Virus record (IMG/VR): IMGVR_UViG_3300028829_006319
Span: 1-48,601 of that record
DNA length: 48,601 nt
Source: a virus
Strand: one strand, 5' to 3'
A program made the position numbers and the translations under genes. Positions 1-48,601 of this stretch are shown in pieces. The notes below the pieces were generated by a model. That model did no database searches. It was not told the DNA's origin and saw only the letters and a list, made by a program, of their open reading frames with translations. Position 1 is the stretch's first letter; the number at the start of each line of letters is the position of its first letter.

Positions 1-1
1 T

Positions 2-286
2 ACACCACCACCTATTTCACAGTTGCAAAGAAATGAGAATTACTTTGTCAAAGGTTCAACAGGTGAACATACTCAAGAAGGTAGACTTATGATGATGAGA
101 TACCAGTATCGTTCAGTTCAAGATGATTGGACAAGTCGAAGTCGTCAAGTCTGTAAACAATGGTGTCCAGAACAAGATACAAATGTTGGGTTGCGTAATT
201 ACTGGCGCAGTCAAGGAACAATTATGGATGAGGCTCTTGAAGAAAGACAACGTAGATTAGGAATTCATAATAGCAAGAGGTCATAG
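2..286 (+). CDS. Hypothetical protein, C-terminal part (gene enters from the left)
   Basis: The reading frame is open to the left edge, so this is the 3' end of a longer gene; a TTG at 23 is available but nothing supports it as the start. The visible 94 residues are polar and rich in Arg, Gln and Asn, with a Trp/Cys cluster (SRQVCKQWCPEQD) and a basic, helical-looking C-terminus. No family is recognised. The stop codon TAG (284-286) shares its last base with the GTG start of the DoxX-like gene, so the two are translationally coupled and probably co-transcribed. The reading frame is clear; the function is unknown. Confidence 0.6.
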   Translation, partial: TPPPISQLQRNENYFVKGSTGEHTQEGRLMMMRYQYRSVQDDWTSRSRQVCKQWCPEQDTNVGLRNYWRSQGTIMDEALEERQRRLGIHNSKRS

Positions 287-1101
287 TGGAAAACATATTT
301 TCAACTTCAGTTCTTTATGGATTATTTACCTATTTCTTCGAGAGAAATTGGCACTATTTTATGGTTGGTGTCACAGTGTTGGCTATTTTCGGTTTGTATT
401 ATCACATCACTCATCATGATGAGCATACAGGCAATACACTAAAACTGTATCATGGTATTGACTACAGCAATGTGAGTGTTCTTCTTGCAAGATTCTATCT
501 CGCAAGTGTCTTTTTAGTGATGGGTGGTCTTCATGGCATCTTCAACTTTGTTCCTTCTGGTGTTGTTGAAATGACAACAGAAGCAGACCTTTTTGTTCGT
601 GGTTTGATCGCCTCTGGCTATCTATTACCTGCTGTGAAAACAATTGAATTGATTGTAGGAATTACCTTTCTCTTTGGTCTTTACATGCCGTTGACCTTGA
701 TTATTTCCTCACCGATTGTGTTGAACATTGGTCTTTATCATCTCTTTCTTGACTGGTCTGGTCTGCCGATTGCTGTTCTAATGGGAGTGGCTCTTCTATA
801 TTTGGTTCATCGGTATCGATCATACTTTCGTCCTTTTTTCACACTGAGAGCAGAGGTCTCCTCTTTTTCTTTGACACAAAAAGAGGAGAAGGAAATGCAC
901 ACTTTACTTGATGGTGAAGATATTAGTAGTCAAAACCTACCTCATTTTCTACCAGATAAAATGGCGCTGAAAGCTTTTATTCTTATAGCAGGATTATGTT
1001 TTGGCTTTATGGCTGCTGCTGCAATGATTCTCACATCCTCACCTGACGCCCCAGGCACAAAGACAAAGGCCTTCATTGATGATGGTCGCTATTCAAATTG
1101 A
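286..1101 (+). CDS. DoxX-like integral membrane protein
   Basis: The protein has 271 residues and five or six hydrophobic segments: about 20-40, 65-85, 100-160 (two or three close together), 163-178 and 232-252. The central part resembles the DoxX/DoxD family: an FLVMGGLHGIFNF segment, then a SGYLLPAVKTIELIVG segment, then FGLYMPLTLIISSPIVLNI. This is the usual 'sGyl.P.lk..El..G' spacing of bacterial DoxX proteins. A charged cytoplasmic-looking stretch (about 185-225) and a last membrane helix follow. DoxX proteins are poorly understood inner-membrane proteins linked to quinone or thiol redox. The GTG start at 286 overlaps the upstream stop; ATG 361 is an in-frame alternative but would remove the first helix. 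The phage role is unknown; a cargo gene that alters the host membrane is an inference. Confidence 0.6.
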   Translation: MENIFSTSVLYGLFTYFFERNWHYFMVGVTVLAIFGLYYHITHHDEHTGNTLKLYHGIDYSNVSVLLARFYLASVFLVMGGLHGIFNFVPSGVVEMTTEADLFVRGLIASGYLLPAVKTIELIVGITFLFGLYMPLTLIISSPIVLNIGLYHLFLDWSGLPIAVLMGVALLYLVHRYRSYFRPFFTLRAEVSSFSLTQKEEKEMHTLLDGEDISSQNLPHFLPDKMALKAFILIAGLCFGFMAAAAMILTSSPDAPGTKTKAFIDDGRYSN

Positions 1102-1107
1102 TAAATA
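1100..1107 (+). promoter_or_regulatory. T4-type late promoter word (GATAAATA)
   Basis: GATAAATA differs by one base from the T4 late-promoter word TATAAATA. It lies 33 bases before the ATG at 1140 and overlaps the stop codon of the DoxX-like gene. If spacing is as in T4, transcription would start near 1113, inside the hairpin described in the next entry. Confidence 0.45.
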
Positions 1108-1142
1108 TAGGTAACTTATAATTTATCAAAGAGTTACCTATG
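1107..1142 (+). promoter_or_regulatory. Hairpin sequestering the start codon of the 1140 gene
   Basis: ATAGGTAACT (1107-1116) is a perfect 10-base complement of AGTTACCTAT (1132-1141). The 3' arm includes the first two bases of the ATG at 1140, and part of the AAAGAG ribosome-binding site (1128-1133) lies at its edge. A second pairing, GATAAAT (1100-1106) with ATTTATC (1121-1127), interleaves with the first and cannot easily form at the same time, so two alternative folds exist. Read-through RNA would carry the closed form. RNA started at the late promoter would lack much of the 5' arm. This is inferred from the known T4 e and soc arrangement. Confidence 0.6.
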
Positions 1143-2198
1143 AAATCATTCTCACAATTCCTAATCGAAGCACCACTCGACAGCTATGATGATAAAGACG
1201 TAGCAAATCGTCGAACAAGAAAAGGTAAGCTAATTCTGAACAAAAGAGAAAGACCTAAATCCTCTTTTTCGAGAGCCGACCAGGCAAAAATTAAAAATCC
1301 AAGAACAAAGAACACACTCGCTCGAGTTCTCAAAGAATTCAAACAAAGTTTTCGAATTTACTTTGGTGATTTCGAAGGAAGTAATCGTTGGTCAGAACAT
1401 GGTGTTGTAAACGATGATATTCTAAAAGCTGAAAGCAAACTAAATGATTATCTTGAAAGAGCCAATATTCTTTCACCAACTGGCGGCCTCACAGCACAAG
1501 CAAAAAAATCAATCAATGTAGTTTATGTGAACAATGTAGGTGACCAAAAGATTGGTATGACACCTTGGATTATTATGCATCGTTTAGGTCATGGTTTGAA
1601 TCGTGGTGGATCAGAGTCTGCTTTTTATAGTAACTTTGTGGAAGGCATTCGTTATGAAATCTATGAGTTTCTAATGGACAACTACACGCCTGATGAGGAT
1701 CGATATAAGACAGACATAGGATATGACCAAGCATTAAAGGCTTGGAAAGCTCGACTGATTACACTACGAACAAAAAATATCAATGATGGTCAGGATATTA
1801 TTCATTGGTTCTTACGAACATTTGGTAACTTCAATTCTGCAAAACAAACAGACAAGTTCGAGCAAGGAGCAGGAAAACGCAACAAAGGAACAGTAAAGTA
1901 TGACCGTTTTTACGAATTGCTTTATGAAACCTTTGTAGCATTTGTTTGGTATGCTTCAGGAACAAAGAATGTTTGGGAAGAAGAGCCACCGGATAAACTC
2001 CCTTTTCGTTTTGAATTAGATAAACTACCAGAAAAACTTGTCTATCGTGGTTCTGGTATGGGAAGTATTTCACTCGCAATTAGCGATAAATTTGTAATGG
2101 AACAAGCAGTGAGCTACTACAAGAAAATGATCAGCAACACTGAATCATCAATCAACAAAATGTTTGATAGTGTAGTTGGTAAAGTGATTGTGATGTAA
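1140..2198 (+). CDS. Predicted packaged internal head protein with T4-like capsid-targeting sequence
   Basis: The N-terminus MKSFSQFLIEA closely matches the T4 internal-protein targeting sequence (MKTYQEFIAEA in IPIII), including an LIE/A site of the kind cut by the T4 prohead protease ([IL]xE). The mature protein would therefore be carried inside the capsid and could enter the host with the DNA. The remaining 340 residues are basic at the N-terminus and hold a conserved-looking segment around residues 139-156 (GMTPWIIMHRLGHGLNRGG). HRLGH resembles a metalloprotease HExxH with the catalytic Glu replaced by Arg, so peptidase activity is not supported. Translation may be controlled by the hairpin at the start codon. 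Placement beside a second targeting-sequence gene supports the packaging reading; the biochemical function is unknown. Confidence 0.65.
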   Translation: MKSFSQFLIEAPLDSYDDKDVANRRTRKGKLILNKRERPKSSFSRADQAKIKNPRTKNTLARVLKEFKQSFRIYFGDFEGSNRWSEHGVVNDDILKAESKLNDYLERANILSPTGGLTAQAKKSINVVYVNNVGDQKIGMTPWIIMHRLGHGLNRGGSESAFYSNFVEGIRYEIYEFLMDNYTPDEDRYKTDIGYDQALKAWKARLITLRTKNINDGQDIIHWFLRTFGNFNSAKQTDKFEQGAGKRNKGTVKYDRFYELLYETFVAFVWYASGTKNVWEEEPPDKLPFRFELDKLPEKLVYRGSGMGSISLAISDKFVMEQAVSYYKKMISNTESSINKMFDSVVGKVIVM

Positions 2199-2270
2199 TA
2201 TGATTTCATATCACCAGAAGGCTCAGAATCGCTACCAGTCACATTTTATTGAGTGCCCTAACGGATAAGC

Positions 2271-2855
2271 ATGAAAACTTTTTCGCAATTTCTCACCGAA
2301 GATAACACTCTCGTTTTCTATCATGGTGGCAATCTCAAGCTGAGTTCTGACAATCGGCTAACACCTGAAGATATTGAAAGAGTTCCTCGTAACAAACGAA
2401 TTGAATATGGACCTGGTCTCTATCTGACCACATCTGCTCAAGTTGTTGAGAAGTATGCAAAAGGTTCTCGTAAACTTTACAAAGTTCATGTGAATCCTGG
2501 AAAGGAAATCAATCAAGTCAAAGTCAATCTCTCAAGTATTGATGAACTAATTCCTAGTCTTGGACGACCAAAGGTTCAAAAGATTCATGACCGCATCAAA
2601 GGTTCTCGTTTCGATGAAAATGGAAAAGTTGGTGCTTATATTATTCTGAATTTCTGTATCAATGACAATTTGTTACGAACCGAAAGAGGACGTAAAGGAA
2701 TGCGAGACTTTTTAGTTAAACATGAAGTTGATTATGAAATCCATAACTCACCATTTGGCTGGAAAGAAACAATGATGGTGTTGTTTAATACAAATAAGAT
2801 TTCAATGATTCAACAAATTGACCGCAAACAAGCCATAGAGGATTTACACAAATGA
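2271..2855 (+). CDS. Predicted packaged mono-ADP-ribosyltransferase-like protein
   Basis: The 194-residue protein begins MKTFSQFLTED, a T4 internal-protein-like capsid-targeting sequence with a predicted prohead-protease cut after LTE (residue 10). After it comes a PARP/ART-like signature: FYHGG (16-20), then GPGLYLTTS (47-55), then a short helix (VVEKYA, 58-63) and a beta strand (KLYKVHVNP). In PARP-type ADP-ribosyltransferases the first His and the later Tyr bind NAD. Here they would be His18 and Tyr51. The third catalytic residue, usually Glu near the C-terminus, cannot be fixed; Glu in YEIH or WKET is possible. T4 packages the ADP-ribosyltransferase Alt and injects it to modify host RNA polymerase, so a similar role is plausible. 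The ATG at 2271 has a weak GGA site. The stop overlaps the next gene by four bases (ATGA). Confidence 0.65.
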   Translation: MKTFSQFLTEDNTLVFYHGGNLKLSSDNRLTPEDIERVPRNKRIEYGPGLYLTTSAQVVEKYAKGSRKLYKVHVNPGKEINQVKVNLSSIDELIPSLGRPKVQKIHDRIKGSRFDENGKVGAYIILNFCINDNLLRTERGRKGMRDFLVKHEVDYEIHNSPFGWKETMMVLFNTNKISMIQQIDRKQAIEDLHK

Positions 2856-3226
2856 AAGCCGTTGATTATTTTTTTATTATATCCGTTGTTTTCTTCACTG
2901 TTGTTGTAACAGCAAGTATCTGTTCTTCTGCTGAAGTATTTGACGAGGAGAGTGTTTTCAAATTATCAGATGATACTGTGAGTGATATGTTTTCAAATCC
3001 TACAAAGTATCGTCCAGTGTTTCGTGAAGTTTTGAAATCAGAAGAATTATATCAAGAGATGTGTTTGGAATTGGCAGAAGCTATTAGCGATATGTCAGAA
3101 GTACAATACTATCGTTACAATGATTGTCGCAAATATTTTAGTGAGATTGTAGGAGTTTCACTTGATGAAGCGATTGATATTCGAAATGAAGTAAATCAAC
3201 AAGACCAAGGAACTACAAGTCCATAA
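2852..3226 (+). CDS. Small exported (periplasmic) protein, function unknown
   Basis: A 124-residue protein that starts in an ATGA overlap with the ART-like gene. Residues 1-26 form a typical signal peptide: a Lys, a long hydrophobic core (FFIISVVFFTVVVTASI), then CSSA before EVF, a plausible signal-peptidase I site. The mature part is acidic and mostly helical, with two Cys (YQEMCLEL and YNDCRKYF) that could form a disulfide in the periplasm. No family is recognised. Its last 31 bases overlap the 3' end of a small lipoprotein gene on the minus strand. Confidence 0.6.
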   Translation: MKAVDYFFIISVVFFTVVVTASICSSAEVFDEESVFKLSDDTVSDMFSNPTKYRPVFREVLKSEELYQEMCLELAEAISDMSEVQYYRYNDCRKYFSEIVGVSLDEAIDIRNEVNQQDQGTTSP

Positions 3227-3345
3227 GTTGAATGACCAGCACCTTTGGAATTGTCTCGATCACAGGCAATAGGAAAACTATTCGAAACTTTTTCTGAGCA
3301 TCCAATGCTTAAGAAAACAAAAAGAAATAAACTTATTTTTTTCAT
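3196..3345 (-). CDS. Small lipoprotein (49 residues)
   Basis: Reading down from ATG 3345, the frame gives MKKISLFLFVFLSIGCSEKV and continues to a TGA at 3196. This is a short bacterial lipoprotein: two Lys, a hydrophobic core and the lipobox LSIGC with Cys16. The mature peptide would be only 34 residues, with two further Cys (PIACD and the C-terminal SC). The ATG directly follows the TAG of the upstream minus-strand gene (3346-3348), so translation is coupled. Outer spanins of phages are often short lipoproteins, but no inner spanin partner was found, so that is only one option. The gene overlaps the end of the convergent plus-strand gene by 31 bases. Confidence 0.6.
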   Translation of the reverse strand: MKKISLFLFVFLSIGCSEKVSNSFPIACDRDNSKGAGHSTYGLVVPWSC

Positions 3346-3705
3346 CTAATTGATTTGTTTTGCTGTTCCTAATTTTTGTTTAGGTGTGTGAAGTTGAATC
3401 AATTCAGAAATTCTTTTAGGTGGGTTTTTCACTCGTTTCTGAAACGCAATCAAACTTTGACGAATCTGACCGATTTCATCCCTTGTCAATTCCACATCAT
3501 AAGTCGCATTTTCTTTTTCTGACTTGCTCATTTTTGTAAAAATAGGTGTATCAATTCTTGAGAACTTTCTACCTAAAGGAGAGTTTGTATCTAAGCTATT
3601 CTGAATCAACCATACATCATTCGCAGAATACTTCGCACCTTCATAAAGATGAGCATTTGCTACACGATTGATCTCTTCATATAACTGTTGACTTATTTTC
3701 TCCAT
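3346..3705 (-). CDS. Hypothetical protein (119 residues)
   Basis: A soluble, basic protein beginning MEKISQQLYEEINRVANAHL, with helical character throughout and no signal peptide or membrane segment. The C-terminal third is Lys/Pro/Gln-rich. The start has a good ribosome site (GGAGAAAA lies just inside; AGAAAACA is upstream). It lies third in a four-gene minus-strand set (4668 to 3196) behind the late promoter word at 4709. No family is recognised; late timing and company suggest a virion or lysis-phase role, but this is a guess. Confidence 0.55.
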   Translation of the reverse strand: MEKISQQLYEEINRVANAHLYEGAKYSANDVWLIQNSLDTNSPLGRKFSRIDTPIFTKMSKSEKENATYDVELTRDEIGQIRQSLIAFQKRVKNPPKRISELIQLHTPKQKLGTAKQIN

Positions 3706-3770
3706 TGTTTTCTCGACACACCAGCATTTTTACGTTGAACTTCTGAACCAATTTTTTGAATCTTCAAAGT

Positions 3771-4076
3771 TCATTTGCTTTCTTTTTCATCTGCGGCTTC
3801 AGATGCTTTTGGAAAACCAGGACAGGCATCCATCAAATCATTCAAAGCTTTTTTCATTGGTCCTTTGAGTGCTTGAGCTTCTTGTCGTGCAGTCTTTTTC
3901 ACAGCATCACTACCAGTTTCTAAAGCACGTGTAATTGCGTGAATTACTTCTTCTGCTGTAGGAGCTTTTGTAGCACCGACTTTCATAGGAGCATCTGCTT
4001 CACTGATTTGTCTTCTGTATGAAGGATTGACAACGGAAGCAATATCTTGATAAACTGATTTATTGTGAACGGGCAT
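3771..4076 (-). CDS. Hypothetical Ala/Lys-rich protein (101 residues)
   Basis: The preferred start is ATG 4076 (MPVHNKSVYQD), which has AGGAA five bases upstream and follows the stop of the previous gene by seven bases. The open frame extends to 4154 but the extra part overlaps the neighbour. Residues 40-85 (PTAEEVIHAITRALETGSDAVKKTARQEAQALKGPMKKAL) look like two amphipathic helices, and the tail is acidic and basic. No family is recognised. The 65 bases between this gene and the next (3706-3770) contain no convincing gene. Confidence 0.55.
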   Translation of the reverse strand: MPVHNKSVYQDIASVVNPSYRRQISEADAPMKVGATKAPTAEEVIHAITRALETGSDAVKKTARQEAQALKGPMKKALNDLMDACPGFPKASEAADEKESK

Positions 4077-4083
4077 TTTATTC

Positions 4084-4668
4084 CTATAGTTCGTAAGTTT
4101 TTCGAAAGATTTCAGGAGACATAGTTGTAATTTTATCGCCTTCACGAACGACAAAATCTCCTGTATTTAAAGTTTGGGGTTCACTTCCTGTAGTGTATCC
4201 AACTTTTTGACTACCATTATAACGAGCAGCTTTTGCTTTTACGTCTTTGGGAATTAAATTCCCTCCCACGGTTCCTTTAAAAATTTTTTCAACATCAGCT
4301 TTGCGTATCACACTTGTTTTTCCATCCATTTCTTTAAAGATCAAATCACCACTTTTTACTTTTACGTTCACATTACGATTATTGATTTTTTCGACATGAA
4401 CTTTATCACCACGAATTACAATATATGATTTTTTAGGGAGATTTTCGATATCTCCTGTTGAATGTGAATATGATATTCTTTTTCTTTTAGCATCACGAAA
4501 AGTCAGTGAAGAGACAATCGACTTAAAAGAAGGATTACTTTCAAAACTCCGAGGAGTGCTATCATCCAAAGAAGTTGATTTTTTATCATTTTCTGTTTCA
4601 CTCAAATTTTGTGAAATCATTTGTCGGTTAACAATTCCATTAATCTTTGAAAGAAGATCCGGTGTCAT
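4084..4668 (-). CDS. Hypothetical protein, repeated Gly-Asp beta segments (194 residues)
   Basis: First gene of the minus-strand operon. Residues 1-75 are polar and Ser-rich, likely flexible. From about 80 the chain becomes beta-rich with recurring GD turns: IRGDKVHVEK, VKSGDLIFKE, LNTGDFVVREGDKITT. This pattern fits a small beta-sandwich or barrel, but no named family is recognised. No signal peptide. The ATG at 4668 is about 40 bases downstream of a perfect TATAAATA on the same strand, so late expression is likely. Confidence 0.55.
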   Translation of the reverse strand: MTPDLLSKINGIVNRQMISQNLSETENDKKSTSLDDSTPRSFESNPSFKSIVSSLTFRDAKRKRISYSHSTGDIENLPKKSYIVIRGDKVHVEKINNRNVNVKVKSGDLIFKEMDGKTSVIRKADVEKIFKGTVGGNLIPKDVKAKAARYNGSQKVGYTTGSEPQTLNTGDFVVREGDKITTMSPEIFRKTYEL

Positions 4669-4708
4669 GTTGTAAACTCCTAATATTTTTAGTAAAAGTA
4701 ATATGCTA

Positions 4709-4716
4709 TATTTATA
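4709..4716 (-). promoter_or_regulatory. T4-type late promoter (TATAAATA)
   Basis: The minus strand reads TATAAATA exactly, 41 bases before the ATG at 4668. It is back to back with the sigma70-like early promoter on the plus strand at 4728-4756. Confidence 0.6.
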
Positions 4717-4727
4717 TATTTTTTTTC

Positions 4728-4756
4728 TTGACTTTTCAGTTTTGATGTGCTATGAT
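4728..4756 (+). promoter_or_regulatory. Sigma70-like early promoter P1
   Basis: TTGACT (4728-4733), a 17-base spacer, then TATGAT (4751-4756). It is one base away from consensus in each box. It drives the small gene at 4789. It lacks the full downstream extension seen in the other four copies. Confidence 0.75.
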
Positions 4757-4788
4757 CTTTAAATAATCAATCAACCCAAGGAGACACC

Positions 4789-4923
4789 ATGAAAAAAGCT
4801 AGACTCGGAGCCGAGAGGGCTCTTCTTCTCCGCTCTCGCTATTCTGAGAAGTTCGAGAAAATTCGAAAATATTCAAAAAAGGATCGTCAAGCAAACAAAC
4901 GGCTTGACTATCGGTCCTTGTGA
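4789..4923 (+). CDS. Small very basic protein (44 residues)
   Basis: ATG 4789 has a strong ribosome site (AAGGAGACACC ATG) and is 33 bases downstream of the P1 -10 box. The peptide MKKARLGAERALLLRSRYSE continues with KFEKIRKYSKKDRQANKRLDYRSL: about one third Lys/Arg, probably helical, no Cys. Small basic early proteins of T4-like phages often bind host enzymes or nucleic acid, but no family is recognised here. Its GC content is visibly higher than that of neighbouring genes. Its last 16 bases overlap the 3' end of the convergent response-regulator gene. Confidence 0.65.
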   Translation: MKKARLGAERALLLRSRYSEKFEKIRKYSKKDRQANKRLDYRSL

Positions 4924-5453
4924 CATTTGTAACCATGTTCACCCAAGAACTGAATTGTCTGAGTGAGTTCTTGGGTGTTCACTGGCTTGCGAAGAAGCAA
5001 GAACCGTCCTGCGCCAAGTGTTTTTGCGATAGCTTCAAACGGTGTATCTGAATAGGCCGTGATGAAACAGATTTCAATGTTTGGATCCAGCTCGATCAGT
5101 TGTTGTGCTGTTTCGAATCCGTTGATACCCGGAGGCATTCTCATATCAAGTACAGCAACAAGATATGGATCATCTTCATCAAGAGCATTCTTGACCATTG
5201 AAACTGCTTCTTCACCTTGTTGAGCAGTATCTAAACGAAGCTTGATATTTTCAGCAATTACATTTCCGTGAAAAATGGTATAATTTGTGGTTTTCTCAAA
5301 TTCCTTTACATCGTTTTCGTCAGCAAAAAGAGCGGACGCCATATTACGAAGTTCTTTGATTCCAATGTCCTCCGTTCTTGCGAGGATATCCATATATGCG
5401 TCTAAAACTTTTTGTTCATCATCAACAAGCAAAATGCGATATGTTTGTCCCAT
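4908..5453 (-). CDS. Stand-alone response-regulator receiver domain (CheY-like)
   Basis: A 181-residue protein consisting of one receiver domain and nothing else. It begins with RILLVDDE (acidic pair Asp11-Asp12). The phosphoacceptor is Asp103 in VAVLDMRMPPGINGFET, the switch Thr is Thr132 in CFITAYSD, and the conserved Lys is Lys156 in LLLRKPV. All catalytic positions are intact. Between the first helix and the second strand there is an insertion of about 40 residues (28-70). The DMRMPPG and TAYSD wording matches a proteobacterial receiver subfamily usually joined to kinase or GGDEF modules. There is no output domain, so it may act as a phosphate sink or bind a host partner. ATG 5453 is preferred over an upstream TTG at 5465. 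A TATAAATA on the same strand at 5481-5488 suggests late expression. Confidence 0.85.
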   Translation of the reverse strand: MGQTYRILLVDDEQKVLDAYMDILARTEDIGIKELRNMASALFADENDVKEFEKTTNYTIFHGNVIAENIKLRLDTAQQGEEAVSMVKNALDEDDPYLVAVLDMRMPPGINGFETAQQLIELDPNIEICFITAYSDTPFEAIAKTLGAGRFLLLRKPVNTQELTQTIQFLGEHGYKCHKDR

Positions 5454-5480
5454 GTGTTCTCTCAAAAAAAGTTTTTTTAA

Positions 5481-5488
5481 TATTTATA
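5481..5488 (-). promoter_or_regulatory. T4-type late promoter (TATAAATA)
   Basis: Perfect TATAAATA on the minus strand, 28 bases before the receiver gene's ATG at 5453. It is back to back with early promoter P2 on the plus strand. Confidence 0.6.
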
Positions 5489-5497
5489 AAAAAAGGC

Positions 5498-5526
5498 TTG
5501 ACATTTTCGAATCCATCTGATATGAT
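5498..5526 (+). promoter_or_regulatory. Sigma70-like early promoter P2
   Basis: TTGACA (5498-5503), a 17-base spacer, TATGAT (5521-5526), followed by CTGATCATAG. The -10 box and following bases (TATGATCTGATCAT) are identical to P3, P4 and P5. It precedes the gene at 5564. Confidence 0.8.
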
Positions 5527-5563
5527 CTGATCATAGTCAACAATCTCTCATCTGGAGAACTTT

Positions 5564-5899
5564 ATGTCAGTACGAGACGTTCTGGGAACACTTACACAAA
5601 AGCAATTGATATCCGCCTTCACAGAAGTTTTGTTAGCCCGCTTTGAGGATCTTCGTAATCCATACGGTCAGACTTCAATCAAACTCGGTGAGACAAATGT
5701 GAATGATGAATTAGTACCTCTGCGAGAATTTGTTGCTTATCTGAGAAAAGCAAATCCGCTGAATTATTATTCAATATGCCGAAGAGGAAGAGGCTCCCGT
5801 GTTGCTCATGAAACATATGCTGGAGAGTATCAGAAACATCTACCTCTTGATAAGGCCGAACGAGTTGCCATCTATCTTGTAGAAAGACCCAAAAGATAA
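5564..5899 (+). CDS. Hypothetical early protein (111 residues)
   Basis: ATG 5564 has GGAG seven bases upstream and is 38 bases past the P2 -10 box. The protein is soluble with many Arg: MSVRDVLGTLTQKQLISAFT, later a basic stretch (YYSICRRGRGSRVAHETYAG). It looks mostly helical at the N-terminus. No family is recognised. Position behind a host-type promoter suggests early expression; the Arg-rich patch could contact nucleic acid. Confidence 0.6.
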   Translation: MSVRDVLGTLTQKQLISAFTEVLLARFEDLRNPYGQTSIKLGETNVNDELVPLREFVAYLRKANPLNYYSICRRGRGSRVAHETYAGEYQKHLPLDKAERVAIYLVERPKR

Positions 5900-5902
5900 A
5901 TA
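5895..5902 (+). promoter_or_regulatory. Possible late promoter (GATAAATA)
   Basis: GATAAATA overlaps the end of the 5564 gene and lies 50 bases before the ATG at 5952. It is followed by a weak hairpin (AATAAAG 5902-5908 with CTTTATT 5919-5925) and a run of T, which could instead be a weak terminator. Confidence 0.35.
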
Positions 5903-5951
5903 ATAAAGTGTTGAATTCCTTTATTTTTCAAACTTTCTTACATTTTTTAAC

Positions 5952-6200
5952 ATGCCACCAAAACAAAGGATTGTTGGTCAGTTTGTTAAAAGTGAGACAA
6001 ACGAAACTTATCAATACATTGATAATGAAGAGGATTCGAAGTTTGAGTTTCCTCATAAAATATATAATGGTGAAGTAAGTTATTATGCGAATGTGATGAT
6101 TTCCCGTGCGAAGGTGGTAATTGATTCTAAAGTAGAATCACCTTCTTTTGAAACGTGGCTAATGACTGACAATAGTCACATTGTTTATCCTCATTTATAG
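5952..6200 (+). CDS. Hypothetical protein (82 residues)
   Basis: Begins MPPKQRIVGQFVKSETNETY and is predicted to be beta-rich with alternating charged and aromatic residues (YQYIDNEEDSKFEFPHKIY, GEVSYYANVMIS). There is no signal peptide, and no clear ribosome-binding site before ATG 5952, which lowers confidence in the exact start. No family is recognised. It is followed after eight bases by the next gene. Confidence 0.5.
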   Translation: MPPKQRIVGQFVKSETNETYQYIDNEEDSKFEFPHKIYNGEVSYYANVMISRAKVVIDSKVESPSFETWLMTDNSHIVYPHL

Positions 6201-6208
6201 GAGAATCT

Positions 6209-6481
6209 ATGTCTCTGTCTTCTGTCCTCGAACAATTTAATCATGTGCGTGAGCAAAAAGGTGATGTAGTGGTTGATATTCATGACCTTGAGCCAGATGA
6301 TGCAGATGAAGTATTCTATTTTATTGATGATGCTCTAACTGAAACGGGCTACGTCAAAGGTAGGACGTCTACAATTGGTTTTGATACAAGTTCTGAAAAT
6401 GAACACAAAACCTATCTATCTGCTGTAGTTGAGTTGCTACGTGATGGTTACGATACCCCGAGGTTTACTCTGAACTTTTAA
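6209..6481 (+). CDS. Hypothetical acidic protein (90 residues)
   Basis: ATG 6209 has a strong AGGAG site. The protein is acidic with a run of Asp/Glu in the first half (VVDIHDLEPDDADEVFYFIDDAL) and looks like a small alpha/beta fold. No family is recognised. The perfect GCCGGC hairpin at 6489 lies just after its stop. Confidence 0.55.
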   Translation: MSLSSVLEQFNHVREQKGDVVVDIHDLEPDDADEVFYFIDDALTETGYVKGRTSTIGFDTSSENEHKTYLSAVVELLRDGYDTPRFTLNF

Positions 6482-6488
6482 TGAAATT

Positions 6489-6504
6489 GCCGGCTTCAGC
6501 CGGC
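6489..6504 (+). terminator. GC hairpin after the 6209 gene
   Basis: GCCGGC-TTCA-GCCGGC is a perfect six-base-pair stem with a four-base loop. There is no following U run (the next bases are TATGAAAGG), so it is an imperfect intrinsic terminator at best. It may mainly separate translation of the two genes. Confidence 0.4.
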
Positions 6505-6517
6505 TATGAAAGGATTT

Positions 6518-7087
6518 ATGTATAAACATTTGTTAGCTATTTTTGCCGGCGCTTTATTATTTGGCTGTTCTTCAACAAATCAATTCAATCCCGATAAACA
6601 AGAACCAGAACTTGAAATTTCAGATTTGGCAGCCTGCCCTCCTGGAGTTAATCCAGATGAAGCACCTTCTTGGGTTTGTAATCCATTCGAAGTTGTAAGT
6701 AATCGTTTTCCACATGCTGTAGTTAGCCGAGCATATTTTCCAAATGCGAGTCAAAGTTTTAATAAACGATTAGCAGTTGCCAGAGGTCGTGTAGAAATCG
6801 CAAAAGAAATGGGTGTGTATACAGGCGCTCAATTGGAAGACTATGAAGGTGGTCAAGCAGGTAATGCTCAATCAATTATTGGCTTAACTGAAAAGTTAAA
6901 TGGTGTCTTTATTCGACAAACTAGGCCAATTGGAACTTACTATGATACAGATGGGCGTGTTCATGTTCTCGTAGTTTATGACACACATACACTCAAACAA
7001 TATAAACCACAGCAGACAGATAACTCAGAGAAAAAACCAGTTGCTGGAGGTGTTACTGATTATGATACTTTTAAATCAAGTCTCTGA
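6518..7087 (+). CDS. LPP20-like outer-membrane lipoprotein
   Basis: A 189-residue lipoprotein. The start at ATG 6518 is preferred because AAAGGA lies just upstream; ATG 6506 would add four residues. Residues 1-19 form a lipoprotein signal (YKHLLAIFAGALLFGC) with lipobox LFGC. The mature protein has a PSWVCNPF motif followed by a RLAVARGRVEIAKEMGV helix, as in LPP20/FlgP-type lipoproteins, where 'P.WV' precedes an 'A..A...Ar..la' helix. FlgP and LPP20 proteins are outer-membrane lipoproteins, some tied to flagellar structures. Two or more Cys (AACPPG, WVCNP) may pair. It is first in a set of four exported proteins and ends at a strong intrinsic terminator. Capture from a host is likely. Confidence 0.65.
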   Translation: MYKHLLAIFAGALLFGCSSTNQFNPDKQEPELEISDLAACPPGVNPDEAPSWVCNPFEVVSNRFPHAVVSRAYFPNASQSFNKRLAVARGRVEIAKEMGVYTGAQLEDYEGGQAGNAQSIIGLTEKLNGVFIRQTRPIGTYYDTDGRVHVLVVYDTHTLKQYKPQQTDNSEKKPVAGGVTDYDTFKSSL

Positions 7088-7092
7088 TTAAC

Positions 7093-7113
7093 AAACCCGC
7101 TTTTTGCGGGTTT
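7093..7113 (+). terminator. Rho-independent terminator
   Basis: AAACCCGC (7093-7100), loop TTTTT, GCGGGTTT (7106-7113), then ATTTCT. The stem is eight base pairs with a GC core and a T-rich tail, directly after the stop of the LPP20-like gene. Confidence 0.8.
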
Positions 7114-7129
7114 ATTTCTATGAGGTGAC

Positions 7130-7822
7130 ATGTATATTATTCATTTTATTGTATTTATTTTTATATTATTTTCATCCCCCTTCGCCTACTCGGATACTTT
7201 TTCAGATTTTAAAGATTCGTTATTACCAAACGCCAAAGAAAATGTGATTCGTGGTGATTCTACGTTCGTCACAAGTCAAGGTCGTTGGATTGATCATCGT
7301 GAAGAAGCAAAACGAAATGCTATTCGAGAGGCTCAAAGAAATTATGCGGAAACAACTGCCGCAAGAATTTCTGGTTTCACACAAGATTTAGAAAATGAAA
7401 GAGGTCAACTTTCTACACAAAATTTCAATCGTGTTGAAATTGATCCAACAACAATTAAAGTTTCTGATGTGACAATTATTAAAGAAGAGACACGTCATGA
7501 AAATAGTTGGATGTGGAATCAAGAATGGCGATTTACCGTAAAGGTGAAAGTGGTGAATCAAGAAATTAAATTTCGAACAAATTCTTCAACTTCTTATTCA
7601 AATAACGAAATACAATTACCAGAATCTGAACCTTCTATTCGTATAGGAAGAAATCCAGAAAAAGCTTCTTTTGATAATTTTAAAAACAAATACAAAGAGT
7701 TTCGTGAAAAAGAATCTTTTAGTTTAACACCACAAGAAAAAGTTCGCTATACTTTATATGCTGGTGCTGCGGTAGGTGTATTATATGTAACAATGAATCC
7801 ATGGTTATTATATTTTTTATGA
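7130..7822 (+). CDS. Exported FlgT/LPP20-like protein with C-terminal membrane segment
   Basis: ATG 7130 has GAGGTGAC as ribosome site. Residues 1-21 are a very hydrophobic signal peptide (IIHFIVFIFILFSSPFAYSD) with a likely cut after AYS. The region around residues 40-140 has a G..TFV..QGRWIDHREEAKRNAIREAQRNY helix followed by beta strands (WRFTVKVKVVNQEI), which resembles the FlgT N-terminal/LPP20 fold seen in flagellar accessory proteins. A hydrophobic C-terminal segment (LYAGAAVGVLYVTMNPWLLYFL, about 209-230) could anchor it. The stop lies nine bases before the next lipoprotein gene. The fold assignment is tentative; export is well supported. Confidence 0.55.
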   Translation: MYIIHFIVFIFILFSSPFAYSDTFSDFKDSLLPNAKENVIRGDSTFVTSQGRWIDHREEAKRNAIREAQRNYAETTAARISGFTQDLENERGQLSTQNFNRVEIDPTTIKVSDVTIIKEETRHENSWMWNQEWRFTVKVKVVNQEIKFRTNSSTSYSNNEIQLPESEPSIRIGRNPEKASFDNFKNKYKEFREKESFSLTPQEKVRYTLYAGAAVGVLYVTMNPWLLYFL

Positions 7823-7831
7823 GGTGAAAAA

Positions 7832-8953
7832 ATGCTAAAGGTCAAAATATTTCTTCTTTGTATTTTGACAGTTGGTTGTAATGTAAATCCTGAAGATCCT
7901 TCAATTGAATATTATACAGTGATTTCAAATCGTTCTGCTGAATATCACATGTATAATCAAGGTTCAACCACAAAACAACCAACTTATTGGGGAAAATACG
8001 ATTCGAAAATTGATGCTGAAAATGCTGCTCAAAATGAATACGATCATTGGTTGAACAAAATGTGGCGACCTGACAACTGGACTTCACCAGATGAACAGCA
8101 AGTGATTTATGTATATGAAACAGAAGAAGTTGTTTCTTTTACACCTGAACAACAAAGTCAAATTGATTCTCTTGAATCACAAATTGGTCAAAAGGACCAG
8201 ATTATTACATCTCTTGAATCACAACTAGTTTCAATGAAAAGTTGTTCTTTGAGTGGTGTTCGTTTGGAAGATGGTGAATCTGCTGAATTTTACACAACAA
8301 ATTTAGTTGCTTGGAATGAAATGTGTCCTATATCAAATATTCGAACATGTAGTCAAGGCATTCTTTATGGTAACTCTTCTGCTGTTTATTCAAGCTGTCG
8401 AGTAGAACAACCAAGAAATTGTACCTTATCAAAAGCAAATACAGATTCTTCATATGAATATGCTTCTTCAGGTGTAACAACAGTTTTACATGGTGAATCC
8501 ATTGTAGCTTATCAAAAATCAAATGAACCTTACACTTGTTTTCAAAAAAGTATTGTTCGTCAATGTGTTGATGGGTCTTTATCTGGTGATTCAACGTATC
8601 GATTTGATGATTGTGGTGTAGGGAATATACCTAGTGATTCACGTTTGTCAAGACAGGTTAGTTGCCCAGCGATTACAAAATACAATGAAATGAATACTCA
8701 TAATTATCCATCTGAGATGAGTCATTGCAAAAGTGTATGTTTTGACAGAAGAGGTTATTTTGGTAGTTTATTACCTGAAAGTAATCCAACTTATTTCACG
8801 GATGTGGATCGTGAGACAAGAAGTTCTTGTTATGAATGTGAGATGTCAAATTATTCAGAGCAATGTTTTTATCCAAAAGATCAATTCTATGTTTTTCGTT
8901 ATTATCAAAAGATTGATCCAAAGGAAACCTTTTCATTGGAGTTTGAGCAATGA
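7832..8953 (+). CDS. Cys-rich lipoprotein with coiled coil
   Basis: A 373-residue lipoprotein with signal KVKIFLLCILTVGC (lipobox LTVGC, Cys16). After an N-terminal domain comes a coiled coil (about 100-133, QSQIDSLESQIGQKDQ and a second LESQ heptad). Then follow at least two copies of a Cys-containing module: C.L..., a 'HGESIVAYQ' segment, C, then RQC..GSLSG...C. The same 'R.C..G.LsG....C' wording occurs in bacterial surface proteins, as far as I recall. The C-terminal part has further Cys (CKSVC, CYECEM, QCFYP), suggesting a disulfide-bonded extracellular or periplasmic domain. Its tandem paralogue follows in an ATGA overlap. Ribosome site GAGGTGAAAAA. The role is unknown; masking or changing the cell surface during infection is an inference. 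Confidence 0.65.
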   Translation: MLKVKIFLLCILTVGCNVNPEDPSIEYYTVISNRSAEYHMYNQGSTTKQPTYWGKYDSKIDAENAAQNEYDHWLNKMWRPDNWTSPDEQQVIYVYETEEVVSFTPEQQSQIDSLESQIGQKDQIITSLESQLVSMKSCSLSGVRLEDGESAEFYTTNLVAWNEMCPISNIRTCSQGILYGNSSAVYSSCRVEQPRNCTLSKANTDSSYEYASSGVTTVLHGESIVAYQKSNEPYTCFQKSIVRQCVDGSLSGDSTYRFDDCGVGNIPSDSRLSRQVSCPAITKYNEMNTHNYPSEMSHCKSVCFDRRGYFGSLLPESNPTYFTDVDRETRSSCYECEMSNYSEQCFYPKDQFYVFRYYQKIDPKETFSLEFEQ

Positions 8954-10194
8954 GAATTTTTATGATTCTTTCAATATGTTTTCTTATGTCGAATTGCAAA
9001 GAACCTGAAGTTGAATTAGAAAATTGGCATGTTTATGCAATTCCCACATCAGAATGTAACTTATACAGTGATATACCTTGCACTCCTAAAACAATGCCAA
9101 ATAATTTTTCAAATCGTGAAGATGCTCAAAATTTTGCAAATCAAAAAATGGAAAGTCATGAGAATATATTATGGGTAGATCCATCAAAAATGGAAAAAGA
9201 AGAGATACCACCTAAGACTGTAGTGATTACAGAAACTGTTCTGATTGAAGATTCAAGTTATTCTCAAACAATTACTACACTCGAAACTACTTTGGCATCG
9301 AAAGAACAAACAATTTATAACCTTGAACAAGAATTATTAGCGGGGAATCCGGATCCACAACCAGATCCACAACCAGATCCACAACCAGATCCACAACCAG
9401 ATCCACAACCAGAACCCGAGCCAGATCCTATTGAAATTGTATCTGACTTGACAGGTTCATGTTCAATCGGTTCTTTCGCTCAGCCAAATGAAGAAAATTT
9501 CGTAATGGAAGAACCTCTTATTATTCTGAATGGTCATTATCTTTGTTATGAGAATGGTAAAAAACAACAATGTATTAATGGTGATTTAGAAAATGGTTGG
9601 AGTGGAAGTAGTTGTAAATCTGTATCTGAATTATATCGCTCAACAAATCCAGATGTTTATGATAAAGCGTCATGTAATCTGAATGGTAAAATAATTCCAC
9701 ATGGTACGATGGAACTTGCTTATTCTCAAGAGGAGAATTATCCCTGGGAATATTGTTGGGATACGCCTTATAATCGCTGGCGAGTTTGTAATGATGGTGT
9801 GATGTCAGGAGATCCTAAATATGAATATCCATCATGCGGTAGAGAAAGTTATCGTAAGAAAGTTGCGAGAACGGAAGACCTTTCTCAATGTATACGAATT
9901 GATGAACATACATATTTTCCTTTGACAGAATCATATCAAAGTGTAGTTGATTTTGAGCCGTATAACATCACTGACATTTATGATGAATATCCTATAACAG
10001 CATGTAAAAATACATGCTTTACATATTCGAATTCGAACATGAGATATATTCCTCATTTATCTGGATCTTCACAATCTTCAATTGATGCTTGTCATTCATG
10101 TGAAATGAATCAATATCCAGACCAATGCTTTGAGAAAAGAAACTATTATCTTCCTTTCAACTCGACAGTTGAACTCAAGCTTGACGACCTATGA
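8950..10194 (+). CDS. Cys-rich lipoprotein, tandem paralogue with PDPQ linker
   Basis: A 414-residue paralogue of the preceding lipoprotein, starting in an ATGA overlap. The signal is MRIFMILSICFLMSNC (lipobox-like MSNC, slightly atypical). It has the same order of parts: N-terminal domain with a 'SNREDAQNFANQKM' helix matching the 'SKIDAENAAQNEY' helix of the neighbour, a coiled coil (about 100-130), a linker of five DPQP-type repeats and EPEPDP (about 134-158), then Cys modules ending in RVCNDGVMSG....C and CHSCEMNQYPDQCF, closely matching CYECEMSNYSEQCF next door. The duplicate has gained the Pro-rich spacer, which would extend the head away from the membrane. The function is unknown. Confidence 0.65.
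   Translation: MRIFMILSICFLMSNCKEPEVELENWHVYAIPTSECNLYSDIPCTPKTMPNNFSNREDAQNFANQKMESHENILWVDPSKMEKEEIPPKTVVITETVLIEDSSYSQTITTLETTLASKEQTIYNLEQELLAGNPDPQPDPQPDPQPDPQPDPQPEPEPDPIEIVSDLTGSCSIGSFAQPNEENFVMEEPLIILNGHYLCYENGKKQQCINGDLENGWSGSSCKSVSELYRSTNPDVYDKASCNLNGKIIPHGTMELAYSQEENYPWEYCWDTPYNRWRVCNDGVMSGDPKYEYPSCGRESYRKKVARTEDLSQCIRIDEHTYFPLTESYQSVVDFEPYNITDIYDEYPITACKNTCFTYSNSNMRYIPHLSGSSQSSIDACHSCEMNQYPDQCFEKRNYYLPFNSTVELKLDDL
9349..9408 (+). repeat. Five tandem 12-base repeats (PDPQ linker)
   Basis: Five units of CCAGATCCACAA (the first has CCGG) encode repeated Pro-Asp-Pro-Gln. The near-identity of the units suggests recent slippage expansion or a copy number that varies. Confidence 0.85.
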
Positions 10195-10322
10195 AATACT
10201 ATATACTCGCATTCAAAGTTTTTTGTCTATTACTGATTCTTGTGCCCTACATCTATGGTTCAATTTTTTTAAAAAAATTGAAAAAATCCCTTGACTTTTC
10301 TGACCAGTCTGCTATGATCTGA
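10191..10322 (+). CDS. Small membrane protein (43 residues)
   Basis: ATG 10191 overlaps the stop of the lipoprotein gene (ATGA). The peptide MKYYILAFKVFCLLLILVPY continues through one hydrophobic helix into a basic tail (LKKLKKSLD). Its last 32 bases hold the whole of early promoter P3, so the C-terminus is partly dictated by promoter sequence. Coupling to the upstream gene and a clean membrane helix support it; its small size leaves doubt. Confidence 0.45.
   Translation: MKYYILAFKVFCLLLILVPYIYGSIFLKKLKKSLDFSDQSAMI
10291..10318 (+). promoter_or_regulatory. Sigma70-like early promoter P3
   Basis: TTGACT (10291-10296), a 16-base spacer, TATGAT (10313-10318), followed by CTGATCATTGAGTGAG. The spacer contains CTGACCAGTCTG, close to P4 and P5, so the copies are related beyond the boxes. 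Confidence 0.8.
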
Positions 10323-10361
10323 TCATTGAGTGAGTTTACTTTCCCCAACAACAGAGGTATC

Positions 10362-10733
10362 ATGGGAACAAGAAGTTATATCGCTTACGAAATGAAAAAC
10401 GGCATGTACACAGGTTGCTACTGCCACTTGGATGGTTACATTAAAGGTGTTGGTTCAATTCTCCATAAGCATTACAATTCAGAAAATATACGAGACCTCG
10501 TTGACTTACAAGGCTTTTCCTCTTTAGGTGAAACAGTTGCTGAAACAAAATCAGTTGCTTATCACGAAATGAAAGAAATTTGTGAGACAAGAGGTGAACT
10601 CTACAGCCGAAGCACAGAGCATTATGGTTGTGAATTCATCTATGTTCTGATGAACAATGGTGACTGGATTTTCTGGGATGTGAATGAAGAGATGGAAAAG
10701 AATTTAGCAGAAGTGCTCGATGAAAAAGCTTGA
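10362..10733 (+). CDS. Conserved phage hypothetical protein (MGTRSYIAY family)
   Basis: The ATG at 10362 with GAGG upstream is preferred over a TTG at 10326, which lies in the promoter extension. The 123-residue protein begins MGTRSYIAYEMKNGMYTGCY, then CHLDGYIKGVGSILHKHY and a FSSLGETV segment. This N-terminal pattern (MGTRS.IA......Y.H.DGY..GVG..L..HY) is a recurrent hypothetical family in phages and some plasmids. Its function is unknown. It is likely early, from P3. Its last 14 bases overlap the next small gene. Confidence 0.7.
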   Translation: MGTRSYIAYEMKNGMYTGCYCHLDGYIKGVGSILHKHYNSENIRDLVDLQGFSSLGETVAETKSVAYHEMKEICETRGELYSRSTEHYGCEFIYVLMNNGDWIFWDVNEEMEKNLAEVLDEKA

Positions 10734-10818
10734 ATCACTCATACCTCTTTTCGGTATGCTTCTGATGTTTTTTGTTCCTTCAATTATTGCCTTTATTTAC
10801 GTGTATATAAATTATTAA
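10720..10818 (+). CDS. Small membrane protein (32 residues)
   Basis: ATG 10720 lies inside the end of the previous gene. The peptide MKKLESLIPLFGMLLMFFVP runs on to a second hydrophobic stretch (IIAFIYVYINY): a single-span membrane protein. AGTGCTCG upstream is not a strong ribosome site, so it would depend on coupling. It is similar in kind to the 43-residue peptide at 10191. Confidence 0.4.
   Translation: MKKLESLIPLFGMLLMFFVPSIIAFIYVYINY
10806..10813 (+). promoter_or_regulatory. Weak late promoter-like word (TATAAATT)
   Basis: One mismatch to TATAAATA, 22 bases upstream of the ATG at 10828. It is weak evidence in AT-rich sequence. Confidence 0.25.
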
Positions 10819-10827
10819 GAGTATAAT

Positions 10828-11091
10828 ATGAAAAAGCATTTATCATGGTCTGTTCGTAAGTATCAACAAACATTGAAGAGATTCATGGATCTTTCACTTG
10901 AAGAAGCCATGAGAATCTACACCTCTGAAGTGGCGCCGCTCACACCCTGCCGCAATGCCTACTGGCTTGGTTGTCGCAAAGATTTTGCCAATCCTCATGT
11001 CAAGCATTCAATCGCCTATGCTGCTTTCGAAGCAGGCCGCAAACGAAAAGCCGAATTGGCTCAGAACTATGTGAGTGAATACTGTTTTTGA
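10828..11091 (+). CDS. Hypothetical basic protein (87 residues)
   Basis: ATG 10828 with AAGAG upstream. The protein is basic and helical: MKKHLSWSVRKYQQTLKRFM, then a segment with Cys and Trp (CRNAYWLGCRKDF) and a second helix (AYAAFEAGRKRKAELAQ). The layout resembles small phage proteins containing a 'W..G...F....A...G' pattern, but no named family is recognised. The GATAAATA of the next gene overlaps its stop codon. Confidence 0.55.
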   Translation: MKKHLSWSVRKYQQTLKRFMDLSLEEAMRIYTSEVAPLTPCRNAYWLGCRKDFANPHVKHSIAYAAFEAGRKRKAELAQNYVSEYCF

Positions 11092-11121
11092 TAAATAGTA
11101 AATAATTACATTTACTTTATC
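11090..11121 (+). promoter_or_regulatory. Late-promoter word within a hairpin before the 11133 gene
   Basis: GATAAATA (11090-11097) starts a stem: GATAAA pairs with TTTATC (11116-11121), and after a two-base bulge GTAAAT (11098-11103) pairs with ATTTAC (11110-11115). The 3' arm ends exactly before the AAAGGA ribosome site of the ATG at 11133. This is the same plan as at 1100-1142 and both precede capsid-targeting-type genes. Confidence 0.5.
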
Positions 11122-11132
11122 AAAGGAAATCA

Positions 11133-11441
11133 ATGAAAAGTTATTCAGAGTTTATTCAAAGTATTCATCGTGTGGTTGAAGGTTTTGGTAACGACCAAAT
11201 GGTCTCAGTAAATTCCGAAGATGAATTTTATCGTAAAGAAGGTGAGGACATGAGTCTGGTTTACGGCCCTACTCGCAGACCAGTTCGAAACAAAAAAGAA
11301 TTTGTAGAGCAAATTGCAGACAAATTTAATTTAGAATATAGTCAAGTTTATGGGGAGATTCGTAAATTAGAACAAAAAGGAAAACCCATAGACATCGATG
11401 TTCTCCTTGACGAACTTCGAAAATTAAGTGGAGGACACTAA
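11133..11441 (+). CDS. Small protein with capsid-targeting-like N-terminus (102 residues)
   Basis: The N-terminus MKSYSEFIQSIHRVVEG resembles the T4 internal-protein targeting peptide (MKTYQEFIAE), though the Glu at position 10 is absent and the nearest possible cut is after VVE (residue 16), which lacks the usual Ile/Leu. The rest is charged, ending in an helix pair (KEFVEQIADKFNLEYSQVYGEIRKLEQKGKPIDIDVLLDELRKLSG) that looks like a small helical or winged-helix-type DNA-binding domain. ATG 11133 has AAAGGA upstream. A late promoter/hairpin precedes it. Packaging in the head is plausible but less sure than for the genes at 1140 and 2271. Confidence 0.5.
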   Translation: MKSYSEFIQSIHRVVEGFGNDQMVSVNSEDEFYRKEGEDMSLVYGPTRRPVRNKKEFVEQIADKFNLEYSQVYGEIRKLEQKGKPIDIDVLLDELRKLSGGH

Positions 11442-11449
11442 AAAAGTTC

Positions 11450-11477
11450 TTGACATTTCTGACCAAGCTGATATGAT
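11450..11477 (+). promoter_or_regulatory. Sigma70-like early promoter P4
   Basis: TTGACA (11450-11455), 16-base spacer, TATGAT (11472-11477), followed by CTGATCATTGAGTGAGTGAT. It matches P5 almost base for base from -35 to about +20. Confidence 0.85.
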
Positions 11478-11520
11478 CTGATCATTGAGTGAGTGATTGA
11501 CCAACCCTATGAGATTCGCT

Positions 11521-11757
11521 ATGTTTCTTCGTGAACAAAAACTCCTGAGCCTTGCCACCAAGATGAACCTCACCCCTGCTCAGGCAGCCTGGCTTCCCGC
11601 TATCTTTGACAAATCAGCCGACTTGGCTGAGATGAGCCACGACTTGTTCTGCCGTCACATGGAAAACAGCCAAGAGTTGCGAGACTACATCAAAGAAGTC
11701 ATCGTGAGGTGCTGCGGTGATGTGGCCCTTTCGATCTACACCACACCAAAGGTCTGA
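11521..11757 (+). CDS. Hypothetical early protein (78 residues)
   Basis: ATG 11521 is chosen by comparing leaders: in P5 and at 12177 a GAGA element sits nine or ten bases before the start, and the same GAGATTCGCT precedes this ATG. ATG 11509 and TTG 11497 are upstream in-frame alternatives. The protein is helical and amphipathic: MFLREQKLLSLATKMNLTPA, then QAAWLPAIFDKSADLAEM and a Cys-containing tail (FCRHME, VRCCGD). No family is recognised. The GC content is clearly higher than in the structural genes. Confidence 0.55.
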   Translation: MFLREQKLLSLATKMNLTPAQAAWLPAIFDKSADLAEMSHDLFCRHMENSQELRDYIKEVIVRCCGDVALSIYTTPKV

Positions 11758-11759
11758 CC

Positions 11760-11930
11760 ATGGCAAAGCAAAAGTTTGACTACAACAAGATTTACACCGC
11801 TGGCTGGAAGGATGCGATGGAGGAAATGAAGGAGAAACTGAAGAAGGAGCAAGAATTGTCCGACCAATTGCAAACAATGGTTTTGCTCCTTCTCGAAAAA
11901 AATAAGGAATTGAGCAAAAAAATCCCTTGA
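11760..11930 (+). CDS. Small Lys-rich coiled-coil protein (56 residues)
   Basis: ATG 11760 follows the previous stop by two bases. The peptide begins MAKQKFDYNKIYTAGWKDAM and continues as an uninterrupted charged helix (EEMKEKLKKEQELSDQLQTM) to a Leu-rich end (VLLLLEKNKELSKKIP). This is a likely coiled coil. The stop codon TGA (11928-11930) overlaps the -35 box of P5, so the reading frame and promoter share bases. No family is recognised. Confidence 0.55.
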   Translation: MAKQKFDYNKIYTAGWKDAMEEMKEKLKKEQELSDQLQTMVLLLLEKNKELSKKIP

Positions 11931-11954
11931 CATTTCCTGCCAGTCTGATATGAT
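11927..11954 (+). promoter_or_regulatory. Sigma70-like early promoter P5
   Basis: TTGACA (11927-11932), 16-base spacer, TATGAT (11949-11954), followed by CTGATCATTGAGTGAGTGAT, the same extension as P4. It is followed by a leader and the gene at 11998. Confidence 0.85.
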
Positions 11955-11997
11955 CTGATCATTGAGTGAGTGATTCCCAACCCCAGCGAGACTGACC

Positions 11998-12156
11998 ATG
12001 ACCGCACGAAACAAGAAGTTCACAATCTACGGCTACTCAAACGGACAACTGCTTGATGTGACAGAAGTCAAAGGAATCGTTGCCGCAAGAAACATCTCAG
12101 CATTCTGGGAAAGCACAGGGCGATTCACAAAAGTGACCTTCAAGCACTCTCACTGA
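11998..12156 (+). CDS. Small hypothetical early protein (52 residues)
   Basis: ATG 11998 has GCGAGACTGACC upstream, in the same relative position as the start at 11521. The peptide MTARNKKFTIYGYSNGQLLD continues to FTKVTFKHSH. It is a small basic protein with beta character (KFTIYGYSNG, GRFTKVTF). No family is recognised. The reading frame is supported by the promoter, the leader alignment and the tight spacing to the next gene (20 bases). Confidence 0.55.
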   Translation: MTARNKKFTIYGYSNGQLLDVTEVKGIVAARNISAFWESTGRFTKVTFKHSH

Positions 12157-12176
12157 CAACTCCCTCGGAGATTCTC

Positions 12177-12551
12177 ATGGCATTCGCAGACACCTCAACC
12201 TACTTTCGAACCGGTGATTCTTCAATCCTTGGCCGCTTCGATGAGAAAGAGAACGGTCATCTCTTTGAGTACTCCGAGAATCGTGAGACAGAAGGCTGGG
12301 GTGCCGAGCATAAAGCCGAGCTTCCCCACAAAATCTGGGTCTCAACCCCGCATTTCTCTGACAACGGTCACTGCCTTGACAGTGGCTTCCGTTACGGCAA
12401 AGTCCTGAAGACTGTTGCCTATGTTGCGATTGACGAAGATGAATTCGGCAATCCTGTTTTCGAAAAGTGGTACTTCAAGCAGAGAAGCCACTTTGAGTAT
12501 GACCGCAGCCGTGTTGCTGAGTTTGAAGTTTCTCCTTTTTCTCTTAACTGA
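12177..12551 (+). CDS. Hypothetical early protein (124 residues)
   Basis: ATG 12177 has GGAGATTCTC upstream. The protein is acidic and beta-rich with many aromatic residues (TYFRTGDSSILGRFDEKE, PHKIWVSTPHFSDNGHCLDSGFRYG, EKWYFKQRSHFEYD). It has no signal peptide or membrane segment. No family is recognised. It is expressed from P5 with the 11998 gene, and shares the raised GC content of the 11.5-12.6 kb block. Confidence 0.6.
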   Translation: MAFADTSTYFRTGDSSILGRFDEKENGHLFEYSENRETEGWGAEHKAELPHKIWVSTPHFSDNGHCLDSGFRYGKVLKTVAYVAIDEDEFGNPVFEKWYFKQRSHFEYDRSRVAEFEVSPFSLN

Positions 12552-12558
12552 GGCAAGT

Positions 12559-12825
12559 ATGCAAATTCAAGTTCTTTCAAGAGCCACTCATCAGCAGATG
12601 GATGAATTGAAAGCCAAGTATGATCAATCTCATGGCTCACCATTTGATGTTGGTTGTTGTGACAATTATTACTACCGACCAGAATCTCCGAATTACTGGA
12701 AAGGTGGTTCAAAGATTCGTGGCACACATATCTTCGAAGCTGATATGACTGCAGAGCAGATCGAAGCTTATCATGCCGGTTATGCCTACAATGAATGGTT
12801 AGGTGACAAGAAAGATTGGACTTGA
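12559..12825 (+). CDS. Hypothetical protein (88 residues)
   Basis: The start is ATG 12559, with GAGG upstream and eight bases after the previous stop; the open frame extends further upstream but would overlap the neighbour. It begins MQIQVLSRATHQQMDELKAK and has a Cys-Cys/Tyr-rich centre (VGCCDNYYYRPES) and an acidic end with AEQIEAYHAGYAYNEWLGDK. The last part resembles small phage proteins with 'A.Ea...Gy...', but no named family is recognised. Confidence 0.55.
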   Translation: MQIQVLSRATHQQMDELKAKYDQSHGSPFDVGCCDNYYYRPESPNYWKGGSKIRGTHIFEADMTAEQIEAYHAGYAYNEWLGDKKDWT

Positions 12826-12826
12826 T

Positions 12827-13024
12827 ATGAAAGTTGAAAGACCTGTTCAAATGGTTCTAGTTGAATACATTTGTGATGAGTGTGAAAAAGGAAAGATGGT
12901 ACAGAAAGGACATCCTAAACGAAGAGAAGTTCCTTGGCAATATCCGCATCAATGCGACAACTGTGGGCATGTGCAATGGCTTGAAGAACCAAAATATCCT
13001 CGCACTGAATGGAGAGAATTATGA
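12827..13024 (+). CDS. Small zinc-ribbon-like protein (65 residues)
   Basis: ATG 12827 follows the previous TGA by one base. The peptide contains two CxxC knuckles, CDEC (about residues 18-21) and CDNC (about 43-46), separated by about 21 residues with a basic stretch (KKGHPKRRE-like), followed by GHVQWLEEP. This arrangement fits a zinc ribbon. Zinc ribbons of this size in phages often bind nucleic acid or a host protein. No more specific family can be named. Its TGA overlaps the next start (ATGA). Confidence 0.6.
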   Translation: MKVERPVQMVLVEYICDECEKGKMVQKGHPKRREVPWQYPHQCDNCGHVQWLEEPKYPRTEWREL

Positions 13025-13161
13025 CATATGAAAAAAATTCTTTTGACCGTAGAGATTATCTCACTGAAGAAGACTGGGAAGAACTTGCTTCTGAATATCT
13101 TGCTGAAATGATTGCTGAACGTCGTACACCTTTATCAGAGGATGAAAAATGGCTCTCATGA
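13021..13161 (+). CDS. Small acidic protein (46 residues)
   Basis: ATG 13021 overlaps the preceding stop. The peptide MTYEKNSFDRRDYLTEEDWE continues ELASEYLAEMIAERRTPLSEDEKWLS. It is strongly acidic and helical. It overlaps the start of the next gene by 13 bases. No family is recognised. Confidence 0.5.
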   Translation: MTYEKNSFDRRDYLTEEDWEELASEYLAEMIAERRTPLSEDEKWLS

Positions 13162-13550
13162 TAAACTCTGAACTGAAAAAAGCCTGGAAAGAATTTATTC
13201 AAGATTGGGAAAATAAACCAGAAAAGGATATTCGTGAAAAACTTAAAGAAACTGAATACAAAATCAACAAAGAAGGAAAAGTCGTCAGTGATTTCAGCAA
13301 GTCCCGTCTTATTACTTCAATGGAAAAAGATGCTAATCCCACCGTCATGCGTCGATTGAATTCAGAAGGTAAAATAATCTTCACACCAGTCAGTCAACTT
13401 GCGGTCAAACTGATGTATAAGATTGGTGATAAGACAAAGGGTAAAGGTCATGGTGGCGAAAAGTCTTTCTTCACACCACAGGAAGCAAAGAAGAGTAAAG
13501 TTGTAGTTGTTGATCAAGACTATATGATTATTCCAAATCCATATTCATGA
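13149..13550 (+). CDS. Hypothetical basic protein (133 residues)
   Basis: ATG 13149 with GAGG nine bases upstream. The protein is rich in Lys (MALMINSELKKAWKEFIQDW, REKLKETEYKINKEGKVVSD). A central part (MRRLNSEGKIIFTPVSQLAVKLMYKIG) and a Gly/Lys-rich loop (TKGKGHGGEKSFFTP) are followed by a beta-strand end (SKVVVVDQDYMIIPNPYS). It looks like a small soluble protein that could bind nucleic acid. No family is recognised. Confidence 0.55.
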   Translation: MALMINSELKKAWKEFIQDWENKPEKDIREKLKETEYKINKEGKVVSDFSKSRLITSMEKDANPTVMRRLNSEGKIIFTPVSQLAVKLMYKIGDKTKGKGHGGEKSFFTPQEAKKSKVVVVDQDYMIIPNPYS

Positions 13551-13557
13551 GGAAAAT

Positions 13558-13719
13558 ATGACACGAAAAGAAAAAAGAAGAGCATATAAACGAAAAGCCG
13601 TGATTGCTCAAAAACAAGCCGCTGTTGAAAAAATGATTAAAAAGGCTACCGAAAATAAAGAACCAACTGAAGTGATTGATCGAAAAGAAATCAATCTTCG
13701 TGCTTACTATAATCTATAA
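13558..13719 (+). CDS. Small basic helical protein (53 residues)
   Basis: ATG 13558 has TGAGGAAAAT upstream. The peptide MTRKEKRRAYKRKAVIAQKQ is followed by AAVEKMIKKATENKEP and a hydrophobic end (LRAYYNL). It is about one third Lys/Arg. No family is recognised. The TATAAATA late promoter word overlaps its stop codon (TAA 13717-13719). Confidence 0.5.
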   Translation: MTRKEKRRAYKRKAVIAQKQAAVEKMIKKATENKEPTEVIDRKEINLRAYYNL

Positions 13720-13722
13720 ATA
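13715..13722 (+). promoter_or_regulatory. T4-type late promoter (TATAAATA)
   Basis: Perfect late-promoter word, just before the long RNA stem at 13724 and 95 bases before the ATG at 13817. It would serve the three small membrane-protein genes that follow. Confidence 0.55.
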
Positions 13723-13723
13723 A

Positions 13724-13795
13724 AAGATGACTCACGTATTATACATAACACGGGCATTGCTTAGAACTAGCGGCATTCCCTACGTGGGTCGTCTT
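13724..13795 (+). ncRNA. Long stem-loop leader RNA, function unknown
   Basis: AAGATGACTCACGTA (13724-13738) pairs with TACGTGGGTCGTCTT (13781-13795) over 15 base pairs, 13 Watson-Crick and two G-U. The 42-base loop contains GGG (13752-13754) facing CCC (13778-13780), GCT facing AGC (13759-13761 with 13769-13771), and two copies of GGCATT. The G-U pairs at positions that would otherwise be A-U suggest pairing is preserved in RNA. It is not a tRNA: there is no T-arm and the stem is too long. It lies between the late promoter word and the start of the 13817 gene, so it may be a 5' untranslated structure or a processing site. Confidence 0.55.
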
Positions 13796-13816
13796 CTTTC
13801 GATAAGGAATCATAAA

Positions 13817-13975
13817 ATGCTTAGAAGTTTATTCATGATGGCAATCGGAGCTTTTCTTGCCATCGCATTTGTTGACCCTGTATTATTTGATGAAGTTCGT
13901 GACCAAGTCAAAGAAGTTTCAACTGGTCTTTTCACAATCGCAAAAGAAGAACTCGATACTAAATTAGCCGAATAA
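13817..13975 (+). CDS. Small membrane protein (52 residues)
   Basis: ATG 13817 has AAGGAA upstream; a longer in-frame version from 13727 would start within the RNA stem and is rejected. It has one N-terminal hydrophobic helix (MLRSLFMMAIGAFLAIAFVD) followed by an amphipathic helix (FDEVRDQVKEVSTGLFTIAKEEL). The gene at 14266 has the same plan and similar residues (MLKMILYMSIGGVLALTFGP), so they look like paralogues. Similar short proteins occur in other T4-like phages, as far as I recall. A holin or another membrane role is possible but not shown. Confidence 0.55.
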   Translation: MLRSLFMMAIGAFLAIAFVDPVLFDEVRDQVKEVSTGLFTIAKEELDTKLAE

Positions 13976-13976
13976 A

Positions 13977-14255
13977 ATGCTCAAATCTTATTTTTACAAA
14001 CTCACCGAACATGTTCGGGAAACAGAAAATCCTCAAACATACTGGCAACATGGAAAGTTTGCTTTTATTAATTCTTCAATCCTTATTGGTGGTGGTGTTC
14101 TTGGTATACTCCATGCGTTCTTCCCATGGTGGTTCAAATTCACAACAAGCACCATCGTTATCCAAAGTTTCAAAAAACTCTGCGATAGCCGAAGACATCG
14201 AAAAGAATTGAATACAATTATACCAGAAGGTTATGTTTTAAAAAAACATTTATAA
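13977..14255 (+). CDS. DUF6356-like membrane protein (92 residues)
   Basis: ATG 13977 follows the previous stop by one base. The wording LTEHVRETENPQTYWQHGKF, then GGGVLGILHAFFPWWFKFTTST and a basic end matches the DUF6356 layout I recall: 'TEH..s..E.Y..H...A', a glycine-rich hydrophobic helix with a central His, 'FP', and 'T.S'. DUF6356 proteins are small, probably monotopic or single-span membrane proteins of unknown function, sometimes annotated as capsule-related. It lies between two small paralogous membrane proteins. Confidence 0.6.
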   Translation: MLKSYFYKLTEHVRETENPQTYWQHGKFAFINSSILIGGGVLGILHAFFPWWFKFTTSTIVIQSFKKLCDSRRHRKELNTIIPEGYVLKKHL

Positions 14256-14265
14256 TTAATTTATT

Positions 14266-14445
14266 ATGCTCAAAATGATATTGTATATGTCAATTGGTGG
14301 TGTGCTTGCTTTAACATTCGGTCCACCTGAGATTCTTTCTCAGTTGAGAAATGATTTTTCAATGACTTTTGGTGAAGTTTATACTTGCGCTCGAGAAAAT
14401 GTGGATCTTTCAAAAGTCGAAGCAAAATTAAGTCAATGGCATTAA
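14266..14445 (+). CDS. Small membrane protein, paralogue of the 13817 protein (59 residues)
   Basis: ATG 14266 gives MLKMILYMSIGGVLALTFGP, then PEILSQLRNDFSMTFGEVYT and a polar helix ending SQWH. It has one hydrophobic helix at the N-terminus, like the 13817 product. It has no good ribosome site. Its last 18 bases overlap the 3' end of the convergent tape-measure gene, so no terminator separates the two transcription units. Confidence 0.5.
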   Translation: MLKMILYMSIGGVLALTFGPPEILSQLRNDFSMTFGEVYTCARENVDLSKVEAKLSQWH

Positions 14446-17400
14446 AAATGGATTATGTTGATTTGAAGGTGAACGGTCAACCAATACACTTTGATGATTT
14501 GAAACTGTGCTTGAATTGTCAACAAGTTGTGTGTTGACAGCAGGTGTTTGTATCATTCTTCCATATTCTTTCAGGTCATCTTTCTGACGAATTCTTGTTT
14601 CAATTTTTTGAACATTTTCAATCAGTTTCTTTGTTTTGATTTCAAATGCCATTGCTTGAACTGATTGACTTCTTTCACTCATCTGGTCTTTAATCTCAGA
14701 CATTTTCTTCACAGTCTGAAGAACCCTATCCTCTAAAGCATTCATCGGTATCACAACTTCAGGATTGTTTTCAATACCACGATAATCACCAACTGCTATT
14801 TTTTCTGGTTGATATATCATCCTTCCTTCTGCTCCTGGCGCACCTTCGAGGCGGTCATCAAATTGTGATATATTCTGGTCATGTACATTTACACGATAGA
14901 TTGCATCTTTTTGTTTTGGATGAGATAATTGATTTCCATCACGAAGAGCATTCAGAACATTCTCAGCACGATTTCGTGTTTGCCGATACCAGTCAGAATC
15001 TTTTGCTTCCTCCGCAACTTCTACCCAAGCGTTTTGTTTTGCAATCGGTTCTGTAATTTCATTTGCTTTTTCAATCAATTCAATTGTATCTTCAAATGTT
15101 TTAAATCGTTTACCGCCCATTTGATAATACATATCTAAAAGCGCCATCTTACGAACAGGTGAATCAATCTCATTGAATATTACACCCAAAGGTTTTGTTG
15201 TTCCTTCAATAATTACATCACTATTTGAAAGTTCCGCATGATAAGTTCGAAGGGTTTCTTTCATTTGTTGGTCACCTTGAGCAAGTAACCTTTTTTGATA
15301 TTTCTCTTCAGCCTCACCCATTCTTTTTGGAAACAAATATTCCATTGTATCACTTGCTCTAACATTTCTTTCCTTTTGTGTTTCAGGATCAATCACTCTT
15401 GTCATACCACGACCAATTGCATAAGAACGAGTACCATCATCACGATAAACAGGCTTATTATTTTCATCTACTTCTGCTTTTGCAGTATGTAAGAACCCTT
15501 CTTGAAATCCAACAAATTTATTCAGATTTTGCTCATATGATTCGAAATCTTGTTTTTGTTCTTGCGTTATCTTCGGAGTATCTGTCTTAACTTCTGGTAA
15601 AGGAGCAAGTTCACCATCTTTATCACGAAAGAATCCTGTAGCTTTTTCAGTAAGCCATGAAATTCCATCTTTTATAGGTTTCAGACTGAATGGACTATCT
15701 GCTTCATAAGATTCGATTTCAACTTCTCGCATTCTTCTTTCAATGTCTAATTTTTCTTCTTCGTATTCTTCTAATTTCCTTTCCAATTCCTTTTCAGTTT
15801 CGTCATAATTTAATTCAATTTTTTCTATCTTCGCATTCATTTCATCATTGAGTTTTTTTGTTGTTTGCTCTCTTAGCATTATATTTTCTGGTGTAGTAGG
15901 TGGGACTTCTGCAATGGCTTTATTCAACGCTTGCAACCCCTCCTCTTGTGCTTTTCGAAGAGCTTCTTCTCGGGTAGTATCTAAATTTGTAAGTTGCTGG
16001 TCAGCAATTTCATAGTCACGATTCGTAATCGCAAGATTTTCACTAAGAGCCGTGAAATCTCTATCGAATGAAGAAGCGGTTTGATCATTGCGAGTAACAT
16101 TAGCTAATTGTTTTGCTTCCGAAACTTTTAGATTATTTTCCTGTATAGCTTGAACTTGTTCATCAGTTTGAGCGGCTCCTTCCGCATCACGACCTGTCCG
16201 TTCAATTACAATTCCCTTTACTTTTGAAGCATCTTTCTTTGCTTCGATGTCAAGTTGACTATCTACTCTAACATCATTACTATCTGATACCTCTTGATCA
16301 TTAATTGGAACAAATCCTTTTACTCGAGAGTTATTTTTATCTTTGATTGATTTGCCCTGTTCACCAAACAAGAAACTCATTATATCTTCCCACCATGAAG
16401 AAATAACTTCTCCCATGCGGTCTATTGTTTGTGCCACAGTTTCACCACCAATTGCTGCTAAACCAATACCAACAGCACCACCTATAAGGATACCCGCAAT
16501 TGATCCTATGATTGATCCTCCTGGACCTAAAAAAGAACCTGCCATTGCTCCAAGTTTTGCGCCAGCCCAACCACCAGCTGCCATACCCGCAAACATTCTT
16601 GAGGCATAAGAAAGAATTCCTCCATCACCACTTACAATCGCACCCACTATTTTACCTGTTTTTGAAGCATCCCATTTGTCTGAAGATTTCAAATAACTCC
16701 AAATCGCATCCGCACCAACACCAACAATTGCAGTAACAAAAGCGGTGGCAAGTGCTGCTCCTGCGGCAGCAAGTGTGCCGGCAAGAACTGTCGGTCCTAA
16801 TTTTGCTAACATACCAGACTGTAATGCCCGCATAAAACCAGCAGTAATACCACCTTGTAAAATCATATCTAAGAGTGAATTTCCTCCACTTCCCATTGGT
16901 AAATCATCTTTCTTTTTTTCTTCCTTTTTACCAGTGAGTGTTTCATGAATCTTTTTCAATATGTCAATGATTGTATTTTGGTCTTTATCCTTTTCTCTTT
17001 TTTCTTGAAGTTCTTTTTGTGAGAGTTCACGATTGGGATTTGTTTGATAGTTATTTTCATTATAAGTTGGTTTTTTTCCACGCAAAACATCAATAGCATT
17101 TTTTGCTCTCATACCATATCTTATCGGAGCAAACTCACGTACTTTCTGAACAGTTTGCTCTTTCATATCATTCAGTGTATCACCAAGAACACCTTTTACA
17201 GAAAGATTGAATAAAGATTGTGTATTTTTTGAGGTATTAGGAGAAACAAAACTGCGAGTATCTACATTTAGATTTGAAAACGAAAGGCGATTCATAATCT
17301 CTCGTTCTCTTTTTTGAACGGATACCGATTCTTCATCTTTCTTTTCAGCAAGAACTTTTGCTGTTACCATAAAGTTTTCACGAAGCTGACCAATCAAGCT

Positions 17401-17496
17401 TGAAACTAAACTTGATATATCAGTTAAATGATGATTTGTTTCATCTAATTCGTTTTTGATGGCATTTGAATTGCCAAGATTAGGTATTTCTGGCAT
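14428..17496 (-). CDS. Tape-measure-like tail protein with T4-lysozyme-like domain
   Basis: A 1022-residue protein, last in the minus-strand operon. In order it has a helical N-terminus with a Lys-rich region, two Gly/Ala-rich hydrophobic stretches (about 235-265 and 302-352) typical of tape-measure proteins, a long charged coiled coil (about 495-592), and a GH24/T4-lysozyme-like domain (about 655-852). There the catalytic Glu is in FQEGF (about 664) and a candidate Asp is in YRDDG, and ALLDMYYQMGG and WYRQTRNRAENVLNALRDG match T4 lysozyme's NMVFQMG and WYNQTPNRA. The T4 Thr26 position appears as Ala (SYAIGRG). The end holds 'GIENNPEVVIPMNAL', like the 'GE.GPEAIIPL' motif of tape-measure proteins. 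The lysozyme would help cross the peptidoglycan at infection. The start overlaps gp51 by 17 bases. Confidence 0.7.
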   Translation of the reverse strand: MPEIPNLGNSNAIKNELDETNHHLTDISSLVSSLIGQLRENFMVTAKVLAEKKDEESVSVQKREREIMNRLSFSNLNVDTRSFVSPNTSKNTQSLFNLSVKGVLGDTLNDMKEQTVQKVREFAPIRYGMRAKNAIDVLRGKKPTYNENNYQTNPNRELSQKELQEKREKDKDQNTIIDILKKIHETLTGKKEEKKKDDLPMGSGGNSLLDMILQGGITAGFMRALQSGMLAKLGPTVLAGTLAAAGAALATAFVTAIVGVGADAIWSYLKSSDKWDASKTGKIVGAIVSGDGGILSYASRMFAGMAAGGWAGAKLGAMAGSFLGPGGSIIGSIAGILIGGAVGIGLAAIGGETVAQTIDRMGEVISSWWEDIMSFLFGEQGKSIKDKNNSRVKGFVPINDQEVSDSNDVRVDSQLDIEAKKDASKVKGIVIERTGRDAEGAAQTDEQVQAIQENNLKVSEAKQLANVTRNDQTASSFDRDFTALSENLAITNRDYEIADQQLTNLDTTREEALRKAQEEGLQALNKAIAEVPPTTPENIMLREQTTKKLNDEMNAKIEKIELNYDETEKELERKLEEYEEEKLDIERRMREVEIESYEADSPFSLKPIKDGISWLTEKATGFFRDKDGELAPLPEVKTDTPKITQEQKQDFESYEQNLNKFVGFQEGFLHTAKAEVDENNKPVYRDDGTRSYAIGRGMTRVIDPETQKERNVRASDTMEYLFPKRMGEAEEKYQKRLLAQGDQQMKETLRTYHAELSNSDVIIEGTTKPLGVIFNEIDSPVRKMALLDMYYQMGGKRFKTFEDTIELIEKANEITEPIAKQNAWVEVAEEAKDSDWYRQTRNRAENVLNALRDGNQLSHPKQKDAIYRVNVHDQNISQFDDRLEGAPGAEGRMIYQPEKIAVGDYRGIENNPEVVIPMNALEDRVLQTVKKMSEIKDQMSERSQSVQAMAFEIKTKKLIENVQKIETRIRQKDDLKEYGRMIQTPAVNTQLVDNSSTVSNHQSVLVDRSPSNQHNPFLMPLT

Positions 17497-17668
17497 TTTG
17501 TCTTTGTTGTTCTTCTAAATGTTTTTTCTCAAGATACCCGTTAAGTAAATCTACATAAATTGATCTTTCATAAGGTAGCATATTATTTAATTCAGTCAAT
17601 GAAAAACTATGATGATACATCAATTCAAAATTCAAAGTGTAATGATTCATCAAGGAATCATTACTCAT
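17480..17668 (-). CDS. 51: gp51-like baseplate hub assembly protein
   Basis: A 62-residue protein. The ATG at 17668 is chosen because it lies two bases after the gp26 stop; the open frame extends to 17734 but that part overlaps gp26. The wording HYTLNFELMYHHSFSLTELN, then MLPYERSIYVDLLNGYL and a Lys/Glu/Gln tail, fits the gp51-like proteins I recall from marine T4-like phages ('LN.D.MY.H.YSL..L..ML..ER..Y...L'). T4 gp51 is needed for baseplate hub assembly and is not itself in the virion. The order gp26-gp51 is the same as in T4. Confidence 0.7.
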   Translation of the reverse strand: MSNDSLMNHYTLNFELMYHHSFSLTELNNMLPYERSIYVDLLNGYLEKKHLEEQQRQNARNT

Positions 17669-17670
17669 GG

Positions 17671-18393
17671 CTATAAAAAAAAATTTTGAAACCCTTGAAC
17701 TGTTACCGATTCTTTTGTTCCACATCCTGAACAAACATAATGAATCTCATGTTTAAGTATGGGCATGTTCTCAAAGAACTCTTGTAACATTGCAATTTGT
17801 TTTTGATTCATACTCATTACAAAATCCATCAATTCTTTTTCTGAACAATCTTCAGCTTGATATGTATTTTCATTGTCATAAATTGAATCAATCGAATAAG
17901 CAATAATCTTTAAGAATGAATCAAAATCATTTACATTTTCAATCGCTAATGTTTCAATTGTTGGATATCTTAGAATGACACCAACATTTTCATCTAATTG
18001 AAATTTATTTGTTTGACCTTCTTTCTTTTCGACTTTGATTGATTCAATGTTAATCTTGACATTTTCAGCATGTTCACAAGGTTCTTGTTTTTTGTTCACC
18101 GCATTTGGATGCCGAACAATCAATTCAATTTCTTCACCCGTTGATTTTGCTCGAATATTTAAAAAGAAATATTCAATATCAAAGGTTGGAAGTTTCATCA
18201 CATCAATTGGTGTTTGAACACAATTGTTAATAATTTGTCTCATCGCATCTAAGATATCAGTACTTCCTGCCGATTCTTGAGCAGTCAATAAAATCTTTTC
18301 TTCTTCAACCGTGAAGGGTCGATAAACAATTTCTTTATCATTCGATGGCAATTTCAATCGATAAGTAATTGTATTCAACTTTGGTAAAATCAT
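17671..18393 (-). CDS. 26: gp26-like baseplate hub protein
   Basis: The 240-residue product matches the T4 baseplate protein family I know from gp26: an N-terminal 'LPK...TY.L.LPS..KEI.YRPF.VEEEKILL.A.ES', then DAMRQIINNC, FDIEYFFLNIRAKSTGEEIEL, a GVILRYPT strand, and at the C-terminus FFENMPILKHEIHYVCSGCG with a closing FQNFFL. The CSGC knuckle, with Cys in EPCEH, could bind zinc. The protein is part of the hub at the centre of the baseplate. It is directly followed by gp51. ATG 18393 has AGGAGATT upstream. Confidence 0.8.
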   Translation of the reverse strand: MILPKLNTITYRLKLPSNDKEIVYRPFTVEEEKILLTAQESAGSTDILDAMRQIINNCVQTPIDVMKLPTFDIEYFFLNIRAKSTGEEIELIVRHPNAVNKKQEPCEHAENVKINIESIKVEKKEGQTNKFQLDENVGVILRYPTIETLAIENVNDFDSFLKIIAYSIDSIYDNENTYQAEDCSEKELMDFVMSMNQKQIAMLQEFFENMPILKHEIHYVCSGCGTKESVTVQGFQNFFL

Positions 18394-18413
18394 AATCTCC
18401 TTTCATAAACAAA

Positions 18414-21083
18414 TTAGTTTGAATGTTTTTTTTCTAATTCTATAATTTGACTCCAAGTGGGATTTCCTAACTGAAGTAATATTAAATCTTCTTGTATTTC
18501 TGGTCCAATTCCCGACAAAGTTAAGTTACCTTGAGCATCTTTTGAACCATATTTTTCCGCCATCATTACCATCACTTTGGCGCTTGCTTGTCCAGTTACA
18601 TTTGATGCAGCATTTTTTAATGGACCTGTAGTTCGTGTTGGAGTTCCCTGTTCTTCTAAGTATTCTTGTAATGTGAGTGGATTTGGATAACGCTCTGGAT
18701 AATAAAAATCCTGAACAGTTTCTGAATAAGGACCTTGTTTAGTTTTACCATCAGCTCCAGGTGTTAAATAAAAATCATCTAATTGTTCTGCATTTTCATG
18801 TTTATATTGATCTCTAAAGTAAGTTACTGTAGTATCTGGCATAGTAGGATTATTTGCTACGTCGAGTGTAGCCTGTTCTCCATCTGTTAAAGGACGAATT
18901 TTAGCAATTTCTTCTAATTCTTTTCTCACTTCATTTCGTATAGGTGTATTCGTAAGTTTTAGTTTTTGTTCTAACTTTTGCTTTTTCGCCTGGTCTACAC
19001 TTATAGCGTTCAGGAGTTTTTCATCAAGCTGGTTTCGATAAAAATCTTGATTTTCATCCAAATATAGACCACTATTATCTATTTTTGTTGCTTCTCTTTC
19101 AGCAGCCGCATAGAATTCTTCTTGTGTCATAGGTTGAACAACAGGTTCAAGTGGTGGCGTTGTATCATGTGCTAATTCTGAAATAGCGTCCGGCTCCATG
19201 ATACTCACACCAAGCTCTTGTTTTGCAACATGATCAATTGTGTTTACTTGGTCTATTGTCAATTCTTCAGGATAGTCGAGACGGTCATAAACTGCTTTCA
19301 TCACCGGATTTTGAATTTCTTCAGGAGAATCTACACCGGATTGTTCAAGTATTTTCTCCTGTGCTGATTCATGATATTGTTTAACATCATTTAACTTTTG
19401 AATTCTTTGTGCTTCGAAGTCTTCAAGAAAACCATGCCATACATTTTTTTGACGAACACCTTTTTGCATATCTTCATAAAGGGCCGCATCACCTTGACGG
19501 TCTAATCCTAAGACTCCTTCTTCAATGGGGATTATAACATTTACTTCTTTACCATTTTTTTTATCTGTATAGTAAATGTGTTGTCCTCGTTCATTAGGAT
19601 CAACATCACTAGAATATACACGATCAACTTCAATAAGGTCTTCACCACCTTTAGCAATACTAAAGACAGAATTCCGTGAAATTGATACATCACCTCTTAC
19701 ACCATCTCCTGACAATGCTTCTTTAAGTTTTTCTGGAGTTGTTTTTAGTAACAGGTCATCTACAAGTTTATTTCTTAATTCATCAATAGGAGTTTTCACG
19801 GAGTCACCACCTTCACCTAAAATATCCTCATCACCTACAGTTTCCGTCAGGTAACCATCTTGACCTGGCATAAATGAAGGCTCCTCAAGACCTAATTTTT
19901 CATATATTCTACGAAATGCTTCCGATTCAGATTCTCTCAAGGAATCTTCTTGTGTACCTTCATCTTGATAATTGGGATTCGGAGAAGTAACACCATAGAT
20001 ATCTGATAAATTTTTCTGTAAGAAGGTAGTGCCATTACCAAGTGCTTGATCCATTCTTTCCTCATGTACAACTATTGCTGCTCTTGTAACCAAACCACCT
20101 ACCTCTCGTAACACTCTTTGTTTTTCTTGTTCTTTCACTGCTTCTATTCTTCTTGCTTCTGCTGCCATTACTTCCGCTTGACTAATCCCACGAAGTTCAT
20201 CATCGTCCTCAAACGTATAAAAACCTTTAAGTGTTGTGTTTGCATCGGGTACAAGATCGGGAAGGAAGTCTTCCTGCATGGGTGCTTCCGCAGTCATATT
20301 AGGCAAAATAAGGTTATTAGGAACAGACCCGGCAAAAACTGCTGTTCCTAATGGAACAGGAGCCGTTCGTCCAGTATTTCTTTCATATTCAATTTTTTCA
20401 TAAGTAAAACCAACATTTATTTTACTTCTTTCTTCTCTTGCTGAATGATTAAATTCAATTGCTGAAACTGATTTAGGATAACAATTTGATAATTTTACTT
20501 TATAAACCCAAAAGTTTTTTCCCTCAGTTGCAATTAAATTAGCAAACACTTGACTAGCGTATCGACTATTTGATACATCAACTCCAAAAGCATTTAGTTG
20601 ATATATTTCAATATCCGCAACATAGGTGTTATGAAATGAAAAATATCCAGTATTTCGATTATGAATTAGATCCATCCAATTCATAAAAAATTCATGAAAA
20701 ATATAATTTTTATCTAAGTGCATTGAGATTGAAATATCACCATCACCATAACTTGTTCCCGCAGGTGATTCAAATCGAAAACCATTTGCGTAGGTATGAG
20801 CTTCAGTATTGATTCCACGATTTGGTATTGTGATATTTTCTGAATAGAAAAACATTCGTTCAATATCTGACTTATAATCACTTGTAGAATATTGATCATG
20901 TAAAAGCTTTACATTGTTTGGTCGTGTATAATCAATATGAAAATAAAATTTTGATAATTGATGAAGACCTGAAATCATCTTCATCATATCAACTATTGTT
21001 GCTTGGTTTGGTTTATCTTTCCAAACATTGGTCGGTTGATATGTTACTCCTCCACCTCCTGACCTTCCTGCGTCTAGTGCCAT
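18414..21083 (-). CDS. gp19/gp54-like tail-tube domain protein with long C-terminal extension
   Basis: An 889-residue protein. The first 240 residues look like the T4 tail-tube fold (gp19/gp54 family): an N-terminal 'RPNNVKLLH' strand, ENITIPNRGINTEAH, a GDGDISISMHLDKNYIFHEFFMNWMDLI segment, and KNFWVYKVKLSNCYPKSVSAIEFNHSA followed by INVGFTYEKIEYE. T4 gp54 caps the baseplate and starts tube polymerisation. The remaining 640 residues are highly charged, mostly helical and partly low complexity, with many EE/KK pairs and no recognised domain. Such a large extension is unusual for a tube initiator. Its place between gp26 and the T4-like protein at 21083 supports a baseplate-tube role. The start codon overlaps the previous stop (TGATG). 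Confidence 0.6.
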   Translation of the reverse strand: MALDAGRSGGGGVTYQPTNVWKDKPNQATIVDMMKMISGLHQLSKFYFHIDYTRPNNVKLLHDQYSTSDYKSDIERMFFYSENITIPNRGINTEAHTYANGFRFESPAGTSYGDGDISISMHLDKNYIFHEFFMNWMDLIHNRNTGYFSFHNTYVADIEIYQLNAFGVDVSNSRYASQVFANLIATEGKNFWVYKVKLSNCYPKSVSAIEFNHSAREERSKINVGFTYEKIEYERNTGRTAPVPLGTAVFAGSVPNNLILPNMTAEAPMQEDFLPDLVPDANTTLKGFYTFEDDDELRGISQAEVMAAEARRIEAVKEQEKQRVLREVGGLVTRAAIVVHEERMDQALGNGTTFLQKNLSDIYGVTSPNPNYQDEGTQEDSLRESESEAFRRIYEKLGLEEPSFMPGQDGYLTETVGDEDILGEGGDSVKTPIDELRNKLVDDLLLKTTPEKLKEALSGDGVRGDVSISRNSVFSIAKGGEDLIEVDRVYSSDVDPNERGQHIYYTDKKNGKEVNVIIPIEEGVLGLDRQGDAALYEDMQKGVRQKNVWHGFLEDFEAQRIQKLNDVKQYHESAQEKILEQSGVDSPEEIQNPVMKAVYDRLDYPEELTIDQVNTIDHVAKQELGVSIMEPDAISELAHDTTPPLEPVVQPMTQEEFYAAAEREATKIDNSGLYLDENQDFYRNQLDEKLLNAISVDQAKKQKLEQKLKLTNTPIRNEVRKELEEIAKIRPLTDGEQATLDVANNPTMPDTTVTYFRDQYKHENAEQLDDFYLTPGADGKTKQGPYSETVQDFYYPERYPNPLTLQEYLEEQGTPTRTTGPLKNAASNVTGQASAKVMVMMAEKYGSKDAQGNLTLSGIGPEIQEDLILLQLGNPTWSQIIELEKKHSN

Positions 21084-21808
21084 TACCTTATTCTCCTACG
21101 AAACCCTGATTGTCTTGCCTTGCGTAAAGAGTCGGACCAAACTGCTCCAGAACTTCTCTTTTGAAAACTTTCGAGTGGTAAAAAGATTGTGCGAATCCAT
21201 TCTTCTGGTGGAATCTCAATCATTTGACCACGAACATTTGAAATCAAATATCTTTTGATACAGGGCATCACTTCACGATATTGTGATGCTGCTTGTAGAG
21301 TGCGGTATTGTAAATCCAAATGACTACCATAGGAAGTTTTACGCATCATATTATCCAACAATCGTGTCAAGAGAGTAGCCCTTGCACGAAGAGGTAGATA
21401 ATGTAAGTTGATACCAAGAAAACCGTTATTGTACATAGACAATACAAAAGCAACAGGAAACGCATCATAGTAGGGTAATGTCCTCTTGTATTTTGGATCA
21501 TAGAACCAGCAGTATAAAGAACCTGGTCGTATTTGAGATCCACGAAAAATGTGATGTTCTTTATTTTGGTGATAGAAACTGTTCGGTCTTTCACGAACTC
21601 CCATCACTCGCATTGTGGGATATAATACCTGATTAATTTTCTCACGAAACCATTTCTTTGTATCACCTAAATTTCTTTTTGTCTGACTATCACTTTTAAT
21701 AATATCATTTGTTTGTTGATCAATTGACCTTAGGTCTTTCTGTTTCTCTGGTTGTTCTTCACCTTCAGTTTCTTCGACATCATTCTCATCTTCATTTAAT
21801 AATATCAC
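21083..21808 (-). CDS. T4-like conserved virion/morphogenesis protein, YYDAFP motif
   Basis: A 241-residue protein starting in an ATGA overlap with the GNAT gene. After an acidic, Gln-rich N-terminus (1-50) it has 'GSLYCWFYDPKYKRTLPYYDAFP', then NNGFLGINLHYLPLRARATLL, 'YRTLQAA', and KRYLISNVRGQMIEIPPEEW with an F/L-P segment. This wording is shared by a protein I recall from cyanophages and pelagiphages, where its assignment varies. The Tyr-Tyr-Asp-x-Phe-Pro pattern is the key. The C-terminus is Arg-rich (SLRKARQSGFRRRIR), suited to nucleic-acid contact. It may be a head-completion or DNA-end protein; I cannot decide. Confidence 0.5.
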   Translation of the reverse strand: MILLNEDENDVEETEGEEQPEKQKDLRSIDQQTNDIIKSDSQTKRNLGDTKKWFREKINQVLYPTMRVMGVRERPNSFYHQNKEHHIFRGSQIRPGSLYCWFYDPKYKRTLPYYDAFPVAFVLSMYNNGFLGINLHYLPLRARATLLTRLLDNMMRKTSYGSHLDLQYRTLQAASQYREVMPCIKRYLISNVRGQMIEIPPEEWIRTIFLPLESFQKRSSGAVWSDSLRKARQSGFRRRIR

Positions 21809-22344
21809 GTAAGTCCTAATAAAAATGGTTTACCTTCATTCTCTCCTAAACGTTCAAAACGAAAACCCATCAGCATGTTTGCAATTTCTTCACTCTCTGT
21901 TGAGCAATAAATTGTTTGTGCCCTTGAACGGCGTATACCTAATAAACGATTCACTAGATGATGAGCCAATCCTTTTCCTCTTTCTTCTTGAGCAACTTCG
22001 ATGTTTCCCAATTCAAATATATATTCTTCAGCTAAGTCAGGAATACCAGCCTTCTCAAAGATTTGTTTCTTCACTTCATCTTTTTGTTTTTTCAATGTGA
22101 CCATTGCTGATGTTTTTTTAGTCTGCTTATTTACTGCAACTGAAATTGCGGAAAGGTTTTTAAGTTCTTCAGCAACCTCTTCTTTTGATTTTGTTTTTTT
22201 ATTATTTTTCATCATAAGTTCTACCGCTTGATTCATATTTTCAAGCGGAACAACTTCTCTAGGATTGCCAACGTAGGTGTTATAACGAACCTCTACGTTG
22301 ACAATAGAGTTTGCTAATTCAAGTAATTGTTTCGAAAAATACAT
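21805..22344 (-). CDS. GNAT-family N-acetyltransferase-like protein
   Basis: A 179-residue protein coupled to the giant fibre gene (TGATG overlap). The C-terminal half holds the acetyl-CoA-binding signature: FELGNIEVAQEERGKGLAHH (motif A, Q/R-x-x-G-x-G/A), followed by LVNRLLG, a strand (AQTIYCST) and NMLMGFRFERLGE as in GNAT motif B. The N-terminal part is Lys-rich. GNAT enzymes transfer acetyl groups to amines of proteins or small molecules. Being tied to the fibre, it may modify the fibre, but it could equally act on a host protein; this is inference. Confidence 0.65.
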   Translation of the reverse strand: MYFSKQLLELANSIVNVEVRYNTYVGNPREVVPLENMNQAVELMMKNNKKTKSKEEVAEELKNLSAISVAVNKQTKKTSAMVTLKKQKDEVKKQIFEKAGIPDLAEEYIFELGNIEVAQEERGKGLAHHLVNRLLGIRRSRAQTIYCSTESEEIANMLMGFRFERLGENEGKPFLLGLT

Positions 22345-25300
22345 CAGAAAGTTCCACAGTCAAGGATTGTGTCAAAGAATTCGCTATCGTAAATACTTGA
22401 ATTATTTATTGTTGATGAATTTGCCGTGAAGTTATTCGCAAATGAATCAAACATTTCACTATTTTTGATTGTTGAAACAAAGATTTCATAATCATGCATT
22501 TTACCAGTATTCAATGTCGAATTATTTGCTGTTAGATTATTTGCTGTTGAATCTTGAATATCACTATCAATCAACAAACCATCACGTAATTCAGAAATGG
22601 CAAGTCCATCAAATGTGACATTGCGAATCACACCACCATCAATTGTTACATTGTTTGCTGAGAAATAATCAGCATATGAATTATGTAAATGTGAAGCATA
22701 GATTTGATAATCTTGCATTGTGCCATTTGCTAATGATGTATTTTCAATACTTGAAGATTCAATTATCAAGTTATTCGCATTTGAATTCCAGATTTCAAAT
22801 TCAGCAATTACGGCTGTTGCTCCATTTCCACTCAATGTAATTCCATTGATAAACGCACCATTTAGAATTGCGCTATTCAAAATTACATTGTCAATCACCA
22901 TGTTGTTTGCGTATGTTCCTTCCAATTCAACATGTTCCATCTTTGTGTTGGAAAGAGAAACATTTTCAATAGTGAAGTTATTTGCTGTGGCATGATTCAG
23001 ATAAACATGATTCAAGGTGAAGTTATTTGCCACACCGTTATTTGCTGTTACATTCTCAAGTTCAACTGTTGTTGCTTTCAAGTTAATCACATTCGCACTT
23101 GTGATGTGCGTATTATCCATTGTTGTATCATACATTGTTGTATCATACATGATGAAATCATATGTTGTAGCAACATTGAATGTAGAACTATTTGCTACAA
23201 GAACATCAATTGATGCGTTAGCAGAATGAACAGATTCAATTGTGATTTCATAGAGACTTGTATTACCAATACTTGCGTTTTCGATTGAAGCATTGCTTGC
23301 AGTCAAATGTTGAATGATTGCTGTATTTGAAGATGTATGCTCATTGTTCGCATAGGCTGTATTCGTACGTGTAATTTCAGCATTTTCAATCGTTGGTGAA
23401 TATAGAATACCATTCGTGATTGTTGGTGCTTGTAGAATACCATTTTCAGCAGTCATATCCACAATTGTTGGATCATTCAATGTCGCATTATTACTTGTCA
23501 AGTTATTCGCAACTGCATCCGTGATCACTGCATTCTCAATTGTTGCCAACTTGATGAGCGCATTATTTGCGGTGAAGTTTTCGGCAGTCGCATTTGTCAG
23601 AATCGCATTGTTTGACAGCAAGTTCTCAGCTTCTGAATCATTGACAATTTGAGTTTCATGAATGCGTGAGTTGTAAATGTCAAAGTCATACAAAGCACCA
23701 TGATTCATTGTCACATTATTGGCACTGAAGACATTTGCTGTAGCATTTGCAATCTGACCATCTGTGAAAGTTGAATCCAAAATCGCTAAGTTATTTGCGT
23801 TACCATCTTGAATATCACTATGAAGAATTGAATATCCTTCAATCGCTGAGGCATTATTTGTCAATACACCAGTGATTGTTAGATTATGAATACTGATGTT
23901 TGTCAATTCAGAATCAGCCAATGTTGATTGTGTAATTGTCAGATTGTTTGCAGTGCTTCCCTCAATATGAGACATGGAAACATTCGCATTTGTCATTGTG
24001 ACAACATTAGCGGTAACGTCTGTCAAATTCACAAGAGACATGGTTGAATTCGCAAATGTTGAGTTTGCGACGTGAGAACTTTCAACAACTGAAGTGAACA
24101 ACTGTGAATTCTCAAGATAGTCAATATCAACAACAGTGTTTGCTAAGTTGAATGATTCGAGTGTTCCACCAATCAGATTAACATTGTGTAGATTTGAATT
24201 CCAGATTTCAAACTCAGAAATTACAGCATCACCATTACCAGTCAATGTGATACCATTGATGAGTGCGCCATTTAGAATTGCTCCATTCAGAATCGCACTA
24301 TCAAGAACCATGCCATTTGAGTATGTGTTTGACAATTCAGAATCTGTAATTGTCGCCATTGAAATGGAAACATTATCAATTGAAATATTATCAAAGGTTG
24401 AATTGGCAATTGTGAAGTCTTCAATCCAGCCATGATTCAATGTTGTATTATTTGCGGTCACATTGTTTGCATATGAATCAGTGATTTCAAATTCAGAGAT
24501 TGCTCCGCTTGTCAGTGTTGAATTCAAGAATGTTGAATTGTTGGTGACGAATGCGTTAGCAGTTCCACCTTCCATATCTGCGAGATTCAAGGTCGCATTG
24601 TTTAGAGTCAAATTGAAAGATGTTGAATTGTTAATCTCCGATGCTTCAAAGGTTGAATGTGTCAATGTGACATTGTTTCCACTTGAATCATTCATCACAA
24701 CATCAGTGAATACTGATTCAACAATGGAAAGATTATTCGCACTTGAATCAATTATATTCGAATGAAGCACTGTTGAATTATTTGCGGTCAAATTATTTGC
24801 TGTTGAATCCAGGATCTCAGACGTCTTCATCACGTTGTTTGCGATCTCAGAAGATTCAATCATTGAATCGATCACAACACTGTTCTTCACAGTTGAATTG
24901 TTTGCAGTCAGATTGTTTGCTTGTGAATTCTTGACTTCAACTGAATCCAAAGTTGACAACATGATTGTGGAGTTTTCAACAAACAAATTGTTGGCTGCTG
25001 AATTCTCAATGTCAGATTCATCAATCAAACCATTCAAGAATGTAGAATTGTTTGATGTCAAGTTGTTTGCACTCGAATCAAAGAATGCTCCAATGTTCAA
25101 TGTAGCATTGTTACTAATCAGATTCGAAGCAACACCATTCAGAATAGTCGCAAAAGAAATGGTCGCATTTGCGCTGGTCAAATTCTCAGCAGTTGCGTTT
25201 GTTAGAATCGCATTGTTTGAGATTAAATTTTCTGCTGTTGAATCTTGAACAATTTGTGTCTCATGAATTCTTGAATTATAGATGTCGAAGTCATACAATG

Positions 25301-28300
25301 AACCATGATTCAAGGTCATATTGTTTGCGGTTGAACGCTGGAGATGTCCATCTTGGAATGTACAGAAGTTCAACTCGGCATTGTTCGATGTCAGATTGTT
25401 TGCGTAGCCATCTTTGATAGTGATGCCGATGAGCAAGCCACCATCGTAGAAGTAGTCTTCACCCAACGCACCTGTCTCAGAAGTGCTTCCAGAACCGCCA
25501 GAACCGCTACCACCGGTCAATTCACCACCCGTTGATGTCACAGCATCATTGATGAGGAAACCAGTGATTCGCACATTATTCAACTCAATGTTATTGAAGG
25601 TGGAGCCGTTGATGATTGAGTTGTAGAGAACGATATTGTTTGCGTTCGCATTCTCAAGAGCAACATTCTCAATTGAAACATCTTGTAGGGTTGAATGAGT
25701 GACAGTCAAATTATTTGCTGTGCTGTTTGTGACTGTCAAAGCATTTGCTGTGCTGTTTTCAATATGGCTGGTCACTATCTCAGATGATTGAACAAACATA
25801 TTGTTCGCATTTGTACTCTCTAATTCAAAGAACTCAAGTGTTCCATTCGCCCCTTGAATTTGACCACCGATGATGATTGGAGCATTCAAGATTGGTCTGT
25901 TCATCCATGATTCATCCAAGACAATGTTGTTTGCGTATGAATCATAGATTTCATAGTTGCGAATTGCTCCCTGACCACCATCAAAGACAGCAGACTTAAT
26001 TACCGCACCATCAATGATTACTGAATTCAAATTTGCTTGATTGATTTCACCGAAGTTGAATGTGCAGTTATTTGCGATAAAGTTGTTCGCAAATGAATCA
26101 TGAATTTCTGTTGAATAGATGTTTGTGTTAATGACAACTGAATTATTGACAGTTGAATGTGTTAATTCAGAATCAACAAACATTGAATTTGTCAACAGAG
26201 CATTATTACTTGTCAGAACACCAACATTCACTGTATTGGCGGTAACATTGTTTGCTGTTGTTGTTTCGAGAGTGACTTGATTTCCAATCAACATGTTGAC
26301 ATCAAATGTTCCAGTGACTTCACCATCGGCAATTTCAACATCAGTTAAAGTAGCATCAGTGATTGTGAACACATCAGCATTTCCAGTGATCACTTTGACA
26401 TTGTTGAGTTCTGAATATTGAGATGCCGTCAACAAACGAATGTCAACTTGGTCAAAATCACCAGTTTCAATAATTAAAGTGTTTGCGGTTACATTATTCG
26501 AAGTCAAATCTTCAATGAATGAATTCGCAACAATTTCATTTTCAATTGATGCTTTTGTGATAAATGTATTTGCTATTTCAGAAACACCAGTCAATTCAGT
26601 ATTCACTGCTCTCAAGGTGTTGATATCAGATTCGGTGACAATTTCTTTTATAATTGTCGCATCACTAATTGTTGTTAGGTCAATCTGTGAATCTTGAATG
26701 TAGGCATAAACAGTGTTTGAACGAACATCCACATCCATTGTGTCGATGCTGGCGTAGTTGACTGTAGCATCTTCAGTGACTGTCAAGGATGTGATTGTTG
26801 AATTTGTCAGTGTTGAATTATTTGAATTCAATGTTTCAAGTTCGGAGACACCACTCACAGTCAATGTTGTGAAGAGAACATTGTTTGCTTCAAGTGTTTC
26901 AATTTCAGAATAATTCACAAAGCTATTTGCAACATATTCATCTGTGATATGAGCAAGAACAATATTTGCTGTTTCTGTTTCAGACAGAACAATGTCAGCA
27001 TATTCAATTACAGCAGTGTTAGCAGTTGTATAATCAATGAACAGAGCATTTGCGGTCACATTTTCTAGATGTGATTCAGAGATTGTATAATCTGTTGCTG
27101 TTCCAGAGACTAATGTTCCATCATTCACAGTCAATGTGTTTGCTGTTGAATTTGTGATCAACGTATTGTTTGCTTCACTGGCTTCAATTGTGCTGTTTGA
27201 GAATGAACTCAATACAATGCTCATATTATTCGCACTTGAATTATCCAAACTTGCGGCAGTTGCGGTCAAGTTATGAATAATTGTTCCGAGCAACTTCGCA
27301 TTTTTCAAGGTCGCATCATTCAAGGTCATATTATTTGCGGTTGAATTATCAATCTGGAAGTTGTTCGCATAACCATCGAGTAATGTTGAATTAGTTGCGG
27401 CAAAATCGTTCACTCGCAAATCAACAGCATCTACATTTGATAAGTCACCATTGTTAAATGTGCTGTTATACAAATCTGTTGTGACAATTTCAGAATCAGA
27501 AATGTTTGCTGTTCGTAGAGTTGCATTATTCGATGTCAAGTTGTTCGCAACTGCATTATGAATTTTTGCATTATGTGTTGTTGAATCATGAATTGTTGCA
27601 ACATGTAAAGTCGCATTGTTTGATGTCAAACTATCAGCATAAGATTCATTGATAATTTGCGAATCAATGATTGTTGAATTATGAATTCGTGAATCATAGA
27701 TGTCACTATCATGAATTTTACCAGTGTGAAGTGTAGCATTATTTGAAGTTAGACTGTTTGCTACAGCATTATAGATGGTTGCGTTATGAGTGGTTGATTC
27801 ATAAATTGTTGCGCTGGTCAAAGTTGCGTTGTTTGAAATCAAACTGTTCGCACTTGTTTCTTCAACAATTTGTGTGTCAAAAATTCTTGAATTTCGAATG
27901 TCAAAATCATAGAGAGAACCATGATTCAATTCAACATTGTTTGCTTGAATTAATTTGATTATTGAATTCGCAATGACAAAATTCTCAATTGTTCCTTTTT
28001 CAAGTTCAACATTTTCAGCCATCAAGTTATTCGCATATGAATCAAAGATTTCAGCACGATTCAAATCTGAATCATTCATCTCGGTATGCGTGATGGTGAA
28101 GTTGTTTGCTCTTGAATTATACATGTCGAAATCATCAACAGTACCAACAACTGTATGTGTGTTTGCTGCTGTGATGTTTCTTATACTTGTGTTACCAATA
28201 TAGAAATCTTCAATTGTTCCTTTCACTAACTCTGTATTCTCTGCCATTGTGTTGTTGGCATATGAATCGTAAATTTCAAAGTCAGTGATTGTTCCAACTG

Positions 28301-31300
28301 TTAGATGAGTATTTGAAGCAATTACATTTGTTGTTTGACCATTATGAATTGTGGCATACTCAACAATTGCATCTGTTGTTACAGTTAGATGTTCAATGAT
28401 TGAATTGACAACTTCTTCACTATCAACTGTGAGATTTTCAATATGTGAATTTGCTACTTCTTCTGTGTCGATGTTTGTGAAGGCAATATTTGCCAATTCA
28501 AGACCAACAGTGTTTGCTTCAAACAAATCAGCTTCAATCTTGCGAATAAAGAAGTCATCACCAAACAGTCTTGAAAGTTCAAATGTTCCAGCAGCATCAC
28601 GAACTTTGATTGTTCCTGCTCCGATGTGAGCGGAATTACCACTCAAGTAAAGGTCTCGGAATCTCATTCCAGATGTTCCAAGGTCATACAATTCATTTCC
28701 AGTTGGAACTAAATGTCCTGTGATTGTCGCATCATGAATATGAGAATCTTTCAAATCACTATTCGTCAAACTGACATTTGATGCTGTTGAATCATTCAGT
28801 GCTGAATTGGCAATTGTTGTCAATTCAATTCCGAAGTTGTTCATTTGACCACCATTCAACGTTGTGTTGTTGGCGGTCATATCTTCGGATGTTGTTTCAA
28901 TGAAGTGGAAGTATTTGATTCGTCCAGCACCACCAGTCAATGTCACACCGTTCAAGACAGAACCGGTGATGACACCTCCATTGATTGTCGCAAAGTTTAA
29001 TGTTGTGTTGTTTGTTGTCAAATAATCAATGTCAACTGTTCCCATGATTGCTGTATCAACATTCATATGAACAAGATTCGCATTTGTGTTTTCAATGCGA
29101 CTATCTTGAACTACAACATCTGTTAAGTTACCAGAGTGAACATCAATACTTTGAACATTTGCGTCTTGAATTTCAGCATTTGTGACAAACGTATCTTGTA
29201 GATAAGATGTTTCAGCATCGAGTGTGGTCACATTCACATTGTTTGCGAATGTATCTTCCAGATTTGATGTTTCGGCATTCAATGTGGTCACATTTGCCGT
29301 AGTAATAACTGCTGTGGTGATGTTTGAATCTGTAGATGTGTGAACATCAGAGAACAAATTGTTTGCTCGAATCTCAGGCACATAGAACTTACCACCTGTT
29401 GAACGAGTATAGTCAACCATCTCTCTGTTCAGAACAATTTCACCATCTACATTGACTGAGATTTCAGTCGAATTCAACTTGATCATATCACTAAACTGAA
29501 CGTTTGTTGCGGTCAGATTATTTGCTGTATGATTTTCAACAATTGCGATTCCCGCATTCAATGTGCCGATTTCATGAATGTTTGTATTACCACGATCAAT
29601 ATAAGCAAAGTCAATATGAGCGGTGACAGTGTTACTTGTTGTGATATTTGCTTGCGTGACATTTGCAGTCAACAAGTGAGCAAGAGTAACATCTTCAAAA
29701 CCAACAGTTGAATTTGTAATATTGGCTGTGGTAATTGTTGCATTTGGAACAGTTACTGAATTCGAAAGATTCAAATCTTTTGCGAACACATTTCGGAAAG
29801 CTTCTGTGAGTGTTCCGAGGTCTACTGTATCATGTGTCAGCGGAACAAATGTTCCATCAAATCCAACATTTGTGATTTCAACATTCGTGATTGTAGCATC
29901 ATGTAGAGTCGCATTATTTGATGTTATATTGTTTGCAGTTCCACCATGAATTGTCACATTATCCAGTGTAGCATTCACTGAATGAATGTTCTCGGCATCC
30001 GCATTGAAAATTGTTGCGTAGTTCAGAGTCGCATTGTTTGAAACTAAGTTATTGGCACTTGTTTCTTCAACAATTTGAGTATCATAAATTCGTGAATTAT
30101 AGATATCAGCATTTCGAATTTCAACATTTGCAATCGCACCCGAATGGACTGTGATTGTGTTCGCAACAACATTACCCGAGAATGTGCTACCAACAACGGC
30201 TGTTTGTGTGACAATCTGAACGTCAGCATTATCTTTTGTATGATAATCAGCAAGAGCAACATTGAACTTGATTTTACCTTCAGGTGTTACGCTAAAGATT
30301 GCGTTATCAATTTGAACACTATTGGCGACATACAAATCTTTGAATCTTTGACTTGCTGAACCGAGGTCAAATCCACCAGACACACCAGGAACAAATTGAC
30401 CACGAATTATTGAATCATTAAATGTTGAGTTGTAGGTCGTTGCATCATATAACAAGGCGTTGTTTGATGTCAAACTATTTGCTGTAGCATTTTCAATATG
30501 AGCTTCATATAATGTAGCATTGTTTGATGTTAGATAACTCGCATGAGCATCATTGATTGTTGCTCGATTGATTACAGCATTGTTTGATGTCAATTGCTCT
30601 GCGGTTGATTCTTCAATAATTTGAGAATTATAAATTGTTGAATTATGAATCTCAGCATTATCAATATAAACATTCTTGATGATACCTTCATCAATTACAG
30701 CATTTGCTGTTGAAATTGAAAGTGAAGTGATTTCATCTATCTCAGCCACATTTGCATCAATGAAATGAGCAATTGTGTTAATTGACAACAGATTATTTGT
30801 TTCAACTTTATCAGCACTTGTATCATCTGTTTTCAAATAATAATCTGCCAATCTTTCACTAAACTTGATATGGCCATTTGCGTCAATGGACATCGTTGCA
30901 GTTTTTGCATCACCCAGTTTAATTATACTTGTAACTTCAGCAGTTTGAGCAGACAATGTTGTAGTACTGAGGTCATCAATTGTTCCTGAATTCGCATCAA
31001 TTACATCAATGAAAGTATTCGATGCGTAAAGATTATTTGTTGTGACTTTCTCACCGGAAGTATCATCTGTTTTCTTAAAGTAATCTTCAAGGTCGGCACT
31101 GAACTTCAGTTTACCACCTACGGCTGTCATTGTGATGTTATCGACAGTGATTGAATTCGCAACTTCTAAGTCTGTTGAACTCAGGTCAACTGTTCCAATT
31201 GTGACTGAAGTTAGGTCATCAATCTCTGCGGTGTTCGCATCAATAAAGTTGATGAATGAATTCGAAGCATGAAGGTTATTTGTGGTAACCTTTTCTCCAC

Positions 31301-34300
31301 TTGTATCATCTGTCTTCTTGAAATAGTCAACTAAGTCAGCATTGAACTTCAAGGCACCACCTTCTGAAGTCATTTCAATGCCATTCACAGTGATTGAATT
31401 CGTTGCTACAAGATCAGTAGCTGTCAAGTCTGTTGTTTCAACGGTTGTGAAAGATCCGTTTGTTGATTCAAGTTCAGTAATCGTTCCATCAATTACGGTC
31501 AAATCATCGATTGTTGCAGTATTGGCATCAATTACATCAATAAAGGAATTTGCTGCATGAAGGTTTTGTGTTGTGACTTTCTCACCAGAAGTATCATCCG
31601 TTTTCTTGAAATAGTCAACCAAATCAGCATTGAACTTCAACTTACCATCTTCAGCCGTCATTGTGATACCATCTACAGTAATTGAAGTGTCTGCTTCAAC
31701 TGTGACGGATGACATTGTAGTTGAGGACAAATCATCAATCACACCTGTATTCGCATCAATAACATCGATGAATGCGTTGGCTGCATGAAGGTTTTGTGTT
31801 GTAACTTTCTCACCGGAAGTATCATCTGTTTTCTTGTAGTAATCTTCAAGGTCGGCACTGAACTTCAGTTTATCACCAACTTTTGTCAGTTCAATACCAT
31901 TCACGGTGATTGAATTATGTGCTTCAAGGTCAATTGTGGTCAGGTCATCAATCTCAGCAACATTGGCATCAATGAAGTTCACAAATGCATTTGAAGCATG
32001 CAGATTATTTGTCGAAACCTTCTCACCGGAAGTATCATCCGTTTTCTTGAAATAGTCAACAAGATTCGCACTGAACTTCAGTCCATCACCATCTTTCTGT
32101 AGAGTGATGCCATCAATTGTAATCGTGCTGGAAGCCGTCAGGTCTGTCGTGGTCAGGTTTGTTGAAGTCAGGTCATCAATGACACCTGTGTTCGCATCGA
32201 TTACATCAATAAAGGCATTTGCGGCATGTAGATTCTTTGTAACAACTTGCTCACCTGTTGTGTCATCAGTCTTCAGATAATAGTCAGCCAATCTCTCACT
32301 GAACTTCAGTTCACCACCCTCAGAGGTCATGGTGATACCATTCACAGTGATTGAATTTGCTGATGTCAGGTCGGTTGTTGTTAGGTTATCAATTGTTCCT
32401 GTATCCGCATCAACATCCAAAGTGTTGATTTGAGTATCTAATTCACTCTTTGTATAATAGTCAGATAATTCAGTACTGAAATGAATCTTACTATCACCAT
32501 CAATTGTGACATAGGCAGAACCAACTTGAAGTGATTGAGTTGCCTGAAGTCTTGGTGAACTTAAATGATTTGAAACTGTGACATCGGTTGCTGTGAGAGT
32601 TTCAACTGAACCAGTATTTGCTTCAAGTATATCAATAATCGCATTGGCGGCATCCAGGTTGTTCGTGGTAACTTGTTCACCAGTTGTATCATCTGTCTTG
32701 AGGTAGTAGTCTGCTAATCGTTCAGTGAACTTCAATTCACCATCCACAACTGACATACCGAAGCCATCCAATGTGATGGTCTTACCGACTGTCAGGTCTT
32801 CAACAGATGTGTTTGAAGTTGTCAATTCCCAGATTTCAGCTTCGTTTGCGGTCAGAATGTTAACGTCAGCAGTGTTTGTTTCAAGGTGTTCTGCTTGCTC
32901 ACTTGTCTTTGAATATTCGGCTAAGTCAGCATCAAACTTGAATCCTTCACCTGTCAAAGTGATTGCTTCACCACCCACAAACAATGTGTTGCCACTCAGG
33001 TACATATGACGGAATGGCTTTAGAAGTGAGCCAAGGTCATATGTATCAGCTTCGTTTGGTATGAGATCACCAATCACAGTGGTCTGACCAATCAGCGAGG
33101 CATCAAACAGAGTTGCATTATTTGAAGTCAAGTTATTTGCTAAAGCATCATTGATTGTTGCATGATTCAATATGGCTGTGTTCGAAGTCATATTGACTGC
33201 GGTCGCATCATTGATCGTTGCAAAGTTCAGTGTAGCATTATTCGATACTAAGTTGTTCGCAACTGTTTCATCAACAATTGTTGATTCAATGATTGTTGAA
33301 TTGCGAATTTCTGAATTATGAATAACAGCAAAATGAATGTTTGTGTTACTTGACTTCAGGTTCTCAGCAGTGGCATTGATGATTGTTGCATTGTTTGAGA
33401 ACAGGTTGTCTGCTCTTGCATTTGTGATTGTTGCGTTGTTTGAATATAATTGCTCTGCTCTTGTTTCTTCAACAATTTGAGTGTCATAAACTCTTGAACT
33501 ATAAATGTCAGCATTTGTGATGGTGACATTTGCAATCGATCCTTCATGAACTGTGATTGTATTTGCTGTGACAGTTCCAGAGAAAGAGGATCCAACATAA
33601 GCAGTTTCAGTAACAATTGATGCAGCAGCATCTTCTTTCATCGCATAGTCAGCAAGTCTTACATTCTCACCAGCTTGATTGACAAAATCAATATGACCAT
33701 CTGTATTGATTCGCATTACAGCAAGACCAAGATTCAACTCATTTGCAATGTAAGCATCGTTGAATCTTTGTGTGTTCGCACCAAGGTCTACATTTGTATC
33801 AAATGGAACAAAATTGTTCTTGACAGTTGTTGAATCAATGGTTGAATTTGTAATTGTGGTCTGGTCAATTGTTCCAGTTTCAAAAGATGAATTTGTAATA
33901 TCAGTATCATCCATTGTTGAAGCAACAATGTGATAGTTGTTGACTTCACCAGTGTGAAGGTCAACATTCAATGTATTACTATTCTGAATTGTTGATGTCT
34001 TGATTGTATAATTTTCAATTGTTCCAGTATCTAAGTCAACATCTGTTCCAGAACTGAGAGAAATTTCAAAGTCTCGAATTGTTCCAGTTTCTAAATCTGA
34101 ATTGTAAATATCTGCTCGATAAAGAGTCGCATTGTTTGATGTCAGATTGTTCGCAATGGCTTCATTGATGGTTGCTTTTTCAGTTGTTGAATTATAAATG
34201 GTCGCATAATTCAGCGTAGCATTATTCGATACTAAGTTATTTGCGGATGATTCTTCAACAATTTGAGTGTCATAGACTCTTGAGTTGCGAATATCAAAGT

Positions 34301-37300
34301 CAAACAACTCACCATGATTCAAAGTCACATTGTTTGCACTCAACACACGAACAGTCAGACGGTCACCTTCGACATCATTGAAGGTTGTATTACCGATGTG
34401 ATAATCTTCAATTTCACCAGTTGTTAGATCAACACGATTTGCTGTTATATCATTGATACTTGTATTACCAATTTTGCTTTCTTCAATCGAAACATCTGTG
34501 ATGGATGTTCCTTCCATTGTTCCATTTGAAATATCAGAAGTGAGCAAGTCAATATTTTCAATTGTTCCTGTTGTTACAGAAACTCTTTCTGCCGTCACAT
34601 CATATAATTTTGGATCATGAAGTGTTGCATTATTTGATGTCAGATTGTTTGCAACAGCATTGTTAATTGTTGCATTTTCAGTTGTTGAATTCTGAATCGT
34701 GGCATTTGTCAGTGTCGCATTGTTTGAAACCAGATTGTTTGCGGATGATTCTTCAATAATTTGAGTGTCATAGATTCTTGAATTTCGTATATCAAAATCA
34801 TTCAAGCTACCATGATTGAGTGTGACATTGTTTGCGTTCAGAACACGAACAGTCAACCGGTCACCTTCAAGGTCATTGAAGGTTGTGTTGCCAATCTCAC
34901 TGTTCTCAATTGCAATGTTGTTTGCATCACTATCTTCAAAGTCTGAATTTCGAAGCATTGATTGTGTGATGGTGAACTGATCAAATGTTCCTGTTGTCAG
35001 GAAAACATTTGTTGCTGTGAAGTGATCACCAGTTGAATTTGTGATATGAGAATCATCAATATCAGCATCAAACACTTCAGCATGATAGGATGTCAGATTG
35101 TTTGCTGTTGCGTAGTTGAACTGAGCAAGGTTTAATGTAGCGTTATTCGATGTCAGATTGTTCGCCACAGCGTTTTCAATGGTCGCATCATATGAAGTCA
35201 AGCGATGAACAATCGTATCGTTAATTTCAGCAAAGTTCAGAGTTGCGTTGTTGGACAACAAGTTGTTTGCGGAAGACTGCTCTACAATTTGAGTGTCATA
35301 AACTCTTGAGTTATAGATGTCAAAGTCATATATCTTACCATGATTCAACTCAACATTGTTTGCCTTGAAGTCATCTGTAATTTCAATGTGAGTACCTTTG
35401 AAGTAATCAATCGTTCCTGTTGTCAGATAGACATTTGTAGCGGTCACATTATTTGCTTCCGCAATCTCTACATGAATATCTTCTAAGGATCCTTTTTCGG
35501 CTTCGAAGTTTGTGACAGTGAAGGTATTTGCTGTGAAGCTTTCGAGATGACCAGTTGTGAGTTGTAAATTCGTAGCGACAACACCATTGGCTCTCATATC
35601 CTCAACATCAATGTCAGTCAAATCACCATGTGCTGTGACAAAGTTAGTTGTGTTGACATTGTTTGCAATCACATCTTCAATGCTATAATCTTCAATTGTA
35701 CCATACTGGAGCTTGAAGTTTGTCAGAGTCAGATTGTTTGCTGTGAAGGCTTCAAGATGACCAGTTGTGAACTCACTATTTGTCAGTGTGACATTGTTTG
35801 CTCGAATGTCTTCAACATCAATGTCTTCTAAGTATCCTTTTTCAGCTTCAAAATTTGTGACAGTGAAATCATTTGCGGTGAAAGTTTCAAGATGTCCAAA
35901 TGTTGAATGTGTGTTTGTTGATACAAAGTTATTTGCGGTTGATAATTCAAGATGATTGTTACTTAAATTACCATGTTGATACATGCTGTAATTGACTACA
36001 ACATTATTTGCTACTGAATCATCAAAGGTTGACTTAGTTGTGACAGCACCTGTGATTGAAATACTTTCCAACTCAACATCTTTCAAGACAGCACCACTGA
36101 TTTGTGCCTTATTGATTGTCATATTATTTGATGTCAAATTGTTCGCATAGGAATCATAAATGTTTGAATCTGAAATATTCACAACATCAATTGTTCCAGT
36201 GTCCATTGTGATGTTGGTTGCGGTCAGATTATTCGCACGAATGGTTTCAACATCAACATTAGTAATCTCACCATTTGTCAGGTCAAAGTTCGTGACAGTG
36301 AATTCATTAGCAGTGTATTCTTCTAAGTGTCCAAACGTTGAGTGAACGTTTGTAGATACAACATTATTGGCTCTTACATTCTCAACATCGAAGTCTGTGA
36401 TTGTGCCGGTTGTTAGGTAAACATTTGTTGCCGTCAGGTCATTGGCAGTATATTCTTCTAAATGACCAAACGTTGAATGAACGTTTGTGCTGATAACATT
36501 ATTGGCTCTTACATTCTCAACATCAAAGTCTGTAATTGTTCCTGTTGTGATGAAGACATTTGTTGCTGTGAAGTTATTTGCTGTATATGTTTCTAAGTGT
36601 CCAAAGGTTGAATGAACATTTGTTGAGACAATACCATTTGCTCTTACATTCTCAACATCAAAGTCTGTGATTGTACCGGTTGTCAGATAGACATTTGTTG
36701 CTGTGAAATTATTTGCAGTGTTCTTTTCAAAGTGTGAATTTTCGATTAGGAAATCATCAACAGTTCCCTTTGTCAGGAAGAAGTTTGTTCCTGTAAAGTT
36801 ATTTGCTGTGAAGTTTTCCGCATTTGCTGTATGAATATCGGCAGATAAAAGATCAGCATAATGTGATGCCAAGCGATAAGCAGTCGCATCATTGATTGTT
36901 GCATTATTTGACAACAAATTATTCGCAGAGGATTCTTCAACGATTTGTGATTCAATGATTTTTGAATTGCGAATCTCTGAGAACTGAATCAACGAATTAT
37001 AAATTTCACCAGAATATAGTGTTGCGTTATTCGAAATTAGATTGTTGGATACCGCATAGTCAATTGTTGCATAATTACTATGCAAGCGATGAGCAATTGC
37101 ATCATTAATGATCGCATTATTTGAAACTAAGTTATTCGCACTTGTCTCATCTACGATTTGAGTATCATAAACTCTTGAGTTATAGATATCAAAGTTTGTA
37201 ATTGTTCCAGTATCCAGCGTTACATTTGTTGCTGTGAAGTCATTTGCTGTGAAGATTTCAAGATGACCAAATGTTGAATGAGTATTCGTAGAGACAACAT

Positions 37301-40300
37301 TATTAGCTCTCATATTCTCAACATCAATGTCCTCAAGGTCACCTTGACTGAACTCAAAGTTTGTGGTTGTGATGTTGTTTTGCGTATAGTCTTCTAAATG
37401 ACCAAACGTTGAGTGAACATTTGTGGAGACAACGTTGTTTGCTCGAATATCCTCAACATCAATGTCCTCAAGGTCACCTTGACTGAACTCAAAGTTTGTG
37501 GTTGTGATGTTGTTTGCGGTGAACTCTTCCAAGTGGCCGAAGGTCGAGTGCGTGTTAGTTGAAACAACATTGTTCGCCCGCATGTCTTCAACATCAATAT
37601 CAGCCAAATAACCTTGTTGAAAATCAAAGTTTGTGGTTGTGATGTTGTTTTGTGTGTAATCTTCCAAGTGTCCAAATGTTGAATGAACATTGGTTGTCAC
37701 AACATTATTGGCACGAATATCTTCAACGTCTACATCTTGTAGATAACCTTGTCTTGAGTCAAAGTTTGTTGTGGTGATATTGTTCGCAACAAACTCTTCA
37801 AGTGTTCCAGTTGTGAAATAGGTGTTTGTTGCCGTGACATTGTTTGCATGAATATCTTCCAGGTCAAAGTCTGTGATTGTGCCAGATGTCAGGAAGACAT
37901 TTGTTGCTGTTAAGAACTCACCTTCGACATCTTCAAACTGAACATTTGATAAGTTACCATGTTGGAAAGTACTGTAGTTGACAACAACATTGTTTGCTGT
38001 TGAATCATCAAAGGTTGACTTTGTGGTAGCAGAACCTGTAACAGTGATTCCTTCCAGAGTTGCGTGATTCAAAATCGCATAGTTCAATGTTGAGTTGTCA
38101 ATTGTCAAATTGTTTGCAGTAGCATTCTCAATGTGACCTTTTTCATACTCAAAGTTTGTTACACTGATATCATTTGCGGTGAAGTCTTCAAGATGACCAA
38201 ACGTTGAATGAGTGTTAGTTGATACAACGTTATTGGCTCTCATATCCTCAACGTCAATGTCTTGTAGATAACCTTGTCTTGAATTGAAGTTTGTAGTTGT
38301 TACATCATTTGCGGTGAAGGTTTCTAAATGACCAAAGGTTGAGTGAGTGTTCGATGTGACCACATTGTTCGCCCTCATATCCTCGACATCAATGTCCTCT
38401 AAGTCTCCATGTTTATAGTCGAAATTCGTTGTGGTCACATTATTTGACCGCATGATCTCTACATCAATATTCTCTAAGTAACCATCATAAGATTTGAAGT
38501 TTGTTGTAGTAACATCATTTGCGGTGAATGTTTCGAGATGACCAAATGTTGAGTGTGTGTTAGTTGACACAACATTATTGGCTCTCATGTCCTCGACATC
38601 AATATCTTCCAAGTCACCATGTTTCGTGTTGAAGTTAGTTGTGGTGACATTATTTGCAATCACATCTTCAATTTCATAATCTTCAATGTATCCTTTTTCT
38701 AAACGGAAGTTTGTGATTGTGATATTGTTTGCCGTATAATTTTCCAAATGTCCAAATGTTGAATGAACATTTGTTGAAACTACGTTATTGGCACGAATAT
38801 CTTCGACGTCAATATCTTGTAGATAACCTTGTCTTGAGTCAAAGTTCGTAGTTGTAATATTATTTTGAGTATAGGTTTCAAGATGACCAAATGTAGAATG
38901 AACATTTGTAGATACAACATTATTGGCTCTTACATCCTCAACATCAAAGTCTTCTAAAGTTCCATGAGTGAAGTAGGTGTTTGTTGCTGTGATGTTATTT
39001 GAATCATAAACATTGTTCATTCTTCCGTCAACAAAACGGAAATCAGTGATTGTTACATCATCAATTTGAGCATTCTTGACATTTACTAATTCAATTTCAC
39101 CTTTGTAAAAGTCAAAGTCATAGACATACATATTTTCGACATTTGCATCATAGACTCGAATGTCTTCCAAATAACCATGTCTTGACTCAAAGTGGGTTGT
39201 GTTGACATTGTTGGCAGTGTAGTCTTCGAGATGACCAAATGTTGAATGAACATTAGTTGTGACAACGTTGTTTGCACGAATATCTTCGACATCAATATCT
39301 TGTAGATAACCTTGTCTTGAGTCAAAGTTAGTGGTCGTGATATTATTGGCAGTGAATGTCTCTAAGTGTCCAAAGGTTGAATGTGTGTTGGTGCTGACAA
39401 CATTATTTGCCCGCATATCTTCCACATCCACATCTTGAATGTAGCCATGTCTTGAGTCAAAGTTGGTTTCAACAACATTATTTGACCTCATGTTCTCAAC
39501 ATCAATATCAGCCAAATAACCTTGTTGAAAATCAAAGTTTGTTGTGGTGATATCATTTGCGGTATATGTCTCAAGATGTCCAAATGTTGAATGAACATTC
39601 GTTGAAACAGTGTTGTTTGACCGCATGTCCTCCACATCAAAGTCTGTGATTGTTCCTGTTGTCAGGAAGACATTTGTTCCAGTGAAGTTGTTTGCGGTGT
39701 TGATTTCAAAATGTGAATTTGAAATCACAAAGTTGTTTGCTGTTCCACCATCTAAGAAGAAGTTTGTTCCTTCAATGATATCTGCGACAATATTTGATGC
39801 GGTACTATGATGAAAGTGAGAGTTGTCAATGTCGAGTTTCTCCATCTCCCCAGAAGAAACAATCGCATTGTTTGCTTCGAAATCACCAACTAAAGTTGCC
39901 AGCTGGTAATCACCCATGGTGACACCAGGTTCAGTACCATACTTTCGGAATAGATGAAACTTTTTATCTGCTGCCTTACGGAAGATACCAGCATAAGCAC
40001 CCACACCTTCATCTTTATATCGTGCAGAAAAACCAAGGTCAACGGCATCTGCATCATTATTACTTCCAACAACAATGATGTTATCTTCCACAACCATTGT
40101 TTGAACATCAATCTGAACAGTGTTACCTTGGACAAAAAGATTGCGTCCGATTGTCAAATCTTTTTCAATCAGAACATTATCTGCTACTTGAATCTCATTA
40201 TTAACTGTGACTTTTGCGTTGATATCAACAGCATCATTGACGGTCAACTTGCCGTGAATGAATGAATGTGTTCCTGCGCTGACAGAGAATTGACTTCCGT

Positions 40301-42899
40301 TGATGTCTGTATCGTTGTTGAAGGTAGCGACACCATCAAAGGTAGATGAAGTTCCTGTGCTGACAACAAATGTGGGTCCTGTGAACTCTACATCATTCGT
40401 GGCCGTCACATCCTCATTCAGAGTGACCAGACCATCAATGGTTGTGTCTGTCGAAGCACTGACAGCAAAGAGAGCGCCGTTAATCGTTGTGTTGTTATTG
40501 AGAGTAGCGGTCCCATCAAAGACCGATGGCGTTGCTGTACTGATGCGGAAGAGACTGCCATTCAAATGCGTTGTGTCATTGATGACAACGGGCTTGTTGA
40601 AGGTCGTGTTGTTCTGGAATGTTGCGGTTCCTTCAAATTCAGATGCTGTAGTATTTCTTACACGGAAATGGTTTCCATCAATTTCAGTATTCGCACCGTT
40701 GATATAAACACTGTCATTCATTGTGACAGTATCATTCATTGTTACGGTGTTATCTGTGACTACTGTTCCTTTGAAAGTAGTTGCTGTATCTTGACTGATT
40801 GTAAATGTAGCGCCAGTGAAATCAACTGTATCTGTAAGAGTGACAGGACCATTTGCTATGATTTTTGAACCAGCAGCCCAAGTAGTTGTGTCCGATGAAA
40901 TAAAAAGGTCATTTGTAAAATAAACATGACCATTGAAATCTGTTTGTGCATTATTAAATGTAACAGGCTCTGTGAATTCAGTTACTGTATTGATTGTGAT
41001 TGACCCACCATTGAAAACAGTTGTTGTTTGGTCAAGTGTAAAGTCAATATCATAGTAGTTTACATCACCATGAACTTCTGTTGTGGTGTTTGAAGAAAAA
41101 TAAACTTCATTTCCGTCAAATCTTGAATTTGTTGTTGAAACTTCAAACTTTTCTGAACTGAAAGATGTATCTGTTTCTAATTTCAATGGTGCGGAGAATG
41201 TCATTTCACCAGTATCTTTATCAACACCGATTGATTGACCACCAATGTAAAGCGTCAAACCACTCAGATAAAGATCTTTCCATGGTCGTTGAAGTGAACC
41301 TAAACTGTAAACAGCATTTCCTGTCGGAACAAGGTCACTGTTAATTCCAGCAACAGTAGGAACATCAACACCCTCTGCTACAAATCCAAGATGACTGTTA
41401 TTTGCAAAATGAACTATGTTATGATGCTCAACTTCAGAATAATTTTTGACAACACCATTGACTGTATAAACTTCATCACTATCAATTACATGATATTTTG
41501 TACCAACTGTTACTTGATTACCAGTAAATTGTAGATGTTCTGTATTGACTGTACCAAAGTGAACTTCAGCATCTAAATCTTCAATATCAAGAGTTGTGTT
41601 TAGACTTTCAAGTTCAAAGTCATCAAGTTTTGCGTAAGTGTTAAAGCTTCTTACATCAACTTGATTCAAAATTGCTGTGGTGTTAAATGATCGAAGTTCA
41701 AGGTCATCAATTTCAACTTCAACATCACCAAGGTCAGCTACAACTTTATTCGAAGTGATATTTGTGTTTGCGTTATTGATACGAATATCACCTAACCATT
41801 CAAGAACCGTGTCTGCTGAACCAATGACCATAGGTCCAGTGAACAATGTTTGAGCATCAATCTGAACATTTCCATACTTCGTTAGATGGAAAAGATAACC
41901 ATCAATATAACTGAAGAGTGTTCCGTCTGTTGTGAAAAGTGTGGTTGTGTCCCAGGTGTTTCCAGCAGCAACTGTTGTGATGTGCAAATATTCTTGAAAG
42001 TGTAGATTCTCATGATCTACAAAGAATTGATTTGCAACTTCAAGTGTTTGGCCTACAGATAGATTTGTGGTGATACGAGTGTTCGCATCAACAAATAGAC
42101 TATTCGCATCCGTATCAAAGAAGAATCTTGGTGATGTTTGAAACTCCTCAAGATCATTACCGAGAAGGACTCGATGCCGATCGAAGAAGTCTCCGCCAGT
42201 TCCACCTCGATGAACGTCCAACACACCTGACGTATCTTGGTTTAAATTTAATAAAGTTCCTTCACCAAGTTTAATTTCTTGTAGACCCAAACGAATTGAG
42301 TCATTTTCTAACATTAGATTGGTGACAGACTTTTGTCGAAGTGAAGAACTACCATCAGGGAAGAATTCAACTACACCACTGATTTCTCGATTTTCAAATT
42401 TGTTTGTGGTGTCAACAATAAGGATTTGTCCAGGTGCTAAGGATTCCTCATCAAAGTTTAGAAGGAATCTTTTTGTTCTTTCGTCAACATAATCCTTGAT
42501 TGCTTTCGAAGAAACCAATTTATTATCCGCAACATTAGGCAGATTATTTGCGGTGATGATTTCTTCAACATCTTTTGTGACAAGGATTCTACCATTGATG
42601 CTGATTTGACCAAAATCAAGAAAGTCAATATGATTATTGGCATCTGCCACAATGACATTGTTGGGATAAACAGTTCCAGCATGAACCGTTCCATCGGCAT
42701 TCAGAACATCTGAAAATAGTTTGAGGAATGCATTTCCACCAATGGTGATTGCTGGTTCTCCTGTGTTCGCATTACCGATGAAGAGTCGGTCTGATGCGTA
42801 AGAGTAGGCTAATTCTGCTCTTTGTAAATCAGTATCAAGGGGAACAGCAGTTTGAGTGGAACTTTTGATGAGTATTTTAGAAACAATATTATCTGCCAT
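22344..42899 (-). CDS. Giant tail/baseplate fibre, 6851 residues, pentad-repeat beta-helix
   Basis: One uninterrupted 20.5-kb frame. Residues 1-45 (ILIKSSTQTAVPLDTDLQRA and on) resemble the phage tropism-determinant/fibre N-terminus that binds the baseplate. A HRGGTGGD fibre motif lies at about 230. Residues 920-990 hold the 'VQ.MVVEDNIIVVGSNN...FSARYKDEG' module of T4-like fibres. From about 1000 the chain is built of pentads, A[TDN][LI]xN-like, e.g. ANNLT-SNNAT-LNYAT, as in pentapeptide-repeat beta-helices. Three higher-order cassettes recur: STFGHLE (about 16 copies), 'KTDDTSGEKV' (about eight, residues 3400-4030) and 'DLGS...F..LYLSG' collars (six). A Gly/Ser linker is at about 5795-5810. 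The C-terminus is still in pentads, with no tip or chaperone domain. The protein is late and host-range related; the adhesin tip is unknown. Confidence 0.85.
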   Translation of the reverse strand: MADNIVSKILIKSSTQTAVPLDTDLQRAELAYSYASDRLFIGNANTGEPAITIGGNAFLKLFSDVLNADGTVHAGTVYPNNVIVADANNHIDFLDFGQISINGRILVTKDVEEIITANNLPNVADNKLVSSKAIKDYVDERTKRFLLNFDEESLAPGQILIVDTTNKFENREISGVVEFFPDGSSSLRQKSVTNLMLENDSIRLGLQEIKLGEGTLLNLNQDTSGVLDVHRGGTGGDFFDRHRVLLGNDLEEFQTSPRFFFDTDANSLFVDANTRITTNLSVGQTLEVANQFFVDHENLHFQEYLHITTVAAGNTWDTTTLFTTDGTLFSYIDGYLFHLTKYGNVQIDAQTLFTGPMVIGSADTVLEWLGDIRINNANTNITSNKVVADLGDVEVEIDDLELRSFNTTAILNQVDVRSFNTYAKLDDFELESLNTTLDIEDLDAEVHFGTVNTEHLQFTGNQVTVGTKYHVIDSDEVYTVNGVVKNYSEVEHHNIVHFANNSHLGFVAEGVDVPTVAGINSDLVPTGNAVYSLGSLQRPWKDLYLSGLTLYIGGQSIGVDKDTGEMTFSAPLKLETDTSFSSEKFEVSTTNSRFDGNEVYFSSNTTTEVHGDVNYYDIDFTLDQTTTVFNGGSITINTVTEFTEPVTFNNAQTDFNGHVYFTNDLFISSDTTTWAAGSKIIANGPVTLTDTVDFTGATFTISQDTATTFKGTVVTDNTVTMNDTVTMNDSVYINGANTEIDGNHFRVRNTTASEFEGTATFQNNTTFNKPVVINDTTHLNGSLFRISTATPSVFDGTATLNNNTTINGALFAVSASTDTTIDGLVTLNEDVTATNDVEFTGPTFVVSTGTSSTFDGVATFNNDTDINGSQFSVSAGTHSFIHGKLTVNDAVDINAKVTVNNEIQVADNVLIEKDLTIGRNLFVQGNTVQIDVQTMVVEDNIIVVGSNNDADAVDLGFSARYKDEGVGAYAGIFRKAADKKFHLFRKYGTEPGVTMGDYQLATLVGDFEANNAIVSSGEMEKLDIDNSHFHHSTASNIVADIIEGTNFFLDGGTANNFVISNSHFEINTANNFTGTNVFLTTGTITDFDVEDMRSNNTVSTNVHSTFGHLETYTANDITTTNFDFQQGYLADIDVENMRSNNVVETNFDSRHGYIQDVDVEDMRANNVVSTNTHSTFGHLETFTANNITTTNFDSRQGYLQDIDVEDIRANNVVTTNVHSTFGHLEDYTANNVNTTHFESRHGYLEDIRVYDANVENMYVYDFDFYKGEIELVNVKNAQIDDVTITDFRFVDGRMNNVYDSNNITATNTYFTHGTLEDFDVEDVRANNVVSTNVHSTFGHLETYTQNNITTTNFDSRQGYLQDIDVEDIRANNVVSTNVHSTFGHLENYTANNITITNFRLEKGYIEDYEIEDVIANNVTTTNFNTKHGDLEDIDVEDMRANNVVSTNTHSTFGHLETFTANDVTTTNFKSYDGYLENIDVEIMRSNNVTTTNFDYKHGDLEDIDVEDMRANNVVTSNTHSTFGHLETFTANDVTTTNFNSRQGYLQDIDVEDMRANNVVSTNTHSTFGHLEDFTANDISVTNFEYEKGHIENATANNLTIDNSTLNYAILNHATLEGITVTGSATTKSTFDDSTANNVVVNYSTFQHGNLSNVQFEDVEGEFLTATNVFLTSGTITDFDLEDIHANNVTATNTYFTTGTLEEFVANNITTTNFDSRQGYLQDVDVEDIRANNVVTTNVHSTFGHLEDYTQNNITTTNFDFQQGYLADIDVEDMRANNVVSTNTHSTFGHLEEFTANNITTTNFEFSQGDLEDIDVEDIRANNVVSTNVHSTFGHLEDYTQNNITTTNFEFSQGDLEDIDVENMRANNVVSTNTHSTFGHLEIFTANDFTATNVTLDTGTITNFDIYNSRVYDTQIVDETSANNLVSNNAIINDAIAHRLHSNYATIDYAVSNNLISNNATLYSGEIYNSLIQFSEIRNSKIIESQIVEESSANNLLSNNATINDATAYRLASHYADLLSADIHTANAENFTANNFTGTNFFLTKGTVDDFLIENSHFEKNTANNFTATNVYLTTGTITDFDVENVRANGIVSTNVHSTFGHLETYTANNFTATNVFITTGTITDFDVENVRANNVISTNVHSTFGHLEEYTANDLTATNVYLTTGTITDFDVENVRANNVVSTNVHSTFGHLEEYTANEFTVTNFDLTNGEITNVDVETIRANNLTATNITMDTGTIDVVNISDSNIYDSYANNLTSNNMTINKAQISGAVLKDVELESISITGAVTTKSTFDDSVANNVVVNYSMYQHGNLSNNHLELSTANNFVSTNTHSTFGHLETFTANDFTVTNFEAEKGYLEDIDVEDIRANNVTLTNSEFTTGHLEAFTANNLTLTNFKLQYGTIEDYSIEDVIANNVNTTNFVTAHGDLTDIDVEDMRANGVVATNLQLTTGHLESFTANTFTVTNFEAEKGSLEDIHVEIAEANNVTATNVYLTTGTIDYFKGTHIEITDDFKANNVELNHGKIYDFDIYNSRVYDTQIVEQSSANNLLSNNATLNFAEINDTIVHRLTSYDATIENAVANNLTSNNATLNLAQFNYATANNLTSYHAEVFDADIDDSHITNSTGDHFTATNVFLTTGTFDQFTITQSMLRNSDFEDSDANNIAIENSEIGNTTFNDLEGDRLTVRVLNANNVTLNHGSLNDFDIRNSRIYDTQIIEESSANNLVSNNATLTNATIQNSTTENATINNAVANNLTSNNATLHDPKLYDVTAERVSVTTGTIENIDLLTSDISNGTMEGTSITDVSIEESKIGNTSINDITANRVDLTTGEIEDYHIGNTTFNDVEGDRLTVRVLSANNVTLNHGELFDFDIRNSRVYDTQIVEESSANNLVSNNATLNYATIYNSTTEKATINEAIANNLTSNNATLYRADIYNSDLETGTIRDFEISLSSGTDVDLDTGTIENYTIKTSTIQNSNTLNVDLHTGEVNNYHIVASTMDDTDITNSSFETGTIDQTTITNSTIDSTTVKNNFVPFDTNVDLGANTQRFNDAYIANELNLGLAVMRINTDGHIDFVNQAGENVRLADYAMKEDAAASIVTETAYVGSSFSGTVTANTITVHEGSIANVTITNADIYSSRVYDTQIVEETRAEQLYSNNATITNARADNLFSNNATIINATAENLKSSNTNIHFAVIHNSEIRNSTIIESTIVDETVANNLVSNNATLNFATINDATAVNMTSNTAILNHATINDALANNLTSNNATLFDASLIGQTTVIGDLIPNEADTYDLGSLLKPFRHMYLSGNTLFVGGEAITLTGEGFKFDADLAEYSKTSEQAEHLETNTADVNILTANEAEIWELTTSNTSVEDLTVGKTITLDGFGMSVVDGELKFTERLADYYLKTDDTTGEQVTTNNLDAANAIIDILEANTGSVETLTATDVTVSNHLSSPRLQATQSLQVGSAYVTIDGDSKIHFSTELSDYYTKSELDTQINTLDVDADTGTIDNLTTTDLTSANSITVNGITMTSEGGELKFSERLADYYLKTDDTTGEQVVTKNLHAANAFIDVIDANTGVIDDLTSTNLTTTDLTASSTITIDGITLQKDGDGLKFSANLVDYFKKTDDTSGEKVSTNNLHASNAFVNFIDANVAEIDDLTTIDLEAHNSITVNGIELTKVGDKLKFSADLEDYYKKTDDTSGEKVTTQNLHAANAFIDVIDANTGVIDDLSSTTMSSVTVEADTSITVDGITMTAEDGKLKFNADLVDYFKKTDDTSGEKVTTQNLHAANSFIDVIDANTATIDDLTVIDGTITELESTNGSFTTVETTDLTATDLVATNSITVNGIEMTSEGGALKFNADLVDYFKKTDDTSGEKVTTNNLHASNSFINFIDANTAEIDDLTSVTIGTVDLSSTDLEVANSITVDNITMTAVGGKLKFSADLEDYFKKTDDTSGEKVTTNNLYASNTFIDVIDANSGTIDDLSTTTLSAQTAEVTSIIKLGDAKTATMSIDANGHIKFSERLADYYLKTDDTSADKVETNNLLSINTIAHFIDANVAEIDEITSLSISTANAVIDEGIIKNVYIDNAEIHNSTIYNSQIIEESTAEQLTSNNAVINRATINDAHASYLTSNNATLYEAHIENATANSLTSNNALLYDATTYNSTFNDSIIRGQFVPGVSGGFDLGSASQRFKDLYVANSVQIDNAIFSVTPEGKIKFNVALADYHTKDNADVQIVTQTAVVGSTFSGNVVANTITVHSGAIANVEIRNADIYNSRIYDTQIVEETSANNLVSNNATLNYATIFNADAENIHSVNATLDNVTIHGGTANNITSNNATLHDATITNVEITNVGFDGTFVPLTHDTVDLGTLTEAFRNVFAKDLNLSNSVTVPNATITTANITNSTVGFEDVTLAHLLTANVTQANITTSNTVTAHIDFAYIDRGNTNIHEIGTLNAGIAIVENHTANNLTATNVQFSDMIKLNSTEISVNVDGEIVLNREMVDYTRSTGGKFYVPEIRANNLFSDVHTSTDSNITTAVITTANVTTLNAETSNLEDTFANNVNVTTLDAETSYLQDTFVTNAEIQDANVQSIDVHSGNLTDVVVQDSRIENTNANLVHMNVDTAIMGTVDIDYLTTNNTTLNFATINGGVITGSVLNGVTLTGGAGRIKYFHFIETTSEDMTANNTTLNGGQMNNFGIELTTIANSALNDSTASNVSLTNSDLKDSHIHDATITGHLVPTGNELYDLGTSGMRFRDLYLSGNSAHIGAGTIKVRDAAGTFELSRLFGDDFFIRKIEADLFEANTVGLELANIAFTNIDTEEVANSHIENLTVDSEEVVNSIIEHLTVTTDAIVEYATIHNGQTTNVIASNTHLTVGTITDFEIYDSYANNTMAENTELVKGTIEDFYIGNTSIRNITAANTHTVVGTVDDFDMYNSRANNFTITHTEMNDSDLNRAEIFDSYANNLMAENVELEKGTIENFVIANSIIKLIQANNVELNHGSLYDFDIRNSRIFDTQIVEETSANSLISNNATLTSATIYESTTHNATIYNAVANSLTSNNATLHTGKIHDSDIYDSRIHNSTIIDSQIINESYADSLTSNNATLHVATIHDSTTHNAKIHNAVANNLTSNNATLRTANISDSEIVTTDLYNSTFNNGDLSNVDAVDLRVNDFAATNSTLLDGYANNFQIDNSTANNMTLNDATLKNAKLLGTIIHNLTATAASLDNSSANNMSIVLSSFSNSTIEASEANNTLITNSTANTLTVNDGTLVSGTATDYTISESHLENVTANALFIDYTTANTAVIEYADIVLSETETANIVLAHITDEYVANSFVNYSEIETLEANNVLFTTLTVSGVSELETLNSNNSTLTNSTITSLTVTEDATVNYASIDTMDVDVRSNTVYAYIQDSQIDLTTISDATIIKEIVTESDINTLRAVNTELTGVSEIANTFITKASIENEIVANSFIEDLTSNNVTANTLIIETGDFDQVDIRLLTASQYSELNNVKVITGNADVFTITDATLTDVEIADGEVTGTFDVNMLIGNQVTLETTTANNVTANTVNVGVLTSNNALLTNSMFVDSELTHSTVNNSVVINTNIYSTEIHDSFANNFIANNCTFNFGEINQANLNSVIIDGAVIKSAVFDGGQGAIRNYEIYDSYANNIVLDESWMNRPILNAPIIIGGQIQGANGTLEFFELESTNANNMFVQSSEIVTSHIENSTANALTVTNSTANNLTVTHSTLQDVSIENVALENANANNIVLYNSIINGSTFNNIELNNVRITGFLINDAVTSTGGELTGGSGSGGSGSTSETGALGEDYFYDGGLLIGITIKDGYANNLTSNNAELNFCTFQDGHLQRSTANNMTLNHGSLYDFDIYNSRIHETQIVQDSTAENLISNNAILTNATAENLTSANATISFATILNGVASNLISNNATLNIGAFFDSSANNLTSNNSTFLNGLIDESDIENSAANNLFVENSTIMLSTLDSVEVKNSQANNLTANNSTVKNSVVIDSMIESSEIANNVMKTSEILDSTANNLTANNSTVLHSNIIDSSANNLSIVESVFTDVVMNDSSGNNVTLTHSTFEASEINNSTSFNLTLNNATLNLADMEGGTANAFVTNNSTFLNSTLTSGAISEFEITDSYANNVTANNTTLNHGWIEDFTIANSTFDNISIDNVSISMATITDSELSNTYSNGMVLDSAILNGAILNGALINGITLTGNGDAVISEFEIWNSNLHNVNLIGGTLESFNLANTVVDIDYLENSQLFTSVVESSHVANSTFANSTMSLVNLTDVTANVVTMTNANVSMSHIEGSTANNLTITQSTLADSELTNISIHNLTITGVLTNNASAIEGYSILHSDIQDGNANNLAILDSTFTDGQIANATANVFSANNVTMNHGALYDFDIYNSRIHETQIVNDSEAENLLSNNAILTNATAENFTANNALIKLATIENAVITDAVANNLTSNNATLNDPTIVDMTAENGILQAPTITNGILYSPTIENAEITRTNTAYANNEHTSSNTAIIQHLTASNASIENASIGNTSLYEITIESVHSANASIDVLVANSSTFNVATTYDFIMYDTTMYDTTMDNTHITSANVINLKATTVELENVTANNGVANNFTLNHVYLNHATANNFTIENVSLSNTKMEHVELEGTYANNMVIDNVILNSAILNGAFINGITLSGNGATAVIAEFEIWNSNANNLIIESSSIENTSLANGTMQDYQIYASHLHNSYADYFSANNVTIDGGVIRNVTFDGLAISELRDGLLIDSDIQDSTANNLTANNSTLNTGKMHDYEIFVSTIKNSEMFDSFANNFTANSSTINNSSIYDSEFFDTILDCGTF
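25471..25530 (-). other. Gly/Ser linker within the giant fibre
   Basis: The encoded stretch GGELTGGSGSGGSGSTSETG is unlike anything else in the fibre. It separates a block of pentads from a restarting block that begins YFYDGGLLIGITIKDGYANN. It could act as a hinge or mark a fusion point between two ancestral fibre parts. Confidence 0.7.
30750..32950 (-). repeat. Array of 'LxDYxxKTDDTSGEKV' modules in the fibre gene
   Basis: About eight copies, plus one degenerate (DYYTKSELDTQ), of a module holding LKFSADLEDYFKKTDDTSGE, then a NNLHAANAFIDVIDANT segment and 'IDDL'. Spacing is uneven, roughly 60 to 100 residues. Copies are very close in protein sequence but differ in synonymous codons. Confidence 0.75.
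35880..39610 (-). repeat. Array of 45-residue 'STFGHLE' modules in the fibre gene
   Basis: About 16 copies of TNVHSTFGHLETYTANN, most followed by a TTTNFDSRQGYLQDIDVED-type part, each 45 residues (nine pentads) when complete. Some copies replace the second half with a 'TATNVYLTTGTITDFDVEN' variant. All spacings checked are multiples of five, as expected of a pentad beta-helix. Confidence 0.8.
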
Positions 42900-42945
42900 A
42901 GTTTCGTTATGTTAGGAATTTTAAAAGAAATATTGTAGTTCTTTT

Positions 42946-42953
42946 TATTTAGA
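42946..42953 (-). promoter_or_regulatory. Possible late promoter of the giant fibre gene (TCTAAATA)
   Basis: One mismatch from TATAAATA on the minus strand, 46 bases before the ATG at 42899. The 85-base gap 42900-42984 holds nothing else. Confidence 0.35.
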
Positions 42954-42984
42954 TTTTTCTAACAAAAACAATACGAAATATGAC

Positions 42985-43422
42985 TTATGCCTGCGTTTTC
43001 TTTTCTATCAATTCAAGAAGATCTTTTGTCGAACCTACAACAATATTATTTATTTGAGTATTATTTTGCGTAACCTCATCGTTTTTCTGCTCATCAATCT
43101 TTTTCTTCTTTGCGTGTAGGTCAAGGAGAGAAGTCGAACTATCAACAATATTCTTCATAAGTTGAGAATATGATTCATAGAGTTTGCCGTTTTCGTTGAG
43201 AATTGCGGCTTGTCCTAATTCTTGTAGAACCTCATTTGACTTGAGGATGGTGTCACGAATTGTTTCTTGAGCAAATTCAAAATCATCATCTGAAGAGCCA
43301 CCACTTTCATAGACAGTGACTTCGTTATATTTTGAAACTTTCTGAAGTTTTCTTTGTTGACCTTCTTCAACAAGTTCTTCTGGAACAAAACAAACTTCTT
43401 CAGGTGTGATTCTTTTTGTCAT
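42985..43422 (-). CDS. 16: Small terminase subunit (gp16-like)
   Basis: A 145-residue protein. After an N-terminal part with VYESGG comes the pattern of T4-like small terminases: a DDDFEFAQETIRDTILKSNE helix, LQELGQAAILNENGKLYESY, SQLMKNIVDSSTSLLDLHAK and KKKIDEQ, then NNIVVGSTKDLLELIEKK. In T4 gp16 the same order ends in 'NATVFMGSPTEL'. The protein forms a ring that controls packaging by the large terminase. ATG 43422 overlaps the stop of the membrane protein gene (ATGA). The large terminase does not follow directly; the giant fibre gene does. Confidence 0.8.
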   Translation of the reverse strand: MTKRITPEEVCFVPEELVEEGQQRKLQKVSKYNEVTVYESGGSSDDDFEFAQETIRDTILKSNEVLQELGQAAILNENGKLYESYSQLMKNIVDSSTSLLDLHAKKKKIDEQKNDEVTQNNTQINNIVVGSTKDLLELIEKKTQA

Positions 43423-43946
43423 GGACTCTCTTGATACGCTTTCAGTGGTAATGCTTTTTCTGCTGTAAGTTCAATGAGAGAAAAAGCACCGCCTTTTGAT
43501 TTTGGTGATCCGTCAAGGCCTTGCGAACTAGCACCTTGCTCACCTTGCTCATATGAATCTGATTGACCACCACCATCTACTGGATCAAACTCACCAATCA
43601 TCTGAATGCCCTGAGACATTTGTTGTTGTGCTCGAACTAACTTGTTGTGTTCTTCTTGACTATAAGGTACGATGATTGCTTTTGGAACACTTTCATTTTC
43701 AAGAACTGTCCAAAGATAGATTCGATCATTGTCTTCGTCAATCCAAAAGGAAAGTAAACCAAACTTTCCTTCATCTGTTTTATGAACTGGATAACCAAAA
43801 AGTGAATCCAAATAAAAGTATGTACCACCCGTAAACATGATTGTAAGTGGTATAATATATAGCATATGAATGCTTTTCTTGAGTTCAATCAAGACATAAA
43901 GAAAGACTGAAACGAGAAAAATTGCAATCAAAATTAAGTAAATCAT
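43419..43946 (-). CDS. Membrane-anchored protein of the channel-like insertion (175 residues)
   Basis: Two hydrophobic helices at the N-terminus (MIYLILIAIFLVSVFLYVLI, about 2-22, and MLYIIPLTIMFTGGTYFYL, about 33-51) are followed by a soluble domain with strands (FGLLSFWIDEDNDRIYLWTV, AIIVPYS) and a low-complexity Gln/Gly/Ser tail (QMSQG, DGGGQSDSYEQGEQGASSQG). It starts in an ATGA overlap with the DUF2135-like gene and ends in one with gp16. It may be the partner of the MotA/TolQ-like protein, but it lacks the single-helix plus peptidoglycan-binding form of MotB or ExbD. No family is recognised. Confidence 0.55.
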   Translation of the reverse strand: MIYLILIAIFLVSVFLYVLIELKKSIHMLYIIPLTIMFTGGTYFYLDSLFGYPVHKTDEGKFGLLSFWIDEDNDRIYLWTVLENESVPKAIIVPYSQEEHNKLVRAQQQMSQGIQMIGEFDPVDGGGQSDSYEQGEQGASSQGLDGSPKSKGGAFSLIELTAEKALPLKAYQESP

Positions 43947-44635
43947 AGTCCCCCTCCGTATGTTGGATCATCAGTTTGCCAATTATTATATTGATATGAT
44001 GTTCCTCGTTCAGGATCAGCATTTGCCGGTGGTGCGATTGGTGCTGAAATTCCTCCACCACCGCCACCATATCGACGATTTTTTGCCCTCTCTTCTCTTT
44101 CATGTGATGAGAGAGTAGGTGTTGGATAAGGCGACATTGAACTAGTTGGGCGGTTTCCTGAATAAGAACCACCCAAATATTCCATGCTCTTCATCACAAG
44201 ATTCTTAGGTAGTTCATTGATGTTGAAATATCGCCCATTCTCTTTCATGTGAAAACGAACAAAGGTTTCTTCTTGTCCACGTTGCGTGAATTCTTTTGTA
44301 CCGGCCCAGATTTCTTCATAAGGATTGAGCTTGACCAACTCGAGTGTAACTGTTGTTGCCGACCTAGATCCTACTTCTTTACCAAAGAAATAGTGAGCAT
44401 TGATAATGTATTCGCCTGGTTGAAAGCCACGAATATTGATCACTTCTCGATTGATTTCAAGATATTCTTCGTTTCTTTTTCCCTTACGAATTACATCATT
44501 GCGATGTCCTAAATCATCTTTATCCAAATAAACATAACCAAGACTTGGTTCACGAAAGCCAACCAAACCTTCTGGTCCTTCCATCCAAAGATCCATGTCA
44601 ATATCTCGATCTCCATCCCACTGCAGAATTGCCAT
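43943..44635 (-). CDS. DUF2135/YfaP-like beta-sandwich protein (230 residues)
   Basis: ATG 44635 is preferred over an upstream TTG (44653). The first half resembles the DUF2135 fold: 'AILQWDGDRDIDMDLWMEGPEG', an NDVI segment, INREVINIRGFQPGEYIINA and a HYFFG strand, then TTVTLELVKLNPYEE. In DUF2135 proteins this is 'l.W....DlDLhv..P.G....pG.Y.v.v.yf'. The C-terminal part is low complexity (Pro/Ser, then Gly-rich RYGGGGGG). There is no signal peptide. It lies between the channel-like gene and the membrane gene, so the three may form one complex. The domain call is moderate. Confidence 0.55.
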   Translation of the reverse strand: MAILQWDGDRDIDMDLWMEGPEGLVGFREPSLGYVYLDKDDLGHRNDVIRKGKRNEEYLEINREVINIRGFQPGEYIINAHYFFGKEVGSRSATTVTLELVKLNPYEEIWAGTKEFTQRGQEETFVRFHMKENGRYFNINELPKNLVMKSMEYLGGSYSGNRPTSSMSPYPTPTLSSHEREERAKNRRYGGGGGGISAPIAPPANADPERGTSYQYNNWQTDDPTYGGGL

Positions 44636-44710
44636 GTATTCTGCTTTTTGCAAGAATTAAGTTGAAAAGTAAATCAATAAAAGCCAGGTTGCTGGTGTAT
44701 TGATATCTTC

Positions 44711-45163
44711 TCATTCAACTCCATTCTCAGCCATGACTAACTGACTTTTAATTAACACACTGCTAATCAATCCAATCAGCGTGGTAAGTAGAGCAGTTCC
44801 CATACCACTCGCCATCATACCTAAACTTTCTTGAACTGCTACAGTGTCTGTAATATTCAAATTACCAAATACAGAATAAAGCATGTAGATGAAACCAATT
44901 ACAGTTCCAATCATACCTAAACTGATACAAAGTTCACTGATAAACCATTCTTTTTCATAATATACGACTTTGTTATTTCGAACCTTGTTCCATAATTTAT
45001 AACCAATTACAAATGTGGTTGCTACAAAAAGGGCAGCAATAACGATTGTGAGTTTTGTGAGGTCGTGTGTGTATATAAACATACCAAAATTGAAATACCA
45101 GGCAGTCGAAACGCCGGCAACAATCAGTGTAATTAACAACCACCATTTCAAAAACGTATTCAT
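44711..45163 (-). CDS. MotA/TolQ/ExbB-type proton channel subunit
   Basis: A 150-residue membrane protein. It has two N-terminal helices (WWLLITLIVAGVSTAWYF; LTIVIAALFVATTFVIGYKL) and then the family core: a helix with SLGMIGTVIGFIYMLYSVF and a second helix with GMMASGMGTALLTTLIGLIS. These match the TolQ/ExbB/MotA signatures 'lGLlGTV.Gmi..F' and 'g...AL.tTa.GL'. The Thr residues that line the ion path in this family (GTV and TT) are present. In bacteria such proteins make pentameric proton channels that power TonB, Tol or flagella. It is shorter than MotA and near ExbB in size. ATG 45163 has AGGAG upstream. Its place between neck and terminase genes is odd. Confidence 0.75.
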   Translation of the reverse strand: MNTFLKWWLLITLIVAGVSTAWYFNFGMFIYTHDLTKLTIVIAALFVATTFVIGYKLWNKVRNNKVVYYEKEWFISELCISLGMIGTVIGFIYMLYSVFGNLNITDTVAVQESLGMMASGMGTALLTTLIGLISSVLIKSQLVMAENGVE

Positions 45164-45175
45164 CCGGTTCTCCTT

Positions 45176-46132
45176 TTATTGAGTAGTATTAGCGGTCTCT
45201 TCATGGAACCGCAGTTCTCTTTTGAGTTCAGAGTCATATTCACCTTGCTTATAAACAAAAGTATCAAAACCAAAATCATCAACTTCATTATAACCATAAA
45301 TTTTAATCAATGTATGTTCGTTCATTGGATTTGTCATTGAATCGCTTGATGATTCATCCTGTATTGTTCCTAATGTTTCTGTTGTAATTTTTTCACCAGT
45401 AGGTGCTGATAAATCAAGCTTACCCTTTGTTTGTAAGTCTGTGAGTCCTTTTTGACCTATTGTATGAGTTTCAATAAGAACGGTATTGACTTTAGGGAAA
45501 TCTTTAATTGGCGGGAAAACCCATGATTTAGCAGTCAAAGACAAATCGGCAATCAACATTCTTCTTTCTTGTAGGCCCTCATATTCATCTTGCCATGTTA
45601 CACCATTCAACATGAGTGGAACATCAATATCTAAACTCATTTCGGGAATTGCTCGATATGTTATATTTAGATTGGGCGTAAAGTAAGGAAGTATTTTTTC
45701 AACAAGTTGTGTCAAATCTTCAGCATATTTTGTTACAATTGAAACTGAAAATTCAAAGTCATATGGCACAGCATTATATTGAATGAGAACATCTTTTTTA
45801 TTTTTTTCATCTTTTGTTGGACGACCACGACCACCGGTCTTTGGCATTTGCCTTTGCGGATCGTAAGTCAAACCTGAAAATGAAAAACCAATGCGTGGTA
45901 ATGTGTAATTTGAATTCTTTGTTTCAACAGAAGGTGCTTCACGAATTAAAGTAAGTAACTTATCACGATTTGCGAAATTGATTGGAACACTAATCTTTTC
46001 TTCAATTTCATTTGTTTTATGATTCTTACGAACAAGAATCATTTTTGAAAACAATGAACCAATAATGACAACAAGATTACGAATCGTTTGATGATATTGA
46101 TCCTGTTCATCAACGGTGTTTGTGAAAAACAT
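45176..46132 (-). CDS. 15: gp15-like tail sheath stabiliser / tail completion protein
   Basis: A 318-residue protein following the layout of T4 gp15: an N-terminal 'DQYHQTIRNLVVIIGSLFSKMIL', then ISVPINFANRDKLL (T4 'VPITYASKEHF'), LPRIGFSFSGLTYDP (T4 'LPRINLHLVDFSY'), a NAVPYDFEFSVSIVTKYAED segment, then LVEKILPYFTPNLNITYRAI (T4 'VEQILPYFQPHFN') and 'LQERRMLIADLSLTAKSWVFPP'. gp15 caps the tail end, holds the sheath and joins it to the neck. It is 43 residues longer than I remember for T4. It follows gp14 by seven bases. Confidence 0.85.
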   Translation of the reverse strand: MFFTNTVDEQDQYHQTIRNLVVIIGSLFSKMILVRKNHKTNEIEEKISVPINFANRDKLLTLIREAPSVETKNSNYTLPRIGFSFSGLTYDPQRQMPKTGGRGRPTKDEKNKKDVLIQYNAVPYDFEFSVSIVTKYAEDLTQLVEKILPYFTPNLNITYRAIPEMSLDIDVPLMLNGVTWQDEYEGLQERRMLIADLSLTAKSWVFPPIKDFPKVNTVLIETHTIGQKGLTDLQTKGKLDLSAPTGEKITTETLGTIQDESSSDSMTNPMNEHTLIKIYGYNEVDDFGFDTFVYKQGEYDSELKRELRFHEETANTTQ

Positions 46133-46139
46133 GATGTGT

Positions 46140-46985
46140 TTATGCTAAAGGATTATTTGGATCCCAATCAATCAATTGTTCGCCTTGATTACGAAACTCT
46201 TCATTTGTTTCCAAGTGACGAATTTCTTCTGACTTATTATCAATGTGTTGAATCATTTGAGTGACTCGAGCTTTTGCTCCAGACTTTTCACCAATCAGAA
46301 TTTCTTCAGGTTCAAACAAACCATTTAAATGTGTGATTGAAAGGACTTTCTTTCTTGGATAGAATTTTTTCACATCTCCAATAAACCCTGAGGTTTGCCC
46401 TGTCACTCTTTCGTTTGTAGCAAAACGACCTTCAATGTCATCAAGTGGAATGTCAAGACTGTAAATCTCTTGATCTGATTCATCAATCTGTTTGACATTT
46501 GTTTGAATCTGTTCGTGACTTGGAGTGTAAAGTTCACAAGATAAACGATAATTAGGAAATATACCTGCTTGTAAGAAGCCAGGCTGTTGATAGTCAACAT
46601 ATGTGATCGTATATAGTCTTGCGTCAACGGGAAGGAAAACTAAATCACCTTCATGAGGTCTTTGTCGGTCAGGTATTTTAGTTTCATCGAATCTTCTTTT
46701 GGAAAGTGTCAGTGTGATTTGTTCTTCAATTTGTAAACCAAATTTACCCAGTAATGCTTGACCTACATAACCATCTGTTTCTTCCATCAACATTTCAATC
46801 AAGTATGCGTGTTCAAATCTCTGGTCATCATCTGAACCCATCAAAAGATCATAGTTGAAATGTTCTTTTGGTAAATAAGATACATTCATGCCTTTGATTT
46901 GAATAATCTCATCATGTAAATCTTGTACTAAATTTTGTTCACCTTTATAATTATAATGATTGAAATGAATGTTGGCTTTTGACAT
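46140..46985 (-). CDS. 14: gp14-like neck protein
   Basis: A 281-residue product resembling the gp14 neck proteins of marine T4-like phages: 'LVQDLHDEIIQIKGMNVSYLP', then an acidic 'FEHAYLIEMLMEETDGYVGQ', LLGKFGLQIEEQITLTLSKRRF, RPHEGDLVFLPVDARLYTITYVDYQQPGFLQAG, and YRLSCELYTPSHE. The same order in cyanophages reads 'LI.ESIE.YG....Y.PR', 'F..AY.IEMYIE...G', 'LSKFGLEIRD', 'RP.EGDLIY.P'. gp14 is in the neck connecting head and tail. The C-terminal third is specific to this phage, rich in Glu and with 'GEKSGAKARV'. The order gp14-gp15 is as in T4. Confidence 0.85.
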   Translation of the reverse strand: MSKANIHFNHYNYKGEQNLVQDLHDEIIQIKGMNVSYLPKEHFNYDLLMGSDDDQRFEHAYLIEMLMEETDGYVGQALLGKFGLQIEEQITLTLSKRRFDETKIPDRQRPHEGDLVFLPVDARLYTITYVDYQQPGFLQAGIFPNYRLSCELYTPSHEQIQTNVKQIDESDQEIYSLDIPLDDIEGRFATNERVTGQTSGFIGDVKKFYPRKKVLSITHLNGLFEPEEILIGEKSGAKARVTQMIQHIDNKSEEIRHLETNEEFRNQGEQLIDWDPNNPLA

Positions 46986-48601
46986 TAGTTTAGTATCGGT
47001 TTTTTATTGTCATCCGAATCTTGGTTTTTTCTCTTTATTTCAATTTTACCATACTTAAATTTATTCAGAGCATCTTTTGTCGCTTGTCTTGTTTTCATCA
47101 TATCATCCAATGCATCAATTGCTTGGCCAGCGGCAAAGTGATTTTGATTTTCTTTTTCATAATCGACTATTTGTTTGGCGACCTTTCGTATTTGTTCATG
47201 ATTGCGCTCTTGGTCACCACGAAGAAGTCCACGAAGTTCTAAAAACATTTTCTTTCGTTTAGGATCTCTTGATCCACGAATAATATGGTCAATACGATCA
47301 AAAACAGATTTCAAAGCCTTTTCAATTTTATTCTCAGCTTCTGTTTGCTTACGATTATGAACAAGAGAAAACTTTTTATATTTTGAATCATTATCACCTT
47401 CTCTCAAATTCGAAATTGAACCAAATGATTGAAAGCCTTCACCTAAAGATTTCTTTGTGTTCGGTTTTGATTCGGCTGTGGGTTTTTTCTCAATTGACTG
47501 AGGAGACTTTGTTGTGGTTGTTCTTATTCCACCAAGATGAAGTAATTCTTTTTGTAAATCACGAAGCTGAATAGGTTTTTCTTTACCATTTTTTTCAATT
47601 GTAATCATATCAAAAACTTTCTCTTCTTTGAGTAAAGAAACGGCTAAGGCTGTAGCATAATGATCATATTCAGATTTGGGTTTGACTTGCTTTGCCTTTT
47701 TCGTTGCCTGTTGAGAAGCCTTTGTTTGTTCTTTGTCAATTGATTTTCCAGCAACAGGTGAACCTACAAGAGTCGCTACTAAAGCCATACCTCCAGCCAA
47801 TGCTTGTTTCCATCCTTCTTCAATTACTTCTTCATATCCAGTCCATTCATTGAGAATATTACCCCAAGATTTACGAACAAAGGAGTCTTCAAGTTCTTCT
47901 TGTTCTCGTTTTTCTCGTTCAAGTCTTCGTTGTTCTGCTTTTGCTTTTTTCTCTGCTTGAAAAGTTTTTATGATGTTATCAAGAACCTTTGTTCTTTCTT
48001 CAAGGTCATTTTTTTGCGCCCATTTCTTTAGACTGTCACTACCATTTACTTTATATCCCAATTTTGCGAGTAGGTGATATAAGGTGAACAGATTATGTTT
48101 ATTCACCATATCTCTTTCAGTCTCCATAGTAACCATATTAGCAGCATCAAACAAATCATTTTCAATTGGCTTTAAAGGCAATTCAATTAAACGATTATTT
48201 TTCATCGCAACAATATAATCTTTACCTTCTTTTTTAAATGTCAAATAAAACTTTGATGTATTCTTTGTAGATGCTTTTAGATAACGAAGAGGGAACTCAA
48301 GCTTTTCAACAATTTCTTTGATTTCTTTTTTATACTCTCCTTGTTCAACAAACTTTTTGATATAATTCACACCTGAATTGTTATAAAGAATTGGATAAAC
48401 TGTATCTTCAGATGTTCCAATACCATGTGTTCTTTCGAGTGTAGCAAGTGGTGAAAAAGAACTCTTTGCTTGTTTTGAATTATCTAAACGATTCTTTGAA
48501 TAATTGAGTTGTTTGTCTGAGAGAAGCCCAGCCGCTTTTTGTGCTGTATAGATTTTAGGTAGATCCTTCTCACTCAAGTCAGCAACTTTCAAATATTCCA
48601 T
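46985..48601 (-). CDS. Unidentified 538-residue protein upstream of the neck genes
   Basis: The frame begins with an ATG at the window edge, so it could continue to the right. It is a Lys-rich soluble protein with a long charged helix (KAEQRRLEREKREQEELED, about 217-240). A short Ala/Gly hydrophobic patch (WKQALAGGMALVATLVGSPV, about 260-280) is preceded by VIEEGW, which contains an IEE/G site similar to prohead-protease sites. Ser/Thr/Lys-rich linkers follow. The Ala/Gly patch after an Ile-x-Glu site is reminiscent of virion-packaged proteins. No family is recognised. Its position before gp14 would suit gp13, but the sequence does not resemble that protein. Confidence 0.5.
   Translation of the reverse strand: MEYLKVADLSEKDLPKIYTAQKAAGLLSDKQLNYSKNRLDNSKQAKSSFSPLATLERTHGIGTSEDTVYPILYNNSGVNYIKKFVEQGEYKKEIKEIVEKLEFPLRYLKASTKNTSKFYLTFKKEGKDYIVAMKNNRLIELPLKPIENDLFDAANMVTMETERDMVNKHNLFTLYHLLAKLGYKVNGSDSLKKWAQKNDLEERTKVLDNIIKTFQAEKKAKAEQRRLEREKREQEELEDSFVRKSWGNILNEWTGYEEVIEEGWKQALAGGMALVATLVGSPVAGKSIDKEQTKASQQATKKAKQVKPKSEYDHYATALAVSLLKEEKVFDMITIEKNGKEKPIQLRDLQKELLHLGGIRTTTTKSPQSIEKKPTAESKPNTKKSLGEGFQSFGSISNLREGDNDSKYKKFSLVHNRKQTEAENKIEKALKSVFDRIDHIIRGSRDPKRKKMFLELRGLLRGDQERNHEQIRKVAKQIVDYEKENQNHFAAGQAIDALDDMMKTRQATKDALNKFKYGKIEIKRKNQDSDDNKKPILN

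Follow-up and report, generated by a model that had tools for sequence, protein, structure and literature searches.

A giant intact gene for a probable pentad-repeat fibre in an uncultured T4-like aquatic phage

What kind of protein a single open frame of more than 20 kb encodes, and how long a rod that protein could form, are the questions raised by the window analysed here, that is, the whole stretch of 48,601 nucleotides (positions 1 to 48,601 of IMG/VR record IMGVR_UViG_3300028829_006319). Its source is an uncultured T4-like aquatic phage with a giant, intact surface fibre gene, whose product (hereafter designated the fibre) is compared below with its relatives, with pentapeptide-repeat proteins (PRPs) and with known phage structural proteins.

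The giant frame and its relatives at the same locus

The frame occupies positions 22344-42899 on the minus strand as 6,851 codons, beginning with ATG and containing a single, terminal stop; in the other five frames this span has 321–824 stops. An open frame of 6851 codons, predicted earlier with no strand given, is therefore confirmed. The intact 20.6-kb gene encodes a 743-kDa protein that is acidic (914 D/E vs 255 K/R; pI, about 4.2) and contains three Cys in total. To our knowledge, the fibre would rank among the largest phage proteins known. It is longer, by 37%, than the 5,002-residue tape measure of P23-45, which has been termed giant (PMC10770324) and which, likewise a structural protein of a phage, may set a dimension by its length; the two are, however, unrelated, the fibre being made of short beta-type repeats. 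The parts of the fibre and its neighbouring genes are listed in Table 1.

Table 1. Parts of the fibre and neighbouring genes in the window
Feature	Coordinates	Strand	Evidence
N-terminal domain (N-domain), residues 1-333, likely virion anchor	41901..42899	-	46-52% identity in all relatives at the locus; first ~110 residues in a family with 'tail fiber' members (Melnitz, Mosig)
Residues 334-1005, non-pentad beta-rich repeats (about 6.5-residue rhythm), one DLG module and one 'VEDNIIVV..GFSARY..YAGIFR' module	39885..41900	-	Periodicity; HMM background state
Pentad block A, residues 1006-3026, 45-residue (20+25) super-repeats	33822..39884	-	HMM; nine-pentad comb z = 16.7
Residues 3027-4783, pentad stretches alternating with 'DLG..RF.DLY' and 'LADYYLKTDDTSGEKV' modules	28551..33821	-	HMM segmentation; motif positions
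Pentad block B, residues 4784-5787	25539..28550	-	HMM segmentation
Gly/Ser-rich linker between blocks B and C, residues 5788-5825	25425..25538	-	Sequence; HMM background state
Pentad block C, residues 5826-6845, mostly canonical small.x.LARGE order	22365..25424	-	HMM; PF13599 51.9 bits over 5201-6851; about 65% identity to L009
C-terminal peptide LDCGTF (last six residues)	22347..22364	-	C-terminal motif shared with relatives' ORFs
x179, 179 residues, candidate fibre accessory protein; one-base overlap with fibre stop	21805..22344	-	Position kept in relatives; 72% identity to L009
gp2 DNA end protector (synteny marker)	21083..21808	-	phrog_429, 4e-49
Terminase small subunit, terS (synteny marker)	42985..43422	-	phrog_445, 1e-17
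gp15 tail sheath stabiliser and gp14 neck protein (T4-like markers)	45176..46985	-	phrog_227, 3.7e-53; phrog_460, 1.2e-52, and PF11649

Giant homologues also occur at the same locus (terS-FIBRE-x179-gp2) in contigs of two other metagenomes, with 6,646 residues in G012 and 6,706 in G011. The two are 98.7% identical to each other, and both are collinear with the window fibre at about 35% identity, which rises to as much as 60% with G012 in residues 3027-4783. The two in-frame indels between G011 and G012 are exactly 25 and 35 residues long, so that length changes arising in nature preserve the pentad register. The dN/dS values of the window fibre were 0.10 against L003 (709 codons), 0.27 against L009 (1,196 codons) and 0.35 against the G012 homologue (5,726 codons), and that between G011 and G012 was 0.20 (6,646 codons). 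Moreover, per-site synonymous changes exceeded non-synonymous ones in every 500-codon block compared with G012, a figure flattered by the protein-guided alignment. These values indicate that the frame is translated and under purifying selection; the giant frame is real, intact and unusually large.

The N-terminal 709 residues of the fibre are 97% identical to L003, and comparison with L009 gave identities of 65% for the last ~1,200 residues, 72% for x179 and 97% for gp2; as L003 and L009 come from different metagenomes, these N- and C-terminal identities need not describe one genome. A conserved N-terminus combined with a diverged C-terminus and neighbour is the usual pattern for host-range modules.

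Short fibres with the same ends as the giants were also found at this locus, comprising 1,341 residues in L013, in which the 'VEDNIIVV..GFSARY..YAGIFR' module recurs, and 1,395 residues in L030, L032 and L033. Since these smaller relatives share both ends, the gene seems to lengthen or shorten by expansion or contraction of its middle. Relatives of 1.3, 1.4, 6.6, 6.7 and 6.9 thousand residues with the same ends at one locus thus make up a natural series on the evolution of fibre length and its benefit. Core-gene and N-domain trees, both unrooted, each split the two giant lineages from the short ones, a topology consistent with a single change in length, the root not being secure.

Pentad register, fold and rod length

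The pentad register was called by a five-phase hidden Markov model (HMM) trained on the fibre, with composition-matched shuffles as the control. It placed 5,181 residues (1,043 pentads) in register, compared with 703–831 residues in the shuffles, so that about 76% of the chain follows the five-residue rhythm, as anticipated by the original prediction of a mostly pentad protein; the non-pentad parts are residues 1-1005 and the DLG and LADYYLK modules interleaved with pentads in 3027-4783. Stretch 1006-3026 (2,021 residues) contains just seven phase slips, and 78 of the 87 spacings between 'ANN' anchors are divisible by five. The inward positions are occupied by S, A, V, G, L or F (i-2) and by I, A, L, V or S (i), and position i+2 is N or D in 50–64% of pentads. 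Super-repeats are odd, of 9 and 5 pentads, and no comb of four pentads was detected with pentad shuffling as the control (z negative outside the C-terminal blocks and at most 2.2 within them); a four-pentad coil rhythm apparent in the raw autocorrelation of the C-terminal blocks was lost under the same control. Residues 1006-2550 and 3335-4027 favour large-then-small pentads, the inverse of the canonical order.

The pentapeptide-repeat beta-helix originally predicted for these pentads is plausible from sequence and model comparisons, which support it in part. PF13599 (Pentapeptide_4) matched above its cut-off (51.9 vs 38 bits) in residues 5201-6851 only, PF00805 gave 16.9 bits, under its cut-off of 20.2, and the top PDB sequence matches were PRP structures, namely NP275-NP276 and designed beta1 solenoids (E, 3e-4 to 1e-3). 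Other Pfam matches (Stonustoxin_helical, AlphaC_N and others) were sub-threshold or compositional and were dismissed as noise. Two single-chain AlphaFold models were of low confidence (mean pLDDT, 41 and 52), with local values of 74–79 near residues 3150-3190, where strands recur at five-residue intervals; Foldseek returned beta1 solenoids with probabilities up to 0.93 but E > 0.2, and nothing usable for the second model. A PRP is defined by at least eight contiguous consensus pentads (PMC8145042), and the longest run in the fibre was 1 by the Vetting consensus (all 5 positions), 2 by the Zhang consensus (all 5) and 5 by the latter at 4/5 positions. Thus, the fibre resembles PRPs (PF00805/PF13599; MfpA, Qnr, NP275-NP276) in its strict five-residue register with two inward positions, but differs from them in falling short of the strict consensus, in favouring N/D at i+2, in its many inverted large/small pentads, in its about 1,040 repeats and in its place within a phage structural gene block. 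The unmatched consensus, the undetected four-pentad period, the inverted order and the poor AlphaFold models all speak against the predicted fold.

The fold of the pentads is a structural question with two clearly different length predictions. With four pentads per 0.48-nm coil of a single chain, 1,043 pentads would give about 125 nm, whereas an intertwined trimer with one pentad per chain per 0.48 nm would reach about 500 nm. Scaling from T4 gp34, a parallel homotrimer with 1,289 residues in a 70-nm half-fibre (PMC3004832), would give about 370 nm for the whole fibre. The rod of ~150 nm expected previously, which depends on the predicted beta-helix fold, is thus one possibility, towards the lower limit of about 125–500 nm.

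A family with fixed ends

An alignment search with the N-domain, which matches phrog_15769 (4.3e-7), found 55 loci at 26–99% identity. The smallest proteins at these loci have about 126 residues and the largest are the giants; of those that reach a stop, nearly all end in [IL][DN][GC]G[TSNA][FY]. The C-terminal motif [DNE][GC]G[TSNAV][FY] occurred in 36 of 625 distinct ORFs of the fetched loci and in none of the reversed control; the motif-ended ORFs whose true start was read open with an N-terminus of the N-domain type, and the remaining few are fibre frames that are truncated or start internally. The fibre's own end, LDCGTF, fits the pattern [IL][DN][GC]G[TS][FY]. Judged from sequence, the N-domain and this C-terminal peptide together define a newly recognised family of aquatic phage proteins of 126 to 6,851 residues. 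Because both recur across that whole range, the constant feature of the family is its pair of ends, the intervening length varying some fifty-fold. Loci L061, L063, L066, L071, L072, L073 and L081 contain tandem pairs of proteins, of 126–134 and 281–426 residues, with the same N-domain type and a C-terminal GG[TSNA][FY].

By their C-terminal peptide, Pelagibacter phage Mosig, Limnohabitans phage DC31 and Methylophilales phage Melnitz (with one extra Ser) have members of the family. The Melnitz (QZI94912.1; 648 aa, encoded immediately before the neck genes) and Mosig (QOI69032.1; 569 aa) proteins of these Kyanoviridae are labelled 'tail fiber', the labels being assigned by similarity. They belong to the same N-domain family, linked via L042 at 44–50% identity over its first 110 residues, and have near-identical C-terminal peptides (IDGGTYS and IDGGSF); however, they are ten times shorter, lack pentads and lie elsewhere than the terS-gp2 locus. 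The hexapeptide marks a family of uncharacterised fibre proteins found in uncultured aquatic phages as well as in cultured ones, where its role can be tested directly. Synteny, selection, the two independent giant homologues and an N-domain common to proteins annotated 'tail fiber' all support the earlier reading of the frame as a single giant fibre-type gene.

Proposed working, alternative readings and lineage

We consider it fairly likely from these comparisons that the gene encodes a giant virion fibre of an uncultured T4-like myophage, with the N-domain as anchor, a beta-structured pentad rod and a distal host-contacting end. The conserved N-domain would dock the fibre on the virion, as its homology to annotated fibre proteins suggests, and the about 1,040 pentads with the short modules would form the long rod, for which we lean towards stacked pentapeptide-type coils, probably with three chains joined in a trimer. 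The distal, host-contacting end would be the final ~1,200 residues, the part that changes most quickly among close relatives, and the C-terminal hexapeptide may be an assembly or capping signal retained at any rod length. Gene length would shift by gain or loss of whole pentads, as in the indels observed, and versions of 1.3 to 6.9 thousand residues occupy the same locus.

From its position and divergence, x179 might be guessed to be a fibre accessory protein; a GNAT enzyme, to which it bears a weak resemblance below the cut-off, was rejected, and its profile has no PDB relative. The parallel divergence of the distal end and x179 fits a fibre tip with its own dedicated helper, by analogy with T4 gp37 and its chaperone gp38 (PMC3004832). 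The T4 long tail fibre (gp34/gp36/gp37 with gp38) shares with the fibre its presumed role, its occurrence in a T4-like phage and a fast-evolving C-terminus followed by a small co-varying gene, but consists of several proteins instead of one 6,851-residue chain. No sequence homology to T4 gp34 or gp37 was detectable, no tail-fibre PHROG matched the pieces scanned, and no tblastn match was obtained in 50,697 phage records. No copy of the T4-type late promoter TATAAATA lies upstream of the fibre gene, nor does the window as a whole show enrichment of this motif.

The pentads of this same fibre might, rather than forming separate four-sided coils, build an intertwined trimeric beta-helix with one pentad per chain per layer and a rod of about 370–500 nm, which we regard as possible but rather unlikely. 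The homotrimer T4 gp34 scales to the lower of these lengths (70 nm per 1,289 residues; PMC3004832). The PF13599 and PDB matches argue otherwise, being to single-chain quadrilateral helices, while the odd super-repeats, the undetected four-pentad comb, the large-then-small pentads of 1006-2550 and 3335-4027 and the low confidence of the monomer AlphaFold models agree with the trimer. The interleaved DLG and LADYYLK modules resemble sequences of trimeric phage fibres; on the other side, we know of no intertwined trimer with five-residue repeats. More doubtful still is a new intertwined trimeric beta-helix forming a single-gene fibre of 400–500 nm, tuned in length by pentads between fixed ends; if true, it would be several times the length of the T4 tail fibre.

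Alternatively, the infected cell could produce the protein as a giant adhesin, secreted or displayed at the surface, or the protein could decorate the virion outside the tail. The gene adjoins terS and gp2 outside any identified tail fibre cluster, no tail-attachment signature was found, and head-decoration and structural proteins are among the PHROG matches to the central parts of relatives. We nevertheless think this improbable, given that the gene lies within a block of virion genes (gp14, gp15, terS, gp2, tail-tube-like, hub) and that N-domain family members in Melnitz stand just before the neck genes, among annotated tail fibres. A further alternative is that the frame arose by misassembly, or is an expanded repeat in decay that yields no full-length product; the window is one metagenomic contig and repeats favour misassembly, but this reading is largely refuted and has hardly any probability left: because collinear homologues of 6,646 and 6,706 residues occupy the same locus in two other metagenomes, the giant frame is not an assembly accident, and dN/dS is well below 1. 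None of the three giants contains an internal stop. A giant virion fibre is therefore the reading that we prefer.

The gene order gp14-gp15-x150-x236-x175-terS-FIBRE-x179-gp2-tail-tube-like-hub is conserved in relatives, and alignments of the pentad region to 2.9 million viral contigs gave matches from this clade only. The tblastn searches of the 50,697 phage records used N-terminal, middle and C-terminal pieces of the fibre, and low-complexity masking may be partly responsible for their null result. A search of genome contigs with the N-domain matched no bacterial genome, and psbA, sought as a sign of a cyanobacterial host, was absent from six records. The neck and end-protector proteins are only about 30–38% identical to their counterparts in cultured T4-like phages.

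Several features of the neighbouring genes were also observed. In this clade (window 42900-43422, L013 and L030), the fibre gene, and not the large terminase gene, comes next after the small terminase gene. A 150-residue protein (44711-45163, minus strand) in the virion gene block, kept in relatives, matches MotA/TolQ/ExbB at 29.6 bits (cut-off, 22.9). The tail-tube-like protein (18414-21083, minus strand; phrog_45 over about 220 residues) carries a C-terminal extension of ~650 residues; that of L009 has a different, longer extension (1,044 aa in total), and those of L013 and L014 have none (277 and 254 aa). After the hub gene, a 1,022-residue protein (14428-17496, minus strand) contains a T4-lysozyme-like stretch at residues 769-855 (PDB phmmer, 1.2e-5), and positions 4908-5465 (minus strand) encode a phage-borne response-regulator receiver domain (PF00072, 55.7 bits).
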